64,000 nucleotides of DNA from Enterobacter sp. R4-368 (GTDB lineage: Bacteria; Pseudomonadota; Gammaproteobacteria; Enterobacterales; Enterobacteriaceae), in the NCBI RefSeq assembly GCF_000410515.1, contig NC_021500.1, positions 496,001 through 560,000 of the forward strand, given 5' to 3'. This document shows positions 1 to 64,000 of this stretch, one piece after another; position 1 is the first letter of the stretch; the number at the start of each line of letters is the position of its first letter. A program made the translations under genes and the position numbers. A model generated the notes under the pieces. The model was not told the origin of the DNA. It made no database searches and worked only from the letters and a program-made list of their open reading frames with translations.

Positions 1-1
1 C

Positions 2-3000
2 AATGAGCTGCTGTTTCGCGCAATTCACCACATTAATGCCGCGGCCGACGACATTTTGCCGCCGCAACGCCAGCACTTCAGTGAACTTAGCCTGCTTGCC
101 GCCAGACGGGCAAAACATACCGGCGACTACACGTCGGCCCTGAGCTATTTACATCTCGCGCAGTGGCTTCGCACCGGGACAGGGCATGACTTTGCGCTGT
201 CGCTGGAGGAGACCGCCTGTGAGTTTTTGCTCGGTAACCTGTCAACCGCGCGCGGACTGTGCGAACGGTTACTGGCCTCGCCTGGCGGGCTCACGGAAAA
301 AGCGCAGGCCGCGACATTGCTGGCAGAAGTGCATATTCGCCAGTCCGGTTATCAGCTGGCGCTGGAAACAACGCTCTGTTGGTTGACCGTGTTTGGCATT
401 CACCTCAGCCGTTATCCTGACGATGCAGCCTGTGATCACGCGTGGCAGGAGATGCATGCGCGTGTTGGAGATAATCCCGCGCATCTGTTTACTGCGCTGC
501 CGCGCATGAATCATCAGGAAACCGACGCGCTGATGAACCTGCTGGCGAGCGCCAGTTTGTATGCCAGCTTTAATTGCCCGCGCCTGCATTTCCTGTTGCT
601 GTGCCAAATGCTACAACTGACGCTCGAACGTGGGCTGACCGGCGCATCCACCTCGGCACTGGCCTGGTTTGGTGTACTGCTCGGTGAACGCTATGAAGAG
701 TATGAACTGGGCTACCGTTACAGCGTTCTGGCGCAGGAGCTGGTGACGCGCCACGGTTTACATGAATTTGCCGCGAAAGCCCTGGTGCCGCTCGGGCGTA
801 GCTGTGTCTGGACACAACCGCTATCACGAAGCGTGGAATGCGCTAACGCCTGCTTTACCGCGGCCGTTGCGCATGGCGATCTGACCATTGCCTGTTTTGC
901 CGCTTTTCGCCAGGTGATCAACGCCATGAGTCGCGGCGATCACCTCGACACGGTATTAGGCCATATCGATCGCGGTCTGGCTTTTATTCGTGAAACCCAG
1001 TATTCGGACATGGATCACCTGCTGCTGTTACAACGTCACTTTGTCGAGTATCTGCGACAGCCGGATAGCATGTTAAGCGGCAAAGCGATCCTCCCCCGAT
1101 CGCTGCTGCCCCCGACGCCGCCTGCCACCATGCTGTTCTGGTTCTGGCTCTATCGCGGAATGGCGCACTTTTTCACCGGGGCCTGTTCCCGCGCGGAATC
1201 GTGTCTGAAAGAGGCGGGGAAACATGCCTGGTCCGCACCGGGGCATATCAGTCTGCTGGATTATCACCTTTACAGCGCACTTGCGCTGTCGATGCAGTTA
1301 ACGCCAGAGACGTTTTCCGCTGAGCACCGCCTGCGGCTGAACCAGCACTACAATAAAATCGCCCGCTGGGCGCGCGTCAATCCGGGAACCTTCAGCGATA
1401 AAGAAGCGCTGGTTTACGCAGAAATCGTACGCCTAGACGGCATGAACAGCATCGCGCTCGAACAGTATGAGAAGGCGATTACGCTGTCCCGCGAAGCCGG
1501 TTTTAACCCCAGCAATGCGCTGGCGCATGAACTGGCGGGGCGTTTTGCGCTCTCCTGTGGATACCAGACCGCAGCCGACGCGTATTTTCGCGGCGCGATG
1601 GCCGCCTGGGGACGCGTCGGGGCGCAGGCCAAAGTCCGCCATTTGCAGCAGGAGCATCCCCATCTTTTCACGCCCGTGGAAAGTACCCCCTATGACACCA
1701 TCTCCTTTGCGCAGAACGATGAAATCCGCGATCTGCAAAGTATCATCAAAGCCTCCCGCGCCTTATCAGAGGAGATCAACCTCGAACGGTTGATTCAGAT
1801 CCTGATGACCATGTTGCTGGAGCGTGCCGGTGCGCAGCGCGGCTTACTGATTCGCGTACTTGATGACAACATTCCGGAAATCGAAGCCAGCGCACACACC
1901 AGTAAAGAGGGCGTACTGGTGCGGGTGATCAAAGAGATGCCGCTGGCGACAGATATGCCGTTATCGGTGCTGGCGGCCGTGATCCGCACCGGACAAGAGA
2001 TCCGCACCGGCCGGCCGGAAGAGTACAGCCCGTTTAGCCAGGATCCGTATCTTGTCTCTTCCGGGGCGGCGGTAATGTGTGTGCCAATGTTCAAACAGGC
2101 GCGGCTGGTGGGAGTGTTATATCTGGAAAACCGCCTGATGCCGGAGATGTTTACCGCAGGCCAGTCTCGCGTCGTGAACCTGCTTGGCGCACATGCTGCG
2201 GTGTCGCTGGAGACCGCGCGGCTGTATGCCAAGCTGGTGGAAGAGAACATGCAGCGTCGGCGCGTCGAAAAGGAGCTGCGCGCCAGCCAGACCTCGCTGA
2301 TGCTGGGCGAACAAATCAGCCACACCGGAACCTGGCGCTGGGAGCTGGAACAGGATTTGATGCATATGTCGGATGAGTATGCGCGCATCCTCGGGCTGGA
2401 CGAGAAGCGCAAACTGATCTCCATGGCCGAGTTTTTAACCTTTGTTCACCCGGACGATCATCCGCATATCAGCGCGCTGGTCACCCGCAGTGTCGCGCAG
2501 GGGCTCACCATGCAGGCGGAGTTTCGCATTATCCGCACCGATGGCGAGTGCCGGTATATCCTCGGCATCGGCGATCCGGTCTCTTCCGGTGATGAGGTGC
2601 ATGAATATTTTGGCACCATTACCGATATTACCGCCCAGCGGCAGAGCGAAGATGCCGCGCGCGTCGCTCAGGCCGAGCTGGCGCGGGTGTCGCGCGCCAC
2701 CACCGTCGGGCAGTTAACCTCATCGATTGCCCATGAAATTAACCAGCCGCTAATGTCGATTGTCTCTAACGCCGGTGCCAGCCTGCGCTGGCTTAATCGC
2801 TCACCGATCCCGGTCGATAATGTGCGCGTTGGTCTGGAGGAGATTATCAGCGAAGGGCAGCGCGCCGGAGAGGTGATCCGTAGCCTGCAATCGCTGACGC
2901 GCAGGCAGGAGCCGGTGTTCGAGCGTATCGATCTGCATTTCTTACTGCGCCATATCATGACGCTTTCCCGCAGCGAGCTGGCGCGGCGGCAGATCGCTGT

Positions 3001-3379
3001 TGAGTATGCCCTTGATGCGCATAACAGCTTTATTTATGGCGATAGCGTACAGATCCAGCAGGTGCTGCTTAACCTGGTGATGAATGCCGTTGAAGCAATG
3101 GCGGATATCGACTCGCGCCCGCGCGTGTTAACGCTTTCAACGCTGACACAGAACCCGCAAGAGGTGATTTGCCAGATTGCGGATACCGGAAGCGGGATGA
3201 GTGCAGAAGTGCAGGGGCGGCTGTTTGAGTCGTTCTATACCACCAAAGCGCAGGGCATGGGCATGGGATTGACCATCAGTTATGCCATTATTGAGCGGCA
3301 TAAAGGCAAGCTAACGGCGAAGTCGAGGCTACCATTCGGCAGCGTGTTTGCCTTTACCTTGCCGGTGTCCGCGGATTAG
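2..3379 (+). CDS. Large multidomain sensor histidine kinase (5' end outside window)
   Basis: The reading frame is open from base 2, so the gene starts upstream; a TTG at 56 is an internal codon. The visible ~1,125 residues hold a long alpha-helical, TPR-like region, then a GAF domain (about nt 1770-2220), a PAS/PAC domain (about 2300-2640), a HisKA domain with the phospho-acceptor motif SIAHEINQP (His codon at 2731), and a HATPase with N box (NLVMNAVEAM), DTGSGM and GMGMGL boxes. This architecture is the C-terminal half of the trifunctional Ser/Thr kinase-like/AAA ATPase/histidine kinase family; the kinase-like and ATPase parts would lie upstream and are not seen. The stop overlaps the stop of the convergent FixJ-type regulator, its probable partner. 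The signal is unknown. Confidence 0.85.
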   Translation, partial: NELLFRAIHHINAAADDILPPQRQHFSELSLLAARRAKHTGDYTSALSYLHLAQWLRTGTGHDFALSLEETACEFLLGNLSTARGLCERLLASPGGLTEKAQAATLLAEVHIRQSGYQLALETTLCWLTVFGIHLSRYPDDAACDHAWQEMHARVGDNPAHLFTALPRMNHQETDALMNLLASASLYASFNCPRLHFLLLCQMLQLTLERGLTGASTSALAWFGVLLGERYEEYELGYRYSVLAQELVTRHGLHEFAAKALVPLGRSCVWTQPLSRSVECANACFTAAVAHGDLTIACFAAFRQVINAMSRGDHLDTVLGHIDRGLAFIRETQYSDMDHLLLLQRHFVEYLRQPDSMLSGKAILPRSLLPPTPPATMLFWFWLYRGMAHFFTGACSRAESCLKEAGKHAWSAPGHISLLDYHLYSALALSMQLTPETFSAEHRLRLNQHYNKIARWARVNPGTFSDKEALVYAEIVRLDGMNSIALEQYEKAITLSREAGFNPSNALAHELAGRFALSCGYQTAADAYFRGAMAAWGRVGAQAKVRHLQQEHPHLFTPVESTPYDTISFAQNDEIRDLQSIIKASRALSEEINLERLIQILMTMLLERAGAQRGLLIRVLDDNIPEIEASAHTSKEGVLVRVIKEMPLATDMPLSVLAAVIRTGQEIRTGRPEEYSPFSQDPYLVSSGAAVMCVPMFKQARLVGVLYLENRLMPEMFTAGQSRVVNLLGAHAAVSLETARLYAKLVEENMQRRRVEKELRASQTSLMLGEQISHTGTWRWELEQDLMHMSDEYARILGLDEKRKLISMAEFLTFVHPDDHPHISALVTRSVAQGLTMQAEFRIIRTDGECRYILGIGDPVSSGDEVHEYFGTITDITAQRQSEDAARVAQAELARVSRATTVGQLTSSIAHEINQPLMSIVSNAGASLRWLNRSPIPVDNVRVGLEEIISEGQRAGEVIRSLQSLTRRQEPVFERIDLHFLLRHIMTLSRSELARRQIAVEYALDAHNSFIYGDSVQIQQVLLNLVMNAVEAMADIDSRPRVLTLSTLTQNPQEVICQIADTGSGMSAEVQGRLFESFYTTKAQGMGMGLTISYAIIERHKGKLTAKSRLPFGSVFAFTLPVSAD

Positions 3380-3996
3380 CGGCTGCGGGATTTGGCGATA
3401 TGCAGGTGACTTGCGGCATGCACCAGATCCGCCAGCGAGCGGGCCTGCATTTTATCCATCACCCGGCGGCGATGGACTTTTACGGTAATTTCGCTGACAC
3501 CCAATTCCGCCGCAATCTGCTTATTAAGCAAGCCACTGATCGCCAGCTCAAAAACTTCCTGCTCACGCGGCGTCAGGGATAAGTGGCGCTGCTTGAGGGC
3601 AAAATTTTCCTGTTGTTGCTCGAAATCTTGCGCCGCCACCGTCAGCGCGTCCGCGACCGCCGACAGCAGGCGTTCGGACTCTACCGGCTTCGTTAAGAAC
3701 TCACGCGCCCCGGCTTTCATTGCCCGTACGGTCAGCGGAATGGTGCCATAACCGGTCAGAAAGATTATCGGCAATTCGCGTCCGCGATCTTTTAACGCGC
3801 TGGCGACATCGAAACCGTCCGCGACCGGCATATTCAAATCCAGAATCAAACAAGAGGGTACGGAAACCAGCGGGTGAGTGAGAAAAGATTCCGCAGAGGC
3901 GAAATCAATGGCGCGGTAACCTTCTGCTGCCAGTAGCCGGACAATTGATCGTCTGACGGCATTATCATCATCGACAACATATACGAGAGGTTCCAT
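3376..3996 (-). CDS. FixJ/NarL-type response regulator
   Basis: A 206-residue two-domain regulator. The N-terminal receiver has the acidic pocket VVDDD (residues 7-11), the phospho-acceptor Asp53 in LILDLNMP, the switch Thr in FLTGYG and Lys103 in LTKP. The C-terminal LuxR-type helix-turn-helix begins at LTPREQEVFELA and includes ITVKVHRRRVMDKM, so it should bind DNA as a phosphorylated dimer. It faces the large histidine kinase tail to tail with a 4-bp overlap of the stop codons; the pairing is inferred from position and from known FixL/FixJ-like pairs. Targets are unknown. A GAGG sits about 10 nt before the ATG, a weak Shine-Dalgarno. Confidence 0.88.
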   Translation of the reverse strand: MEPLVYVVDDDNAVRRSIVRLLAAEGYRAIDFASAESFLTHPLVSVPSCLILDLNMPVADGFDVASALKDRGRELPIIFLTGYGTIPLTVRAMKAGAREFLTKPVESERLLSAVADALTVAAQDFEQQQENFALKQRHLSLTPREQEVFELAISGLLNKQIAAELGVSEITVKVHRRRVMDKMQARSLADLVHAASHLHIAKSRSR

Positions 3997-4343
3997 TATC
4001 TATCAGCCTCGGTAGGGCGCATGCCAGAAAGCAGGCCGTAAGCTATGCAGGCAGATACTGATAACATAAAAATTAACTGGATGAAATAACTGATCTTTTC
4101 CTTATATGCTGTAGGCTTTTTGTGCCAGCGCGTGAAGAATATACGCCCGGTAAAAGGGGCAACGTTTAGCGCATTACTTTCGAATGAAATTTGTTATAAA
4201 TCACTGAATGTTGCATGTATTTTAACCGCTTGTTAATTTATATATCGTACCGTTAACCCTCCGCAAGGGCGCTTCGTTGACGGTGAATGGGAGCAAAAAT
4301 AAGAATAATCTTAGGCTGAGTAGTGGCATTTAGGGGAAGGAAT
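3997..4343. other. Intergenic region, no gene seen
   Basis: About 350 bases between the divergently read response regulator and the GNAT gene. It is AT-richer than its surroundings and must hold promoters for both genes, but I can assign no box, hairpin or small reading frame with any confidence. Confidence 0.4.
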
Positions 4344-4826
4344 ATGGCGATCAGACGGGCACAGCCTGAAGAAGCAGAAGTTATTTGGCACATCCGTAAC
4401 CAGGCTATCCGCCACGGTTGCAAAGGCGTTTATGAGGACAAGGTTATCGCCGCCTGGACTCCGGATAAAATGCCGGAAAGCCAGCGTACGATGATTGCCA
4501 ATAACCCTTTTTATGTGGCAACCACGGCAAATGACCAGCCGGTCGCCACGGGTTTTCTCGATCTCGCCAACGCCAGCGTGGAGGCCATTTTCACGTTGCC
4601 GGAGTGGGAAGGAAAGGGGCTGGCGACGCAGATAATTGCAGCCATTAAACAGGAAGCGGCGCAGCGCGGTTTGCTGCACATCACGCTGGCATCAACGCCC
4701 AACGCCTGTGGTTTCTATCAAAAGCAGGGGTTTGTCATAGTGCGGGAAAGTATTTATCCCTCTGCGCTGGCGCGTGCGGAATTACGCTGTATTGAAATGG
4801 AATATAATTTCCCTGTTAATAAATAA
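4344..4826 (+). CDS. GNAT family N-acetyltransferase
   Basis: A 160-residue single-domain acetyltransferase. The acetyl-CoA pyrophosphate-binding motif of the GNAT fold is seen as EWEGKGLATQII (residues 87-98), followed by the usual NACGFYQKQGF segment (motif B). The substrate cannot be told from sequence; small-molecule amines or amino acids are typical for such short members. The ATG at 4344 is chosen over the GTG at 4323 because AGGGGAAGG lies just before it, and because the fold normally begins with a short IRRA-type strand at the N terminus. It stands alone, not in an operon. Confidence 0.82.
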   Translation: MAIRRAQPEEAEVIWHIRNQAIRHGCKGVYEDKVIAAWTPDKMPESQRTMIANNPFYVATTANDQPVATGFLDLANASVEAIFTLPEWEGKGLATQIIAAIKQEAAQRGLLHITLASTPNACGFYQKQGFVIVRESIYPSALARAELRCIEMEYNFPVNK

Positions 4827-4979
4827 AGAGCATTTATTCACAGAATGGATTAATGAGGAGAAAATTCCTATTAAAATAAATAACTTAATTAACATCCCAT
4901 CATAAAACATCTCCTATAATAATAAGGCTGCGCTATCGCGTGGCTTTATTTCATGATTCAACACAGAAAGGGACTTTTT

Positions 4980-5153
4980 ATGAAAATACGTGCCTTACTT
5001 TCCATTTTATTATTTGGTTTATCAATGAATGTCTTCGCCGCCAGCCAGACGGAGTGTGAAGTGAACGGCGAAATAGACTGGAACTGCATGTGCCAGATCT
5101 TGTGCCAGGCGGGCGAGGGCGGCGCAGCCTGTAATTGCGATGGCGTGCCATAA
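4980..5153 (+). CDS. Small secreted cysteine-rich peptide
   Basis: A 57-residue product. Residues 1-19 form a clear Sec signal peptide (MKIRALLSILLFGLSMNVFA-type, cleavage probably after FAA). The mature part is only about 37 residues, acidic, with six cysteines (one in TECE, then CMC, LC and ACNC), enough for up to three disulphides in the periplasm. An AAAGGGA Shine-Dalgarno lies 7 nt before the ATG; a TTG-type extension to 4953 is less likely. A strong hairpin follows the stop, so it is a monocistronic unit. I do not recognise the family; metal binding or a bacteriocin-like or envelope-stress role are guesses only. Confidence 0.6.
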   Translation: MKIRALLSILLFGLSMNVFAASQTECEVNGEIDWNCMCQILCQAGEGGAACNCDGVP

Positions 5154-5166
5154 GCCGACATTGCAA

Positions 5167-5192
5167 AGGGGATATTAATGTTAATATCCCCT
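5167..5192 (+). terminator. Hairpin after the Cys-rich peptide gene
   Basis: A near-perfect palindrome: AGGGGATATTAA, two central bases, TTAATATCCCCT. It starts 13 nt after the stop codon at 5153 and is followed by CTGTTTCT, a weak U-tract. Probably an intrinsic terminator; a protein-binding palindrome is the alternative. Confidence 0.6.
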
Positions 5193-5305
5193 CTGTTTCT
5201 CCACCGCCGATTTCTCTGAAACCTATTCCAGCGCCAAATAGATCCCCCCGCTTACGCTATTCACATGTTACTCTTCACGCCTGAGGCCAAACAGGGAGAG
5301 CCGTG

Positions 5306-5848
5306 ATGTCGGCGATTAAAACACTTGCCACAACCGAAGTGTACCGCAACAAATGGATGCGTCTGCGCGAAGACAAAATCCTGCGGGCAGATGGGAACGA
5401 AGGTATTTACTCCGTTGTTGAGAAAGCTGATTTTGTCGTGATTATCGCCCGCGAAGGTGACAGCCTGTATGTGGTTGAGCAGTTCCGCTATCCGCTGGGT
5501 AAGCACACTATTGAACTGCCGCAAGGCGCCTGGGAATGCGCGCCGCATGCGGATCCGCTGCATGTGGCGGCCGGTGAACTGCGCGAGGAAACCGGGCTGG
5601 TGGCAGGAAAGATACGTCATGTCGGGTATCAGAAGCTGGCGCAAGGCTACTCCAGCCAGGGTTACCATATTTTTCTTGCTGAAGCGTTGGTGCATCAGCA
5701 GCAGGAACTGGATCCTGAAGAGTTTGGTCTGACGACGCGCAAAATTACCCTGAAAGAATTTGAGACGTTGATGTGTGAAGGAAAGATCAGCGATGCAACG
5801 TCCGTCACCGCGTATTTGCTGGCAAAGCTCAAAGGCATGCTGCAATAG
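5306..5848 (+). CDS. NUDIX hydrolase (ADP-ribose pyrophosphatase-like)
   Basis: A 180-residue protein that should hydrolyse a nucleoside diphosphate linked to another group, releasing a nucleoside monophosphate. The Nudix box lies at about residues 84-98 and ends GELREETGL; the Glu residues that bind magnesium are kept, while the Arg that usually opens the REUxEE core reads Gly. The preceding strand VVEQFRYPLGKHTIELP matches the ADP-ribose pyrophosphatase subgroup. The ATG at 5306 follows CAGGGAGAG at a good distance; an adjacent GTG at 5303 is possible. It is followed at 64 bp by a methyltransferase gene on the same strand. Confidence 0.8.
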   Translation: MSAIKTLATTEVYRNKWMRLREDKILRADGNEGIYSVVEKADFVVIIAREGDSLYVVEQFRYPLGKHTIELPQGAWECAPHADPLHVAAGELREETGLVAGKIRHVGYQKLAQGYSSQGYHIFLAEALVHQQQELDPEEFGLTTRKITLKEFETLMCEGKISDATSVTAYLLAKLKGMLQ

Positions 5849-5912
5849 CGCGGGCATTTTGCTTCTCATCACAACCGTATGCGCCGGGTCCCTGGCTTAA
5901 CGCGAGATCAAC

Positions 5913-6518
5913 ATGAACAGCGCCGCACAACATATTCTTTCTATCTATCAACGTCACGCCCGGACATTTGCTGAGCAGCGCTCAAAGGCGCTTTTCGAAA
6001 AAGGCTGGCTGGAAAAATTCGCCAGTCTGCTGCCGGATGCAGGCAACATTGTCGATGTCGGGTGCGGTAACGGGCAGCCGATTGCGGGCTGGTTTATCCG
6101 CCAGGGTTTTCAACTCACCGGCGTTGATGGCGCAAGCGCAATGCTGGACCGCGCGCGCCAGCAGTTTCCCGCTCAGCGCTGGATCCAGCAGGATATGCGC
6201 AACCTGTCGCTCGGTGAAACCTTCGATGGGCTGCTGGCCTGGGACAGCTTTTTTCACCTGACGCATGAGGATCAACGCAACATGTTCGATCGTTTTGCCG
6301 AACATAGCCATGTGGGCAGCGCGTTAATGTTCACCAGCGGAACCGATCACGGGATCGCAATGGGGCAGTTTGCCGGTGAACCGTTGTTCCATGCCAGTCT
6401 CGCACCTGACGAATACCGCGCGTTATTAGCAAATCACGGTTTCGAGGTTATCGGGATGGTTCAGGAAGATCCGCACTGCGCCGGGCATACCGTATGGCTG
6501 GCGCAACGCGTTCGCTAA
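5913..6518 (+). CDS. Class I SAM-dependent methyltransferase
   Basis: A 201-residue cytosolic enzyme. Motif I for S-adenosylmethionine binding is IVDVGCGNG (residues 46-54), the acidic end of beta-2 is GVDGA, and the motif II/III region reads FDGLLAWDSFFHLT. The C-terminal half is of the small-molecule methyltransferase kind and gives no substrate. Its last codons overlap the stop of the convergent efflux pump gene. It may be co-transcribed with the NUDIX gene upstream. Confidence 0.82.
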   Translation: MNSAAQHILSIYQRHARTFAEQRSKALFEKGWLEKFASLLPDAGNIVDVGCGNGQPIAGWFIRQGFQLTGVDGASAMLDRARQQFPAQRWIQQDMRNLSLGETFDGLLAWDSFFHLTHEDQRNMFDRFAEHSHVGSALMFTSGTDHGIAMGQFAGEPLFHASLAPDEYRALLANHGFEVIGMVQEDPHCAGHTVWLAQRVR

Positions 6519-7924
6519 AGCGGCGGTGAAGATATTTGCCGGATGCGGCTCAGGCTAAAGAGGATCGCCAGAAGTGTTGCCGCAGCGGCCAGCCCTAAGC
6601 CAAGCCGGACCGCAAAAGCCTCCTGCTCCACATTGCCGGAAGGGGCATAGAGCGAAAGTATCCCACCCAGCAGCGCCGCGCCAAGACACTGGCCGAACGT
6701 GCGCATAATCGCCAGCACGCCGGACGCGTAACCACTGTGCTCCCTTGAGGCGTTCGCCATCATCTCTTTATTGTTCGGGCTCTGGAAACAACCGAAGCCA
6801 ATACCACAGATCAGGCTGCGCAGGCTGATATCCCACACCGGCGGATCATGCGGTAATCGCGCCAGCAAAATTAACCCCACCGCGAAAAGGCACAGACCAA
6901 CGGTGGCAATCAACGAAGGTGCGTAGCGGTCGGCAAGCCGTCCGGCATGGGGCGCAACCAGCATGATGCCAACAGGCCAGGCGGTAAACAGCAACGCCGA
7001 CGTCAGCGCGCTGTAACCATATACGCTCTGAAACAGAAACGGCAGGGCGACGAACGTCATTCCCTGGCTGATAAAAGAGGCCAGCGATGTCAGTGCCGCC
7101 AGCGAAAAACGCGGCGAGGCAAAAAGCGTCAGCGGCATCAGCGGCTGCAGTGCCTGGCGCTGACGCAATACAAACAATGCCCCGGCAGCCAGACCAACAA
7201 GCCCATAACTCAACGCGGTAAGCCCTGATCCGGAACGGGAAATGGCGCTTGATGCCATTACCATCGCGCCCAGCATAAGAGCGGAAAGCAGCGCCCCCGG
7301 CGTATCGAAGGGCCCGCGCAACGCGGAGGTTGCAGTCGGGATCACCCGTAATGTGAAGAGCAGGGCGATGATGCCCAGCGGAAGGTTAATGGCGAATAAC
7401 CATTGCCAGCTCAACGTTGCCAGCAGCGTGCCGCCCAGTACCGGCGCGATAGCGGTAATGGAGGCGATTAACAGCGCGTTCATTCCGAGGATGCGCCCCA
7501 GTAATCGATTGGGAAAGACCGAGCGCAAAATCGCCGGTGCAATGCTGAGTGTTGCCGCCCCACCAATCCCTTGCAAGATACGCATCGCGACCAGCGTCTC
7601 CAGCGATTGCGCCAGTGCGCAGCCCAGCGAGGCCAGCGTGAAGAGCCCCAGACCGGCGGCGAATAATCGGCGAAAGCCAATATGTGCCGCTAACGCAGCA
7701 AAGATTGCCAGCGTCATGGCGGCGGAGAGCAGATAGCCATTCGCTACCCAAACAGCTTCCGCGGCGGTTACATCTAACGCCCGCGCAATTTGCGGCAAGG
7801 CGATATTCACCATCGAGCCATCAAACACCGCCATTGTGGTGCTGGTCATCACCGCAACCATGGCCATCAACCGCTCGCGTCCGGGCAATCCTTCATCACC
7901 GGGTTTATCCAAAAATAGTGTCAT
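6515..7924 (-). CDS. MFS drug efflux transporter, DHA2 (14-helix) family
   Basis: A 469-residue inner-membrane protein expected to export drugs or toxic metabolites by proton antiport. After a short hydrophilic N terminus the helices run almost unbroken; the antiporter motif C-type segment is seen as APVLGGTL and motif D1-type residues lie in the first helix (FDGSMVNIALPQIA, typical of EmrB/QacA relatives). ATG 7924 follows AGAGG at the right distance; the TTG two codons upstream is less likely. A LysR regulator is divergent across a gap of about 130 bp and probably controls it. Confidence 0.85.
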   Translation of the reverse strand: MTLFLDKPGDEGLPGRERLMAMVAVMTSTTMAVFDGSMVNIALPQIARALDVTAAEAVWVANGYLLSAAMTLAIFAALAAHIGFRRLFAAGLGLFTLASLGCALAQSLETLVAMRILQGIGGAATLSIAPAILRSVFPNRLLGRILGMNALLIASITAIAPVLGGTLLATLSWQWLFAINLPLGIIALLFTLRVIPTATSALRGPFDTPGALLSALMLGAMVMASSAISRSGSGLTALSYGLVGLAAGALFVLRQRQALQPLMPLTLFASPRFSLAALTSLASFISQGMTFVALPFLFQSVYGYSALTSALLFTAWPVGIMLVAPHAGRLADRYAPSLIATVGLCLFAVGLILLARLPHDPPVWDISLRSLICGIGFGCFQSPNNKEMMANASREHSGYASGVLAIMRTFGQCLGAALLGGILSLYAPSGNVEQEAFAVRLGLGLAAAATLLAILFSLSRIRQISSPPL

Positions 7925-8053
7925 AAACAACCTCTGCTGATTTTGTGCTTGCGGTAACTATAATTTCGCGGGATATATGGCGGAAGGCGCAGCATTTGCA
8001 TTAATACGTTGCAGCAAACGCCATATCTGAACCATCTGTTGTGGACGAAAACG

Positions 8054-8983
8054 ATGAGTGAACCCGATCTGAATTTGTTATTTGCCCTGGATGTGCTGAT
8101 CGCCGAGCGCAGTGTGGCGGCGGCAGCGCGGCGGCTTGGTCTGAGCGCTTCAGCGATGAGCCGGACACTTAGCCGTCTGCGGGAAACCACCGGCGACCCG
8201 CTATTAGTGCGCGCCGGGCGCAATATGGTGCTGACGCCGTATGCAGAAACGCTTCAGACACGCACACAGAACGCCGTTTTCGAGGCGCGGGCGTTGCTGC
8301 GACCCGCGCAACCCGAGCTTAATATTGCCTCGCTACAGCAGATGTTTACCCTGCGCGCCAACGATGGTTTTGTTGAAGCGTTTGGCCCAACGCTGATTGC
8401 GGAAATGGCGGCTGTCGCGCCAGGCGTGATGCTGCGGTTTACGCCAAAGCCAGAGAAGGGCTCCAGTGCCTTGCGGGAAGGACGGGTCGATCTGGAAATT
8501 GGCGTGCTGAGCGAAATGGGGCCAGAAATTCGCGTGCAGGCGCTGTTCAGAGACCGTTTTGTCGGCGTCGTCAGGGATACGCATCCACTGGCGCAACTTA
8601 ATGAAGTGATGATCAACGAGTATGTCGCCTGGGGCCATGTCGTGGCGTCGCGTCGGGGGTTAACAAGCGGTCCGGTTGATGAAGGGCTGGCAGAGCAGGG
8701 CGTGCGCAGGAAAATCGCCGCTGTGGTGCCGGGTTTTCCTGCGGCGTTAGCCGTGGCGCGTGCGTCCGATCTTATCGCGCTTATCCCGGCCTCTTTTCTT
8801 CTCAGTCCTGCGGCCAGGCAGGGAGTGGCAATGTTTGAGCTGCCGGTAAAAACGCGCACCATTACCGTATCTCAATTGTGGCATCCACGTTCAGAAGTCG
8901 ATCCCGCGCATCGCTGGCTGCGCCAGTTTATGCTGGGAGTGTGCAGGCGATTAGTGCATAGCGATGCATTCAAAAATGTGTGA
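8054..8983 (+). CDS. LysR-type transcriptional regulator
   Basis: A 309-residue regulator. Residues 5-60 form the winged helix-turn-helix (LNLLFALDVLIAERSVAAAA, then SASAMSRTLSRLR and the LLVRAGR wing). The rest is the two-lobed effector-binding domain; the VGVVRDTHPLA and SRRGLTSGPVDEGL segments resemble NodD/PcpR-like members. The ATG at 8054 places the helix-turn-helix where LysR proteins have it; the frame is open further upstream (to 8009) without a good ribosome site. Divergent from the DHA2 pump, its likely target. Confidence 0.85.
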   Translation: MSEPDLNLLFALDVLIAERSVAAAARRLGLSASAMSRTLSRLRETTGDPLLVRAGRNMVLTPYAETLQTRTQNAVFEARALLRPAQPELNIASLQQMFTLRANDGFVEAFGPTLIAEMAAVAPGVMLRFTPKPEKGSSALREGRVDLEIGVLSEMGPEIRVQALFRDRFVGVVRDTHPLAQLNEVMINEYVAWGHVVASRRGLTSGPVDEGLAEQGVRRKIAAVVPGFPAALAVARASDLIALIPASFLLSPAARQGVAMFELPVKTRTITVSQLWHPRSEVDPAHRWLRQFMLGVCRRLVHSDAFKNV

Positions 8984-9007
8984 TGCAAACAGGCCGGGAG
9001 AAAGACG

Positions 9008-9391
9008 ATGAACAAAGAAGATGCGTTACTGGCGATATTGGTAAGATATGAACAGCAGCTTCATGATCCTGACATTCGCTGCCAGCCCGAAATTGTCGAA
9101 AGGCTTTTACATCATGATTTTTTTGAGGTTGGCCGATCCGGTAAACGATACAGCAGAGAACAAGTGATTGCTGCACTGGCAAATGAGGACGCTAAGCCGA
9201 TCGCGTCAGATGATTTTGCATTGTCGATGCACAACAACGGTTATGCATTGTTGACGTATCGAAGTTTTATCCTCGACGGACAAGGCCAGATGACGAAGCA
9301 AACATTGCGGACATCGTTGTGGGAGGCGTGTAAAACAATGCCAGGTCGATGGCAGATGCGCTTTCATCAGGGGACGCCCATGGCGGAATGA
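9008..9391 (+). CDS. NTF2-like (DUF4440/SnoaL-type) protein
   Basis: A 127-residue protein with the pattern of the NTF2-like cone fold: an N-terminal helix (LLAILVRYEQQLHDPDIR), a short helix with VERLLHHDFFEVGRSG, then strands ending in LRTSLWEACKTMPGRWQMRFHQGTP. Members are either small enzymes or ligand-binding proteins; nothing here tells which. GGGAGAAAG precedes the ATG at good spacing. It starts 24 bp after the LysR gene and may be co-transcribed with it. Confidence 0.7.
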   Translation: MNKEDALLAILVRYEQQLHDPDIRCQPEIVERLLHHDFFEVGRSGKRYSREQVIAALANEDAKPIASDDFALSMHNNGYALLTYRSFILDGQGQMTKQTLRTSLWEACKTMPGRWQMRFHQGTPMAE

Positions 9392-9952
9392 ATGCTGTAA
9401 CAGCGTAAGCACTAAGGCAAGAAAAACAGAGATAAATGACCACGGCAATGATGATGGCAAACCGATGGATTCTATTTAATATCACTTTAGTGCGCATAAT
9501 GTATATTATGTTAAATGAAGTATAACCAGATAACCCACGGCCAAGGCCAGTCTTGCCTGAGCTATAGGTTCCACTACACTCACCTCTTTTTGCTGCGCAC
9601 TGTCGATTCGCGACCTTCACCTTACATAGGTCTGGTTTTGCCCGGCGCTTAGTCGTAATGAGTTTTGTGGTTTGAAAACAACACCGTTGTCAGCAGCGCT
9701 GCATCTCCTTGCGTCCTGGATTTACTGCCTGTTTGTTCACTCCCGGTACCTGCTTCAGAACAACGAAAAGTGCTGCGCAATTTGCCAGCCGATCGAAAGC
9801 CCAACAACGCAGGCCATGTGACATTATTTCCAGGGAGCCCGACCCGGCTGCGCCCGACGAAGAGTGACACGCAGAGACGTTTTGCAGACAATAAAAAAGC
9901 CGACAACATCGCTGCTGTCGGCTTTTTTTTACTTACGAGGCGAATCAGGCAA
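9392..9952. other. Intergenic region with no convincing gene
   Basis: About 560 bases. Short reading frames exist on both strands but none has family resemblance, a good ribosome site and sensible composition together. The stretch 9480-9530 is AT-rich; 9540-9890 has mixed composition unlike the flanking coding DNA and could be a decayed gene or mobile-element remnant. The right end holds a strong terminator (listed separately). Confidence 0.4.
9893..9930 (-). terminator. Bidirectional intrinsic terminator of dat-ddc
   Basis: Arms AAGCCGACA (9897-9905) and TGTCGGCTT (9916-9924) with a 10-nt loop, flanked by an A-run on the left and a T-run on the right, so it can stop transcription from either direction. 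It lies 23 bp beyond the ddc stop. Confidence 0.9.
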
Positions 9953-11416
9953 TCAGGCGTTCTGTAACTGCTGACCACAGGCAACCACACTTGCCAGCAG
10001 AACTTTGACGTCCTCCAGACAAACGGTCGGGTTCAGCAATGTCAGCTTCAGGCAGGTCACCCCGTCCGCTTCCGTTACACCAACGTTGGCGCTCCCGGAG
10101 GCCAACAGTGCATCGCCGATACGCTGGTTCAGCAACGCAACGCTTGCCGTATCACCCTTTTCCGGGCGGAAACGGAACAATACGCTAGCCAGTTGCGGCT
10201 GCATCACCAGTTCCAGCTGTGGCTGTTCGGCAACAAACTGCGCCACCTGCTGCGCCAGCGTTACGCCGTTGTCAATAATTTCGGCGTACTGCTTTTTACC
10301 CAGCGCTTCAAGCCCCATCCACAGCTTCAGCGCATCGAAACGGCGCGTTGTCTGTAAGGATTTCGACACCAGGTTTGGTACGCCCTGCTCTTCGTCAAAG
10401 TCAGAGTTCAGGTAGGCTGCCTGGTAACGCATCAACTGATAATGGCGCGCATCTTTCAGCAGGAACGCGCCACAGCTTATGGTCTGGAAGAATTGCTTAT
10501 GGAAATCCAGCGTCACGGAATCCGCCAGTTCAAGGCCATTGAGGAAATGGCGATACTTCTCAGAGAGCAGCAACGCGCCGCCCCAGGCCGCATCAACGTG
10601 AACCCAAATCTGCTGTTCAGCGGCCAGCGCGGCGATGTCCGCTAACGGATCAATAGCGCCCGCATCGGTGGTGCCGGCGGTAGCAACAATCGCCATTACC
10701 TGCTCACCGTTGGCTTTCGCCTCGGCCAGTTTCTGCGCCAGATCGTTAACATCCATGCGCGAAAACGCATCCGTTTTCACCAGCGTCACGGACTGGTAAC
10801 CCAGCCCCATCAGCGCCATGTTCTTCTGCACCGAAAAGTGTGCATTTTCAGAACATAACACTTTAATTTTGCTGAGGTTACCGGTTAAGCCGTGCTGCTG
10901 AACAGAGTGACCCTGGCGTGCAAAAAAGGCATCGCGCGCCAGCATCAAGCCCATCAGATTGCTCTGCGTGCCGCCGCTGGTAAACACACCCGCGTCACCG
11001 GCCGGATAACCCACCTGTGCGCGCAACCATTCGATGAGTTTCATCTCGATGATGGTTGCCGACGGGCTCTGATCCCACGAATCCATGCTCTGGTTTGTGG
11101 CGTTGATCAGCACTTCCGCCGCCTGGCTAATCACCAGGCTCGGGCAGTGGAGATGCGCCACGCACTGCGGGTGATGCACGGACAAGCTGTCTTTAAGGAA
11201 ATACTCAACGGCGCGCTCAATAGCGGCCTGGTTGCCCAGGCCCTGAGACGTGAATTCTAAATTGATGCGCTCACGTAATTCCGCGACAGTCTTGCCCTGA
11301 TACATTTCAGGTTGCTTGAGCCACTGCACCACAGCTTGCGTGCTCTGCTCAATGGCTTCCTGATAGGCAGCAATACTCTGCGCGGAACCCGAGAGAATCG
11401 GATTTAAATCAGACAT
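9953..11416 (-). CDS. ddc: L-2,4-diaminobutyrate decarboxylase
   Basis: A 487-residue PLP enzyme of the group II decarboxylase family, expected to convert L-2,4-diaminobutyrate to 1,3-diaminopropane in the cytosol. The Schiff-base lysine is Lys307 in LDFHKQFF, and the cofactor-binding HVDAAWGG motif precedes it by about 35 residues. Length matches Acinetobacter/Enterobacter Ddc. It lies 17 bp downstream of dat on the same strand, the usual dat-ddc operon order; the diamine may serve norspermidine or siderophore synthesis. Other group II enzymes (glutamate or tyrosine decarboxylase) are less likely because of the neighbour. Confidence 0.9.
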   Translation of the reverse strand: MSDLNPILSGSAQSIAAYQEAIEQSTQAVVQWLKQPEMYQGKTVAELRERINLEFTSQGLGNQAAIERAVEYFLKDSLSVHHPQCVAHLHCPSLVISQAAEVLINATNQSMDSWDQSPSATIIEMKLIEWLRAQVGYPAGDAGVFTSGGTQSNLMGLMLARDAFFARQGHSVQQHGLTGNLSKIKVLCSENAHFSVQKNMALMGLGYQSVTLVKTDAFSRMDVNDLAQKLAEAKANGEQVMAIVATAGTTDAGAIDPLADIAALAAEQQIWVHVDAAWGGALLLSEKYRHFLNGLELADSVTLDFHKQFFQTISCGAFLLKDARHYQLMRYQAAYLNSDFDEEQGVPNLVSKSLQTTRRFDALKLWMGLEALGKKQYAEIIDNGVTLAQQVAQFVAEQPQLELVMQPQLASVLFRFRPEKGDTASVALLNQRIGDALLASGSANVGVTEADGVTCLKLTLLNPTVCLEDVKVLLASVVACGQQLQNA

Positions 11417-11433
11417 TCGCTCACTTACTCCGA

Positions 11434-12819
11434 TTAAACAGGCTTCACGCCAGCGCTCAGCAGCGCGTTTTCAAATTTATCGAGGAAAATTTCCAGCTCA
11501 GCATTGCTGATAAGCAGCGAAGGCAGCAGGCGCAGTACGCAACCGCCACGGCCGCCGCGCTCCAGGATCAGACCTGATTCGAAGCATTTTTTCTGCAACA
11601 GTGCAGAAAGCTCACCGTCTGCCGGGTAGCAACCCATGTGATCCTGCGCTTCGTGCGGCTTAACGATCTCAATACCGATCATCAGGCCCAGGCCGCGAAC
11701 GTGACCGATAACCGGGAAACGTTTTTGCATTTCAGCCAGTTTGCCTTTCAGCCATTCGCCCTGCTCTGCCACTTTATCGGCAATGCGATCTTCTTTGAGG
11801 ATCTTCAGCGTAGTGAGGCCTGTTGCCATCGCCAGCTGGTTGCCACGGAAGGTACCGGTATGGTGGCCCGGCGCCCAGGCGTCGAACTGTTTTTTGATAC
11901 CCAGTACCGCCAGCGGCAAACCGCCACCGACCGCTTTGGACATCACAATGATGTCCGGCTCAATACCGGCGTGTTCGAAGGCGAACAGTTTGCCAGTACG
12001 GGCGAAACCAGCCTGCACTTCGTCCAGGATCAACATAATGCCGTGTTCCTGGGTCACTTTACGGATGCGCTGCAGCCACTCGATTGGCGCCGGGTTCACG
12101 CCGCCTTCGCCCTGCACCGCTTCCAGGATCACAGCAGCCGGTTTACGCACGCCGCTTTCAACGTCGTTGATCAGGTTTTCGAAGTAGTAAGTCAGCGCTT
12201 TGACACCGGCTTCACCACCGATACCCAGCGGGCAACGATACTGGTGCGGATAAGGCATAAACTGCACTTCCGGCATCATGCCGTTTACCGCTTCCTTCGG
12301 CGACAGGTTGCCCGTCACGGAAAGCGCGCCGTGCGTCATGCCGTGGTAACCGCCAGAGAAGCTGATAATCCCGGAACGACCGGTCACTTTTTTCGCCAGC
12401 TTCAGCGCCGCTTCCACGGCGTCCGCGCCGGAAGGCCCGGTGAATTGCAGGCAATATTCTTTGCCCTGACCCGGCAGCAAAGAGAGCAGATATTCTGAAA
12501 ACTCATCTTTTAACGGCGTGGTCAGGTCGAGCGTATGTAACGGTAAGCCACTGGTAATGACACTTTGGATGCTTTGAATCACATCAGGATGATTATGGCC
12601 CAGCGCCAGAGTACCGGCGCCTGCAAGGCAGTCAAGGTATTGATTATTCTCAACATCAGTGATCCAGACGCCCTGCGCTTTGGCAATCGCTAACGGCAAT
12701 TTACGCGGATAGCTTCTGACATTGGATTCAAATTCGGCCTGTCTTGCTAAAAAGGTCTCATTGCTTTGCGGGAATGATTTAGCACTCAAAGAATCAATAC
12801 GGACTTTATCCGTCATCAT
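11434..12819 (-). CDS. dat: Diaminobutyrate--2-oxoglutarate transaminase
   Basis: A 461-residue class III aminotransferase that makes L-2,4-diaminobutyrate from aspartate 4-semialdehyde with glutamate as amino donor. The PLP lysine is in VMSKAVGGG (about residue 295), preceded by the [14 protein letters not shown] motif, and [11 protein letters not shown] follows, all typical of the family. Two adjacent ATG codons (12819 and 12816) follow AGGAGAG; either may be used. Divergent from the aspartate kinase gene, whose product feeds its substrate pathway. Confidence 0.92.
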
Positions 12820-13239
12820 ATCTCTCCTACAACCTGGGTTGATTTAACACCGGGTTGAATAAGGGTTTAAGGGGGCTTGTAAAAAACGCGGCTAATATAT
12901 GTGTTTTCAGCAGCGGACTCAATCTTTTATTTTGTCAGGCTATTTATGTCATTTTCTTTAAAAATCAATGACAAAAAATATTTATGCGTGGGGATTGTTC
13001 AGCATGAATTGTAACCAATTCTGTTACAAGAATATTCCAGGCAGCATCGGAAACAATGCCATGATAAGCCTCGCTTTTTAATATTTGTGCTCTTTTTATG
13101 TTATTAGAACGTTATTTAAGCCAAACTCCGCCAGCAAGCACTGAATAAATCATGATATTTTCCATTGGTTTATTGCAAATGTTGAGGAAAATATCGATTC
13201 AGCGAGTTAAATCACTTACTATGCCCCGCGATAAAAACC
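12820..13239. other. dat/lysC divergent promoter region
   Basis: About 420 AT-rich bases upstream of dat, before the leader of the aspartate kinase gene. Composition (runs such as ATTTTCTTTAAAAATC near 12950) suggests promoters for both directions. I see no gene and cannot assign a specific operator. Confidence 0.4.
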
Positions 13240-13440
13240 CTGAGGCGAAAAAAAGGAAGCATCTATTTAATCATTAATGCGTATCACACCCGGTAACTCG
13301 TGAGAGGCAATACAGGTTATCGACAACGGGAGCAGAATCCTGGGTTGTAAAAAGAAATGTTCGCGGGCGGACATTTCGTAAGGCGAAGCACGCTTCCCTT
13401 ATGCCGAGAATGAAAATTTTCATGCCATAAAATTATGGCG
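13240..13440 (+). promoter_or_regulatory. lysC leader resembling a lysine riboswitch (possibly degenerate)
   Basis: The 3' half reads like the E. coli lysC leader as I remember it: AGAATCCTGGGTTGT (about 13334-13348) parallels the TGAATCCCCTGGGTTGT segment, followed by a stem GAAATGT/ACATTTC around TTCGCGGGCGG (E. coli: GAAGCG/CGTTTC, apparently compensated) and CTTCCCTTATGCCGAGAATGAAAA. The 5' half is less convincing: a GAGGCG at about 13241 and GTGAGAGGCAAT at about 13300 could be the conserved L-box core, but I cannot fold the five-way junction by eye. A last hairpin GCCATAA/TTATGGC (13424-13439) lies 19 nt before the start codon and could hide the ribosome site. Lysine-responsive control is inferred. 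Confidence 0.5.
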
Positions 13441-13458
13441 CCCTGATATGAGATTGTT

Positions 13459-14820
13459 ATGACTCGCATTTATCCACACACCATCGTTGCCAAATTTGGC
13501 GGAACCAGTGTCGCCGATTTTGACGCGATGAGCCGCAGCGCCACCATTGTCCTTGCTGATAAAGACGTTCGTCTGGTTGTTTTATCTGCCTCCGCTGGCG
13601 TCACCAACCTGTTAGTTGAACTTTCAGGCGGTCTGGAAAGCAGCGTTCGACAAGATAAAATCGACACCCTGCGCACCCTGCAATACAACATTATTTCTCG
13701 CCTGAAACAGCCAGAAGCCATCGGCCAGGAGATCGACCGCCTGCTCGATAATATCAGCCATCTTGCGGCCATGGCCGTTGATTCCCGGTCAGACGCGCTG
13801 TGCGATGAACTGGTGAGCCACGGGGAGCTGATGTCTTCCCTGCTGTTTGTGGAGGTTCTGCGCGAACGCGACGTGGAAACGCAGTGGTTTGACGCGCGCA
13901 AAGTGATTCGCACGAACGACACGTTCGGCTGCGCGGTACCTGTTATAAGCGAGATTGCAGAACGGGTGGAAAAGTATTTGCGCCCGCGCATTGCGCAGTC
14001 GCTGGTGATCACGCAAGGCTTTATTGGCAGCGACGCGGCGGGGCAAACCACCACGCTCGGCCGTGGCGGCAGTGATTACACCGCTTCATTGCTGGCGGAA
14101 GCGTTGCAGGCAGCGCGAGTGGATATCTGGACCGATGTCGCCGGGATTTATACAACCGATCCCAGAATCGTTGCCCGGGCAAAACGCATTGATACGCTCT
14201 CATTCTCTGAAGCCAGTGAAATGGCGACCTTCGGCGCGAAAGTGCTGCATCCGGCAACACTGTTGCCCGCGATGCGTAAAAATATTCCGGTCTTTGTCGG
14301 TTCAAGCGCCCAGCCGCGCGCGGGCGGAACGCTGGTCTGCCGTGACACGCACGAACCGCCGCGTTACCGTGCGCTGGCCGTTCGTCGCCAGCAAACGCTG
14401 TTAAAGTTATCCAGCATTGATGCGCAGCCGGCACACCGCTTTTTAGCCGAGATGTTCAACATTTTGTCGCGTCATGATGTGGCGATGGATCTGGTGACAA
14501 CTTCGGAAGCCAGCATTGCGCTTATCCTCAACTCCACCGGCTCTACGTCCGGTGAAGCGGACACGCTGACTACCGCGCTGCTTACCGAACTGTCATCGCA
14601 CTGCCATGTCGAAATCGAGACCGGTCTGGCGTTAGTCTCGCTTATTGGTAACACGCTCTCGCAGGCTCCGGCGGTATGCAAAGAGGTGTTCGCCGAACTG
14701 GAAAACCATTCCGTGCGGATGATTTGCCACGGTGCCTCCAGCCATAATCTTTGCTTCCTGCTCCCCGCAGAATGCGCTGACAGCGCCGTGAAAACGTTAC
14801 ACCGTAACTTGCTAGAATAA
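13459..14820 (+). CDS. lysC: Aspartate kinase III-type (LysC)
   Basis: A 453-residue aspartokinase that phosphorylates L-aspartate, first step to lysine, threonine, methionine, diaminopimelate and diaminobutyrate. It has the nucleotide-binding VAKFGGTSVADF at the N terminus, SHGELMS, the TTLGRGGSDYTA substrate loop and FGAKVLHPATLLPA, then tandem ACT domains (LVTTSEASIAL; RMICHGASSHNLCFL) that bind inhibitory lysine in E. coli LysC. It reads as a close but clearly diverged homologue of E. coli LysC. The neighbourhood is unlike the usual lysC locus, so it may be a second copy dedicated to the divergent dat-ddc pathway; this is inference. No strong Shine-Dalgarno precedes the ATG. Confidence 0.9.
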   Translation: MTRIYPHTIVAKFGGTSVADFDAMSRSATIVLADKDVRLVVLSASAGVTNLLVELSGGLESSVRQDKIDTLRTLQYNIISRLKQPEAIGQEIDRLLDNISHLAAMAVDSRSDALCDELVSHGELMSSLLFVEVLRERDVETQWFDARKVIRTNDTFGCAVPVISEIAERVEKYLRPRIAQSLVITQGFIGSDAAGQTTTLGRGGSDYTASLLAEALQAARVDIWTDVAGIYTTDPRIVARAKRIDTLSFSEASEMATFGAKVLHPATLLPAMRKNIPVFVGSSAQPRAGGTLVCRDTHEPPRYRALAVRRQQTLLKLSSIDAQPAHRFLAEMFNILSRHDVAMDLVTTSEASIALILNSTGSTSGEADTLTTALLTELSSHCHVEIETGLALVSLIGNTLSQAPAVCKEVFAELENHSVRMICHGASSHNLCFLLPAECADSAVKTLHRNLLE

Positions 14821-14855
14821 CGGCGGTTAACGCGCCCCGCACGCGGGAAACGCTC

Positions 14856-14882
14856 AGTGCTGGCAGCGCGTCTGCCAGCACT
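14856..14882 (+). terminator. Strong hairpin after lysC
   Basis: A perfect 11-bp stem, AGTGCTGGCAG and CTGCCAGCACT, around a 5-nt loop CGCGT, starting 36 nt after the lysC stop. No T-run follows, so either it stops transcription weakly or it protects the mRNA end. Confidence 0.55.
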
Positions 14883-15084
14883 TACCTCAAGAGCAATCAC
14901 CCGCCACTTTCTCCTTTTTCCACTGATACCGTCACGCTGAGAGTCCGCCTTACTCAAGGTGACCGGAACGCAGAAAGTCGCCCTTGCCTGTCTGGACGGT
15001 AACGTTTAGCGGCGCAAAGCCCGTGACGCTCAGCGTGCTTTCTTGTAACCTTCCGCAAAACTTTTCCCGAAAACCGGACTTCAC

Positions 15085-15372
15085 ATGGCCGCTCATATTT
15101 CAAAAGATCCTTTGCACAGCGTGACGCTTGAAATGCAGGTTAACGCGCTGGTTGCCCGCTACGGTTGGCTCGAACTCGGCAAACGCATCAATATTAATTG
15201 CTTTAAAAACGATCCAAGCGTTAAATCCAGTTTGAAATTTTTGCGACGCACGCCCTGGGCGCGCGCGGAAGTTGAGGCGCTGTATCTCGAATCGCTGGAA
15301 GAGCACGCCCCGGCCAAATCAGACGAACCAGCGTTTAACCCGTGGACCCGCGGTCGAACGCCTAAGAGCTAA
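15085..15372 (+). CDS. VF530 family (DUF2132) small DNA-binding-like protein
   Basis: A 95-residue protein. The segment KDPLHSVTLEMQVNALVARYGW, then the NCFKNDPSVKSSLKFLRRTPWARAEVE block, is the signature of the VF530/DUF2132 family. A Vibrio member has a solved fold suggested to bind DNA; the biological role is not established. The C-terminal tail after residue 75 is low-complexity and charged. Its stop lies 7 bp before the yddW start, so the two are probably co-transcribed. Confidence 0.8.
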   Translation: MAAHISKDPLHSVTLEMQVNALVARYGWLELGKRININCFKNDPSVKSSLKFLRRTPWARAEVEALYLESLEEHAPAKSDEPAFNPWTRGRTPKS

Positions 15373-15379
15373 TTTTCAG

Positions 15380-16678
15380 ATGTCACTACAAAAGTCAGGC
15401 GTGCTTATTGCCACTGCGCTTTTACTCGCCAGTTGCGCCTCGAAAGCGCCGAAATCACTCGTCACACCGTTGCCGCCGGTGGCCAAACAACCACTCGCAA
15501 CAACGCCTGCAAAAAATACACAACCCGTACGCGGTATCTGGCTGGCGACCGTGTCACGTCTCGACTGGCCGCCGGTAAATTCGGTCAACATGAGTGCTGC
15601 GTTGCGCATTAGCCAGCAGCAAGAGGCGCTGAGAAACAAGCTGGATAAGCTAAAAAGCCTTGGCATCAATACCGTTTTTTTCCAGGTCAAACCCGATGGC
15701 ACCGCGTTATGGCCGTCAAAGATTTTACCCTGGTCAGATATGCTGACCGGCACGATTGGGCAGGATCCGGGTTACGATCCGCTGCAGTTTATTCTCGATG
15801 AAGCGCACAAGCGCGGCATGAAAGTGCACGCCTGGTTTAACCCCTACCGCGTTTCGGTTAATACCAAACCGTCGACCACCGCGGAACTCAACCGTACCTT
15901 ATCCCTGCATCCGGCCAGCATTTTCGTGCTCCATCGTGACTGGATCCGCACGGCAGGCGACCGTTTTGTGCTCGATCCCGGCATTCCGGAAGTGCGCGAC
16001 TGGATAACCAGCATCGTTGCAGAAGTGGTGGCGCACTACCCGGTCGATGGTGTGCAGTTTGACGACTACTTCTACTCTGAAACCCCCGGTTCTGCGCTGA
16101 ATGACAGCCAGACTTACCGGCAATATGGCCAGGCGTTCAATTCAAAAGCAGACTGGCGGCGCAACAATACGCAGCAGTTGATTGAGCAGGTTTCACGCAC
16201 CATCCGACAACTCAATCCCAATGTCGAATTCGGCGTGAGCCCGGCGGGAGTCTGGCGTAACCGCTCATTTGACGCCGCCGGTTCCGATACGCGTGGTGCC
16301 GCGGCGTATGACGAATCGTTCGCCGACACGCGCCGCTGGGTGCAACAAGGGTTACTGGATTACATTGCCCCGCAAATCTACTGGCCATTCGCGCGCGATG
16401 CGGCGCGTTACGATGTGCTGGCAAAATGGTGGGCGGATGTCGTGAAACCGACAAAAACACGCCTCTACATCGGCGTGGCGCTGTATAAGGTGGGGGAATA
16501 TTCGAAGAATGAGCCCGACTGGACCGTCAACGGCGGCGTGCCTGAGCTGAAAAAACAGCTCGATTTAAACGAATCGCTGCCGCAGATTAACGGCACGATT
16601 TTGTTCCGCGAAAGTTATCTGGAACAGCCGCAAACCCAGCAGGCAGTGAATTATTTGAAGAGCCGCTGGGGTGGTTAA
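15380..16678 (+). CDS. yddW: YddW-like lipoprotein, GH10-like glycoside hydrolase family (DUF187/GHL10)
   Basis: A 432-residue envelope protein. Residues 1-20 form a lipoprotein signal with the lipobox LLAS-Cys, so it should be an outer-membrane or periplasmic lipoprotein. The body is the DUF187/GHL10 TIM barrel: RGIWLATVSRLDWP at its start, then VFFQVKPDGTALW, GMKVHAWFNPYRVS, DGVQFDDYFY and YIAPQIYWPF. Acidic residues in the DDYF segment are candidates for catalysis. The natural substrate is not settled; peptidoglycan-related glycans are suggested for relatives. The ATG at 15380 is chosen because it yields the signal peptide; the frame is open upstream inside the VF530 gene. Confidence 0.88.
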   Translation: MSLQKSGVLIATALLLASCASKAPKSLVTPLPPVAKQPLATTPAKNTQPVRGIWLATVSRLDWPPVNSVNMSAALRISQQQEALRNKLDKLKSLGINTVFFQVKPDGTALWPSKILPWSDMLTGTIGQDPGYDPLQFILDEAHKRGMKVHAWFNPYRVSVNTKPSTTAELNRTLSLHPASIFVLHRDWIRTAGDRFVLDPGIPEVRDWITSIVAEVVAHYPVDGVQFDDYFYSETPGSALNDSQTYRQYGQAFNSKADWRRNNTQQLIEQVSRTIRQLNPNVEFGVSPAGVWRNRSFDAAGSDTRGAAAYDESFADTRRWVQQGLLDYIAPQIYWPFARDAARYDVLAKWWADVVKPTKTRLYIGVALYKVGEYSKNEPDWTVNGGVPELKKQLDLNESLPQINGTILFRESYLEQPQTQQAVNYLKSRWGG

Positions 16679-16690
16679 GCAGGAATCAAC

Positions 16691-16718
16691 CAGGACATGC
16701 GTAATGACACATGTCCTG
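16691..16718 (+). terminator. Hairpin after yddW
   Basis: Arms CAGGACATG and CATGTCCTG (9 bp, perfect) with a 10-nt loop, 12 nt after the yddW stop. The downstream sequence is AT-rich but lacks a clean T-run. It argues against a long N-terminal extension of the next gene. Confidence 0.6.
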
Positions 16719-16751
16719 CCAGTGATAATTAATAAAAAAAGGAATGGAGCT

Positions 16752-17486
16752 GTGAAATCAAAATTAGCGCATCTGGACAATATTATTTTTTATACGCTTT
16801 GTGCTGCACCGTTGCTGCTATTGATTATTCTGGGATGTAAACTGCTTGCTTTGGTTTATAACTATTCAAGCCCGGACTTTGGCTCATGGCCGGACTGGTT
16901 AAGCTGGATTACAAATCTGTTCATTGCTTTTATTACGATTGTTGTTGCCAGAAATGCAAAAGATTTCTTTAGTGAAAGAATACATGCGGAAGGGTTCAAT
17001 CGCGCATCAATTTTGATGGATAACATTGATGTTGTTTATAAAAAGCACAACTCTCTTTCGTTAAAAGTTCTTTTAGATGTTCGTAGGCTTGCTGGTTCTA
17101 CACAAACTGACGATCCTTATCGAGTGCATTATCAAAAAGTGATTGAAAGCGCAGAAAATTCACTTGAGGAAATCACTGCGCTTTATGCTGATATTGCCAA
17201 TATAAAAACAAGCATGGATCTATTGAGCCGCTGGTCTCTGGCAAGCAATCAAGAAGAAATTTTCAATTCTTTTATTAATGCATTTACCGAAAGTCTTGGG
17301 TTCATGTATGAAATTGCACACTATATTTCTTATATTGATTACCCTGATGACACCATAAGCCCTAAAGAATATATAGAGCGAATAGAACGTCATCAGCATA
17401 TTAAAGATGATTTAGCTATTATTTATCGCCGTTTTGCCACCACACCATTAAATACGTTGTTTGGTATCACGGAAAAAAGGAAGTAA
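16752..17486 (+). CDS. Membrane protein of unknown function, low GC
   Basis: A 244-residue product starting at a GTG that follows AAAAGGAATGGAGCT. Two hydrophobic segments (about residues 10-35, IIFYTLCAAPLLLLIILGC; and about 53-72, WLSWITNLFIAFITIVVARN) anchor it in the inner membrane. A cytoplasmic helical domain of about 170 residues follows, with coiled-coil-like stretches. Codon use and base composition are distinctly AT-richer than the neighbours, a sign of horizontal acquisition. I do not recognise the family. The 2-TM plus helical-domain layout recalls phage-exclusion or other defence-type proteins, but nothing here proves that. It stands alone after the yddW terminator. Confidence 0.65.
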   Translation: MKSKLAHLDNIIFYTLCAAPLLLLIILGCKLLALVYNYSSPDFGSWPDWLSWITNLFIAFITIVVARNAKDFFSERIHAEGFNRASILMDNIDVVYKKHNSLSLKVLLDVRRLAGSTQTDDPYRVHYQKVIESAENSLEEITALYADIANIKTSMDLLSRWSLASNQEEIFNSFINAFTESLGFMYEIAHYISYIDYPDDTISPKEYIERIERHQHIKDDLAIIYRRFATTPLNTLFGITEKRK

Positions 17487-17514
17487 AAGCGGGTGGTTTC
17501 CAGCTGTCGCAACC

Positions 17515-18087
17515 TCAAATATCGTCAGTCAGCGCATCATAAACACTGCGCAGCCTGCTGCGCAGATAGCGCACCGCTTTGTGTTTACGGGATAACAGCG
17601 CCTGCATACTGACGCCCGTCTCCTCCACCAGCGCCTTATAACTCAAACCTTCAAGCTCGGTCTTTTCGAACACCTCGCGCTGGGCGGGCGGAAGCTCCGC
17701 CAGCGCGCTTTCAAGCTCTTGCCATAACAGTTCGCGCAGATACTCCTCTTCCGGCGTTTGCGGCACGCCAAACAGCGTTTCCGCCAGCTCATCTTCCGCA
17801 AAATCGCCCTCATCATCATCGCCGTTGAAAAAACCGGACAATGGCAGCTCACGTTTTTTACGCGCTCTGTCAGTCATTTCATTACGCGCGGCGCGAAACA
17901 ACCAGGCGGCAACATTTTCCACCGGGTGTTCCACATTCATCAGCTGGTAAGTCACTTCCTGCAAAATGTCGTCGGCGTCATCGCGCACTGCCGTGCGCCC
18001 ACGAATAAACGCTTTCAGGCGTGAGCGACAGGCATTCAGCACGTTAACCAGCAAAGACTCGCCGTCCGTGGTTTTCACCGTGCTCAC
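17515..18087 (-). CDS. ECF-type RNA polymerase sigma factor
   Basis: A 190-residue sigma-70 family protein. Region 2 is seen as DADDILQEVTYQLM with AAWLFRAARNEMTDRARKK, region 4 as LPPAQREVFEKTELEGLSYKALVEETGVSMQALLSRKHKAVRYLR, joined by an acidic linker (NGDDDEGDFAEDE). It should direct RNA polymerase to a small stress regulon. Its start overlaps the stop of the His-rich membrane protein by 4 bp, so the two are translationally coupled and that protein is the likely sensor or anti-sigma factor, although it does not look like a classical zinc anti-sigma. Confidence 0.85.
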   Translation of the reverse strand: MSTVKTTDGESLLVNVLNACRSRLKAFIRGRTAVRDDADDILQEVTYQLMNVEHPVENVAAWLFRAARNEMTDRARKKRELPLSGFFNGDDDEGDFAEDELAETLFGVPQTPEEEYLRELLWQELESALAELPPAQREVFEKTELEGLSYKALVEETGVSMQALLSRKHKAVRYLRSRLRSVYDALTDDI

Positions 18088-18524
18088 TCAGCGTCCGGTT
18101 TTTTGGCGCTGCTATCGTCAGGCTGATGGCGGTCATCTGCCCTTTCATCCCAGCGTCCACGCCAGCCGCAGCGATCGCGGCGACCAAACCCTTCGCGGCG
18201 CTGCTGGATAAAGGCTTCACGCTGCTCCGGCGTCATTTGCATCCAGCGTTCGTGCATACGCCGACGCGCCATACCAAACATTCCCCCGTGGAATCCCAGC
18301 CCGCCAAAAAGAATGCGGCTCAGCACTAACAGCCCCAGCGCCTGCCAGAAACCAATGCTTTTCACGCCAAGAATGGCCGGTAGCAGCGCGTTCCACAACG
18401 ACATCACCAGCAACCCTAACGCGATGAATACCACCACGCCAATAATCAGCGGTTTCACCATGCGGTGCCGACCAAAGCCGTGACGGTGTCCGTGTCTGTG
18501 CTCATGCATATCAAAATCTCTCAT
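18084..18524 (-). CDS. His-rich two-helix membrane protein coupled to the ECF sigma factor
   Basis: A 146-residue protein. The N terminus is a histidine cluster (HEHRHGHRHGFGRHR), followed by two hydrophobic segments (about residues 24-50, and 58-84 with Gly-rich GGLGFHGGMFG), then a basic tail containing RRMHERWMQMTPEQREAF, which resembles the short helical repeats of CpxP/Spy proteins. The His cluster could bind nickel, zinc or copper. It is translated just before the sigma factor with an ATGA overlap, so a regulatory role (membrane tethering or metal sensing) is plausible but inferred. I know of no named family for it. Confidence 0.7.
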   Translation of the reverse strand: MRDFDMHEHRHGHRHGFGRHRMVKPLIIGVVVFIALGLLVMSLWNALLPAILGVKSIGFWQALGLLVLSRILFGGLGFHGGMFGMARRRMHERWMQMTPEQREAFIQQRREGFGRRDRCGWRGRWDERADDRHQPDDSSAKKPDAE

Positions 18525-18764
18525 CTTTTTTCTACTCCATCAGGTTAGTGAATAATTGCTTGTGATGAAGTAGACGGATGAGCGGTAAAAATATTGCCAG
18601 GGAAATGCAAATAAATTCCGCCGCAGCGCAATAAGCAAACAACCTATTGAAAAATAATGATTTAATTTATCTCAACCGCAAACCGATGGGGATCCTTGAC
18701 GTCATGTTTCTGAAAGTACTCAGGTTAAGACGCGGCACCGGAAGCGGGCGGGATACAGGCAGCC

Positions 18765-19151
18765 TCAGAAGATCCTCAATACGAATACCGGCTGTTCGAT
18801 ATCCCCGATAAGTCGCTGACGCAACATGTCGACGAATATAATCCCGGAGTTCGGCCCTTTCGGCGTCAGCGTCATGGCGCGGGTTTGCAGGTTATTACAG
18901 TTCGCCCAGTTAATGATCGGCGGATTTGGCCGGCTGGTATTTTGCCCGACATAAAAACTCTGCCCCGGTTCAACCTTAATAAACCAGTCAAAGCTGCCGC
19001 CAGACGCGCGGGTCCAGCCGTCAACCGTACAGGTTATCGGAGATGATGAGGTATTTTTAAGGATTAACTGACCTGCAAACACGCCAGAGCTGGCAGAGAA
19101 AAATAATACGATGGCAAAGACACGCATCGTCATTCGTGAGATGACGCCCAT
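18765..19151 (-). CDS. Secreted protein of unknown function
   Basis: A 128-residue product. ATG 19151 follows AGGAG at 6 nt. The N terminus is a signal peptide with hydrophobic core MRVFAIVLFFSASSGVFA and a likely cut before GQLIL. The mature part of about 100 residues has two cysteines (TCTVDG and NCNN) and a beta-strand-like pattern (LILKNTSSSPITCTVDGW, SFDWFIKVEPGQSFYVGQ), suggesting a small beta-sandwich in the periplasm or medium. The family is not recognised. Neighbouring yahO on the same strand has its own terminator, so it is separate. Confidence 0.6.
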   Translation of the reverse strand: MGVISRMTMRVFAIVLFFSASSGVFAGQLILKNTSSSPITCTVDGWTRASGGSFDWFIKVEPGQSFYVGQNTSRPNPPIINWANCNNLQTRAMTLTPKGPNSGIIFVDMLRQRLIGDIEQPVFVLRIF

Positions 19152-19300
19152 ACACACTCCTCTATTACTGCGGTAGAAAAACAAAAACAGATGCGCAGGT
19201 ATATTTACCCTGCGCACCAATATATTTCGTTAAAAAGAAGAATTAATTTAAAACCTAACTGACGCGATATTCGATATATTCAGACCGGGCTGTTTCGCAA

Positions 19301-19327
19301 ATAAAAAACCTCCCGCGCGGGAGGCTT
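19301..19327 (-). terminator. Intrinsic terminator of yahO
   Basis: On the minus strand CCTCCC, loop GCGC, GGGAGG, then TTTTTTAT: a textbook terminator. It follows the restored yahO stop by 8 nt. The frame as it stands reads through it, which supports the frameshift interpretation. Confidence 0.88.
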
Positions 19328-19334
19328 TGGTAGT

Positions 19335-19609
19335 TTATTTTTTCTTGTAAACGTCAGCCGTTGCGTGAATTTTTTCCTTGTTTGATCGGAGGTGACGACA
19401 TACACATCGCCGCCCTTTTCATCCGCCAGTTTGCTCAGCGCATGGCGGGCATCCATGGGTGACATCTCGTCGGATGTGGCAATCTCGCCAACCTTTTCAT
19501 ATTGAGAAGAAACTTTATCAAATTCTGCTTTTTCCATTAATTTGGCGGCCCAGGCATTACTCGCCAGTAATGTTAACGCGCTAATAATCACTAAACTTTT
19601 TTTGTTCAT
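19335..19609 (-). pseudogene. yahO: yahO-like DUF1471 periplasmic protein with a 3' frameshift
   Basis: The product begins with a signal peptide (MNKKSLVIISALTLLASNAWA) and matches E. coli YahO as I recall it through KAEFDKVSSQYEKVGEIATS, then the DARHALSKLADEKGGDVYVV block. After TSDQT the frame shifts: read in the other frame the DNA encodes EKIHATADVYKKK and a stop at 19335-19337, the exact YahO-type ending. A single base is missing near 19377. Uncorrected, the protein gains about 29 foreign residues and ends at 19280, beyond the terminator. It is either a recent mutation or a sequencing error. DUF1471 proteins are small periplasmic stress-linked proteins. GGAGA lies 7 nt before the ATG. 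Confidence 0.8.
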
Positions 19610-19833
19610 CAGGCATTCTCCGGATTGATTTGAGATGGCTGTAAATAACAGAAAAGCACAGTCGATCATTTACTCTTTAACGGTAGACCAAGCCAACAAT
19701 AATTCAATGTCATTAATTAATCGGTTATTTAATCAACATATTAAGCTGAATAAAAAGTGAAACGTGCATATGAAATGTCATATATAATGGCGCGCGTCTT
19801 ACTTCAGGGTTTACACATTTCAGGAGTCTGGTG

Positions 19834-20796
19834 ATGAAAGATTCACACCTCAACCTGCCGGCGGGCTACTTTGGCATCGTGCTTGGCATTATCGGGCTGG
19901 GCTTTTCCTGGCGTTTCGCCGCCACTATCTGGCCGGTCACGCTATTGCCTGCGGATGGCTTAATCATTCTGGCGATGGTCATCTGGGCGCTGTTGATGCT
20001 GGCATTTATTAGCCGAATGTTTCGCCACGGCGCGAGCGTGCTGGAAGAGATCACCCATCCGCTGAAAAGCAGTTTTGTCAGCCTGGCACCGGCAACCTCG
20101 ATGCTGGTTGCCATTGGCCTTGCGCCGTGGCTGCACAAGCTGGCGCTGGGGCTGTTTCTTATTGCAGTTGTGGCGCAGCTCACCTACTCCGCCTGGCAAA
20201 CCGCCGGGTTATGGCGCGGTCAACACCCGAAAGAAGCGACGACGCCGGGGCTTTATCTGCCTACGGTTGCCAATAATTTCATCAGCGCGATGGCCTGCGG
20301 TGCGTTTGGTTTTAACGATGTCGGGATGTTGTTTCTCGGCGCCGGGCTCTTCTCCTGGCTGAGTCTTGAGCCAGCTATTCTCAGCCGGATGCGCAACCTT
20401 GATGAAATGTCGCCCGCGGTGCGTACATCGCTTGGCATTCAGATGGCGCCTGCATTCGTGGCCTGTAGCGCCTGGCTGAGCGTCAACGGCGGGCAGGCCG
20501 ATGTGTTCGCCAAACTGTTATTCGGTTATGGCCTGTTACAGATGCTGTTCATGATAAGGCTGATCCCCTGGTACAGTTCGCAGCCGTTTAACCCGTCGTT
20601 CTGGAGTTTTTCATTCGGCGTGGCGTCGCTGGCAACCACCTCGATTCGTCTGGGACACGGCACGCCGGGCGGCGCACTGTACTGGATGTCATTCCCGCTG
20701 TTTATCGCGGCTAACCTGGTGATCGTGCTGTTGATGGTGAAAACCTTCGCGCTGTTACTGCAGGGTAAGTTACTGATCCGCACGGCGCACAGCTAA
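19834..20796 (+). CDS. tehA: TehA-type dicarboxylate/tellurite-resistance transporter
   Basis: A 320-residue inner-membrane protein of the SLAC1/TehA family, with about ten transmembrane helices beginning [16 protein letters not shown]. The strongly conserved block [20 protein letters not shown] and the [18 protein letters not shown] segment match E. coli TehA closely. In E. coli, extra TehA gives tellurite resistance together with TehB, and the fold is that of an anion channel. No tehB is next to it here. CAGGAG precedes the GTG-ATG pair; the ATG is preferred. Confidence 0.92.
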
Positions 20797-20800
20797 CGCA

Positions 20801-21217
20801 TCACAGGCGCTTTACGAGGGTGGTTTTGTTACAGCCACCCTCCCGCTCAACGCTCACGTTATCCACGCTAAGCAACATCAGCATTATCCCCCTGCCACTT
20901 TCCAGCTCCTGCTCCTCGTCGCTGCCAATTTTTCTCCGCGCTTTGCTCAGGCTATCTGGTGAAAGGGCGACGCCATCATCTGTCAACTCGACCTGCACAG
21001 CATCGTTGTGGCAACTGAATGTCACAGAAAATTTGCGGTGGCTGTCTTCGTTTAACGCATGGCGAATAACATTAGTCGCCGCTTCACAAACAGCAAGGTC
21101 GAGCGCAAAGCGCCACGCATCATCAACGGGCAGCGCCGCCATGTTGCGCTGCAACCACTCCGCCAGCGGAGCTAATGCGCCCAACGTAGCCTCAAGGGTA
21201 ATCGCCTCACGCATCAT
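20801..21217 (-). CDS. RsbW/SpoIIAB-type anti-sigma serine kinase-like ATPase
   Basis: A 138-residue HATPase_c protein. The N box is seen as AVCEAATNVIRHAL, the G1 box as VELTDDGVALSP and the G2 region as ESGRGIMLMLLSVD, the pattern of anti-sigma kinases in partner-switching systems. It should bind ATP, phosphorylate the STAS protein encoded just upstream, and sequester an unknown partner when the STAS protein is phosphorylated. The start is the ATG three bases after the STAS stop codon; an ATG directly following it is an alternative. Last gene of the five-gene leftward operon. Confidence 0.82.
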   Translation of the reverse strand: MMREAITLEATLGALAPLAEWLQRNMAALPVDDAWRFALDLAVCEAATNVIRHALNEDSHRKFSVTFSCHNDAVQVELTDDGVALSPDSLSKARRKIGSDEEQELESGRGIMLMLLSVDNVSVEREGGCNKTTLVKRL

Positions 21218-21219
21218 GT

Positions 21220-21558
21220 TTACCTGGCAAGCGCGGCGCAGGCGGCATCGCGGTCTTCGCAGATACGAAACACCCTGTCCATACGCGTCAGAGTGAACAT
21301 ATTGCGGATACCGGGCTTGAGGGCGCAAACCAGCATTTCACCTTTGCCATTCATCATTTTCAGTAACGACACCAGCGTGCCCAGACAGCTACTGTCGATA
21401 AAGTCGACGCGGCTAAAATCGATGATTAACGCTTTCTGCTCATTTGCCATTTCACGTGAGAGCATCTCCCTGAATGTCGCCGCTACCGATGCATCCAGAC
21501 GTCTGACAACCGGCGTCATAATGATGGCCTGCGGCAACCGTTCGATCTCAATATTCAT
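21220..21558 (-). CDS. STAS-domain anti-sigma factor antagonist
   Basis: A 112-residue SpoIIAA/RsbV-like protein. The phosphorylatable serine lies in the conserved loop DFIDSSCLGTLVSLL, preceded by LIIDFSRV. When dephosphorylated by the PP2C domain encoded upstream it should bind the HATPase partner downstream and free that protein's target. The start codon overlaps the end of the phosphatase gene; the second of two in-frame ATGs is preferred because GGAGG lies 8 nt before it. Confidence 0.85.
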   Translation of the reverse strand: MNIEIERLPQAIIMTPVVRRLDASVAATFREMLSREMANEQKALIIDFSRVDFIDSSCLGTLVSLLKMMNGKGEMLVCALKPGIRNMFTLTRMDRVFRICEDRDAACAALAR

Positions 21559-22762
21559 GCCCATCCCCTCCGCGCTCGATAATTAACAACGAAACATCAT
21601 CCGTCATGGTTCTTTCACTCCCGCCGTCATAATTACGCCAGCGCGTCAAATGCTCGCCGAATAACGGCAGCAGCGCCTCAATGGGCTTGCCGGTCTGCTG
21701 CTGTAACCAATGTTGTAAGCGTAATTCACCAAACTGCTCATCGCCTGGCCCTTCACACTCGGTAATGCCATCGCTGAACAGGCACAACCGCTCGCCGTTA
21801 TGCAGACTAAATGCAGTGTCTTCCCACTGCATATCCGGCAGTAACCCGACCGGGGGCCCGCCATTACCCGTCTGGCGGACTTGCCCGTCAGGCGAGACGA
21901 TAAACGGCGTGGGATGCCCGGCCTGGCACAACGTCCCGCTGCCATCTCGCAGGTTAATAACGCCATAAACCATTGTGAAATAGCTGACTATCTCCGTATC
22001 TTCACTGCAAAAACGCGCATTCAGCATCTGCACGACCTTCGCGGGTGACGCCACCTCGCCATGTTCATTAAACAGAAAACGTTCCACCACGCGGCCCTGC
22101 AGAAACTGCCGGGCAACCGCCAGCGACATCATCGCCGCGCCAACGCCATGCCCGGCGACATCAACAAAATAAAACCCAAGATGGCCATCGAGCGGGAACA
22201 CATTAAAGATATCGCCGGAGACCCAGGCAGAAGGCAGAAACAGCCAGTCAGCAAAATAGTGTTCATAGCGCAGTTGATGCGCGGGTAATACCGAACGCTG
22301 CAACCGCGCGGCCACCAGTAAATCCTGCTCTATCTGGTTTAATGCCTCGCTTAAACGTGTATTGTGCGCGGCAAGACTTGCTTCCAGCGCCAGAATGCGC
22401 GCCCCGGCATGTAAACGCGCCTGAAGCTCGCTCTGGTTGACCGGCTTACTGAGAAAATCATCCACGCCTGCGTCAAAGCCTTCGGTAATGTCATCCGCGC
22501 TCTCGCGCGCCGTCAGCAAAATAAGATACACATAGTGACCATACTCAATGTTTCGAATGGCGCGGCACAGCGCCAGGCCATCCATCACCGGCATCTCCCA
22601 GTCGCTGATCACCATACTGACGGGCGTTCGCGCCATCATCGCCAGCGCCTCTTCACCGTTCTCCGCTTCACTCACCTGGTAGCCCCACTGTGAAAGCAGA
22701 TTAACCAGCAAACGGCGATAAACCCGCGAATCATCGACAATCAGTACCCTTTTCTGCTCCAT
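21548..22762 (-). CDS. Receiver-PP2C (RsbU/SpoIIE-type) phosphatase response regulator
   Basis: About 404 residues. The N-terminal receiver domain has VLIVDDS, the phospho-acceptor Asp in VISDWEMP (residue 56 counted from the earlier ATG) and Lys in LSKPVN. A coiled-coil linker (ILALEASLAAHNTRLSEALN) leads to a metal-dependent PP2C phosphatase with VSGDIFNVFPLDG, FYFVDVAGHGVGAA and TMTDDVSLLII, carrying the metal-binding aspartates. It should dephosphorylate the STAS protein when its receiver is phosphorylated, perhaps by the hybrid kinase of the facing operon (inference). The ATG at 22762 has better spacing to AGGAG than the one at 22768. Confidence 0.87.
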   Translation of the reverse strand: MEQKRVLIVDDSRVYRRLLVNLLSQWGYQVSEAENGEEALAMMARTPVSMVISDWEMPVMDGLALCRAIRNIEYGHYVYLILLTARESADDITEGFDAGVDDFLSKPVNQSELQARLHAGARILALEASLAAHNTRLSEALNQIEQDLLVAARLQRSVLPAHQLRYEHYFADWLFLPSAWVSGDIFNVFPLDGHLGFYFVDVAGHGVGAAMMSLAVARQFLQGRVVERFLFNEHGEVASPAKVVQMLNARFCSEDTEIVSYFTMVYGVINLRDGSGTLCQAGHPTPFIVSPDGQVRQTGNGGPPVGLLPDMQWEDTAFSLHNGERLCLFSDGITECEGPGDEQFGELRLQHWLQQQTGKPIEALLPLFGEHLTRWRNYDGGSERTMTDDVSLLIIERGGDGHEY

Positions 22763-22773
22763 CCTCATGGCTC

Positions 22774-23673
22774 CTAAAGCGGTAACAACCAGATAAGGCT
22801 CACCGTGCCTTCCCGGAATCGTGCATTGCCATTTTTATGACCGGGAAAGCGCGTACCGGCGTAGTTGCTGTACTGAATAGAGAGCGAGCCAGGCGCATAG
22901 GTGGCGTAGCCAAAGCTGTAGCTATAATCGCCGTTCCACGGCTGCTGCTGGCTGCTATCAGGGAACCAGAACGCAGTTGCGCGTACGAAAAAGTGCTGTT
23001 TAAGGGTGTAGCCGCAGCCGCCAAGCATGACGTTTTTATTGGCTCTCACGCTGTCGCTTTGCGCGTCGTAGTAGCGCGGCACCCAGCTATAACCGAGCTG
23101 GCAGGTCAGCGCATCGCCTTTATTAATTAAAAGCTTATTTTCAATGGGCTTTGGCAACGAGAACTTATACGCCAGCGTAAACGCCCCCTGCTCAAAATAG
23201 GTGTGCCGTTTACTGCCAGTTGTCCAGAAATGGTTATCGCCGTAGTTACTGTAAACCAGGCTAACGGTGTTCGGGTGCCAGTCGTCATAGCCGAAGCTGT
23301 AGCGAAAATCGGTGGTATAGCGGCTGGTATCCCTGACCGGCATGCGGGTGATGACGTTCGCGAACCAGAAACTGTAGGGGGAATATTGCAGGCTCAGATT
23401 GAGCGTCTGGTTGATTTTTTTGGTTTGCGAGGCCGATTCCGAATTGTTCGGTATTGTTACCCATTGCTGTTTCAGCCCTGAGTTAAAGCTCAACGCCGCA
23501 GAAAATTTATCTTTATTCCCGGCGAACAGACGCCCCCAGCGGCTGTTAATGCCCCCCGCCGGGATCTGCTCGGCGGCTCTCTCCTGCTGACCCGCGTCCT
23601 GGCTATGCTCGGCGGCATACGCTGGCGCAAGACTACCGCACAGGACGACCACCAGCCCTATTTTTTCCCGCAT
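22774..23673 (-). CDS. Outer-membrane beta-barrel protein of unknown function
   Basis: A 299-residue exported protein. The signal peptide is MREKIGLVVVLCGSLAPAYA. The mature part is rich in aromatic residues in alternating patterns (TLNLSLQYSPYSFWFANVITRM, DFRYSFGYDDWHPNTVSLVYSNYG, and a near-copy YSYSFGYATYAPGSLSIQYSNYAG), ending in a terminal strand TVSLIWLLPL, as outer-membrane barrels do. The repeated Y-S-F-G-Y...S-x-x-Y-S-N-Y motif, at least twice, is notable. Placed between the OpgC-type acyltransferase and the phosphatase; a glucan exporter or anchor is an inference. ATG 23673 follows GAGGGA; the TTG at 23688 is less likely. Confidence 0.72.
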   Translation of the reverse strand: MREKIGLVVVLCGSLAPAYAAEHSQDAGQQERAAEQIPAGGINSRWGRLFAGNKDKFSAALSFNSGLKQQWVTIPNNSESASQTKKINQTLNLSLQYSPYSFWFANVITRMPVRDTSRYTTDFRYSFGYDDWHPNTVSLVYSNYGDNHFWTTGSKRHTYFEQGAFTLAYKFSLPKPIENKLLINKGDALTCQLGYSWVPRYYDAQSDSVRANKNVMLGGCGYTLKQHFFVRATAFWFPDSSQQQPWNGDYSYSFGYATYAPGSLSIQYSNYAGTRFPGHKNGNARFREGTVSLIWLLPL

Positions 23674-23684
23674 ATCGTGTTCCC

Positions 23685-24905
23685 TCAATTGGGTATCCAG
23701 CGTCCGGCGACGTTATATTTTGCCATCAGCCATAACGCGCCCAGCGCCAGCGCATGGATCAGCGTGTTGGTCAGCCATGCCTGGCGCCATAAATCGAAGG
23801 TGACAAACTGGCTGACCACCAGCACTACGTACACATGCAAAATGAAGGTGTAGAGCGAGTGCTGCCCCAGCGGGATAAAAAACCAGCCCGTGGCACGGTA
23901 AATCGGCGTCCAGCAACGGGTCAGCACCAGATAAACGGTCACCATCAGGGCGATGTCATTGACCACCCGCACCGGGCCAAGCCCGTTTTTCGCCGCCCAG
24001 GTGTGGTAAAAGGCATTAAAATCGGCGGGCGGGATCACCTGCAACAACAACGCCGGTGGGATAAAGGGATTGGTATGGTTTTGCGCCACAAATCCCAGCA
24101 CTATCGCCACCACCACCAGAGCTGCGACCATGGCTTTTCCCGCGTGCGTTTGTGCGAGCGAAAGCAGTTCCTCTTTGTACCAGCCGCAACACATGCCGAG
24201 CACAAAGATCAGTTGCCAGGCCATCAGCGGAAAGGCGAATTCAAACTCGGAGACCGTGACGCGCATCGGCCACACTTGCCAGCAACAATAAACCGCCAGC
24301 GAGAGCAGCAATAGCCAGACTACTTTTCCGTTATGCAGTAGTCCCAGAAATAATGGGCTTATTAACAGCAGGCAAATATATAATCCCAGAATCTGGGTTT
24401 GATGCGGACCAATTTGCAAATAGAGGATGATATTAAACCAGGTTTCACGTATTTGCGGGCTGGTCGGAAATAATGACCAATGCGTACCTGAGTAACGATC
24501 GGTAAAATGGGTAACTTCAAAGGTATTTATAAAATGCAGATGCGAGAGTAATAGAATAGAAACTATGATGATGATATTAACCTGATATATTTTCCATGCG
24601 CGTCGCCATAATCCCCAGGAAATCGTTAATAACACCGCTTTTTGCAGACGCACGCGATTGAGCATACCGAGCATAAATCCGGAAAGAATGACAAAGCCTT
24701 CCGCGCCGGTTGTCAGACCAAATCGCTCCCACGTAAAAATATTAAAAACCGACATCACTTCCGTATGCGCCACCACCATCATCACCAGCGCCACACCGCG
24801 CATCATATCAATACGTAGATCGCGACGATCGGCTAATACATAACGCCACGTTGTTTTTTCACGGTTTTTCGCTATAGCGACAGGCGCAGACTGGCTTATT
24901 TCCAT
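23685..24905 (-). CDS. OpgC-family membrane acyltransferase
   Basis: A 406-residue polytopic inner-membrane protein with about ten helices. The N-terminal RRDLRIDMMRGVALVMMVVAHTE and TTGAEGFVILSGFMLG blocks are diagnostic of the OpgC domain. OpgC adds succinyl groups to osmoregulated periplasmic glucans in E. coli. E. coli OpgC sits by opgGH, whereas here the partner is a different glycosyltransferase across the divergent promoter, so this copy probably decorates that glycosyltransferase's product. First gene of the leftward operon; its stop is 12 bp before the next start. Confidence 0.85.
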   Translation of the reverse strand: MEISQSAPVAIAKNREKTTWRYVLADRRDLRIDMMRGVALVMMVVAHTEVMSVFNIFTWERFGLTTGAEGFVILSGFMLGMLNRVRLQKAVLLTISWGLWRRAWKIYQVNIIIIVSILLLSHLHFINTFEVTHFTDRYSGTHWSLFPTSPQIRETWFNIILYLQIGPHQTQILGLYICLLLISPLFLGLLHNGKVVWLLLLSLAVYCCWQVWPMRVTVSEFEFAFPLMAWQLIFVLGMCCGWYKEELLSLAQTHAGKAMVAALVVVAIVLGFVAQNHTNPFIPPALLLQVIPPADFNAFYHTWAAKNGLGPVRVVNDIALMVTVYLVLTRCWTPIYRATGWFFIPLGQHSLYTFILHVYVVLVVSQFVTFDLWRQAWLTNTLIHALALGALWLMAKYNVAGRWIPN

Positions 24906-25065
24906 CTCGTAAACGTTGCCCTGAAAAGAGGTTGCGAAGTTAATATTTACATAGCGTAGTACACTCTGACCGGCAAAATGAATCCGCTTCGCCAGATTAT
25001 AAAATATATCCTTAAACAGAAACTCCAGTTAATCAGACGTTACTTAAAGGCAATTGTAGTCATTC

Positions 25066-25093
25066 TTGAAAGTTACCGATGGGGTTCTACAAT
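25066..25093 (+). promoter_or_regulatory. Candidate sigma-70 promoter of the glycosyltransferase operon
   Basis: TTGAAA (25066-25071), a 16-bp spacer, and TACAAT (25088-25093). An inverted pair TTGTAG (25054-25059) and CTACAA (25087-25092) brackets the -35 box and could be an operator. A leader of about 100 nt would follow. The rest of the 293-base gap between the divergent operons is AT-rich with nothing else I can name. Confidence 0.4.
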
Positions 25094-25198
25094 GACTTTA
25101 AAAGCATTTCCCACAGGCTATTAAAAGCAACTCAGATTTATCTTCACGACGCATATTATTCATTTGCGAATGATTAACAGATCAGGATATCTGCGACT

Positions 25199-27013
25199 AT
25201 GGGTTTTTATTTTTCCAGATTTGAAGCGCGTCGCCCGCCAGAACCCCTTTGCACTCCCGGATGGGTAAAAAAGGCATGGCAAATATTGGCGGTGGCGGCG
25301 CTGATTCTGGGGGCAAATTATATTCGCTGGCGCTGGATGGAATCGCTGAATATGGATGCGCTGTGGTACGCCATTCCCCTTGTGCTGGCAGAGACGTTGG
25401 CATGGATTGGTACCGCGTTATTTACCATTAACCTGTGGCAGGAAAAGGATGTACCGGCGCAAAATCCACCGGCAGATATCAACGATTGTCATGGCGCAGA
25501 AGAAGCCATTGATCCCAGGCCAATCAAGGTGGATCTGTTTATTGCCACCTATTCCGAAGATGTCGAGCTGGTGCGCTTATCGATTCGCGACGCGCTTAAC
25601 GTCACCTACCCTTGCCCGCTCGATTACCGCATTCATGTGCTGGATGACGGGCGGCGCGCTGAGATGAAAGCTGTCTGCGATGAAGAAGGCGTCAATTACA
25701 TCACCCGGCAGAACAATATGGGCTACAAAGCCGGAAACCTGCGCAACGGACTGGAGCAGACCGACGGCGACTTTATTGTGATTTGCGATGCCGATACCCG
25801 CGTCTTTCCCACCTTGCTCAGCCATACGCTGGGCTATTTTCGCGATCCGGATGTCGCCTGGGTGCAAACCCCCCAATGGTTTTACGATCTGCCGGAAGGC
25901 GAACGGCTGCCGCGTTGGCTCGCACGCCGGACTGGCAAAGCCGGGTATGCGCTCGGCTGGACGCTGGAAAAAATTTGTGGCCCGGTCACCCTTGGCCGCG
26001 ACCCGTTTTTCAACGATCCGCGCATGTTTTATGATGTCATTTTGCGCCGCCGCAACTGGGCAAATGCCGCGTTTTGCTGCGGTGCAGCGTCAATTCATCG
26101 CCGCGAAGCGGTGATGCAGGCGGCATTGCGCAGCTACGTGTGGAATGTCGATGCCGAAATCGACCGTCATACCCGTGATATTCGCGATCCGGCCATGCGT
26201 GCAGCGCTTCAGGAAGCGATGCGCCCGCATGTGATTTACGACACCGAACTGACGCCGTACAAATTCCACGTCTCGGAAGATATTTATACCTCCATTGTTC
26301 TGCATGGCGACGATGCACATCGCTGGCGTTCAGTCATGCATCCGCGCATCGAATCCAAAATGCTCTCGCCGCAGGATATGCTGACCTGGATGATCCAGCG
26401 CTTTAAATATGCCGCTGGTTCGCTGGATATTCTGTTTCACGACAACATTTTTTCCCGCCGCCGCTTCAAGTTGTCGCTGCCTCAGACGCTGATGTACGCC
26501 ACCACGTTCTGGTCTTATCTCGCCTGTATCTGGAATACCGTATTCCTGATTTCGCCCATTATTTATCTGTTTACCGGCATCCCCCCCGTCTCTGCGTGGT
26601 CCACGCCGTTTTATCTGCATTTCTTACCGTTTTTTATTGTTTCGGAGCTGGCGTTCATGTTTGGGACATGGGGTATTTCCGCCTGGGATGGACGGGCATC
26701 CTATCTCTCTTTTTTCTCGATGAATTTACGCGCCCTCGATACCGTTCTGCGTGGGGAGCAGATCAAATTCCACGTCACGCCCAAAGAGCGCCAGGCCGGG
26801 CGGTTTCTCTACCTTGTGAAGCCGCAAATCGCCATTGTGGTGCTGACACTGCTTGGCCTGCTATGGGGCGGGATTCAGGTGGCGCGCGGCCAGGTGGATG
26901 ACCCTTCAGGTTACGTGATCAACATTTTCTGGGGTGCGGTGAATATTGCCGCCATGCTGCCGCTGATCCTCGCGGCGATGTGGACGCCGCCCGATGAGGA
27001 GCCAACGCCATGA
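25199..27013 (+). CDS. BcsA-like family 2 processive glycosyltransferase
   Basis: A 604-residue inner-membrane enzyme. Two N-terminal helices (residues 26-40 and 55-78) precede the GT-A catalytic domain: D112 in VDLFIATYSED, DDG (149-151), DAD (197-199) binding UDP-metal, TPQ (224-226), the catalytic SED (359-361) and QRFKYAAG (400-407), the counterpart of the QRxRW motif. At least four C-terminal helices follow (about 430-600). These are the marks of processive beta-glycan synthases (cellulose, mixed-linkage glucan, hyaluronan). No PilZ domain is seen, so direct c-di-GMP control as in BcsA is unlikely. No bcsB or bcsC is nearby. Glucan as product is inferred from OpgC and the GH2 neighbour. 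Confidence 0.85.
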   Translation: MGFYFSRFEARRPPEPLCTPGWVKKAWQILAVAALILGANYIRWRWMESLNMDALWYAIPLVLAETLAWIGTALFTINLWQEKDVPAQNPPADINDCHGAEEAIDPRPIKVDLFIATYSEDVELVRLSIRDALNVTYPCPLDYRIHVLDDGRRAEMKAVCDEEGVNYITRQNNMGYKAGNLRNGLEQTDGDFIVICDADTRVFPTLLSHTLGYFRDPDVAWVQTPQWFYDLPEGERLPRWLARRTGKAGYALGWTLEKICGPVTLGRDPFFNDPRMFYDVILRRRNWANAAFCCGAASIHRREAVMQAALRSYVWNVDAEIDRHTRDIRDPAMRAALQEAMRPHVIYDTELTPYKFHVSEDIYTSIVLHGDDAHRWRSVMHPRIESKMLSPQDMLTWMIQRFKYAAGSLDILFHDNIFSRRRFKLSLPQTLMYATTFWSYLACIWNTVFLISPIIYLFTGIPPVSAWSTPFYLHFLPFFIVSELAFMFGTWGISAWDGRASYLSFFSMNLRALDTVLRGEQIKFHVTPKERQAGRFLYLVKPQIAIVVLTLLGLLWGGIQVARGQVDDPSGYVINIFWGAVNIAAMLPLILAAMWTPPDEEPTP

Positions 27014-28341
27014 GAATGCGCGATGCGCTGCTGAACGCCCGCAGTTATATCACCATCCTGCTCGGTTTCCTGTTGGGCTTTGCCATCGTCGTTTGGGTGG
27101 AACGCCAGATGCCTACCCGCGTAGAGAGCACGTCAGGTCTGGCGCTGAGCAAAGCGTTTCCGCCGTTGCCCACCACGCGCGACTTAACCTTTAACGAAGC
27201 GATCTGGGCGCGGGTCGCCTGGCAATATTATGTCAATAACACCCAGCCAAACGGCCTGGCTAACGCCCGCGACGCCGAACCGTGGTTCAGCTTATGGAGC
27301 ACCGGCAGCTATCTCTTCGCTGCCATGGCCGCACAGCGTCTGGACATTATCACCACCGGAGAGTTTGACGAGCGCATCACTGCCGCGCTGTTCAGCCTCG
27401 GTCAGTTACCCCTTAATGCGCAGGGAATACCCGCCAGTTATTACCACGCCGATACGCTGAAAATCCTCGGCAAGGCGGAGAGTTCTGCCATCGGCATGGG
27501 ACGCTTGCTGACGGCGCTGCAAACCCTGCTTTGGCACTACCCGCAGCACGCGGCGGAAATCCGTGATCTGTTTAATCAGTGGCAGACCGGCGCGCTGATT
27601 GAACGCGGCGAAACCACCCGCGCCTCACTGCCGGTACATCACTGGACACTGGCGACAGATGAACCGCGTAACAGCTTTGGTTACCGCCTGTACGCCAGCC
27701 ACACGCTGCGTCTTATTGACAACGATGCGGGGCTAGCCGTCACCAATCCGCCGGAAGGCCAGGCGATGATTGATATTGACGGCGTTATGGTGCCCGACGA
27801 AGGGCTGCGCACGCCGTGGGGACGCCAGCCGTCGCTGGTGAGCCTGCCCTATTTGCTCACCGGACTGGAGACCGGTTTTGACGCGCAAAGCGCGGAGATC
27901 GCCTGGCGCATTATGCAAATTCAGCAGCGCCGCCACAGCTTGCAGGTTCGTAAACCACCCATCAGCACCGATTATGCCGAGCCCGCGCCCGAATATGTTA
28001 CCGAGCAGCCAAACCGCCAGCCGGACAATCAGAGCAGCGTCAGCAACGCTCCGCCAGAGCAGCGCGCTATCACCTCCACCCGCTCGGCGTTTGCGTGGTA
28101 CGCCCTGTTTCGTAACACCTGGAGTGAAGCCCTGCGCGAACAGGTATTGACGTTGCAGGTTCCGGGTAAAGGCTGGCAGCAAGGGCTTAACCTCAACGCC
28201 AGTGTGAATAACGTTATTGACGCCGACACCAACGCCATCGTGCTTGAAAGCCTTTCGTTTATCGCGCACGGCCAGATGCTGTGCCTGAGCTGTATGAACA
28301 CCACCGCCCGTCCAACCCCAGCAGCAGGAGCCACGCCATGA
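27010..28341 (+). CDS. DUF3131 protein 1 (membrane-anchored)
   Basis: A 443-residue protein, anchored by an N-terminal helix (SYITILLGFLLGFAIVVWVE) with the rest periplasmic. The DUF3131 pattern starts ARVAWQYYVNNTQP and is shared by the next two genes; a FGYRLYASHTLRL segment, then LVSLPYLLTGLETGFD, recur in the paralogues. It is the most diverged of the three, with a Pro/Gln-rich insert (about residues 320-355) that the others lack. DUF3131 has no established function; an all-helical toroid acting on glycans, like the cyclic glucan synthase processing domains, is my inference. Start overlaps the glycosyltransferase stop by 4 bp. Confidence 0.75.
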   Translation: MRMRDALLNARSYITILLGFLLGFAIVVWVERQMPTRVESTSGLALSKAFPPLPTTRDLTFNEAIWARVAWQYYVNNTQPNGLANARDAEPWFSLWSTGSYLFAAMAAQRLDIITTGEFDERITAALFSLGQLPLNAQGIPASYYHADTLKILGKAESSAIGMGRLLTALQTLLWHYPQHAAEIRDLFNQWQTGALIERGETTRASLPVHHWTLATDEPRNSFGYRLYASHTLRLIDNDAGLAVTNPPEGQAMIDIDGVMVPDEGLRTPWGRQPSLVSLPYLLTGLETGFDAQSAEIAWRIMQIQQRRHSLQVRKPPISTDYAEPAPEYVTEQPNRQPDNQSSVSNAPPEQRAITSTRSAFAWYALFRNTWSEALREQVLTLQVPGKGWQQGLNLNASVNNVIDADTNAIVLESLSFIAHGQMLCLSCMNTTARPTPAAGATP

Positions 28342-29885
28342 AGTTGATTTGTTTGACGCTTTTCCGCCGGTGGGCTGGCATTGTGGCTCTCGGGCTGGTA
28401 ATGACCAGCGCCCAGGCCGCGCCGGGGTTGCCCGCGTCCGACTATCCGGTGCGCAGCGGCACGTTGACGGCACAGGAGATGAAGATCGCGAAAAACGCCT
28501 GGCAATACTTTGTCGCAAACTATCAGCCCACCACCGGGTTGGTGAACGCGGTTAATAAATACCCCTCCACCACCATGTGGGACAGCGCCTCCTATCTGGC
28601 CGCGCTGACGGCGGCGCGTGAACTGGGCATTATTGATAAAGCCGAGTTTGACCGGCGGTTAATCAAATTCCTCGCCACCCTCAATACCATCCAGTTGTTT
28701 CGCAATGAACTGCCCAACAAGGTCTACAACACCATCAACGCGCAGAAAGTGGACTACCTGAACAAACCCGGCGAGATTGGCTTCTCCGCGCTGGATATTG
28801 GCCGCATGCTGCTGTGGATGAAAATTATCAAAGAACGTTATCCGGAGTACGCCAACAGTATTGATAACGTCGTTCTGCGCTGGGATTTCAGCCATGTGGT
28901 CGACGGTTGCGGCACGCTGTATGGCGCGTATCTGGAGAACGGCCAGCCGAAATATGTTCAGGAGGGACGCCTGGGGTATGAAGAGTACGCCTCGGCGGGT
29001 TACCAGCTTTGGGGTTTTAATACCTGCCAGGCCAGCCGTCCGCAACCGTACGATCTGGCGGAGATCTACTGCGTGCTGGTGCCGTATGACTCGCGCGACT
29101 CGCGCCGTACCTTTCAGCATAACTACGTGGTGACAGAATCATATCTGCTGTATGGCCTGGAGATGGGCTTTGATACCGCCGACGATCGCAGTAACACAAA
29201 AAACCACTATTCACATCCGTGGATGAAAAACTTCGCTGATCGCGTGTATCAAGCGCAGGAGAACCGCTACACCATTACCGGCATGCTGACAGCCCGCTCC
29301 GAGCATCAACTGGATAAAGCGCCTTACTTTGTTTACGACACGGTGTTCAGTGACGGCTTCAACTGGAACACCATTACCGACAAAGGCCAGTACGTGCCGG
29401 AAACCGCCGCCGTATCGCTAAAAGCCGCGCTGGGCATGTGGGTGCTGTGGAATTCGCCCTACACCGATCGGTTATTAAGCGTTATCGAAAACGCCAACGA
29501 AGAGGGCAAAGGCTACTACGAAGGGCTGTATGAGAACGGCAGCGGGCCGATTAAAGAGTTCACCGCCAACAACAACGGCATCATGCTTGAAGCCCTGATG
29601 TTTAAAAAGAGCGGCAAGCTGCTGCGCTTTAATACCGACAATCCGAAAGACAAGAATTTCGCCCCCTCGCTGTGGGAGAAAAAACTGGTCGATCTGTTTG
29701 AAGAAAACAATACCCGGCGCAACCGCCCGTTCCTGAACCCGACGTCCGCCGTGAAAAGCTGGTGTGAGCGGACCGGCACGGCCCTGCGCACAAAATCCAG
29801 TTGTCAGGCATGCCAGTGCGCGTCCTGTAAAGCGGACGAGCCGGTGAAATTACCCCCGGTGGCGGCGTCATGCTTAAAACAGTAA
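28338..29885 (+). CDS. DUF3131 protein 2 (secreted, Cys-rich tail)
   Basis: A 515-residue exported protein. Signal peptide MKLICLTLFRRWAGIVALGL and following residues, cut near SAQA-APG. The DUF3131 domain begins AKNAWQYFVANYQPTTGLVN, then TTMWDSASYLAALTAARELG, and ends near NNNGIMLEALMFKKSGKLL. Acidic residues in VYDTVFSDGFNWN and the YYEGLYENG segment are shared with paralogue 3 and are candidate active-site positions. The last 45 residues hold six cysteines (WCERTGT, then a CQACQCASC cluster, SCLKQ), absent from the paralogues: a metal site or disulphide knot. ATG 28338 overlaps the previous gene. Confidence 0.75.
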   Translation: MKLICLTLFRRWAGIVALGLVMTSAQAAPGLPASDYPVRSGTLTAQEMKIAKNAWQYFVANYQPTTGLVNAVNKYPSTTMWDSASYLAALTAARELGIIDKAEFDRRLIKFLATLNTIQLFRNELPNKVYNTINAQKVDYLNKPGEIGFSALDIGRMLLWMKIIKERYPEYANSIDNVVLRWDFSHVVDGCGTLYGAYLENGQPKYVQEGRLGYEEYASAGYQLWGFNTCQASRPQPYDLAEIYCVLVPYDSRDSRRTFQHNYVVTESYLLYGLEMGFDTADDRSNTKNHYSHPWMKNFADRVYQAQENRYTITGMLTARSEHQLDKAPYFVYDTVFSDGFNWNTITDKGQYVPETAAVSLKAALGMWVLWNSPYTDRLLSVIENANEEGKGYYEGLYENGSGPIKEFTANNNGIMLEALMFKKSGKLLRFNTDNPKDKNFAPSLWEKKLVDLFEENNTRRNRPFLNPTSAVKSWCERTGTALRTKSSCQACQCASCKADEPVKLPPVAASCLKQ

Positions 29886-31276
29886 GCCGCAAAACCCTGG
29901 CCGCGCTGCTCGGTTTCTTGCTGGTTGCGCTGGCGCTGCTCGCCCTTGTTAAAGATGGCGGCGCAGGCTGGCGCTGGCTGAGCAAAGGCGGCTGGAACAC
30001 CAGCGCCCGAATCAGTGCCCTGACCCCGGAGGAGCGCCAGTGGGCGCAAACAGCGTGGCGCTACTTCGTTAACAATACCCAGCCGCAAACCGGGCTGGTC
30101 AACGGCAGCGATAAACAGCCCCGCGCCACGCTCTGGCAGATGGGCGACACGCTAATTGCCCTGCTGGCCGCCAGGGAACTGGGGCTTTTGAAAGAGGAGG
30201 AGTTCGATCATCGGCTGACGCAACTGCTCGGCACGCTGAACCGCCTCGCGCTGACCGATACCCGCACACCGGGCCGCCTCTACGCCACGCCAAACGCCTC
30301 GCTGGTGGATTTTAGCGGTCAGACGCAGCGAAACGGCTGGTCGGCGCGGGATATGGCGCGCCTGATGCTGGCCTTACGCCTCGTCAGCGAATGGGCGCCG
30401 CAATACCAGGAGTATCTGGATAAAATCGTTCTGCGCTGGAACTTCTGCCCGGTTATCGATCCCCACGGCGAACTCTGGTCCTCCTCCATTGAGAATGGCA
30501 AACCGGTGATCCGCGAGGAGCTGCGGCTCGGCGAAAGCGAATACGCGGCCACCGCCTTTCGTTTATGGGGTTTTGCGCCAGACCAGGCTTTCACGCCGCC
30601 CGCACGCAACGTGATCATCCACCAGCGGACGCTGGAAGTGGATGCCCGCGACCCGCGCACCACCTGGCAACCCTCGCTCATCTCCACACTGCCTTACATG
30701 CTGCCAGGGCTGGAGTTCGGCTGGCAACCGCCGGGCGTAGAGCGCGCCACACGCAAGGCGTTACGTGAGCGGGCCAAACAGGTGTGGCTCACCCAACAAA
30801 CGCGGTGGGAAAAAGAGAAAGTGCTTACCGCCAGGGCCGACTTCGCGCTTGGCCAGGCTCCGTGGCATGTTGACGACACGGTGTGGGGCAATGGTTACGC
30901 CTGGAACACACTGGGTGCCGACGGGAAATACTATCCGCGTCTGGCGCAGGTTTCCACCAAAGCGGTTTTCGCCCTTTGGGTGCTGTGGGACACCCCCTTT
31001 ACCGATGCGCTAATGAATGTCAGCCGACGGATGAACGATGCACAGCGCGGCTGGTTTGAAGGTCGGGTAGAAGCCACAGGCGACTTTAACCGAACGATCA
31101 CCCTGTCAACTAACGCCATGGTGCTGGAAAGCTTGTTTTATAAGGCACACGGCGGCCCACTATTCCGCAATGGATTAATCGATAACGGCAGCTATTTCTA
31201 CCTGCAGGCGACTGATGTTTTCAGCGCGCCGGGACTCTGCTTACCCGGCGAGCGCCGGGTGGAGATGAAAAAATGA
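29870..31276 (+). CDS. DUF3131 protein 3 (membrane-anchored)
   Basis: A 468-residue protein with an N-terminal anchor (TLAALLGFLLVALALLALV) and a periplasmic DUF3131 domain: TAWRYFVNNTQPQTGLVNG, LWQMGDTLIALLAARELGLL, the ENGKPVIREELRLGESEYAA block, LPYMLPGLEFGW, VDDTVWGNGYAWNTLG and FNRTITLSTNAMVLESLFYKA. It is clearly closer to paralogue 2 than to 1. Its start lies 16 bp inside the end of the preceding gene, so translation is coupled. Function unknown; same inference as for its paralogues. Confidence 0.75.
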   Translation: MLKTVSRKTLAALLGFLLVALALLALVKDGGAGWRWLSKGGWNTSARISALTPEERQWAQTAWRYFVNNTQPQTGLVNGSDKQPRATLWQMGDTLIALLAARELGLLKEEEFDHRLTQLLGTLNRLALTDTRTPGRLYATPNASLVDFSGQTQRNGWSARDMARLMLALRLVSEWAPQYQEYLDKIVLRWNFCPVIDPHGELWSSSIENGKPVIREELRLGESEYAATAFRLWGFAPDQAFTPPARNVIIHQRTLEVDARDPRTTWQPSLISTLPYMLPGLEFGWQPPGVERATRKALRERAKQVWLTQQTRWEKEKVLTARADFALGQAPWHVDDTVWGNGYAWNTLGADGKYYPRLAQVSTKAVFALWVLWDTPFTDALMNVSRRMNDAQRGWFEGRVEATGDFNRTITLSTNAMVLESLFYKAHGGPLFRNGLIDNGSYFYLQATDVFSAPGLCLPGERRVEMKK

Positions 31277-31710
31277 AATTTTACCGCGATCTTTTTGAAG
31301 CCAGTCTGGGCCGCGTGTTCCCGCAGGATGACAAAAAGCCCTTTTTCAATGCTTTTTATGACGCCTTTGTGCGCATGTCGCCGGAAACCGAACGCCACTT
31401 TTTGCTCGGTAACGCCGAGCAAGGCCGCCAGCTTATATTTAAGAGCTTTTTTGCCATGCTGGCGGTGGATGGCTCCCTCTTCGTGCCCGATTTTCTGGAA
31501 AAACTTGCCCGCGACCAGAGCGACAGCGGCTTGCACTTGCCGCCCCGCTTTTTCGCCCTCTGGCGGCAAGCCATGCTTGATACCGTGCGCCAGCGCGATC
31601 CCCTGTGCGATGAAGAGATCCTTACCGCCTGGGCTATGGCGATAGCGCCTGGACTGGAATATCTTCGCCGTCAGGCGGAGCTGCACTACCAGGCGGGAGC
31701 GCAATCATGA
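31273..31710 (+). CDS. Globin-like protein without the proximal histidine
   Basis: A 145-residue all-helical protein. The pattern FFNAFYDAFVRMSPETERHF, then IFKSFFAMLAV, then FLEKLARDQ, PPRFFALWRQAMLDTVRQRDP and LTAWAMAIAPGLEYLRR follows bacterial single-domain globins. In those, the haem-ligating His sits in an LAxxH segment; here it reads LARDQ, with Gln82 in its place. It may therefore bind no haem, like the non-haem globin domain of RsbR, or use another ligand. It overlaps both neighbours by 4 bp and directly precedes a hybrid kinase, so a signalling role is likely. By eye only; the fold call needs a profile search. Confidence 0.6.
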   Translation: MKFYRDLFEASLGRVFPQDDKKPFFNAFYDAFVRMSPETERHFLLGNAEQGRQLIFKSFFAMLAVDGSLFVPDFLEKLARDQSDSGLHLPPRFFALWRQAMLDTVRQRDPLCDEEILTAWAMAIAPGLEYLRRQAELHYQAGAQS

Positions 31711-34412
31711 CCGCCGCCTCGCGCTTCGACCTCAACGCGCTACCGATTGCGGTGATGTGGTATGACGCGCAAGAACGACTGGTGGCGTGGAATGACAAAA
31801 TCGGCCAGTTTTACCCGTCGCTGGCCACCCGCCTGCAACCCGGTGTCACGCTGGAAGCGTTAGCCAGCCAGTTTATCGATACCGCCTTCAATACCGATCC
31901 TGCCCGGCGACAGGCGCTAAAAGAGTCGGTAATCCGCAACTGTCGGCTGGAAAGCCACTACGAGGTACGTCATCAAGGAGAACGACGCCTGTTTGTTCAA
32001 CATCAGCGTTTACCCGATGGCGGCATCATCAGCCTGCATACGGACATTTCACACCTCGATATGGCGCAGCGCGCACGCCAGGATCTGCACGCTGACTTTT
32101 TGCTGGCCGCGGAGTCGATTCATATCGGGATCTGGGACTGGCAAGTCTCGCCGGATATCCTCCAGCTCAGCGATACGCTGTTAAGCCTGGTGGGGCAACC
32201 GCGCGACAGTTGGCACCATAATGTCAACGCCATGCTTGGGCTGGTGCATCCGGCGGATCGCTTTCACCTGATCCGCACCGTGCTGCGCTCCCGCGCGCAC
32301 CATTTTCCGGTGTTTGAATGCGAAATCCGTGTCCGTTATAAGCAGGATCAGTGGCGCTGGATGCTGCTCTCCGGCCAGGTTACCACCCTGAATTTGAGCG
32401 GCGCAATGGAGCGCGTGATTGGCACATTGCAGGATATCAACCGCCGCAAAGAAGCAGAGCTGCTCGCCATTGAAGCGGCCCATGTCGCCAGACAAGCGAA
32501 CGAAGCCAAAAGCGCGTTTCTCGCCAATATGAGCCATGAAATCCGCACGCCAATGAACGGTATTCTCGGCATGACGCAACTGTGCCTTGAAACCCCGCTG
32601 AGCGCCGAACAGCGCGAATACCTGACGCTGGTGATGAGCTCGGCGCAATCTTTATTGCATATTATCAATGACATTCTCGACTTCTCGAAAATCGAAGCCG
32701 GGAAGATCCTGATTCATGACGAGGCGCTGGAGATACGCCCGTTTATCCAGTCGCTGATCCGCCCGCATATGCCTGCCGCCAGCGAAAAAGGGGTGGAACT
32801 GCTGGTCGATATTGACCCGCGTTTGCCAGAGGTGGTGCGAGGCGATAGCGTGCGACTGCGCCAGATCCTGACCAATCTCATCAGCAACGCGCTGAAATTT
32901 ACCCACCACGGTGAGGTATTGCTCGGAATTGAACCCGCCGGCAACGGCTCCCAGTGGCGGTTTCGGGTGCGCGATAGCGGCATTGGTATTCCCCCGGATA
33001 AACAGCAACTGATTTTCGAAGCGTTCAGCCAGGCGGACAGCTCCACCACACGCCGCTATGGCGGCACCGGGCTGGGGCTGACCATCTCCGCGCGGCTGGT
33101 GGCGATGATGGGGGGAAATTTAACGGTGACCAGTACGCCGGGCGTTGGGAGTGAGTTCGCCTTCACCCTGCCGCTGGCAAACTTGCCCGTGAGCGAAATG
33201 ACAACGACAGAAGCGCACCAGTTTCACGGTGAACGGGTGCTGGTCGTCGATGATAACGCCACCAACTTACGCTTGCTGGAGGCCAAACTGACCGCCATGG
33301 GGCTGACGCCGGTCTGTATCAACAAACCGCTGGAAGCGCTGGCGCTGGCGGCGCAAATGCCGCCGTTTCCGCTGATCCTGCTGGATGCGCAAATGCCGGA
33401 TATGGACGGCATCTCACTGGCGCTGGAACTCTCGGTGCTACCGGAAGCCAGCCAGAGCCGCATTATTATGCTCAGTTCCATGAATCGTCATTTCGACAGG
33501 AATATGCTCAAGCGCATTGGCATTGCGCACTATCTGCATAAACCGGTCGATCACAGCGAGTTGCAACAGGCTATCGCCTCCCTGTTGTTGCCGGTCAGCG
33601 TACCCACGCCCGCGCCCACGGTCAGCCCGGCAGCAGAACCCGCCGCTGCGCCGCCACCACGGCAGCAGAGCCTGCATGTTCTGCTGGCAGAAGATAACCT
33701 CGTCAACCAAAAGCTGGCCTACCGGCTGCTTGAGCAGCTTGGGCATCGCTGCGAAATCGTCGCCGATGGCCAGGCCGCGCTTGAGCACTGGCAGGCCAGC
33801 CGTTGGGATGTGATTCTGATGGATCTGCAAATGCCGGGCATGGACGGTGAAACGGCTATTCGTCTGCTGCGAGAAGAAGAAGCCCGGCGCGGTGTGCCGC
33901 CACAGCGGGTGATCGCCATGACCGCCCATGCCATGCAGGGCGACAAAGCGCGCTGCTTCGAACTGGGTTTTGATGGCTATATCGCCAAACCCGTCACGCG
34001 TGAGGCATTGAATGCGGAACTGACCCGCGTAGTGGGAACCCCCTCGCCCCACGCCGCAGCGCAAATGGCAGCGGGAATGCCCAACGAAAGCGCCCTGCTT
34101 GAACAACTGGGCGGCGACAGGGCGCTACTGAACGAACTTATGACCATTTTCAGGGAAGGCCTGATGGAGCTCAGCGACGCCATTGAACAGGCGGTACGCT
34201 CCGGCGATCGCGAAACCGTGCGCCGCAGCGCTCATAAGTTGCGCGGAGAAGCCATCGCGCTTGATTTCCGGAGCCTGAGCCAGGTTCTCCAACAACTGGA
34301 AAGCCAGTCGCAAAGCCTGAGCGACGCGGAACTGGCGCGCCTGCTTGCGCCACTGCAACATGAGCGCCAGCACGCGCTCAACTGGTTACAAACGCGGGAG
34401 GCCTCATCATGA
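31707..34412 (+). CDS. BarA-like hybrid sensor kinase (PAS-PAS-HisKA-HATPase-REC-REC-HPt)
   Basis: A 901-residue soluble-looking kinase with no transmembrane segment. Order: a PAS domain (residues 1-115, IAVMWYDAQERLVAWND), a second PAS/PAC domain (about 130-250), HisKA with His277 in FLANMSHEIRTPMNG, HATPase with N box (NLISNALKFTHHG) and GTGLGLTIS, a first receiver (Asp560 in LLDAQMPDMDG), a second receiver (Asp706 in LMDLQMPGMDG) and an HPt domain with His843 in RRSAHKLRGEA. Lacking an own membrane sensor, it may read a cytosolic cue, perhaps through the globin-like protein encoded just before it. The HPt could pass phosphate to the receiver-phosphatase of the facing operon (inference). 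Confidence 0.87.
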   Translation: MTAASRFDLNALPIAVMWYDAQERLVAWNDKIGQFYPSLATRLQPGVTLEALASQFIDTAFNTDPARRQALKESVIRNCRLESHYEVRHQGERRLFVQHQRLPDGGIISLHTDISHLDMAQRARQDLHADFLLAAESIHIGIWDWQVSPDILQLSDTLLSLVGQPRDSWHHNVNAMLGLVHPADRFHLIRTVLRSRAHHFPVFECEIRVRYKQDQWRWMLLSGQVTTLNLSGAMERVIGTLQDINRRKEAELLAIEAAHVARQANEAKSAFLANMSHEIRTPMNGILGMTQLCLETPLSAEQREYLTLVMSSAQSLLHIINDILDFSKIEAGKILIHDEALEIRPFIQSLIRPHMPAASEKGVELLVDIDPRLPEVVRGDSVRLRQILTNLISNALKFTHHGEVLLGIEPAGNGSQWRFRVRDSGIGIPPDKQQLIFEAFSQADSSTTRRYGGTGLGLTISARLVAMMGGNLTVTSTPGVGSEFAFTLPLANLPVSEMTTTEAHQFHGERVLVVDDNATNLRLLEAKLTAMGLTPVCINKPLEALALAAQMPPFPLILLDAQMPDMDGISLALELSVLPEASQSRIIMLSSMNRHFDRNMLKRIGIAHYLHKPVDHSELQQAIASLLLPVSVPTPAPTVSPAAEPAAAPPPRQQSLHVLLAEDNLVNQKLAYRLLEQLGHRCEIVADGQAALEHWQASRWDVILMDLQMPGMDGETAIRLLREEEARRGVPPQRVIAMTAHAMQGDKARCFELGFDGYIAKPVTREALNAELTRVVGTPSPHAAAQMAAGMPNESALLEQLGGDRALLNELMTIFREGLMELSDAIEQAVRSGDRETVRRSAHKLRGEAIALDFRSLSQVLQQLESQSQSLSDAELARLLAPLQHERQHALNWLQTREASS

Positions 34413-36610
34413 AACGTTACACCGTCACGTGCTTATTGTTTTTGTCAGCCTTCACCCAGGCGCATCCGACGCCGGTGAGCTGGTCGTTGGCGGGGCAATG
34501 GCGTGTGCATGATGCCAATCAGGCTGAATTTGACGGCATTCGCGCACCTGTCGGCGACTGGCGAAAATTAACGGTTCCGGCCAACTGGTATTCAGCCGGG
34601 TACGATCACCAGGGGGCAATGTGGTATCGACACGACTTCACCCTGCCCGCTCTTGCCCCGGATACGCTGGCTACACTGGTGTTTGACGGAGTGGATTACT
34701 ATGCCGATGTCTCGCTCAACGGCCAGCACCTGGCGCGGCACGAAGGGTACTTCCAGCGTTTTGCCGTCGATATTACCGACACAGTACGTCGCCATAATCG
34801 CCTGGCGGTGCGCGTCGACAGCCCATATGAAGATCCGAAAACGCTCTGGCCGCTGCACAAAAAGCTGATCAAAGGCGTGCTAAATCAGCACGACACCCGC
34901 CCAGGTGGCGCCTGGTCACCGCACGGTCAGGATGCCAACTCTGGCGGCATCTGGTCGCCGGTGCGTCTGCATCTGAGCCGGGGCGCCGTGATCGGCGAGA
35001 TTATTCTGCGCCCGGACTGGCAAAACGGCCTGGCGAACCCTGCCTTACGCGCAGAGATCCGCTACCGGTCGCGCAACCGCGGGCCCGCAACGCTGAAGCT
35101 GCTTGCCGAACCCGCGAATTTTAACGGTCGTGCATTCCGCCTTGAACAGGCTGTGACCCTGAATGCCACCGGCGGGGAAACCGCAACGATGACGGTGACG
35201 CTGCCCATGGCAGGCGCAAAGCTCTGGTGGCCCGCCAGTCTGGGTAAACCGAATCTCTACCAGGTGCGTGTCACCCTCGCGGACGATCGCGGCGTAATGG
35301 ATAGCGCTAAAAGCCGAACCGGGCTGCGTAAGGTAGAAGAACAAGCGGATAACCGTGGCTGGCTTATTAATGAAAAACGGCTGTTTATCAAAGGAACCAA
35401 CTACATCGGTTCGCCGTGGTTGAGCACCATGGACGCGGAGAAATATCGGCGCGATCTGCGCATGGTGCTGGCAATGAACGCCAACGCTATTCGCGTGCAT
35501 GGTCATGTAGCCAACCGCCCGCTTTACCAGGTTGCCGACGAACTGGGGCTGATGCTCTGGCAGGATGTGCCGCTGCAATGGGGATATGACGACAGCGCGG
35601 CCTTTGCCGATAACGCCGCGCGACAAACCCGCGAGATGGTCGAGCAGTTTGGCAATTCGCCGTCCATCATCGTCTGGGGCGGGCATAACGAACCGCCGTG
35701 GAACTCCCCCTGGATGGAAAAACGCTTTCCCGACTGGCATAAAGATCTGAACCAAACGCTGACCGCGCGCGTGGCAGACACGCTGGCCGAAGATAATTCG
35801 CGGATCGTACATCGTTTTTCCGCCGTCGAAGAGCACTACTGGCAAGGCTGGTATTTCGGCGTGATGCGCGATCTGCTCGCCCCGGCGAAAACCGGCATTA
35901 TCACCGAGTTTGGCGCGCAAGCGCTGCCGCGCCTTGCCACACTGAAAACCATTATTCCCGCTTCACTACTGTGGCCTGCAACCACGGCGGCGGACGATGC
36001 TGGCTGGGTGAAATGGAAATACCATAACTTCCAGCCATTTCAGACCTTTAAATTTGCCAACATACCGCGCGGCGAAGATCTGCAAACGTTTATTGAAAAT
36101 ACCCAGCAATACCAGGCGCAGCTTGTCGCGATGGCGGCGGAAAGCTATCGTCGTCAACGCTATCAGCCTGTGACTGCCCTGTTCCAGTTCATGTTTGTCG
36201 AAACCTGGCCGTCGATAAACTGGGGCGTGGTGGATTATTTACGCCATCCGAAAGCCGGGTATTACGCACTGCAAAAAGCCTATCAGCCGTTGTTACCCTC
36301 CATTGAACCGGTCAGCGCGCAGTGGCAGCGCGGAAAACCCGCCACGCTACGTCTGTGGGCGGTAAATGATACCTATACCCCCTGCGAAGATTGCACGCTG
36401 AAATGGCAAGTGACACAGCACAACCGCCCGCTTTTGACCGGGCAAAAACAGCAGACGCTGGCGGTGGATAGCGGCGTGAAAATTGCCGATCTGACGGTGA
36501 CGCCTGACAGTACCGGAGTGCTGACGGTGACTTATCACATCTTCGATGCAACAGGAAAAAAAGTGGCGGAAAACGCCTGGCAAACGGAGGTCGGTGAGGC
36601 CACAAACTGA
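34409..36610 (+). CDS. Exported GH2 family glycosidase
   Basis: A 733-residue periplasmic enzyme. Signal peptide MKRYTVTCLLFLSAFTQA. The GH2 sugar-binding jelly roll (residues about 28-180, with WYRHDFTLP and DYYADVSLNGQHLARHEGYF) and Ig-like domain precede the TIM barrel, with acid/base Glu428 in VWGGHNEPP and nucleophile Glu500 in IITEFGAQ. A C-terminal beta domain has a CEDC motif. The family covers beta-mannosidases, beta-galactosidases and beta-glucuronidases; the exact bond is not readable. Last gene of the rightward operon, it probably trims or recycles the glycan made by that operon. Confidence 0.83.
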   Translation: MKRYTVTCLLFLSAFTQAHPTPVSWSLAGQWRVHDANQAEFDGIRAPVGDWRKLTVPANWYSAGYDHQGAMWYRHDFTLPALAPDTLATLVFDGVDYYADVSLNGQHLARHEGYFQRFAVDITDTVRRHNRLAVRVDSPYEDPKTLWPLHKKLIKGVLNQHDTRPGGAWSPHGQDANSGGIWSPVRLHLSRGAVIGEIILRPDWQNGLANPALRAEIRYRSRNRGPATLKLLAEPANFNGRAFRLEQAVTLNATGGETATMTVTLPMAGAKLWWPASLGKPNLYQVRVTLADDRGVMDSAKSRTGLRKVEEQADNRGWLINEKRLFIKGTNYIGSPWLSTMDAEKYRRDLRMVLAMNANAIRVHGHVANRPLYQVADELGLMLWQDVPLQWGYDDSAAFADNAARQTREMVEQFGNSPSIIVWGGHNEPPWNSPWMEKRFPDWHKDLNQTLTARVADTLAEDNSRIVHRFSAVEEHYWQGWYFGVMRDLLAPAKTGIITEFGAQALPRLATLKTIIPASLLWPATTAADDAGWVKWKYHNFQPFQTFKFANIPRGEDLQTFIENTQQYQAQLVAMAAESYRRQRYQPVTALFQFMFVETWPSINWGVVDYLRHPKAGYYALQKAYQPLLPSIEPVSAQWQRGKPATLRLWAVNDTYTPCEDCTLKWQVTQHNRPLLTGQKQQTLAVDSGVKIADLTVTPDSTGVLTVTYHIFDATGKKVAENAWQTEVGEATN

Positions 36611-36620
36611 CCTATATAAC

Positions 36621-36647
36621 GCGCCAGGCAAGCATGTCGCCTGGCGC
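36621..36647. terminator. Bidirectional hairpin between convergent operons
   Basis: Arms GCGCCAGGC and GCCTGGCGC (9 bp, perfect) with a 9-nt loop in the 45-bp gap between the GH2 and glgX stops. No long T-run either side. Confidence 0.65.
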
Positions 36648-36655
36648 ATCACTGC

Positions 36656-38734
36656 TTACGGACGACGGAACAGCACGATGCTGCGCCCTTCGAGTTCGAA
36701 ATCCTTCTCTTTGGTAATAACAACCCCGCGTTTCGCGCTATCGGCGGTGGTCAGCTCCAGCACCCAGCCGCCTTCGCCGAACTGCGGAATGCGAAACGGC
36801 ACCGTGCCTTCAAACGGGTTAAACAGCATCAGCACGTCATGCCAGATCCCCTCTTCTTCCTGCAAATCCGGGCGTCCGATATAAACGCCGAGCGTCGTAC
36901 CTTCATCCCACTGCTCCGGTAACTGCTCGCCGCCACCGGCGTTGTACCAGCGGATCTCCATGCCATCGCGCCAGTTTTCGCGCCGCAGGATCGGCTGCGA
37001 AGCCCGCAGCGCAATGACATGACGGGTAAATTCCCGCAGCGCTTCACCGTTGCCGCTGTGCGGCGCATCCCAGTCGATCCACGAGATTTCGCTGTCCTGG
37101 CAGTAGCCATTGTTGTTGCCCTGCTGGGTGCGGCCAAACTCATCCCCGGCCAGCAGCATTGGCGTGCCGTGGGAGAAGAACAGCGTCGCAAGGAAGTTAC
37201 GTTTTTGCCGTTCGCGCACGGTGTTGATGCCTTCGTCGTCGGTCACCCCTTCCGCGCCGTAGTTGTAGGAGCGGTTGTCATTGTGACCGTCGTTATTGTC
37301 TTCGCCGTTGGCTTCATTATGTTTTTCGTTGTACGACACCAGGTCGTTCAGCGTAAAACCGTCGTGGGCAGTAATAAAATTCACGCTTGCCCACGGGCGA
37401 CGCCCGCGCTGATCGTACAGATCACCGGAGCCCAGCAGGCGGGCGGCAAAGTCCGTCGAGACGTTATCGCCCTTCCAGTATTCACGCAGCGTGTCGCGGT
37501 ATTTATCGTTCCACTCCGCCCAGCCCGGCGGGAAACCGCCCACCTGATAACCACCGGGGCCGATGTCCCACGGTTCGCCAACCAGTTTCAGCCTGGATAA
37601 CAGCGGATCCTGCGTCATGGCATCAAAAAAGCCGCCGCGCTGGTCGAACCCTTCCGGCTCGCGCCCGAGAATGGTGCCCAGATCGAAGCGAAAACCGTCG
37701 ATATGCATCGATTCTGCCCAGTAACGCAGCGAATCCATCACCATCTGCAATACGCGCGGGTGCGACGTGTTCACCGTGTTGCCGGTGCCGGTGTCATTGA
37801 TGTAGTAACGGTGCTGATCCGGCAATGTGCGGTAATAAGAGAAGTTATCGATACCTTTAAACGACAGGGTTGGCCCCAGTTCGTTGCCTTCTGCCGTGTG
37901 GTTATAAACCACATCGAGGATCACTTCGATACCGGCATCGTGAAACGCCCGCACCATATCGCGAAAGCCCTGAATGCCGCGCGGCCCGTAATAACGCGAC
38001 GCCGGGGCGAAGAAACCAAGCGTGTTATAGCCCCAGAAGTTGCGCAGCCCCTTATCGAGCAAATGCTGGTCGTCCGGGAACCAGTGAACCGGCAGCAGTT
38101 CGACAGACGTAATACCGAGGCTTTTGATGTACTCAACCGAGGCCTTATGTCCCATCCCTTCAAACGTGCCGCGCAGTTCCGGCGGCAGCGCCGGATTAAG
38201 CTGGGTGAAGCCTTTCACATGGGTTTCGTAGAAAACCGTACGTGGCCAGGGAATATTCGGCCGTGCGCCGTCCTGCCAGTCGAACGCGTGGGGATCGATA
38301 ACCCGGCACTTGGGCGTAAACGGCGCGCTGTCCTGGGTATCAAAGGTCAGATCTTTATCTTCATGGCCTAAATCATAAGCGTAATGGGCCGCGTTCCATT
38401 CGATATCCCCGACCAGTTCGCGGGCATAAGGGTCAATCAATAATTTATTCGGGTTAAACCGGTGGCCGTTTTCCGGCTCAAACGGGCCATGCACCCGGTA
38501 GCCGTATAACGCGCCGGGTTGCAGGCCTGGCACATAACCGTGCCAGATCTCGTGCGTGTTTTCCGGCAGATCAAACCGGGCGATCTCCTGCTTGCCATCG
38601 GGCGCGTATAAACAGAGCTCCACACGATGCGCATGCGCTGAAAAAAGGGCAAAGTTAACGCCCTCACCGTCGTAATTCGCACCGAGTTGCTGGCCGTGCC
38701 CCGCCGTAATGTAAAACTGTTTTCCGTCAGACAT
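36656..38734 (-). CDS. glgX: Glycogen debranching enzyme, GlgX/TreX type
   Basis: A 692-residue GH13 isoamylase-type enzyme that cleaves alpha-1,6 branches. An N-terminal CBM48 (GVNFALFSAHAHRVELCLY) precedes the barrel: VILDVVYNHTAEG (region I), DGFRFDLGTILG (nucleophile Asp in region II), LKLVGEPWDIG (acid/base Glu, region III) and NFITAHDGFTLNDLV (region IV). It lies 71 bp downstream of treY on the same strand, the arrangement of treXYZ operons, where it supplies linear malto-oligosaccharides. A second glgX in the usual glg operon elsewhere is likely. Confidence 0.92.
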   Translation of the reverse strand: MSDGKQFYITAGHGQQLGANYDGEGVNFALFSAHAHRVELCLYAPDGKQEIARFDLPENTHEIWHGYVPGLQPGALYGYRVHGPFEPENGHRFNPNKLLIDPYARELVGDIEWNAAHYAYDLGHEDKDLTFDTQDSAPFTPKCRVIDPHAFDWQDGARPNIPWPRTVFYETHVKGFTQLNPALPPELRGTFEGMGHKASVEYIKSLGITSVELLPVHWFPDDQHLLDKGLRNFWGYNTLGFFAPASRYYGPRGIQGFRDMVRAFHDAGIEVILDVVYNHTAEGNELGPTLSFKGIDNFSYYRTLPDQHRYYINDTGTGNTVNTSHPRVLQMVMDSLRYWAESMHIDGFRFDLGTILGREPEGFDQRGGFFDAMTQDPLLSRLKLVGEPWDIGPGGYQVGGFPPGWAEWNDKYRDTLREYWKGDNVSTDFAARLLGSGDLYDQRGRRPWASVNFITAHDGFTLNDLVSYNEKHNEANGEDNNDGHNDNRSYNYGAEGVTDDEGINTVRERQKRNFLATLFFSHGTPMLLAGDEFGRTQQGNNNGYCQDSEISWIDWDAPHSGNGEALREFTRHVIALRASQPILRRENWRDGMEIRWYNAGGGEQLPEQWDEGTTLGVYIGRPDLQEEEGIWHDVLMLFNPFEGTVPFRIPQFGEGGWVLELTTADSAKRGVVITKEKDFELEGRSIVLFRRP

Positions 38735-38805
38735 TGCTTCCCCTTGATCGCCTGTAAAGTCTCACCAGACATAACGATTGATGAACCGCACCCTTTTCTT
38801 CGCAA

Positions 38806-41316
38806 TCATGCACTGACCAGTACCGCAAAGGTGAAACCGCCTATCGATCGCAGATTCACTTTGTCGGTGAGAAAAACCTCCTCTGAGCTGAGTATGTCCC
38901 GGTAACGCCGATTCGCCAGTTCCGCCGGCAGGGCAATATTGGCGCCCGCCAGGCTGCCGTCGATGGCATCGAACAGCAGACGCGGGGCGAGCACAATTAA
39001 CGCATCCTGGTTTTCCACGCGCGCAAAGGCGATCAGGTGCTCCGCCTCTTCACCCGCAATGGTCAACGGCAGATAAGCGCCCCGGCGGAACAACGACGGC
39101 ATCTGCTGGCGTAAATGCAGCAGCCGGTAGATGAAAAATTGCTTTAACTGCCCGCTCGACCAGCTCTCCTGCGAATGCGGATCGGCCTGCTCTTCGTCTA
39201 CCAGCAGGCGCTCAAGCTCGGCGTAATCCGGCTCCAGCCGGTTATCCGGGTCGACCAGGCTGAAATTGAGCGCTTCGCTGCCCTGATAAATATCCGGTAC
39301 GCCGGGTGCCGTCAGTTTGATCACCGTTTGCGTCAGGCTATTGACCAGCCCGGCGCGAATAAAGGGCTGTAGCGAGGCGGTAAAATCGGTTAAAAACTCG
39401 CGATTCTCCGGCGACAACAAATGACGCACGTAATCAAGCACCGCCTGTTCATAGGCGTCGTTAGTCTCGATCCAGTCAGTACGCTGTTTCGCTTCGCGCA
39501 GCGCTTTTTCAACAAACGCCACAAACCGCTCTTCCAGCGCACGCAAACCTTCCACGTCATCGGCTTGTAAGTTGACCGGCCAGACGCCCGCCAGCGCCTG
39601 ATAGATCATCCACGCCACCATCGGTCGCGGGGCGTGTCCATCGTCCAGCAGTTGCACTTTGCTATGGTTCATCTGCCGCCAGCGCGCCACGCAATCGGCC
39701 CAGCGTTCGGGCGCTTCCGTCAGGGTATAGAGCCGCGCCCTGGCGTCTTCCCCGCGTTTGGTGTCATGGGTTGAGGTGCCGGAAAGCGCATCCGGCTGGC
39801 GCTCAAGCCGGGTTTGCATCTCTGCGTGGAAACGATCGAGCGAAAAGGTGCGCGGTAGTGGCTCCGCGCCGACTTCGTTAAGCGCCAGATCGACATGCTG
39901 GCGGAAAAAGAGCGTATCTTCGACGGATTTCGCCATCAGCGGGCCGGTAAGCTGCTGAAAGCGGGTACGAAAACGTGCCGCCGCACCGAGCGCGCTTTTC
40001 GCCACATCACCCACTAAAATGCGGCGCACAAAATCGAGCGCGGCAGCATCCGGCGCATACGGACTGCGCTGAACGCTCTCCACCACCTTGTTTAACAGCG
40101 CGGTGTCAGCCTCCGGTAGCCCCTGTTCCGTGCCATAGGTGCGATAAACCGGGAAAGCGATCAGCAGTTCGCGCAGCGCCTGGCGTACCGCGTCCTCCTG
40201 CGGCACCGGGATTTCCGCGTGACCAATAGTGAGCGCCAGCGACACCAGCACGCTGAATTCGCCGTTAAAGTTACGATCGACCATCAGCAGCTTGGCGTCG
40301 CGCAGCTCCTCGCGCATATTCACGCGCCGCCCGGCAACGTTGTCGTAGGCTTTGCGCAGGTTAGCGAGCTTGGCGTCATCGACCAGCACATCCGACAGCG
40401 CAGCGATAAATTCATACCCGGTGGTGCCGGACACCGGCCAGTCAGCCGGAAGATGCTCGCCTTTGCCGAGGATCTTCTCCACCGTGAGGTAACACTCAGG
40501 CCCCACCTTCTGGCGTAAGCGCGTCAGATAACCCTGCGGATCGGCCAGCCCGTCAACGTGATCGATTCGCAAACCGTCCACCGCGCCGCTGTGCACCAGT
40601 TCAAGGATCAGCTGGTGTGCATCATCAAATACCGCTTCATCTTCCACGCGCACGCCAACCAGGCCGGTGATTTCAAAAAAGCGCCGGTACGAGAGGTCAT
40701 TCGCCGCATCGCGCCAGCTCATTAACCGCCAGGGCTGCTGCGCATGAATGTCAGCGATTAGCGTGTGATCGGTCTCGCCGATGAGTGCCTGCTCCCGCCC
40801 TTGCCAGCTCTCTGCCACCAGCGGATAAAAGTTGTCGTAATAGGCCAGCGCCGGTTCACCGGTCAGCGGATCGGCTTTGATCGCCAGCTCGCCGTTTGCA
40901 AGCACGGTGTCAAAATCATCACCGAGAAACGGCAGCGTCAGCCGCCGCGACCAGTCGATGTCGAAATGGTGGGCATATGGGCTTTTCTCGCCTTTGGCTA
41001 TCACATCGCGCCACCAGGCGTTTTCCAGCGACGCGGCCATATGGTTTGGCACAATATCCAGAATCAGCCCCAGCCCGGCGTTTTTTAACGCACTCACCAG
41101 CCGGTCAAACCCGCCGCGCCCGCCAAGCGTCGGATCGATCTCATTGGCGTTAGTGACGTCATAACCGTGGGTGGAGCCACTGGCAGCGGTAAAAATGGGC
41201 GAAGCATAAAGGTGGCTGATACCGAGGTGTTTAAGATACGGAACCAGCGCCGCGGCGCGATCAAACGTCATTCCGTTACGAAACTGCAAGCGGTAAGTGG
41301 CGGTTGGCGTATTCAC
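38806..41316 (-). CDS. treY: Maltooligosyl trehalose synthase
   Basis: An 836-residue GH13 enzyme that turns the reducing end of malto-oligosaccharides into a trehalosyl unit by internal transglycosylation. The family-specific start ATYRLQFRNGMTFDRAAAL and the GISHLYASPIFTAASGSTHGYDV block are clear, then LILDIVPNHMA (region I), VDGLRIDHVDGLADP (region II) and LTVEKILGKGE (region III). Near the C terminus, TAPGVPDIYQGSEALNFSLV matches TreY. Its ATG overlaps the treZ stop (ATGA), so the two are translationally coupled. Confidence 0.94.
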   Translation of the reverse strand: MNTPTATYRLQFRNGMTFDRAAALVPYLKHLGISHLYASPIFTAASGSTHGYDVTNANEIDPTLGGRGGFDRLVSALKNAGLGLILDIVPNHMAASLENAWWRDVIAKGEKSPYAHHFDIDWSRRLTLPFLGDDFDTVLANGELAIKADPLTGEPALAYYDNFYPLVAESWQGREQALIGETDHTLIADIHAQQPWRLMSWRDAANDLSYRRFFEITGLVGVRVEDEAVFDDAHQLILELVHSGAVDGLRIDHVDGLADPQGYLTRLRQKVGPECYLTVEKILGKGEHLPADWPVSGTTGYEFIAALSDVLVDDAKLANLRKAYDNVAGRRVNMREELRDAKLLMVDRNFNGEFSVLVSLALTIGHAEIPVPQEDAVRQALRELLIAFPVYRTYGTEQGLPEADTALLNKVVESVQRSPYAPDAAALDFVRRILVGDVAKSALGAAARFRTRFQQLTGPLMAKSVEDTLFFRQHVDLALNEVGAEPLPRTFSLDRFHAEMQTRLERQPDALSGTSTHDTKRGEDARARLYTLTEAPERWADCVARWRQMNHSKVQLLDDGHAPRPMVAWMIYQALAGVWPVNLQADDVEGLRALEERFVAFVEKALREAKQRTDWIETNDAYEQAVLDYVRHLLSPENREFLTDFTASLQPFIRAGLVNSLTQTVIKLTAPGVPDIYQGSEALNFSLVDPDNRLEPDYAELERLLVDEEQADPHSQESWSSGQLKQFFIYRLLHLRQQMPSLFRRGAYLPLTIAGEEAEHLIAFARVENQDALIVLAPRLLFDAIDGSLAGANIALPAELANRRYRDILSSEEVFLTDKVNLRSIGGFTFAVLVSA

Positions 41317-43100
41317 ATTCCCTCTCCCAAAGCCAGACGAACAATGAACGCATTCGGCGGTAAGTCATCCTGCCCGCGCGGCCAGGCCACCAGCGTTTTG
41401 CCGGGTAGGTCCGGCAACGGTTGCGAGGCTTCGCCAATATTGAGCGCCAGCGATAATGTCCCCTGTGGGAAGTGCCAGCGGACCGCGATAAACCCCGGTG
41501 CGGTGCCGATCACTTCCCCATTTTGCCGCTGTGCATTTGTCAGCAGCGGCACCACATATTTCTGGCGCAGCGTCAGCCAGTCGCGGGTTTGCGTCAGCCA
41601 GCGCTGGCCGGTCTCCTGCTGCGTTTTCGCCCAGTCCAGTTGTGAACGGGTAAAGGTTTCAGGCGCGTTCGGATCGGGAACCGCTTCCCCCTCATGTCCC
41701 GCATGGCCCTGGAATTCGCGCGCGCGCCCTTCACGCACGGCGCGCGCCAGATCGCCGTGAAAATCGGTAAAGAACAGGAAAGGATTGGTTTCGCCATACT
41801 CTTCGCCCATAAACAGCAGCGGAATATGCGGGGAAAAGAGCAGCGCGCCGAGCAGCACGCGCGTTCTCTCCTCGCCCGCCAGCGTGATGAGCCGCTCGCC
41901 CTGCGCGCGGTTGCCGGTCTGATCGTGGTTCTGGATAAAATCGACAAACGCCACCGGCGGCTGGTTACGGCTGTCCACCCCGCGCGGTTCACCGGTTGAC
42001 GGGGCAACTTCCCCCTGAAACGCGAACCCTTCAGTTAACGCGCGCGCCAGCCACACTTCGGGCTTATCCGCAAAATCCTGGTAATAGGCATGGGTTTCGC
42101 CGGTGGCAAACACATGCGCGGCATTGTGCAGATCGTCATTCCACTCGGCGGTAAACAGCGGCGCACGCCCATCCGGCTCACGCGGATGCAGCGCAATAAT
42201 ATTGCGGCAATCTTCGGTGGTCAGATGCACCGGCCGGTCGGTGATCTCCTCGCGAATACGGCGGGCAATCTCCACCAGCACTGGCGGCTCGGCGCTGTCT
42301 TCAATCTGATCGATGGCATCAAACCGCAGCCCGTCCAGGTTGTATTCGTTGAGCCAGTAGAGCGGCGCTTCAACGATATACCGCCGCACGGCGTCAACGT
42401 CATACGCGATGCCTGGCCCCCACGGCGTCTGGCGTTCGGCGTGGAAAAAATCCGGCGACAGCGCGGGCAAATAGTTGCCTTCCGGGCCAAAGTGGTTGAG
42501 CACAATATCCAGCACCACTGAAAGGCCGTAGCCATGAGCCGCGTCGATAAAGGCTTTAAAATCATCCGGCGTGCCGTAAGCCGAGTGCGGCGCATAGAGC
42601 AGCACGCCGTCATAGCCCCAGCCGCGATTGCCGCCAAACTGGGAAACGGGCATCACTTCTATCATGGTGATGCCGAGTTGCGCGAGGTGCGGCAATTTTT
42701 CCATCGCCGCGCGAAACGTTCCCTGCGGGGTGAATGTCCCGATATGCAGCTCATAGACTACGGATTCTGCCCACGGGCGGCCCTGCCACTGCGGGTGTTG
42801 CCAGACGTAATGATCCGGGTCGACGACCAGTGAAGGACCGTTAACGTCGGCGGCCTGCGCGCGCGAGGCGGGATCGGGAACCGCCATGCCGTTGCTCAGG
42901 AGATACTGGTACGCCGTACCAGCGGCGATATTATCGACGGTCAGTTCAAACCAGCCGTCATCAAGGCGTTGCATTGGCAATTCGCCAGCCGGTAAACGCA
43001 GTGAAATCTGCTGTTGCCCGGTGGCCCATAACCGAAAACGCACGCGACCATTCGCGAGGTATTCGGCTCCCCAGCTTTTACAAAACGATTTCGACGCCAT
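41313..43100 (-). CDS. treZ: Malto-oligosyltrehalose trehalohydrolase
   Basis: A 595-residue GH13 enzyme that releases trehalose from maltooligosyl trehalose. It has an N-terminal beta domain (VRFRLWATGQQQISLRL), the HIGTFTPQGTFRAAMEKL entry helix, VVLDIVLNHFGPEGNYL (region I), DGLRFDAIDQIED (region II) and DFIQNHDQTGNRAQGERL (region IV). Length agrees with the family. ATG 43100 follows GAGAGG; an in-frame upstream start at 43133 is less likely. First gene of treZ-treY-glgX. Trehalose made this way supports osmotic and desiccation tolerance. Confidence 0.93.
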   Translation of the reverse strand: MASKSFCKSWGAEYLANGRVRFRLWATGQQQISLRLPAGELPMQRLDDGWFELTVDNIAAGTAYQYLLSNGMAVPDPASRAQAADVNGPSLVVDPDHYVWQHPQWQGRPWAESVVYELHIGTFTPQGTFRAAMEKLPHLAQLGITMIEVMPVSQFGGNRGWGYDGVLLYAPHSAYGTPDDFKAFIDAAHGYGLSVVLDIVLNHFGPEGNYLPALSPDFFHAERQTPWGPGIAYDVDAVRRYIVEAPLYWLNEYNLDGLRFDAIDQIEDSAEPPVLVEIARRIREEITDRPVHLTTEDCRNIIALHPREPDGRAPLFTAEWNDDLHNAAHVFATGETHAYYQDFADKPEVWLARALTEGFAFQGEVAPSTGEPRGVDSRNQPPVAFVDFIQNHDQTGNRAQGERLITLAGEERTRVLLGALLFSPHIPLLFMGEEYGETNPFLFFTDFHGDLARAVREGRAREFQGHAGHEGEAVPDPNAPETFTRSQLDWAKTQQETGQRWLTQTRDWLTLRQKYVVPLLTNAQRQNGEVIGTAPGFIAVRWHFPQGTLSLALNIGEASQPLPDLPGKTLVAWPRGQDDLPPNAFIVRLALGEGM

Positions 43101-43166
43101 GCAATTACCTCTCCACGATGTCACGAAGAACAATCATAGTCGATAATCTGCAAAGCCATTGGCGGG

Positions 43167-43197
43167 CCGCCCGGTCATGCACGCGCATACCGGGCGG
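43167..43197 (-). terminator. Hairpin after fdnI
   Basis: Arms CCGCCCGGT and ACCGGGCGG (9 bp, perfect), 13-nt loop, just beyond the fdnI stop and before treZ. No T-run; a terminator or mRNA 3' stabiliser. Confidence 0.5.
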
Positions 43198-43206
43198 TGA
43201 GTTGCG

Positions 43207-43848
43207 TTACTGCTGTTGTTTTTCTTCTGCGGCTTCGACTTCGCGATACCAGCGCGGATGGTGCTTCTTCGCCCAGCGGCGGCTCACGTTGCCTTCAATC
43301 ATGCCTTTGATCGACCCTTTCACCCAGAACGCCATATACATGTGCACCAGAATGGCGAGCATCAGGATAATGGCGCTGGTGGCATGCGCCAGCAAACACC
43401 AGCGAATCAGCCAGATGGGGAAAAAGTGGGCAAAGTACGGTCGCCAGATCACCACGCCCGTCGCCAGCAGCAGCGAAATCATGCTCATGATGGTCCAGAA
43501 CATCATTTTTTGCCCGGCGTTATATTTGCCGACATCCGCCACCTTATGCTCGTTGCCTTTTAGCACCTCAACAATGTTTTTCAGCCACGGCAGATCTTTC
43601 TTGTCCGGAATGTTGTGGTGCACAAAGCGCACGAACATAAACATCAGGATCAGAAAGATCAGCACGCCAAAGAACGGATGCAGAATGCGCCCCATCTGCG
43701 GCGTGCCGAAGGTTTGCGTCAGCCAGTGCAGCGTCGGGAAAAAGAGTGCGATACCGGATAACGCCACCAGGAAAAAGCAGATCACCACCGTCCAGTGGCA
43801 CGCCCGGTCGATAAATTTGGTGCGCAGGATCATTTTGCTTTTATTCAT
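43207..43848 (-). CDS. fdnI: Formate dehydrogenase-N cytochrome b556 subunit
   Basis: A 213-residue inner-membrane subunit with four helices that binds two b haems and passes electrons from formate to menaquinone. It reads as a near relative of E. coli Fdn[21 protein letters not shown], the [15 protein letters not shown] block, [14 protein letters not shown], and the end [20 protein letters not shown]. Haem-ligand histidines are present. ATG 43848 lies inside the last codons of fdnH and corresponds to the E. coli start; the frame is open slightly upstream. Confidence 0.94.
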
Positions 43849-44728
43849 GGTCGTGCTCCTCTTCATCGTCATCCGTCTCTTTGTTCGGCCCTACGCCGAT
43901 GTAGTGGAACAGCAGACCGGCAAAGGTGGCGATAAACCCGGCGGCGGAGAGCGGCTTGAGAATGCCTTTCCACACATTAACCGGCACATCGATTTTCGGT
44001 TCCGCAGGCAGGTTGTGATACAGCCCCGGCTGGTCGGCATGATGCAGCACATACATCACATGCGTACCGCCCACGCCCTGCGGGTTGTATACCCCCGCGT
44101 TGACATAACCGCGTTTTTGCAACTGCGCCACGCGCTGCTCGCCAAGCTCCAGCATTTCGGCTTTGGTACCAAAATGAATCGCCCCGGTCGGGCAGGTTTT
44201 CACACACGCGGGCTCCTGGCCGACGCTGACGCGATCGACACAGAGCGTGCATTTGTAGACCCGGTTATCGTCCGGGTTGAGGCGCGGCACGTTGAACGGG
44301 CAACCGGCAATGCAGTAGCCGCAGCCAATGCAGTGCTCCGACTGGAAATCGACAATCCCGTTGGCGTACTGAATGATCGCGCCCGCCGACGGGCAGGCTT
44401 TCAGGCAACCCGGCTCCGCGCAGTGCATACAGCCATCTTTGCGGATCAGCCACTCCAGCTTGCCGTTTTGCGTGGTTTCGCTAAAGCGCATCACCGTCCA
44501 GGATTTGGCGCTTAAATCGAGCGGGTTGTCATACACCCCGGCGCAATACCCCACCTCATCGCGGATATCGTTCCACTCGGAACAGGCCACCTGACAGCCT
44601 TTACAGCCGATACAGGTGGACACATCAATCAGCTTTGCCACTTCGGCGCGGAAATCCCGTGCCTGCGGCGGCGGCGTAAAACCGTTGGTCGCTGAACGTT
44701 TAATAATGTCTTGTGATTGCATGGACAT
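43841..44728 (-). CDS. fdnH: Formate dehydrogenase-N iron-sulfur subunit
   Basis: A 295-residue protein with four ferredoxin-like Cys clusters: [35 protein letters not shown] and CTLCVDRV...CVKTC. These carry four [4Fe-4S] centres in the periplasmic arm. A single C-terminal helix ([19 protein letters not shown]) anchors it to the membrane. Length and sequence match E. coli FdnH. It lies 12 bp after fdnG and overlaps fdnI. Confidence 0.95.
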
Positions 44729-44740
44729 AGCTTCGCTTCC

Positions 44741-47700
44741 TTACGCCTTCTCAATATTGACCAAAAACGCCTTGTATTCCGGCGTCTGCGAGTTAGCGTC
44801 GCCGACAGACGGCGTTAGCGTGTTAGCAAGGAAGCCTTTGCGCGTGGCCCCTTCAAAACCCCAGTGGCACGGAATGCCGACGGTGTCGACCCGACGACCG
44901 TCAATGGTCAGGGTTTGCAAACGCTTCGTGACCACCGCTTTGGCTTTGATAAAACCGCGTTTCGACATCACCTTCACGTCGTCGCCGGCGAGAATGCCCT
45001 TCTCTTTTGCCAGCGCTTCGCCAATCTCAACGAACTGATCCGGCTGCGCGATGGCATTAAGGCGGGCATGTTTCGTCCAGTGGCGGAACAGCTCGGTTAT
45101 TGAGTAGGTGGTGGCGACATACGGGAAAGCATCCGCTTTGCCCATATTGGCGTTGTCGGCGGCGAAAATACGCGCTACCGGGCTGGAAACCACTTCCGGG
45201 TGCAGCGGGTTGGTGCCAATTGGCGATTCAATCGGCTCGTAGTGTTCCGGGAACGGGCCGTCGTTCATCTTGTCGATGGAGAACAGGCGCGCCACGCCTT
45301 CCGGATTCATGATAAACGGCCCGACATTGCTGCCTGGCGCAGCCTGGCTGTAATCGGCAACGTCCATACCTGTCCAGCGCTGACCATCCCAGTGCAGCAG
45401 TGCGCGCTTCGCATCCCACGGTTTACCCGCCGGATCGGCAGAGGCGCGGTTGTAAAGAATGCGGCGGTTCGCCGGCCACGACCACGCCCAGCCCGGCGTA
45501 CAGCCCAGCCCGTACGGATCGCTGTTATCACGGTTCGCCATCTGGTTTCCGCGCTCCGTCCAGCTACCGCAGTACACCCAGCAGAAGCTGCTGGTGGAGC
45601 CGTCATCGCGCAGTTGCGCAAAGCTGCTTAACTGCTCGCCTTTTTTGGCAATCAGCGTGCCTTTGTCGTCATACAGATCGCGCAGCGCTTTACCGTTGGC
45701 TTCGCGGGCCACCTCTTCCGGATGCGGATCGTACGGATCGTTATAATCCCAGGACATGTTCAGCAGCGGTTCCGGGTTGGCTCCGCCTTCGGCCTGATAC
45801 AGCTCGCGCAGGCGCATAAACAGGCGTCCCAGGATTTTGGCGTCGTGCAATGCCTCTCCCGGCGGCTCGGCGGCGGCCCAGTGCCACTGCAACCAGCGAC
45901 CGGAGTTGGCGATGGAACCGTCCTCTTCAGCAAAGCAGGAGGATGGCAGACGGAACACTTCGGTCTGAATTTCCGCTGGATTGACGTCGTTCATCTCACC
46001 GTGGTTCTGCCAGAAGGTGGAGGATTCGGTCGCCAGCGGATCGATAACCACCATGTATTTCAGTTTCGCCAGCGCGCGTGATGACTTGTTCTTATCCGGG
46101 AAAGCCGCCAGCGGGTTGAACCCCTGCACGATATAACCGTTGATTTTGCCTTCGAGCATCAGCTCGGCCTGGGTCATCACATCGTAGAGACGATCCCATT
46201 TCGGCAGCCAGTCGTAACCCCAGTTGTTCTCCGCCGTGGCGCGATCGCCCCAGAAACTCTTCATCATGCTGATGAAAAACTTCGGCGTGTTCTGCCAGTA
46301 GTTCACTTCGTTCACCCCCAGCGACGGCGGGGTGATTTGCGAAATATAGGTCTGGTAATCCGGCTGTTTCTCTGACGGCAGCGGCATATAACCCGGCAGG
46401 TTGGTCGACAGCAGGCCTAAGTCGGTATAGCCCTGAATATTCGAGTGGCCCCGCAGCGCGTTCACGCCGCCGCCCGCCATACCGATATTACCGAGCAGCA
46501 GTTGCAGCATCCCCGCCGCGCGAATGATCTGCGCCCCGGCCGAGTGGTGCGTCCAGCCCAGCGCATAAAGAATGGTAGCGGTACGGTTCGGCACGCTGGT
46601 GCTGCCGAGCACCGAGCAAACATGGGTAAAATCTTTTACCGTGGTGCCGCACAGGCGGCTGACCATTTCCGGTGTGTAGCGCGCAACGTGGGCTTTCAGC
46701 AAGTTCCACACGCAGCGCGGATGGCTCAGCGTCTCGTCGCGCAACGCATTGCCCTGGGCGTCGAGTTGGTAGAACCAGCTTGATTTGTCGTACTGGCGTT
46801 TTTGCCCGTCGTAGCCGCTGAACAGGCCGTCGTTAAAGGCGTAATCTTCGCGAATAATCAGGCTGGCATTGGTGTAGTGGCGCACATATTCATGCTGGAT
46901 CTGGTCATGTTCAATCAGATAGCGGATCGCGCCAAGCAGAAACGCGGTGTCGGAACCGGCGCGGATCGGCGCATAGAAATCGGCCACCGCCGCACTGCGG
47001 TTAAAGCGCGGATCGACGACCATCACGGTGGCGTTGTTTTTGGTTTGCGCTTCCACCACCCACTTAAAGCCGACCGGATGCGCTTCGGCGGCGTTACCGC
47101 CCATGATCAGCACTACGTTGGCGTTTTTGATGTCCACCCAGTTGTTGGTCATCGCGCCGCGGCCAAAGGTCGGTGCCAGCGCGGAAACGGTCGGACCGTG
47201 GCACAACCGCGCCTGACAGTCGATCGCCACCATGCCCAGCGCGCGGGTAAATTTGCCGTCAAGAATGCCGGTCTCATTACTGGCGGCGGAAGAACAGAGC
47301 ATGCCGGTGGTGGTCCAGCGATTGACCGTTACGCCCTGCGCATTTTTTTCAATAAAGTTTTCATCGCGATCTTTTTTCATTAACCGCGCAATTTTATCAA
47401 TTGCTTCATCCCAGCTAATTCGCTGCCATTTATCGGAACCCGGCGCGCGATATTGCGGATGTAATAAACGATTTTCGCTGTGAATATAGTCCAGAACGCC
47501 AGCGCCTTTCGGGCACAATGACCCCCGGCTCACCGGATGATCGGCGTCGCCTTCAATGTGATAAATACTTTCACTGACATTTTTCGCATTATCACCGAGG
47601 CTGTACATCAGCATGCCGCAGCCGACTGAACAATAGGTGCAGTTATTTCGCGTCTCTTTTGCTTTTAAGAGTTTATATTGACGGGTTTCCGCGTGAACGG

Positions 47701-47791
47701 AAAAAGAAGATAAAAATCCGAGAGATGCGACAGTGCTTCCTGCCAGACCGCCCGCGCAGATCCGAAAGAACTGCCTCCGGTTGAGCTCCAT
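44741..47791 (-). CDS. fdnG: Formate dehydrogenase-N catalytic subunit, cysteine form
   Basis: A 1016-residue molybdopterin enzyme that oxidises formate in the periplasm. A Tat signal (LNRRQFFRICAGG) starts it, then the [4Fe-4S] motif CTYCSVGCGM. E. coli FdnG has selenocysteine at position 196 encoded by UGA within ARVUHGPT; here the same site reads ARLCHGPT with codon TGC (residue 197), so no selenocysteine is needed. His and the downstream NWVDIKNANVVLIMGGNAAEAHP block are kept. The whole reading frame is open with no internal stop. First gene of fdnGHI. Confidence 0.93.
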   Translation of the reverse strand: MELNRRQFFRICAGGLAGSTVASLGFLSSFSVHAETRQYKLLKAKETRNNCTYCSVGCGMLMYSLGDNAKNVSESIYHIEGDADHPVSRGSLCPKGAGVLDYIHSENRLLHPQYRAPGSDKWQRISWDEAIDKIARLMKKDRDENFIEKNAQGVTVNRWTTTGMLCSSAASNETGILDGKFTRALGMVAIDCQARLCHGPTVSALAPTFGRGAMTNNWVDIKNANVVLIMGGNAAEAHPVGFKWVVEAQTKNNATVMVVDPRFNRSAAVADFYAPIRAGSDTAFLLGAIRYLIEHDQIQHEYVRHYTNASLIIREDYAFNDGLFSGYDGQKRQYDKSSWFYQLDAQGNALRDETLSHPRCVWNLLKAHVARYTPEMVSRLCGTTVKDFTHVCSVLGSTSVPNRTATILYALGWTHHSAGAQIIRAAGMLQLLLGNIGMAGGGVNALRGHSNIQGYTDLGLLSTNLPGYMPLPSEKQPDYQTYISQITPPSLGVNEVNYWQNTPKFFISMMKSFWGDRATAENNWGYDWLPKWDRLYDVMTQAELMLEGKINGYIVQGFNPLAAFPDKNKSSRALAKLKYMVVIDPLATESSTFWQNHGEMNDVNPAEIQTEVFRLPSSCFAEEDGSIANSGRWLQWHWAAAEPPGEALHDAKILGRLFMRLRELYQAEGGANPEPLLNMSWDYNDPYDPHPEEVAREANGKALRDLYDDKGTLIAKKGEQLSSFAQLRDDGSTSSFCWVYCGSWTERGNQMANRDNSDPYGLGCTPGWAWSWPANRRILYNRASADPAGKPWDAKRALLHWDGQRWTGMDVADYSQAAPGSNVGPFIMNPEGVARLFSIDKMNDGPFPEHYEPIESPIGTNPLHPEVVSSPVARIFAADNANMGKADAFPYVATTYSITELFRHWTKHARLNAIAQPDQFVEIGEALAKEKGILAGDDVKVMSKRGFIKAKAVVTKRLQTLTIDGRRVDTVGIPCHWGFEGATRKGFLANTLTPSVGDANSQTPEYKAFLVNIEKA

Positions 47792-47862
47792 TTGTCCTCC
47801 AGCTTAAACTTAAGACATGAAAAGGGACGGAGATTATAAGGATATTCTCAACACTTAACCAT

Positions 47863-47878
47863 TATCCATTTATGGTTA
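47863..47878. promoter_or_regulatory. Candidate NarL/NarP 7-2-7 site upstream of fdnG
   Basis: TATCCATTTATGGTTA: two heptamers TAACCAT/ATGGATA in 7-2-7 inverted arrangement, each one mismatch from the TACCCAT consensus. It lies about 75 bp before fdnG, whose E. coli counterpart is nitrate-induced through NarL. A TATAAT (minus strand, about 47832-47837) between it and the gene may be the -10 box. Confidence 0.4.
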
Positions 47879-47924
47879 TTTTTGCGGGTAATTTGGGGCA
47901 GAAAGTTATTTAACTAAAATAAGT

Positions 47925-47946
47925 GGCAGAGATTTTTCTCTCTGCC
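47925..47946. terminator. Terminator between bla and fdnG
   Basis: Arms GGCAGAGA and TCTCTGCC (8 bp) with loop TTTTTC, followed on the plus side by CTTTTTATT and on the minus side by ACTTATTTT. It lies 8 bp beyond the bla stop and insulates fdnGHI. Confidence 0.75.
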
Positions 47947-47953
47947 CTTTTTA

Positions 47954-48823
47954 TTACTTCGTCGCGCTGAATATGGCTTTGCCGATGCGGGCAATGGCGT
48001 CATTACTTTGCGCCATTGTCGCTTTAGTATCCGTTATATAAATAGATACAATACGAGGCGCGCCTTTTTTCGGCCAGACAATACTGATAATCGAACGCGA
48101 ACCATAATCGCCCGCCCCGGTTTTATCGCCAATCACCCAGCCTTTTGGCAACGTGGAACGCAGCAGCGCATCGGCGACTTTATCCTCTTTCATCCACTGC
48201 ACCAGTTGTGCGCGCGAACGCGGCGTTAATACCTCGCCGAGCGCCAGCTTTTGCAGCGTGTGGCTGACAGCCAGCGGCGTGGTGGTATCGCGCAAATCGC
48301 CCGGCACGGCGCTGTTGAGTTCAGGTTCGGCGCGATCGAGTCGCGTGACACTGTCACCGGAATCAGCAAAGAAGCGCGTCACCGCTGCCGGTCCGCCCAG
48401 CTTTTTCGCCAGCAGATTTGCCGCCGTGTTGTCACTTTCAGTGATTGCCGCGCTGCACAGTTGCTGCCAGCTCATCGAAGCAGGCGCAACAAACTTGCTG
48501 GTCACCGGCGACCAGGTCACCAGCTCGCTTTGCGCAAACTGAGTGGTCTCATTTAACGCCAGTTCGCCTTTGTCGACCTTGCTCAGCAACGCGCCGCACA
48601 GCAGCGCTTTGTGGGTGCTGTTAAGCGGAAAACGCTCATCGCCGCGGTAGCTCACCGCCTCACCGCTGGCGGTATCCACTACCGCAATGCCGATGCGTGC
48701 GCCTAAGTGTTCTTCCTGCAGGCGAGCCACCGCCGTCAGCGTGGCGTTATCAATATTGGCGGCGCTGGCGGCAAACGCGCTCAATAGCAGTAAAGAACAG
48801 ATTGATTTCACTGGGAAAAACAT
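47954..48823 (-). CDS. bla: Class A beta-lactamase
   Basis: A 289-residue periplasmic serine hydrolase. Signal peptide cut near SAFAASA. The active-site motifs are STHK (Ser70-Lys73 by Ambler numbering), SDN130, EPELN (Glu166) and DKTGAGDYG (the KTG triad). The STHK-ALLCGALL pattern and the KTGAGDYGSRS end recall chromosomal enterobacterial class A enzymes such as SED-1 or RAHN types. Spectrum cannot be stated from sequence. No ampR-like regulator is adjacent; the divergent gene is a reductase 45 bp away, so the two promoters overlap. Confidence 0.92.
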   Translation of the reverse strand: MFFPVKSICSLLLLSAFAASAANIDNATLTAVARLQEEHLGARIGIAVVDTASGEAVSYRGDERFPLNSTHKALLCGALLSKVDKGELALNETTQFAQSELVTWSPVTSKFVAPASMSWQQLCSAAITESDNTAANLLAKKLGGPAAVTRFFADSGDSVTRLDRAEPELNSAVPGDLRDTTTPLAVSHTLQKLALGEVLTPRSRAQLVQWMKEDKVADALLRSTLPKGWVIGDKTGAGDYGSRSIISIVWPKKGAPRIVSIYITDTKATMAQSNDAIARIGKAIFSATK

Positions 48824-48868
48824 AGGTATAATCCTTGTTCAGACAGAGCAACATCACAAGTGGGCATC

Positions 48869-49810
48869 ATGTATAACACCGCGTTAGTGTACAGAAGTTT
48901 CGGCGAACCGCAGACTGTTCTGCAAGCTGAAACCACCGCGCTGGCACCGCTTCCGGCAGGACAGGTTCGCGTCAAAATGCGCTTTGCGCCGGTGAATGCC
49001 TCAGATGTGATCCCGGTCACCGGCGCCTACAGCCACCGCATCACCCTGCCCGCCGTCGCGGGTTATGAAGGCGTGGGCGTGGTAACAGAAACGTCCGGGT
49101 CAGACGCGCATCTGCTGGGCAAACGTGTGTTGCCGCTGCGCGGCCAGGGCACCTGGCAGCAGTATGTTGATTGCCCGGCGGAGCTGGTTGTGCCGGTGCC
49201 GGATGATATTGACGATACGCTCGCCGCCCGCGCCTACATCAATCCGCTGGCCGCGCAGATGATGCTGGAACGTTACCCGGCTCACGGCCAACATGTGCTG
49301 GTCACCGCGGCGGGTTCTGACTGCGCCGGTTACCTTGCGCAGTGGGCCAGGGGTCAGGGGGCGAAAAGCGTGACCGGTATTTATCGTTCCGCCATTCATG
49401 CCAGCCGCCTGGCGGCCTGCGGCGTGATACCGCTGGCCGATACGGACAGCGCCGCCATCAAACGGGCGGCGGAGAAAGCCAGCGTTATTTATGACGCCAC
49501 CGGCGGCACACTGGCGGAAACGCTGCTGCAATCAATGCCGAAAACGGGGCAATTTATCAGCTACGGTTTGCTCTCCGGGCAGCCATTCAGCATCCGCCAG
49601 CGCTTACCCGCGGTCCACTGGTTCCATGTGCGTAACTATCTCGACGCGATGACGGCAGATAGCTGGCAGCAGGCGTTTTGCACACTCTGGGAGCGGCTGC
49701 GCATAACGCCCGTGAGCGAGGTCACGCTGACAGATTTTCAACACTGGCGGCAGGCTATCACGCTGTACCAGACGCCAGGCCGGATAGCCAAACCGCTGTT
49801 GTCGTTTTAA
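48869..49810 (+). CDS. Medium-chain (quinone/enoyl) reductase-like oxidoreductase
   Basis: A 313-residue NADPH-dependent MDR enzyme. The N-terminal GroES-like domain has VRVKMRFAPVNASDV and PAVAGYEGVGVV; the Rossmann motif is HVLVTAAGSDCAGYLAQWARG, a changed form of the usual GxGxxG. No structural or catalytic zinc Cys set is seen. It resembles the 2-enoyl thioester reductase/quinone reductase branch; the substrate is unknown. ATG 48869 is preferred to the GTG at 48860. It ends in a 4-bp stop overlap with the convergent SDR gene. Confidence 0.78.
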   Translation: MYNTALVYRSFGEPQTVLQAETTALAPLPAGQVRVKMRFAPVNASDVIPVTGAYSHRITLPAVAGYEGVGVVTETSGSDAHLLGKRVLPLRGQGTWQQYVDCPAELVVPVPDDIDDTLAARAYINPLAAQMMLERYPAHGQHVLVTAAGSDCAGYLAQWARGQGAKSVTGIYRSAIHASRLAACGVIPLADTDSAAIKRAAEKASVIYDATGGTLAETLLQSMPKTGQFISYGLLSGQPFSIRQRLPAVHWFHVRNYLDAMTADSWQQAFCTLWERLRITPVSEVTLTDFQHWRQAITLYQTPGRIAKPLLSF

Positions 49811-50631
49811 TCCCGGTCGGCGGAATACGCCACATTGCGCTGGCGCTCAATTTCCGCTAATCGGGCGCGGAGCGAGGCCACCATGTGCTCCCAGGCAAGG
49901 CTGCCCAGTGGTACCCGGAACGGCGGCACGGGGGCATCTGCCGCTGCGATAATTGCATCACCTGTGCGCTGCGCATCGCCTTTTATGTCAAAACTGCCGT
50001 TGGCGATCCCCCGGCGCACTTCGCCCGCAGGCGTATCGTCATAGACCGCGAGCGGCGTGGCGTGATCGAGCCCGGCACCGAAGCCGGTTTGCGTTGGGCC
50101 GGGCTCGGCAATCACAATATCGACACCAAATGGTTTCACCTCCTGAGCCACCGATTCCAGAAAACCTTCAATACCCCACTTACTGGCGTGGTAAAGGCTG
50201 AAATTGGGGTACGCCACCTGGCCGCCTTCCGAAGAGACCTGCACAATCCGCCCGCCGCGCTGCGCGCGCAGCCACGGTAACACGGCACGCACTAACTGAA
50301 TCGAGCCGGTAAGATTGGTAGCGATCTGCCGCTCAATTTGCGCATCGCTGACCTCTTCTGCCGCGCCAAACAAGCCGTAGCCGGCGTTGCTTACCACCCG
50401 TTCAATCACACCAAAAGTGGTAAACGCGGCATCCACTTCGCGGCGCAGCGCCGCGCTGTCGGTCATATCAAAACAGCTGACGTGCAGCCGCGACGCATAT
50501 TGCGCCTGTAATGCATTCAGCGCGTCCGCGCGCCGTACGCAGGCCACCACGCGGTCGCCGCGCGCCAGCAGCGTTTGCGTTATCAATAATCCCAGCCCGG
50601 ACGAAGCGCCGGTAATCAGCCATGTCGTCAT
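49807..50631 (-). CDS. Short-chain dehydrogenase/reductase
   Basis: A 274-residue classical SDR. Cofactor motif TGASSGLG (residues 7-14), the NNAG-equivalent VSNAGYG, the catalytic Ser in VSSEGGQVAYP and Tyr-Lys in YHASKWGIEG are all present. The C-terminal PPFRVPLGSLAWEHM block is common in the SDR group that includes oxidoreductases regulated by LysR neighbours. Substrate unknown. ATG 50631 follows GGAGG; longer upstream starts would run into the divergent LysR gene. Confidence 0.85.
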   Translation of the reverse strand: MTTWLITGASSGLGLLITQTLLARGDRVVACVRRADALNALQAQYASRLHVSCFDMTDSAALRREVDAAFTTFGVIERVVSNAGYGLFGAAEEVSDAQIERQIATNLTGSIQLVRAVLPWLRAQRGGRIVQVSSEGGQVAYPNFSLYHASKWGIEGFLESVAQEVKPFGVDIVIAEPGPTQTGFGAGLDHATPLAVYDDTPAGEVRRGIANGSFDIKGDAQRTGDAIIAAADAPVPPFRVPLGSLAWEHMVASLRARLAEIERQRNVAYSADRD

Positions 50632-50732
50632 AAATACCTCCACATGTTTTCCGGTGAGTGGATAGCGTAAGCAACCGGCACTGCTATGATAAGACGCACC
50701 AATCGGCATGCAGCGGTGAAAAATACTCAACA

Positions 50733-51635
50733 ATGAAAAATATCACTCTCGCAGATTTAAAAGCGTTCCTGCTGGTCGCGCAGCACCGCAGCTTTCAACA
50801 AGCCGCCAATGAACTGGGAGTGTCCCGTTCCTCGCTGAGCCACGCCATGCGCGGTCTGGAAAGCCAGCTTGGCGTGCGCCTGTTACATCGTACAACCCGC
50901 AGTGTTTCGCTGACGGAAGAAGGCGCGGCGTTGTTGCAGCGCATTGATCCCCTGCTCAACCAGTTAGATATGGCGCTGGATGCCACCCGCTTTCGCCCGC
51001 AGGAGCTGCACGGCACACTGCGCATTAACGCCAATGAAGGTGGTGCGCGCTGGCTGCTGGCGCACGTGGTTGACGGTTTTTTACAGGCGCACCCGCAGGT
51101 GGTGCTGGATATTGTCACCGAAGGACGGCTGGTGGATATCGTCGCCGAAGGGTTTGATGCGGGCGTACGGCTGGCGGAGTCCGTACCGCTTGATATGATT
51201 GCGGTGCCGTTCGGCGGGCCGATCCGCTTTATCGCCATCGCCTCGCCGCAATATCTGCACAGCGCGGGTATACCGCAAAGCCCGGCAGATCTTTTGCGCC
51301 ACCGCTGTATCGCCCAGCGTTTGCCGAGCGGCAAACGCTATCGCTGGGAGTTTGTGCGACATGGCAAGCCGCTGACGCTCAACGTGCCCGGAAATTTATG
51401 TCTTGATAACAGCGCGCTGATGGTCGAGGCGGTGGTAAAAGGCTTCGGCATTGCTTATGTCCCCGAACCTTATGCCCGCGAGGCGATCAACAACGGGCTG
51501 GCACAACAGGTGTTGTCGCCATTCAGCCCGCCGATTGCTGGTTTATGTCTCTATTATTCCGGTCACCGGCAAATACCGGCGACGTTGAAGGCGTTTATCG
51601 CCGCCATCCGTGAGGCCAACGAAGCCGTGCTGTAA
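50733..51635 (+). CDS. LysR-type transcriptional regulator
   Basis: A 300-residue regulator. The helix-turn-helix covers residues 5-62 (LADLKAFLLVAQHRSFQQAA, then SRSSLSHAMRGLESQLGVRLLHRTTRSV). The effector domain has LHGTLRINANEGG and FGIAYVPEPYA, typical of the CrgA/DmlR-like subgroup. Divergent from the SDR across about 100 bp, so it probably controls that gene and itself. The ATG at 50733 fits the usual LysR N terminus. Confidence 0.86.
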   Translation: MKNITLADLKAFLLVAQHRSFQQAANELGVSRSSLSHAMRGLESQLGVRLLHRTTRSVSLTEEGAALLQRIDPLLNQLDMALDATRFRPQELHGTLRINANEGGARWLLAHVVDGFLQAHPQVVLDIVTEGRLVDIVAEGFDAGVRLAESVPLDMIAVPFGGPIRFIAIASPQYLHSAGIPQSPADLLRHRCIAQRLPSGKRYRWEFVRHGKPLTLNVPGNLCLDNSALMVEAVVKGFGIAYVPEPYAREAINNGLAQQVLSPFSPPIAGLCLYYSGHRQIPATLKAFIAAIREANEAVL

Positions 51636-51638
51636 CGT

Positions 51639-51770
51639 TCAGTCGTTAATTAACTGTCCGGTGTGCAGATCCAGGCGGAAATCGCACCTGCCGTCCGGCG
51701 GATCCCAGTCGCCGGAGCCATATACCACAACGTCAATGCAGTCACTTATGCCGTTTTTACAGTGAGCCTG
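51639..51770 (-). pseudogene. Possible remnant of a small secreted-protein gene
   Basis: The minus strand here reads, without a start codon, NQAHCKNGISDCIDVVVYG, then SGDWDPPDGRCDFRLDLHTG and QLIND with a stop. Composition is protein-like (paired Cys, DWDPPDG, DFRLDLHTG). A stop codon lies just upstream in frame and no ATG is present, so it looks like the C-terminal stub of a lost gene. It may be chance. Confidence 0.3.
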
Positions 51771-51815
51771 GTTAGGCTACGCTTTGACGGTGAAAACGGA
51801 TAACCCGGAGAGAGA

Positions 51816-52544
51816 ATGCTGATTGCCCAACTGAGCGATATTCATGCCGCGCCGGATAATGACAACCTGCAGCGCCTGCACCGCGCCATCGACTGGTTAC
51901 GTGAACTCAGCCCCGATCTGCTGGTGGTGAGCGGTGATTTAACCGATGACGGCTGGGGGGCAGGCTATCGCGCCATTGACCACGCATTACAGCGCCTGGC
52001 GTGCCGCTCGCTGATCCTGCCCGGCAATGCCGATGATAAAACCGTGATGTGTGACAATCTGGCCGCTTTTGCTCACCGATCTGCGCATGACGCGCTGCAT
52101 TTTCATGAGCACATAAATAACGTGCCAGTAATTGGCGTGGATGTGACCGTAACCGGTGAAAGCCGGGGCGATATCCGCCCACATCTGCACTGGCTGGAAG
52201 CGGCGCTGCGCGCGCAGCCGCAACCGGCGATGGTCTTTTTGCACCAGCACCTTTTCCCGAGCGGCATTGCCCCGCTGGATAACGCCATGTGCGATGGCGG
52301 CGAGGCACTAGCGCAACTGCTGGCGCGCTTACCGCATCCGCCGCTGGCGCTGTGCGCCGGCCACGTCCACCGCGCGATGTCCGCCACATTTGCCGGTATC
52401 CCGGCGTACCTTTGCGGCTCCATCTGCCCGGCGAACCCGCTGATGCTCAATGCTCAGCACATCCCGGCGGTAAGCGATCCACCTGCACTTCTCATTCACG
52501 AACTGCGCGGTGATACCCGCGTTAGCCATTTTGTCAGCCTGTAG
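51816..52544 (+). CDS. Calcineurin-like metallophosphoesterase (CpdA/GpdQ-like)
   Basis: A 242-residue cytosolic protein of the binuclear metallophosphoesterase superfamily. Motifs in order: LSDIH (DxH), VVSGDLTDDG (GD), LPGNADDK, FLHQHLF and CAGHVH. In family members the third motif is GNH(D/E), where Asn binds metal and His assists catalysis; here Ala replaces that His. The rest resembles cyclic-nucleotide and glycerophosphodiester phosphodiesterases. The change may lower or alter activity. GAGAGA lies before the ATG. No operon partner. Confidence 0.82.
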   Translation: MLIAQLSDIHAAPDNDNLQRLHRAIDWLRELSPDLLVVSGDLTDDGWGAGYRAIDHALQRLACRSLILPGNADDKTVMCDNLAAFAHRSAHDALHFHEHINNVPVIGVDVTVTGESRGDIRPHLHWLEAALRAQPQPAMVFLHQHLFPSGIAPLDNAMCDGGEALAQLLARLPHPPLALCAGHVHRAMSATFAGIPAYLCGSICPANPLMLNAQHIPAVSDPPALLIHELRGDTRVSHFVSL

Positions 52545-52576
52545 CGGGTATCTCCCATGCGCCGGGGCGATGGTTT

Positions 52577-53074
52577 TCACGGCTCGCCTTCCCAGTAATC
52601 CACACCTGCACCGCGAAATTCGACGCGCCGGAAGTCATCCCGGCCGTTTGTACGTGCTCTCGCGAGGAATTTATCGGCGTCCGGGTATTCGCAGATTTCC
52701 GGGCTTTCCATAGTGCTAATCGAGATATAACGCAGCGGTTGTTCAGAGGTATTGATAATCTGGTGCGGCCACGCTTTTCCTGGCGGAATGCAGATAACAT
52801 CCCCTTCCTGGATGGGCCGCTCTTCATCGCCGATGCGCAACGTACCGTTGCCGTTCAGCACAATAAACATCTCTTCCTGCGCGTGATGGAGATGAAACGG
52901 ACAGGCACGTTTGCCCGGTGGCAAAATATCGATCGACGCGCCGAGTTTACTGGCGAGGGTGCCTTTGGTCAGCGAGCCGCCGAGTGATTCATACAGCGGC
53001 GGGCGCACGAAGTTTTCCATTTCGATGTGGTTAAAATTGCGGATGACAAACGCAGGCGAGGTTTCGTCGTTCAT
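52577..53074 (-). CDS. Cupin domain protein
   Basis: A 165-residue single-cupin protein. Cupin motif 1 is PFHLHHAQEEMFIVLNGNG (two His and a Glu that bind metal); motif 2 is GDVICIPPGKAWPHQIIN (Pro-Gly and His). The N-terminal extension SLTKGTLASKLGASID is common in the sugar-isomerase/dioxygenase-like cupins. Substrate unknown. Its stop and that of the phosphoesterase face each other across 32 bp. The start region is part of an imperfect repeat extending toward nifJ. Confidence 0.82.
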   Translation of the reverse strand: MNDETSPAFVIRNFNHIEMENFVRPPLYESLGGSLTKGTLASKLGASIDILPPGKRACPFHLHHAQEEMFIVLNGNGTLRIGDEERPIQEGDVICIPPGKAWPHQIINTSEQPLRYISISTMESPEICEYPDADKFLARARTNGRDDFRRVEFRGAGVDYWEGEP

Positions 53075-53252
53075 AAACAGTTCCGGTAAAAGAGTTCCTG
53101 TTTAGTATTGAAACGCCCGTTCGGCCTGTCAATTCGTGCTGACAATATAACGTTGCTGATCGCTAACTCAGGTGGGTTTTCGCGTTCATAAACAGTTCCA
53201 GTAAGGGGCTGATGTACAGGATTGCCCCCCCCCTTCTGGCTGTCAATTCATG
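53068..53252. repeat. Imperfect direct repeat at the cupin 5' end
   Basis: Two copies, about 53068-53138 and 53183-53252, offset by about 115 bp. Each opens with a 22-bp block (21 of 22 identical; CGTTCATAAACAGTTCC then GTAA) and ends with CTGTCAATTC at the same relative place (53126 and 53240). The first copy contains the cupin start codon; the second holds a nine-base C-run. A partial tandem duplication of the cupin promoter region is likely. The remaining sequence to nifJ (to 53384) carries no gene. Confidence 0.65.
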
Positions 53253-53351
53253 GGGAAAATTAGCGTGGAAGATCCCACTTGCCATCGATAATGCGTGCGG
53301 GCGTAAAAATGTTCTCTGCGTTATTCGCCATACCGGCTACGGGTGTCTATC

Positions 53352-53376
53352 AGCCCGGTAGCGACGCCACCGGGCT
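53352..53376 (-). terminator. Hairpin after nifJ
   Basis: Arms AGCCCGGT and ACCGGGCT (8 bp) with a 9-nt loop, 8 bp past the nifJ stop. No T-run, so moderate confidence as a terminator. Confidence 0.5.
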
Positions 53377-53384
53377 TCAGCACC

Positions 53385-56300
53385 TTACTCTCCCGCCAGC
53401 CGCTGATAGCGGGCAAAACGCTGCTTCGCATCCTGTTCAGTTTGTGCAAATAGCTGTTCGGACAGTGATGGCGAGATGCGCTCGAGCGAGGCATAGCGCA
53501 CTTCGCCGAGCAGAAACTCGCGAAAATCCTCTTCCGGCTCGTCGGAGTCGAGAATAAACGGGTTTTTCCCTTTTTCCAGCAGTTGCGGATTATGGCGCCA
53601 TAAATGCCAGTAACCCGCGTCGACCGCCCGTTTCGCCTCGCGCATACTGCATCCCATACCGGTTTTCAGACCGTGGTTAATGCACGCGGCATAGGCAATC
53701 ACCAGCGACGGTCCGGGCCAGGCTTCCGCCTCGGCAATCGCCCGCAATGTCTGGGCTTTATCGGCACCCATCGCCACCTGCGCGACATACACATTGCCGT
53801 AGTTAACCGCCATCATGCCGAGATCTTTTTTGCGCGTCCGCTTGCCTTCAGCGGCAAATCGGGCGATGGCCGCCGCAGGGGTTGATTTTGACGACTGCCC
53901 GCCGGTATTGGAGTAAACCTCGGTATCAAACACCAGAATATTAACGTCCTCGCCGGAGGCCAGCACATGATCCAGCCCGCCGAAGCCAATGTCATACGCC
54001 CAGCCGTCGCCGCCAAAAATCCACTGCGATCGCTTGGCGAAATAGTCGCGGTTTTGATACAGCCGGTTGAGCAGCGGGTCATCGCCCTTCTGCTGTTCAA
54101 GTAACGCGCTGAGCTGCCCGGCGCGCGCCTGTGTCCCGTCGCCGAGATCTTTATGCTCCAGCCACTGGCGCAGCGCCTGCTCAAGGTCTGCGCCAAGCGG
54201 TAATTCCAGCGCTTTTCGCGCATCGCTGGCGATCTGTTCGCGTAATGCGCGACCGCCCAGCATCATGCCAAGGCCATACTCGGCGTTATCTTCAAACAAC
54301 GAGTTCGCCCACGCCGGCCCCTGGCCTTTATGGTTTGTCGTCCACGGAATGGACGGCGCGCTGGCCCCCCAGATTGACGAACAGCCTGTGGCATTGGCGA
54401 TCATCATGCGGTCGCCAAACAGTTGCGTGACCAGCCGCGCATACGGCGTCTCTCCGCACCCGGCACACGCGCCGGAAAACTCCAGCAGCGGTGTTTCAAA
54501 CTGGCTGCCTTTAACGGTCGTTTTGCTGAAGGGATTGGCTTTAGGCGATAGACCTACCGCATGATCCCAGACAGGAACCATCGCCCGCTGGCTCTCCAGC
54601 GGTTGCATGGTCAGCGCCTTGCCTTTCGCCGGGCAGACATCCGCACAGTTACCGCACCCGGAACAATCCAGCGGCGAAATCGCCAGATGGTATTCATACC
54701 CTTTCGCCCCTTGCGCCGGTTTGCTCAACAGCGCAGGCGGCGCGGCTTGCCGCTCGGCCTCATCCAGCAGCGCCGGGCGCACCGCCGCATGCGGGCAAAT
54801 AAACGCACATTGATTGCACTGGGTGCAGCCTTCAGGGTTCCAGACCGGCACCTGCAGGGCGATACCGCGTTTCTCCCAGGCGGCGGTGCCGGGTGGGAAC
54901 GAGCCATCTTCCCGGCCCATAAAGGCGCTGACCGGCAGTTTGTCGCCGCACTGGCGATTCATTGGCTCAAGAATATCGCGAATAAAGTCCGGCATCAGGC
55001 GCGTATCCTCACTGGCATTATCTTCCAGCCATGCCCAGCGCTCCGGCACCATCACTTCCTGCAGCGCCTCCATGCCAAGATCGATGGCGGCATTGTTCAT
55101 ATCCACCACTTTCTGCCCTTTACGCCCGTAAGATTTCTCAACGGCCTGCTTCAGATAACGCGACGCCGTTTGGGGTTCGATAATGCCCGCCAGTTTAAAA
55201 AACGCCGCCTGCATCAGCATATTAAAACGCCCGCCCAACCCCAGCCTGCGGGCGATGTCCACCGCGTTGAGGGTGTAAAAGCGCACGCCCTGGCGCGCAA
55301 TGTAGCGCTTCATCGCGTTGGGCAGCCGCGCTTCCAGCTCTTCGCCAAACCAGGTACAGTTGAGCAGAAATGTCCCGCCGGGGTTTAACCCATCCAGCAG
55401 ATCATATTTGTCGACATACGATTGCTGCGAGCAGGCAATAAAGTCAGCTTTATTAATCAGATAGGGTGAGGTGATGGGCCGTTCGCCAAAACGCAGATGC
55501 GACACGGTAATGCCGCCCGATTTTTTCGAGTCATAGGCAAAATAGGCTTGCGCATACATCGGCGTGTTGTCACCGATTATCTTAATCGCGCTCTTGTTGG
55601 CGCTGACAGTGCCATCCGATCCCAGCCCCCAGAATTTACAGGCGGTGATCCCCTCGCGTGAAACCTGCACGTCCCAGGCAGGCAGCGGCAGCGAAGTGTG
55701 GGTGATGTCGTCAAAAATACCCAGCGTAAAGCCATCTTTTGGCAGCGGTTTTTTCAGGTTTTCAAACACCGAGACAATATCTCCCGGCAGCACATCTTTA
55801 CCGCCCAGCCCGTAGCGACCGCCGACAATTAACGGCGCGTTATCGTGGTGGTAAAAGGCATTTTTCACATCCAGACATAACGGCTCGGCCTGCGCACCCG
55901 GCTCTTTGGTGCGATCGAGCACCGCGATGCGTTTCACGCTGGACGGGATCCGGGCAAAGAAATGCGACAGCGAAAACGGGCGAAACAGATGCACCGTCAG
56001 CAGGCCGACTTTTTCACCGCTATCGCAAAGGGCGTCCACGACATCCGAAATGGTGTCGCACACCGACCCCATCGCCACAATGATTTGTTCGGCATCCTGG
56101 GCGCCGTAGTAATCAAACAAATGGTATTCGCGCCCGGTGAGGGCAAAGATTTCCGCCATATAGTTTTCGACAATTTCCGGCAAGGCATCGTAATAGCGAT
56201 TAGCCGCTTCGCGCGCCTGAAAGTAGATATCCGGGTTTTGCGCCGTCCCGCGGATCACCGGATGTTCCGGGTTCAGCGCATTGCGGCGAAAGCGGTTCAG

Positions 56301-56897
56301 CGCATCGTTATCCAGCAGCGGCGCGAGTTCGTCATACTCCAGCACCTCGATTTTCTGGATCTCGTGCGAAGTACGAAACCCGTCGAAAAAGTTGATAAAC
56401 GGCACACGACCTTTGATTGCCGACAGATGCGCCACCGCCGAGAGATCCATTACCTGCTGGACATTGCTCTCGGCCAGCATCGCGCAGCCGCACTGGCGCA
56501 CCGCCATCACATCCTGATGATCGCCAAAAATGTTCAGCGAATTTGTCGCCAGCGCCCTCGCGCTCACGTGAAACACGCCAGGTAGCAGTTCACCGGCGAT
56601 TTTGTACAAGTTAGGGATCATCAATAACAATCCCTGCGACGCGGTGTAGGTGGTGGTGAGCGCTCCGGCCTGGAGCGCGCCGTGGACCGCGCCAGCCGCC
56701 CCCGCTTCCGACTGCATCTCCATTAAACGCACCGGCTGGCCAAACAGGTTTTTTTTGCCCGCCGCAGCCCATTCATCGACGTTTTCCGCCATCGGCGTGG
56801 AGGGCGTAATCGGGTAAATCGCCGCGACATCAGTAAAGGCATAGGAGATCCAGGCTGCCGCTGCGTTGCCATCCATCGTTTTCATCTTTCCGGACAT
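53385..56897 (-). CDS. nifJ: Pyruvate:flavodoxin oxidoreductase
   Basis: A 1170-residue enzyme that oxidises pyruvate to acetyl-CoA and CO2 and reduces the flavodoxin (NifF) that feeds nitrogenase. Domains: the pyruvate-binding N-terminal domain (DGNAAAAWISYAFTDVAAIYP), transketolase-like domain II, a two-[4Fe-4S] ferredoxin domain (CTQCNQCAFIC; CSGCGNCADVC), then the C-terminal thiamine diphosphate domain (GDGWAYDIGFGGLDH, NTGGQSSKSTP) with the CAGCGETPY motif for the third cluster. Length equals Klebsiella NifJ. Divergent from nifH with its own sigma-54 promoter. Confidence 0.96.
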   Translation of the reverse strand: MSGKMKTMDGNAAAAWISYAFTDVAAIYPITPSTPMAENVDEWAAAGKKNLFGQPVRLMEMQSEAGAAGAVHGALQAGALTTTYTASQGLLLMIPNLYKIAGELLPGVFHVSARALATNSLNIFGDHQDVMAVRQCGCAMLAESNVQQVMDLSAVAHLSAIKGRVPFINFFDGFRTSHEIQKIEVLEYDELAPLLDNDALNRFRRNALNPEHPVIRGTAQNPDIYFQAREAANRYYDALPEIVENYMAEIFALTGREYHLFDYYGAQDAEQIIVAMGSVCDTISDVVDALCDSGEKVGLLTVHLFRPFSLSHFFARIPSSVKRIAVLDRTKEPGAQAEPLCLDVKNAFYHHDNAPLIVGGRYGLGGKDVLPGDIVSVFENLKKPLPKDGFTLGIFDDITHTSLPLPAWDVQVSREGITACKFWGLGSDGTVSANKSAIKIIGDNTPMYAQAYFAYDSKKSGGITVSHLRFGERPITSPYLINKADFIACSQQSYVDKYDLLDGLNPGGTFLLNCTWFGEELEARLPNAMKRYIARQGVRFYTLNAVDIARRLGLGGRFNMLMQAAFFKLAGIIEPQTASRYLKQAVEKSYGRKGQKVVDMNNAAIDLGMEALQEVMVPERWAWLEDNASEDTRLMPDFIRDILEPMNRQCGDKLPVSAFMGREDGSFPPGTAAWEKRGIALQVPVWNPEGCTQCNQCAFICPHAAVRPALLDEAERQAAPPALLSKPAQGAKGYEYHLAISPLDCSGCGNCADVCPAKGKALTMQPLESQRAMVPVWDHAVGLSPKANPFSKTTVKGSQFETPLLEFSGACAGCGETPYARLVTQLFGDRMMIANATGCSSIWGASAPSIPWTTNHKGQGPAWANSLFEDNAEYGLGMMLGGRALREQIASDARKALELPLGADLEQALRQWLEHKDLGDGTQARAGQLSALLEQQKGDDPLLNRLYQNRDYFAKRSQWIFGGDGWAYDIGFGGLDHVLASGEDVNILVFDTEVYSNTGGQSSKSTPAAAIARFAAEGKRTRKKDLGMMAVNYGNVYVAQVAMGADKAQTLRAIAEAEAWPGPSLVIAYAACINHGLKTGMGCSMREAKRAVDAGYWHLWRHNPQLLEKGKNPFILDSDEPEEDFREFLLGEVRYASLERISPSLSEQLFAQTEQDAKQRFARYQRLAGE

Positions 56898-56940
56898 TGC
56901 TCGTTCCTCGGTTCTTAGAGGTGGTGATGCCCTGGCTATT

Positions 56941-56955
56941 GCACAGCCTGTGCCA
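56941..56955 (-). promoter_or_regulatory. Sigma-54 promoter of nifJ
   Basis: On the minus strand TGGCACAGGCTGTGC: GG (-24) and GC (-12) ten bases apart, matching the TGGCAC-N5-TTGC consensus except one base. It lies about 45 bp before the nifJ start. Confidence 0.82.
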
Positions 56956-57039
56956 TCTCGGTTATTTCAGTGAATACAAGCAATTAGTCACCGGCGCTGG
57001 AAATGGATTGCGTGGAATAAGACAGTGGACGCGACAGCT

Positions 57040-57055
57040 TGTTGAACTGCCGACA
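57040..57055. promoter_or_regulatory. NifA upstream activator site (nifJ side)
   Basis: TGTTGAACTGCCGACA, an exact TGT-N10-ACA. It is about 85 bp upstream of the nifJ -24 element, the normal distance for NifA looping. Confidence 0.75.
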
Positions 57056-57097
57056 AAGTGTCACGCCGTGGCGGGCGGCCACGACCGCAAACAGAAT

Positions 57098-57113
57098 TGT
57101 GCTGTTTCGTACA
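57098..57113. promoter_or_regulatory. NifA upstream activator site (nifH side)
   Basis: TGTGCTGTTTCGTACA, an exact TGT-N10-ACA, about 97 bp upstream of the nifH -24 element. Confidence 0.82.
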
Positions 57114-57193
57114 ATTGGTCAGATGTTTGTGAACTCTTTGTTCCTTCCCTCTTCTACGTCAAAATATAAAATCAATACAAATCAATAAATTAA

Positions 57194-58147
<954 letters not shown>

Positions 58148-58163
58148 TCACAGGAGCACACCC

Positions 58164-59612
58164 ATGAGCAATGCAACAGGCGAACGTAACCTGGAGATAA
58201 TCGAGCAGGTGCTGGAGGTTTTCCCGGAGAAGACGCGCAAAGAACGCAGAAAACACATGATGGTGACGGACCCGGAGCAGGAAAGCGTCGGTAAGTGCAT
58301 CATCTCTAACCGCAAATCGCAGCCGGGCGTGATGACCGTGCGCGGCTGCTCGTATGCCGGATCGAAAGGGGTGGTATTTGGGCCAATCAAGGATATGGCG
58401 CATATCTCCCACGGTCCGATCGGCTGCGGGCAGTACTCCCGCGCCGGGCGACGTAACTACTACACCGGCGTCAGCGGCGTGGACAGCTTCGGCACGCTCA
58501 ACTTCACCTCCGATTTTCAGGAGCGTGACATCGTGTTTGGCGGCGACAAAAAGCTCGCCAAACTGATTGAAGAGCTGGAAGTGCTATTCCCGCTGACCAA
58601 AGGCATTTCGATTCAGTCGGAATGCCCGGTCGGCCTGATTGGCGATGACATTGAGGCCGTCGCGAACGCCAGTCGTAAAGCCATCAACAAACCGGTTATT
58701 CCGGTGCGGTGCGAAGGCTTTCGCGGCGTGTCGCAATCCCTCGGTCACCATATTGCTAACGATGTGATCCGCGACTGGGTGCTGGAGAACCGCGAAGGCA
58801 AACCGTTCGAATCCACCCCTTACGATGTGGCGATCATCGGCGATTACAACATCGGCGGCGATGCCTGGGCTTCGCGCATTTTGCTCGAAGAGATGGGCTT
58901 GCGGGTGGTGGCGCAATGGTCCGGCGACGGTACGCTGGTGGAGATGGAGAACACGCCGTTCGTCAAACTCAACCTGGTGCACTGCTACCGCTCAATGAAC
59001 TACATCTCGCGCCATATGGAGGAGAAGCACGGTATTCCGTGGATGGAATACAACTTCTTTGGCCCGACGAAAATTGCGGAATCGCTGCGCAAAATCGCCG
59101 ACCAGTTTGACGACACCATTCGCGCCAACGCCGAAGCGGTGATCGCCCGATACCAGGCGCAGAACGACGCCATTATCGCCAAATATCGCCCACGTCTGGA
59201 GGGTCGCAAGGTGCTGCTTTATATGGGCGGGTTGCGTCCGCGCCATGTGATTGGCGCCTATGAAGACCTGGGAATGGAGATCATCGCAGCCGGTTATGAG
59301 TTCGCTCATAACGATGATTACGACCGCACCCTGCCGGATCTGAAAGAGGGCACGCTGCTGTTTGATGATGCCAGCAGCTATGAGCTGGAGGCATTCGTCA
59401 ACGCGCTGAAACCGGATCTCATCGGTTCCGGCATCAAAGAGAAGTACATCTTTCAGAAAATGGGCGTGCCGTTTCGCCAGATGCACTCCTGGGATTACTC
59501 CGGCCCGTACCACGGCTATGACGGCTTCGCCATCTTCGCCCGCGATATGGATATGACGCTCAACAACCCCGCGTGGGGCCAGTTGACCGCGCCGTGGCTG
59601 AAATCCGCCTGA
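58164..59612 (+). CDS. nifD: Nitrogenase MoFe protein alpha chain
   Basis: A 482-residue subunit carrying the FeMo-cofactor and half of the P-cluster. P-cluster ligands Cys62 (VRGCSYAGS) and Cys88 (GPIGCGQYS) are visible, then the third Cys in [13 protein letters not shown]; the cofactor Cys lies in [10 protein letters not shown], and the cofactor His in the [15 protein letters not shown] stretch. The ATG at 58164 after CAGGAG agrees with the Klebsiella start; the frame is open further upstream inside nifH. It begins 16 bp after the nifH stop. Confidence 0.97.
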
Positions 59613-59667
59613 TTTTTATCCTGTTATCCCGTTTGTTCACCGATTTGTGGCGCGGGAGGAGAACACC

Positions 59668-61230
59668 ATGAGCCAGACTGCTGAGAAAATACAGAATTGC
59701 CATCCCCTGTTTGAACAGGATGCTTACCAGACGCTGTTTGCCGGTAAACGGGCACTCGAAGAGGCGCACTCGCCGGAGCGGGTGCAGGAAGTTTTTCAAT
59801 GGACCACCACCCCGGAATACGAAGCGCTGAACTTCAAACGCGAAGCGCTGACTATCGACCCGGCAAAAGCCTGCCAGCCGCTGGGCGCGGTGCTCTGTTC
59901 GCTGGGGTTTGCCAACACCCTGCCATATGTGCACGGTTCACAAGGTTGCGTGGCCTATTTCCGTACATACTTTAACCGCCACTTCAAAGAACCGGTGGCC
60001 TGCGTGTCGGATTCAATGACGGAAGATGCGGCCGTGTTCGGCGGGAATAACAACCTCAATACCGGGCTACAAAACGCCAGCGCGCTGTATAAACCGGAGA
60101 TTATCGCCGTCTCTACCACCTGTATGGCGGAGGTAATCGGCGATGACTTGCAGGCTTTTATCGCCAACGCTAAAAAAGATGGTTTTCTTGATGCCGCCAT
60201 CCCCGTGCCCTACGCGCACACCCCCAGTTTTATCGGCAGCCATATCACCGGCTGGGACAACATGTTTGAAGGTTTTGCCCGTACCTTTACGGCAGACCAT
60301 CAGGCACAGCCCGGTAAACTTTCACGCATCAACCTGGTGACCGGGTTTGAAACCTATCTCGGCAATTTTCGCGTGCTGAAACGCATGATGGAACAAATGG
60401 AGGTGCAGGCGAGTGTGCTCTCCGATCCATCAGAAGTGCTGGATACCCCTGCTAACGGGCATTACCAGATGTACGCGGGCGGGACGACGCAGCAAGAGAT
60501 GCGCGAGGCGCCGGACGCTATCGACACACTGCTGCTGCAACCCTGGCAACTGGTGAAAAGCAAAAAAGTGGTACAGGAGATGTGGAATCAGCCCGCCACC
60601 GAGGTTTCTGTTCCCGTTGGGCTGGCAGGAACGGATGAACTATTGATGGCGATCAGTCAGTTAACCGGCAAGGCCATTCCCGACTCGCTGGCGCTGGAGC
60701 GCGGGCGGCTGGTCGATATGATGCTCGACTCCCACACCTGGCTGCACGGTAAAAAATTCGGTCTGTTTGGCGACCCGGATTTTGTCATGGGATTGACCCG
60801 TTTCCTGCTGGAGCTGGGCTGCGAACCGACCGTTATCCTCTGCCATAACGGTAACAAGCGCTGGCAGAAAGCGATGAAGAAAATGCTCGACGCCTCACCG
60901 TACGGCCAGGAGAGCGAAGTATTTATCAACTGCGATTTGTGGCATTTCCGCTCGCTGATGTTTACCCGCCAGCCGGACTTTATGATTGGCAACTCGTACG
61001 GCAAGTTTATTCAGCGCGACACCTTAGCCAAGGGTGAACAGTTTGAAGTTCCGCTGATCCGCCTCGGTTTTCCCCTGTTCGACCGCCACCATCTGCACCG
61101 CCAGACCACCTGGGGTTATGAGGGCGCCATGAGCATTCTCACTACCCTTGTGAATGCGGTACTGGAGAAAGTAGACAAAGAGACCATCAAGCTCGGCAAA
61201 ACCGACTACAGCTTCGATCTTATCCGTTAA
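59668..61230 (+). CDS. nifK: Nitrogenase MoFe protein beta chain
   Basis: A 520-residue subunit; with NifD it forms the alpha2-beta2 dinitrogenase. P-cluster cysteines are seen in HGSQGCVAYFRTYFNRHF, at the end of the PAKACQPLGAVLC segment, and in STTCMAEVIGDD; the serine of the family lies in the VACVSDSMTEDAAVFGG stretch. The C-terminal TTWGYEGAMSILTTLVNAVL is typical. ATG 59668 follows GGAGGAGA. The length equals Klebsiella NifK. Confidence 0.97.
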   Translation: MSQTAEKIQNCHPLFEQDAYQTLFAGKRALEEAHSPERVQEVFQWTTTPEYEALNFKREALTIDPAKACQPLGAVLCSLGFANTLPYVHGSQGCVAYFRTYFNRHFKEPVACVSDSMTEDAAVFGGNNNLNTGLQNASALYKPEIIAVSTTCMAEVIGDDLQAFIANAKKDGFLDAAIPVPYAHTPSFIGSHITGWDNMFEGFARTFTADHQAQPGKLSRINLVTGFETYLGNFRVLKRMMEQMEVQASVLSDPSEVLDTPANGHYQMYAGGTTQQEMREAPDAIDTLLLQPWQLVKSKKVVQEMWNQPATEVSVPVGLAGTDELLMAISQLTGKAIPDSLALERGRLVDMMLDSHTWLHGKKFGLFGDPDFVMGLTRFLLELGCEPTVILCHNGNKRWQKAMKKMLDASPYGQESEVFINCDLWHFRSLMFTRQPDFMIGNSYGKFIQRDTLAKGEQFEVPLIRLGFPLFDRHHLHRQTTWGYEGAMSILTTLVNAVLEKVDKETIKLGKTDYSFDLIR

Positions 61231-61239
61231 CCATCACAC

Positions 61240-61258
61240 GCCCCGCGCCACGCGGGGC
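61240..61258 (+). other. Intercistronic hairpin between nifK and nifT
   Basis: GCCCCGCG, loop CCA, CGCGGGGC: a perfect 8-bp GC-rich stem 9 bp after the nifK stop and 12 bp before nifT. No T-run, so it more probably guards the 3' end of nifHDK mRNA or lowers downstream expression than fully terminates. Confidence 0.65.
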
Positions 61259-61270
61259 CAGGGAGGCTCT

Positions 61271-61489
61271 ATGCCGGTCATTATTCTTCGCCAGCGCGGC
61301 GCGGATCTCTATTGCTATATCGCGAAACAGGATCTGGAAGCCCGCGTGTTACAGGTTGAACACGACACGCCGGAACACTGGGGCGGCGCGCTTGAACTTG
61401 AAGGTGGACGCCGTTATTACGTCAATCTGCAACCCGGCCGCCCGGCTTTTCCGCTCAGCCTGCGCGCCACCCGCGACGCGCAGGCATAA
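61271..61489 (+). CDS. nifT: NifT
   Basis: A 72-residue protein of the NifT/FixU family, identified by MPVIILRQRGADLYCYIAKQ, the EHDTPEHWGGALEL block and its place after nifK. Its role is not settled; in Klebsiella it is dispensable for fixation under normal conditions. GGGAGG precedes the ATG. The stop lies 11 bp before nifY. Confidence 0.93.
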   Translation: MPVIILRQRGADLYCYIAKQDLEARVLQVEHDTPEHWGGALELEGGRRYYVNLQPGRPAFPLSLRATRDAQA

Positions 61490-61500
61490 GGAGGTGAGCA

Positions 61501-62163
61501 ATGTCCGACAACGATACGCTGTTCTGGCGGATGCTGGCGCTGTTTCAGTGCCTGCCGGAGCTGCAACCCGCGCAAATCATGGCCTGGCTCACCCACAGTT
61601 GTGAGGACGTGCTGACACCCGACGGGCTGGCAGCACTCGAATTACCGCAACTGGAAGCCCGGTTTCCGTATGCGGAAGCCCTGATGTCCAGTGGCCGCTG
61701 GGCGCGGGTTAAAGCCTGCCTGCGCGGCGAACTGCCTGCCCATTTGCAGGTGCAGGAAACCCAAAGCCGCCGTCCACAATTGGTTGTCGCCTTCTGCTCA
61801 CAGGATGGGCTCACCATCAATGGTCATTTCGGCCAGGGGCGACTTTTCTTTATTTACGGGTTTGATGACCAGGGCGGCTGGCTCCATGATTTGCGCCGCT
61901 ACCCTTCTCACCCGCAAAACCAGGAACCGAATGAAATCCGCGCGCAGTTACTCCACGACTGCCATTTGCTGTTTTGTGAAGCGATCGGCGGCCCGGCAGC
62001 CGCACGGCTAATTCGTCATAATATTCACCCGATGAAAGTGTCACCGGGCAATACCATTTTGTCCCAGTGCGCCGCCATCCAGAACCTGCTGGCCGGGCCG
62101 TTACCGCCGTGGCTGGCGAAACGGCTGGAACGCGCTAATCCGCTGGAAGCGCGGGTGTTTTAA
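61501..62163 (+). CDS. nifY: NifY (apo-dinitrogenase chaperone)
   Basis: A 220-residue protein. The C-terminal half (QLVVAFCSQDGLTINGHFGQ, then LFCEAIGGPAAARLIRHNIHP) is the NifX/NifB-like dinitrogenase-cofactor-binding domain; the N-terminal 80 residues are the helical NifY/NafY extension. NifY binds apo-NifDK and aids insertion of FeMo-cofactor. GGAGGTG lies before the ATG. Last gene of nifHDKTY; a clear terminator follows. Confidence 0.94.
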   Translation: MSDNDTLFWRMLALFQCLPELQPAQIMAWLTHSCEDVLTPDGLAALELPQLEARFPYAEALMSSGRWARVKACLRGELPAHLQVQETQSRRPQLVVAFCSQDGLTINGHFGQGRLFFIYGFDDQGGWLHDLRRYPSHPQNQEPNEIRAQLLHDCHLLFCEAIGGPAAARLIRHNIHPMKVSPGNTILSQCAAIQNLLAGPLPPWLAKRLERANPLEARVF

Positions 62164-62165
62164 AC

Positions 62166-62189
62166 CGCCCCCTGATGGGGGCGTTTTTT
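62166..62189 (+). terminator. Terminator of nifHDKTY
   Basis: CGCCCCC, tetraloop TGAT, GGGGGCG, then TTTTTT. Begins 3 bp after the nifY stop. Confidence 0.93.
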
Positions 62190-62209
62190 GGCGTGGGCAT
62201 TGCGCCAAT

Positions 62210-62234
62210 TGTCTGTTTTGTCACAAAGCGCACA
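62210..62234. promoter_or_regulatory. Two overlapping NifA activator sites before nifE
   Basis: TGTCTGTTTTGTCACA (62210-62225) and TGTCACAAAGCGCACA (62219-62234) each fit TGT-N10-ACA and overlap by 7 bp. They end only about 34 bp before the -24 element, closer than the ~100 bp at nifH. Confidence 0.65.
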
Positions 62235-62267
62235 ACACTTTTCCCTTAAAAATCAATCACTATTTTC

Positions 62268-62283
62268 TGGCTTGCGATTTGCA
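62268..62283 (+). promoter_or_regulatory. Sigma-54 promoter of nifEN
   Basis: TGGCTTGCGATTTGCA: GG at 62269 and GC at 62281, ten bases apart, very close to consensus. Confidence 0.88.
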
Positions 62284-62319
62284 CCATTAACACTAACCCA
62301 ACCAGAAAATGAGGTGATG

Positions 62320-63693
62320 ATGAAGGGGAACGACATCCTGGCCCTGCTCGATGAACCGGCCTGTGAGCATAACCATAAACAGAAATCCGGCTGTAGCGCG
62401 CCAAAACCCGGTGCGACTGCCGGAGGCTGCGCCTTCGACGGCGCACAGATCACCCTGCTGCCACTTTCCGATGTGGCGCATCTGGTACATGGCCCGATTG
62501 GCTGCGCCGGTAGCTCATGGGATAACCGCGGCAGCCTGAGTTCCGGCCCACGGATCAACCGGCTCGGATTCACCACCGATTTGAACGAGCAGGATGTCAT
62601 CATGGGGCGTGGCGAGCGTCGGCTGTTTCACGCGGTGCGCCACATTGTCGACCGCTATCATCCGGCGGCGGTATTTATTTACAACACCTGCGTTCCGGCA
62701 ATGGAAGGCGATGATATTGAAGCCGTCTGCCAGGCCGCAGCGACCGCCACCGGTGTGCCCGTGATTGCCGTTGATGTGGCCGGTTTTTACGGTAGCAAAA
62801 ACCTGGGGAACCGCCTGGCGGGCGAGGTGATGGTGAAAAAAGTCATTGGCGGGCGCGAACCCGCGCCGTGGCCGGACAATACGCCTTTTGCCCCGGCGCA
62901 CCGTCATGACATTGGCCTGATTGGCGAATTTAATATCGCCGGCGAGTTCTGGCATATCCAGCCGCTGCTTGATGAGCTGGGCATTCGCGTCCTCGGCTCC
63001 CTGTCCGGCGACGGGCGCTTTGCCGAGATCCAGACGCTGCACCGCGCGCAGGTCAATATGCTGGTTTGCTCCAGAGCGCTGATTAATGTCGCCAGATCGC
63101 TGGAGCAGCGTTACGGCACGCCGTGGTTTGAAGGCAGTTTTTATGGCGTTCGCGCCACTTCTGATGCCCTGCGCCAGCTGGCAACGCTCACCGGCGATAG
63201 CGATTTAATGGCGCGCACCGAACAGCTAATCACGCGTGAAGAACACGCAGCAGAGCAGGCGCTGGCACCGCTGCGCGAACGTTTACGCGGCAGGAAAGTG
63301 TTGCTCTATACCGGTGGCGTTAAATCCTGGTCGGTAGTTTCGGCACTGCAGGATCTCGGCATGACGGTTGTGGCTACCGGAACGCGCAAATCCACCGAAG
63401 AGGATAAACAGCGCATCCGTGAACTGATGGGCGATGACGCCATCATGCTGGATGAAGGCAATGCCCGCGCCCTGCTGGATGTGGTTTATCGCTGCAAAGC
63501 CGACATGATGATCGCAGGCGGTCGCAACATGTACACCGCTTATAAAGCGCGTCTGCCCTTTCTTGATATCAACCAGGAGCGTGAACACGCGTTTGCCGGT
63601 TATCGCGGCATCATTACCCTTGCCGAACAACTTTGTCAGACCCTGGAAAGCCCGGTCTGGCCGCAAACGCATGCCCGCGCGCCGTGGCAATAA
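62320..63693 (+). CDS. nifE: FeMo-cofactor scaffold protein NifE
   Basis: A 457-residue homologue of NifD. With NifN it forms the scaffold on which NifB-cofactor is matured to FeMo-cofactor. Cluster ligands lie in [26 protein letters not shown] and [13 protein letters not shown]; the sequence follows Klebsiella NifE closely, starting [23 protein letters not shown] 62320 matches that start; an adjacent ATG at 62317 is possible. nifN starts 10 bp downstream. Confidence 0.96.
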
Positions 63694-63703
63694 GGAGCGT
63701 TCA

Positions 63704-64000
63704 ATGGCCGAAATTCTTCGCAGTAAAAAACCGCTGGCGGTCAGCCCGATAAAAAGCGGCCAGCCGCTGGGGGCGATCCTCGCCAGTCTGGGGTTCGAAC
63801 AGTGCATACCGCTGGTACACGGCGCACAGGGCTGTAGCGCCTTCGCAAAGGTGTTCTTTATTCAACATTTTCACGACCCGATCCCGCTGCAATCGACGGC
63901 GATGGATCCGACTTCCACCATTATGGGTGCCGATGAAAACATTTTTACCGCGCTCAATGTTCTCTGTCAGCGCAACGCCGCGAAAGCCATTGTGCTGCTC
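63704..64000 (+). CDS. nifN: FeMo-cofactor scaffold protein NifN (3' end outside window)
   Basis: The first 99 codons of nifN. It reads MAEILRSKKPLAVSPIKSGQ, then GAILASLGFEQCIPLVHGAQ, a GCSAFAKVFFIQHFHDPIP segment and TAMDPTSTIMGADENIFTAL, the NifN/NifK-like N terminus. AAGGAG lies before the ATG. The frame is open to the last base. Confidence 0.94.
   Translation, partial: MAEILRSKKPLAVSPIKSGQPLGAILASLGFEQCIPLVHGAQGCSAFAKVFFIQHFHDPIPLQSTAMDPTSTIMGADENIFTALNVLCQRNAAKAIVLL

Follow-up and report, generated by a model that had tools for sequence, protein, structure and literature searches.

Organization of the locus

Does the divergent gene cluster at positions 20801–36610 of the window, the 64,000-nucleotide stretch of Enterobacter sp. 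R4-368 DNA analysed here, encode a glycan pathway of its own, and what would such a pathway make? An ORF check of the window DNA recovered all 12 ORFs in two tight divergent operons, five genes leftward and seven rightward, and the Pfam matches agree with the divergent 12-gene locus and the named domains described in an earlier note. The leftward products match HATPase_c_2, STAS, receiver-SpoIIE/PP2C, and OpgC_C, and the rightward products match GT2, DUF3131 (three proteins), PAS-PAS-HisKA-HATPase-2xREC-HPt, and GH2; the other two of the 12 gene products (22774–23688 and 31273–31710) matched nothing in Pfam. With the ATG at 28338 taken as the start of the middle DUF3131 gene, consecutive rightward genes share 4, 4, 16, 4, 4, and 4 bp, within the 4–16 bp noted before. 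The leftward genes are likewise tightly spaced, either overlapping or with gaps of a few bp according to the choice of start codon. The divergent intergenic region (24906–25198, no strand assigned; 37.5% GC) contains two promoter-like matches, against a mean of 0.8 (sd 0.8) in shuffles. A profile search of the 5.16-Mb genome found three PF11329 (DUF3131) matches, all inside the locus. The locus is beyond chance because PF11329 is confined to it in this genome, is found in 0 of 14 control genomes, and belongs to a block conserved across orders.

The cassette probably serves to make a sugar polymer, trim it, and decorate it. We consider it somewhat likelier than an even chance that the locus is a single accessory unit, spread by horizontal transfer, that produces a dedicated glucan by a synthase-dependent route. 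The earlier note called it undescribed. This holds for its function, as far as the literature search went, but not for its gene content; the available text of a 2026 Klebsiella population study lists the same kinds of genes and ties a Klebsiella pneumoniae cline to the polymer system, the function of which was not tested there (PMC12974863).

Distribution of the cassette

Of 198 Enterobacteriaceae genomes, 12 carry the GT2, middle DUF3131, and OpgC-type genes, the same 12 for each gene and with the R4-368 genome counted; a 13th genome has OpgC fragments only. All 12 genes are also present, in unchanged order, on a Salmonella plasmid. The co-occurrence of the two operons across genomes, which the earlier note had proposed to check, is thus observed. 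PLSDB types the Salmonella plasmid as non-mobilizable, and the same holds for 22 of 25 DUF3131-bearing plasmids. Across the phylum, 36 of 398 sampled genomes have a DUF3131 match, or 21 once 15 with matches solely in frames of the 2,800-aa class are set aside.

Gene neighbourhoods were surveyed within ±10 kb in 80 loci, those ranking best among 584 confirmed relatives of the middle DUF3131 protein (D2); the set is therefore skewed to close relatives, and genes can be hidden by the span limit and by contig ends. One badly frameshifted assembly (L106) is among the 80 loci but was excluded from the globin, DUF3131-residue, and motif counts. Residue and motif counts used only ORFs of 380–700 aa or matches over most of the profile, which took in 61 of 73 phosphatases, 33 of 51 kinases, and 48 of 50 GH2 proteins. 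The DUF3131 residue sets (88, 89, and 83 sequences) contain duplicates, and 11 further loci partly overlap named ones. The core of the cassette, which reaches Vibrio, Shewanella, Burkholderiales, and beyond, consists of the GT2 synthase, three DUF3131 proteins, and a switch of a receiver-PP2C phosphatase, a STAS protein, and a HATPase. The three-gene switch is complete in 70 of the 75 untruncated loci among these best 80, a total that stands after correction of one phosphatase (L093) that was a receiver match under a looser rule. The whole switch is absent from one Serratia and three Edwardsiella loci of the set. In Shewanella piezotolerans WP3, a network study places a DUF3131 module (swp_2164, 2165, 2169, and 2170) under salt shock (PMC8371737).

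The synthase

The first rightward gene (25199–27013, plus strand) encodes a processive GT2 synthase by Pfam and motif content. Its best PDB match is BcsA (profile E 5.5e-51), and it shares with bcs the DDG, DxD, ED, and gating-loop FxVTxK motifs; the GT2 motifs are kept in 77–78 of 78 relatives. In the proposed pathway, the synthase would polymerise UDP-glucose at the inner membrane and pass the chain to the periplasm in a BcsA-like manner. However, the protein scores well below the curated BcsA cut-off (TIGR03030; 193.3 versus 699.1 bits), lacks a PilZ domain (Pfam, E ≤ 0.001), and has QRFKY in place of QxxRW. The Q, R, K, and Y of this motif are found in 78 of 78 relatives and the F in 77. 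Other bcs subunits were not found in the cassette, and the three bcsA genes of the genome are all separate from it. With opgGH/opgC the cassette shares the OpgC-type acyltransferase but not an MdoG gene; both MdoG-family genes (PF04349) of the genome lie elsewhere. The view of the locus as self-contained and distinct from opgGH and bcs is therefore upheld.

A variant cellulose-type exopolysaccharide locus, in which the GT2 enzyme makes a β-1,4-glucan and DUF3131 replaces the BcsZ endoglucanase, would accord with BcsA as the nearest solved relative, with the retained gating loop, and with BcsZ (9b87) among the Foldseek matches of D2 (E 3.4e-4). We judge this reading distinctly improbable. The pseudomonad NdvB "orphan", a proposed cyclic β-1,3-glucan synthase, also combines a BcsA-like GT2 with a periplasmic glycan-processing domain according to the available text (PMC10237404). 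In NdvB a GH17 TIM barrel is fused to the GT2, whereas the cassette has an SGL-type barrel in trans.

The DUF3131 proteins

D1 (27010–28341, plus strand; PF11329 E 2.2e-64, 218.2 bits) and D3 (29870–31276, plus strand; E 1.5e-94, 317.5 bits) carry N-terminal hydrophobic anchors (residues 9–32 and 5–34, respectively), and D2 (28338–29885, plus strand; 430.8 bits) has an N-terminal signal-like segment. Therefore, the three proteins are probably periplasmic, whereas the soluble domains of Cgs are described as cytoplasmic in the accessible text (PMC10901819). The predicted structure of D2 has the (α/α)6-barrel fold of the SGL clan (GH144/162/189/192–194), in line with the comparison to GH144, GH162, and GH189 folds suggested earlier, and D2 is predicted to be active. 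D153 of D2 is the acidic residue at the position of the general-base candidates CpSGL E142 and Cgs D1104 in a profile-profile block with the SAVD motif. E216 lies in a motif similar to that of the general acids CpSGL E211 and TiCGS E1356, a placement made by eye and not by superposition. Both residues are invariant (88 of 88 D2 sequences each), and of the three proteins only D2 shows no variation at the residues presumed to be catalytic. D3 keeps the general acid, as do 68 of 83 third copies (E216), while D1 in the window has Leu where it is expected. The DUF3131 proteins, which the earlier note took for the novel catalysts, are likely to be novel carbohydrate-active proteins, but the three are not equivalent, since D1 has lost the general acid here.

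Homology by sequence to cyclic glucan synthases (CGS) is limited to the N-terminal third. C-terminal profiles gave no significant match (CGS, E 0.21; GH144, E 0.08); therefore, the case for this part rests on the model, and the truncated model (36–326) has pLDDT values of 46 and 35 in its last two blocks of ten. Some wrong-frame ORFs were retained in the profile alignments, four CGS frames in one and three GH144 sequences in the C-terminal one. The counterpart of the GH189 nucleophile (TiCGS E1442) may be E322 or A319. The spacing of D153 and E216 is 63 residues, compared with 196 for D1104 and E1300 of Cgs (PMC10901819, available text), and by this spacing the GH189 helical insertion between α4 and α5 is absent from D2. 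The Phe conserved in the clan (XcSGL F286; His in GH162) is not conserved in DUF3131; by motif matching, not superposition, the equivalent position is 259, and 1 of 12 alignment rows has Phe there. Identity to GH144, GH162, and GH192–194 is only 9–13%. DUF3131 is not among the seven SGL groups of PMC12102758, the main text of which, as available, contains neither "DUF" nor "Pfam". Assignment to group 4 was rejected because PgSGL4 has β-propeller and carbohydrate-binding domains (PMC12102758). A DUF3131 protein joined to HPt (P0080) was set aside; it looks like a deletion that fused D2 to the kinase gene.

Overall, the DUF3131 proteins appear related to the enzymes by which β-1,2-glucans are cut or circularised, and they may act by hydrolysis or by transfer. 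In the boldest form of the proposal, which we consider unlikely, the cassette would be a split cyclic-glucan synthase: SGL-type DUF3131 transglycosylases of a new GH family would cut the product of the BcsA-like GT2 to length in the periplasm and cyclise or branch it in trans before acylation, with the GT2 switched post-translationally by the RsbW-type kinase directly. CGS is one chain of ~2800 aa, whereas the cassette encodes separate proteins with a BcsA-like glycosyltransferase, no GH94 match, and no ~120-residue insertion.

Predicted decorating and trimming enzymes

The OpgC-type membrane acyltransferase (23685–24905, minus strand; PF10129 E 8.4e-51, 173.4 bits versus a gathering cut-off of 21.4) is the sole OpgC_C match in the genome and would acylate the glucan. 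The adjacent gene (22774–23688 or 22774–23673; minus strand) encodes a secreted protein of barrel-like composition. The β-barrel identity given to it earlier was not confirmed, as no Pfam match was found up to E 1. A relative is encoded near 68 of the best 80 loci (of 584), and its Vibrio counterpart matches PLA1 below the cut-off (21.5 versus 27 bits).

The GH2 glycosidase (34409–36610, plus strand; Pfam GH2 domains) has an N-terminal signal-like segment and a catalytic Glu pair kept in 48 of 48 relatives, and would trim the glucan. Its best PDB match is the β-mannosidase 5n6u (E 1.1e-36), which would suit an alternative in which this enzyme trims a mannan, a glucomannan, or another heteropolymer. 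A nucleotidylyltransferase encoded in distant loci likewise shows similarity to mannose-1-phosphate guanylyltransferases; however, it matches UTP-glucose-1-phosphate uridylyltransferase at E 2.2e-122, with the next entry at 4e-33, which weakens the case for GDP-mannose supply. Moreover, among the best 80 of 584 relatives, a GH16 β-glucanase match occurs without GH2 in 13 loci and together with it in none; GH16 would take over the trimming there. A heteropolymer thus seems quite unlikely to us, and we retain a glucan. The hints to its linkage conflict: the SGL clan points to β-1,2, GH16 to β-1,3/1,4, and GH2 to β-mannosidases. No exporter was identified; the small barrel-like protein is a hypothetical export route.

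The product of 31273–31710 (plus strand) is a globin-fold protein, called globin-like in the earlier note, and is related to PA3967. This globin-like protein (1tu9, E 3.2e-6) was the sole match in the PDB at E ≤ 0.001. At the column marked by the proximal His of PA3967, which we presume to ligate haem, the window protein has Gln, and His occurs in 2 of 27 aligned sequences (some genomes are represented twice). Oxygen sensing by this protein is not supported because of this replacement.

The hybrid kinase and the partner switch

The rightward operon encodes a soluble PAS-PAS hybrid histidine kinase with two receivers and HPt (31707–34412, plus strand; Pfam), in which no hydrophobic segment was found. 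All 33 relatives keep its phospho-acceptor His; 29 of the 33 also keep the HPt His, and the other four have gaps there. The leftward operon encodes an RsbW-like HATPase_c_2 serine-kinase/anti-sigma-type protein (20801–21217; PF13581 E 3.6e-21), a STAS anti-sigma-antagonist-type protein (21220–21564; PF01740 E 1.2e-16), and a receiver-PP2C (SpoIIE) phosphatase (21548–22768; PF00072 and PF07228), all on the minus strand. Within this genome, the HATPase scores highest for HATPase_c_2, at 75.4 bits against 33.2 for the runner-up. Residues of an RsbU/V/W-type partner switch are conserved throughout: the PP2C Asp residues in 61 of 61 relatives, the STAS Ser within a DSS motif in 72 of 72, and the N-box Glu and Asn of the kinase in 72 of 72. 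The receiver Asp of the phosphatase is present in 60 of 61. The hybrid kinase may feed this switch through HPt and so turn synthesis on or off; in the simplest form, the HATPase would act on the synthase.

RsbW/RsbV-type pairs are classically regulators of transcription through a sigma factor or regulator. That the switch controls transcription of the cassette or of other genes in this way, and not the synthase, is a serious possibility that we place a little short of even. No sigma factor was detected by Pfam among the 12 genes, which argues against it. Gene order is divided: among the best 80 of 584 relatives, the HATPase gene adjoins the GT2 gene in 4 of 31 Enterobacterales loci and not in the remaining 27, but in 43 of 49 loci outside this order it lies beside GT2 or is separated from it by GH2 alone. 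The window has it at the end of the leftward operon, ~4 kb from GT2. A HATPase-GT2 fusion (P0236) also favours the synthase as the target, but it was rejected as strong evidence, being the sole one among 120 listed of 4143 relatives. Targets of STAS-only systems are often unknown according to the available text of a review (PMC8256260), in keeping with the transcriptional reading. The same text describes syp and similar partner-switch-controlled loci, which, like the cassette, place STAS and serine kinase/phosphatase genes by polysaccharide genes; in contrast, the cassette has separate HATPase, phosphatase, and STAS genes beside a single-GT2 synthase system.

Implications

The analysis delimits a polymer system with a scattered distribution in enteric bacteria and a presence on some plasmids, and it provides a fold-based function for the DUF. 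A widespread but unstudied polymer system thereby becomes testable, including the direct gating of a polysaccharide synthase by a partner switch.

Cassette architecture and genomic context

The divergent 12-gene locus described in the earlier note was recovered with all of its named gene types, arranged as two divergent operons (20801–36610). Based on open reading frames and domain matches, the leftward operon (minus strand) encodes a HATPase, a STAS protein, a receiver-PP2C protein (RR-PP2C), a barrel-like secreted protein, and an OpgC-type acyltransferase. The rightward operon (plus strand) encodes a BcsA-like processive synthase (GT2), three DUF3131 (PF11329) proteins (D1, D2, and D3), a globin-fold protein, a hybrid kinase with HPt, and GH2. 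ATG 28338 is most likely the start of D2; with this start, the rightward overlaps are 4, 4, 16, 4, 4, and 4 bp, in agreement with the 4–16 bp first proposed. The cassette is flanked by tehA (left) and glgX-treY (right). In the Enterobacter genome, PF11329 matches are confined to the cassette, its OpgC_C match is the sole one, and its HATPase is the top HATPase_c_2 match (75.4 bits; the second has 33.2). Two MdoG-family genes are both located outside the cassette, and three further bcsA genes exceed the CelA cut-off in the one genome (G000 C2:2059804, 2776577, and 2791522).

Co-occurrence and horizontal spread

We surveyed 198 evenly drawn genomes of the family, including the Enterobacter genome itself. 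Relatives of D2 were found in 12, of GT2 (E ≤ 1e-60) in 12, and of the OpgC-type protein (E ≤ 1e-20) in 13. All three proteins occur together in an identical set of 12 genomes, and the co-occurrence of the two operons, for which the earlier note had proposed a survey, thus holds in this sample. The thirteenth OpgC-positive genome (G176, C1:788392–788861) has just two short OpgC-type fragments, one with a stop, and gave neither a GT2 nor a D2 match; the fragments resemble what would be left after loss of the cassette. The complete 12-gene set was present within the stretch in 8 of the 11 relatives compared, seven of them with the gene order of the window and one (L039) rearranged. The globin gene is missing from L038 and L040, the latter with its OpgC gene just beyond the stretch, and L041 is incomplete because its stretch ends at the contig end. 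Within the short flanks, tehA was matched in none of the 11 relatives, and glgX/treY was seen beside L041 alone.

GT2 matches were also found in 496 plasmid records. In the 25 of these for which identities were listed, 17 had at least 54.8% identity, and the next had 31.1%. Among the matches listed, DUF3131 was found on 15 of those 17 plasmids, 11 of which, from Salmonella, Pantoea, and Chimaeribacter, had three DUF3131 places each. The Salmonella enterica plasmid CP053577.1 (L189, 215 kb) carries all 12 genes in the order of the window, adjoining ccdAB. PLSDB types it as IncFIB and non-mobilizable; for mobility, 22 of the 25 DUF3131 plasmids are also typed as non-mobilizable. The cassette is thus an accessory block that has moved among replicons. 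In Klebsiella pneumoniae, one study links an accessory "block 3b" to a population cline and lists cellulose synthase, three DUF3131 proteins, OpgC, a hybrid kinase, and an anti-sigma factor with its antagonist among its genes (PMC12974863). We regard this block as the cassette described here, equating the two by gene list rather than by sequence.

Gene content of the wider system

The wider survey covered 80 loci of named genomes (L074–L153), the best 80 of 584 D2 relatives, using profiles built from the cassette. GT2 was present in 80/80 loci, and 77 had three or more DUF3131 matches. RR-PP2C, STAS, and HATPase were found in 73 loci apiece, followed by the barrel-like protein (68), the kinase (51), a nucleotidylyltransferase (41), OpgC (36), and globin (18). 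GH2 (50 loci) and GH16 (13 loci) are mutually exclusive, with neither in 17, as if either one can trim the polymer. When loci reaching contig ends were excluded, 70 of 75 encoded the full switch trio; the entire switch is missing from three Edwardsiella loci and from one in Serratia, and a Thermoanaerobaculia locus lacks STAS.

Loci of Vibrio, Shewanella, and Photobacterium usually run in the order RR-PP2C, STAS, nucleotidylyltransferase, HATPase, (GH2), GT2, and three DUF3131 genes. The Vibrio fluminensis nucleotidylyltransferase had no NCBIfam name above cut-off among the 25 matches listed, and it matched a solved UTP-glucose-1-phosphate uridylyltransferase far best (E 2.2e-122; second entry 4e-33), which suggests UDP-glucose as the donor. 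Directly 3' of D3, one Vibrio and one Shewanella locus have an ORF of 311–324 aa (L129 12654–13628; L131 12645–13580), for which the Vibrio copy gave no convincing Pfam match. In a Burkholderia locus (L104 5819–8578), the 919-aa GT2 is extended at its N-terminus by a long segment that matches no Pfam family, and it adjoins a kinase frame of 2147 aa. Three loci from genomes of the same phylum as Enterobacter (L058, L059, and L061) have a divergent DUF3131 domain C-terminal in longer proteins, whose N-terminal part appears polysaccharide deacetylase-like by eye.

GT2 synthase and DUF3131 proteins

BcsA was the top match of the GT2 profile (E 5.5e-51), but identity to the genome's own BcsA proteins is only 24.6–26.0%. 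No BLAST match at E ≤ 10 links GT2 to the 852-aa protein encoded next to opgG, which is presumably OpgH. The BcsA-type motifs DDG, DxD, ED, and FxVTxK are retained, whereas QxxRW is replaced by QRFKY in 77–78 of 78 sequences. In BcsA, the acceptor glucose stacks against the QxxRW Trp (PMC6821405); by analogy, the Tyr in its place may influence linkage.

Modeling predicts for DUF3131 an SGL-clan-type fold, that of beta-1,2-glucanases and transglycosylases. By this predicted fold D2 is kin to the clan, and probably also through two carboxylates. Counted from ATG 28338, D153 (SALD) aligned to the SAVD motif of cyclic beta-1,2-glucan synthases (CGS) and would correspond to D1104 of Agrobacterium Cgs; D1104 and E1300 are the counterparts of CpSGL E142 and E211, respectively (PMC10901819). 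E216 (LGYEEY), placed by eye, was likened to GH144 GYNE and CGS SEARL. With copies aligned by their order after GT2 and some genomes entered twice, D153, E216, and E322 are all present in 88/88 D2 sequences. Position 216 is Glu in 36 of 89 D1 copies (Leu 36, Gln 16, Thr 1) and in 68 of 83 D3 copies (Gln 10, Asp 4, Ala 1), and position 322 of D3 is Asp (45) or Glu (35) in 80/83. Because the clan Phe is found at its D2 position in just 1 of 12 sequences, the GH189 insertion is not present, and no GH189 nucleophile could be placed, D2 was filed in neither GH189 nor any GH family.

Predicted signal control and overall assessment

The switch residues are intact in the aligned proteins: STAS DSS (72/72), HATPase Glu/Asn (72/72), PP2C Asp residues (61/61), and receiver Asp (60/61). 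The HPt His is found in 29/33. Among 49 non-Enterobacterales loci, HATPase is directly upstream of GT2 in 29 and parted from it by GH2 alone in 14 more. One protein (P0236) is a HATPase-GT2 fusion. This adjacency and the fusion point weakly to GT2 as the simplest candidate target of the switch. HATPase adjoins GT2 in just 4 of 31 Enterobacterales loci, and this enteric order lends no support to direct gating. The sequence homology of DUF3131 is confined to its N-terminal part. A split cyclic-glucan synthase gated directly by the partner switch is considered unlikely. The globin-fold protein (31273–31710) may be a non-haem globin, since the presumed haem-ligating His is missing in 25 of 27 aligned sequences, relatives included.

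The cassette, its conservation, its spread to plasmids, and the fold predicted for DUF3131 are confirmed. We favor, with somewhat better than even confidence, an accessory, horizontally spread cassette for a dedicated synthase-dependent glucan; the N-terminal limit of the DUF3131 homology and the enteric gene order lowered this confidence. The polymer is likely to be derived from UDP-glucose and processed by D2.
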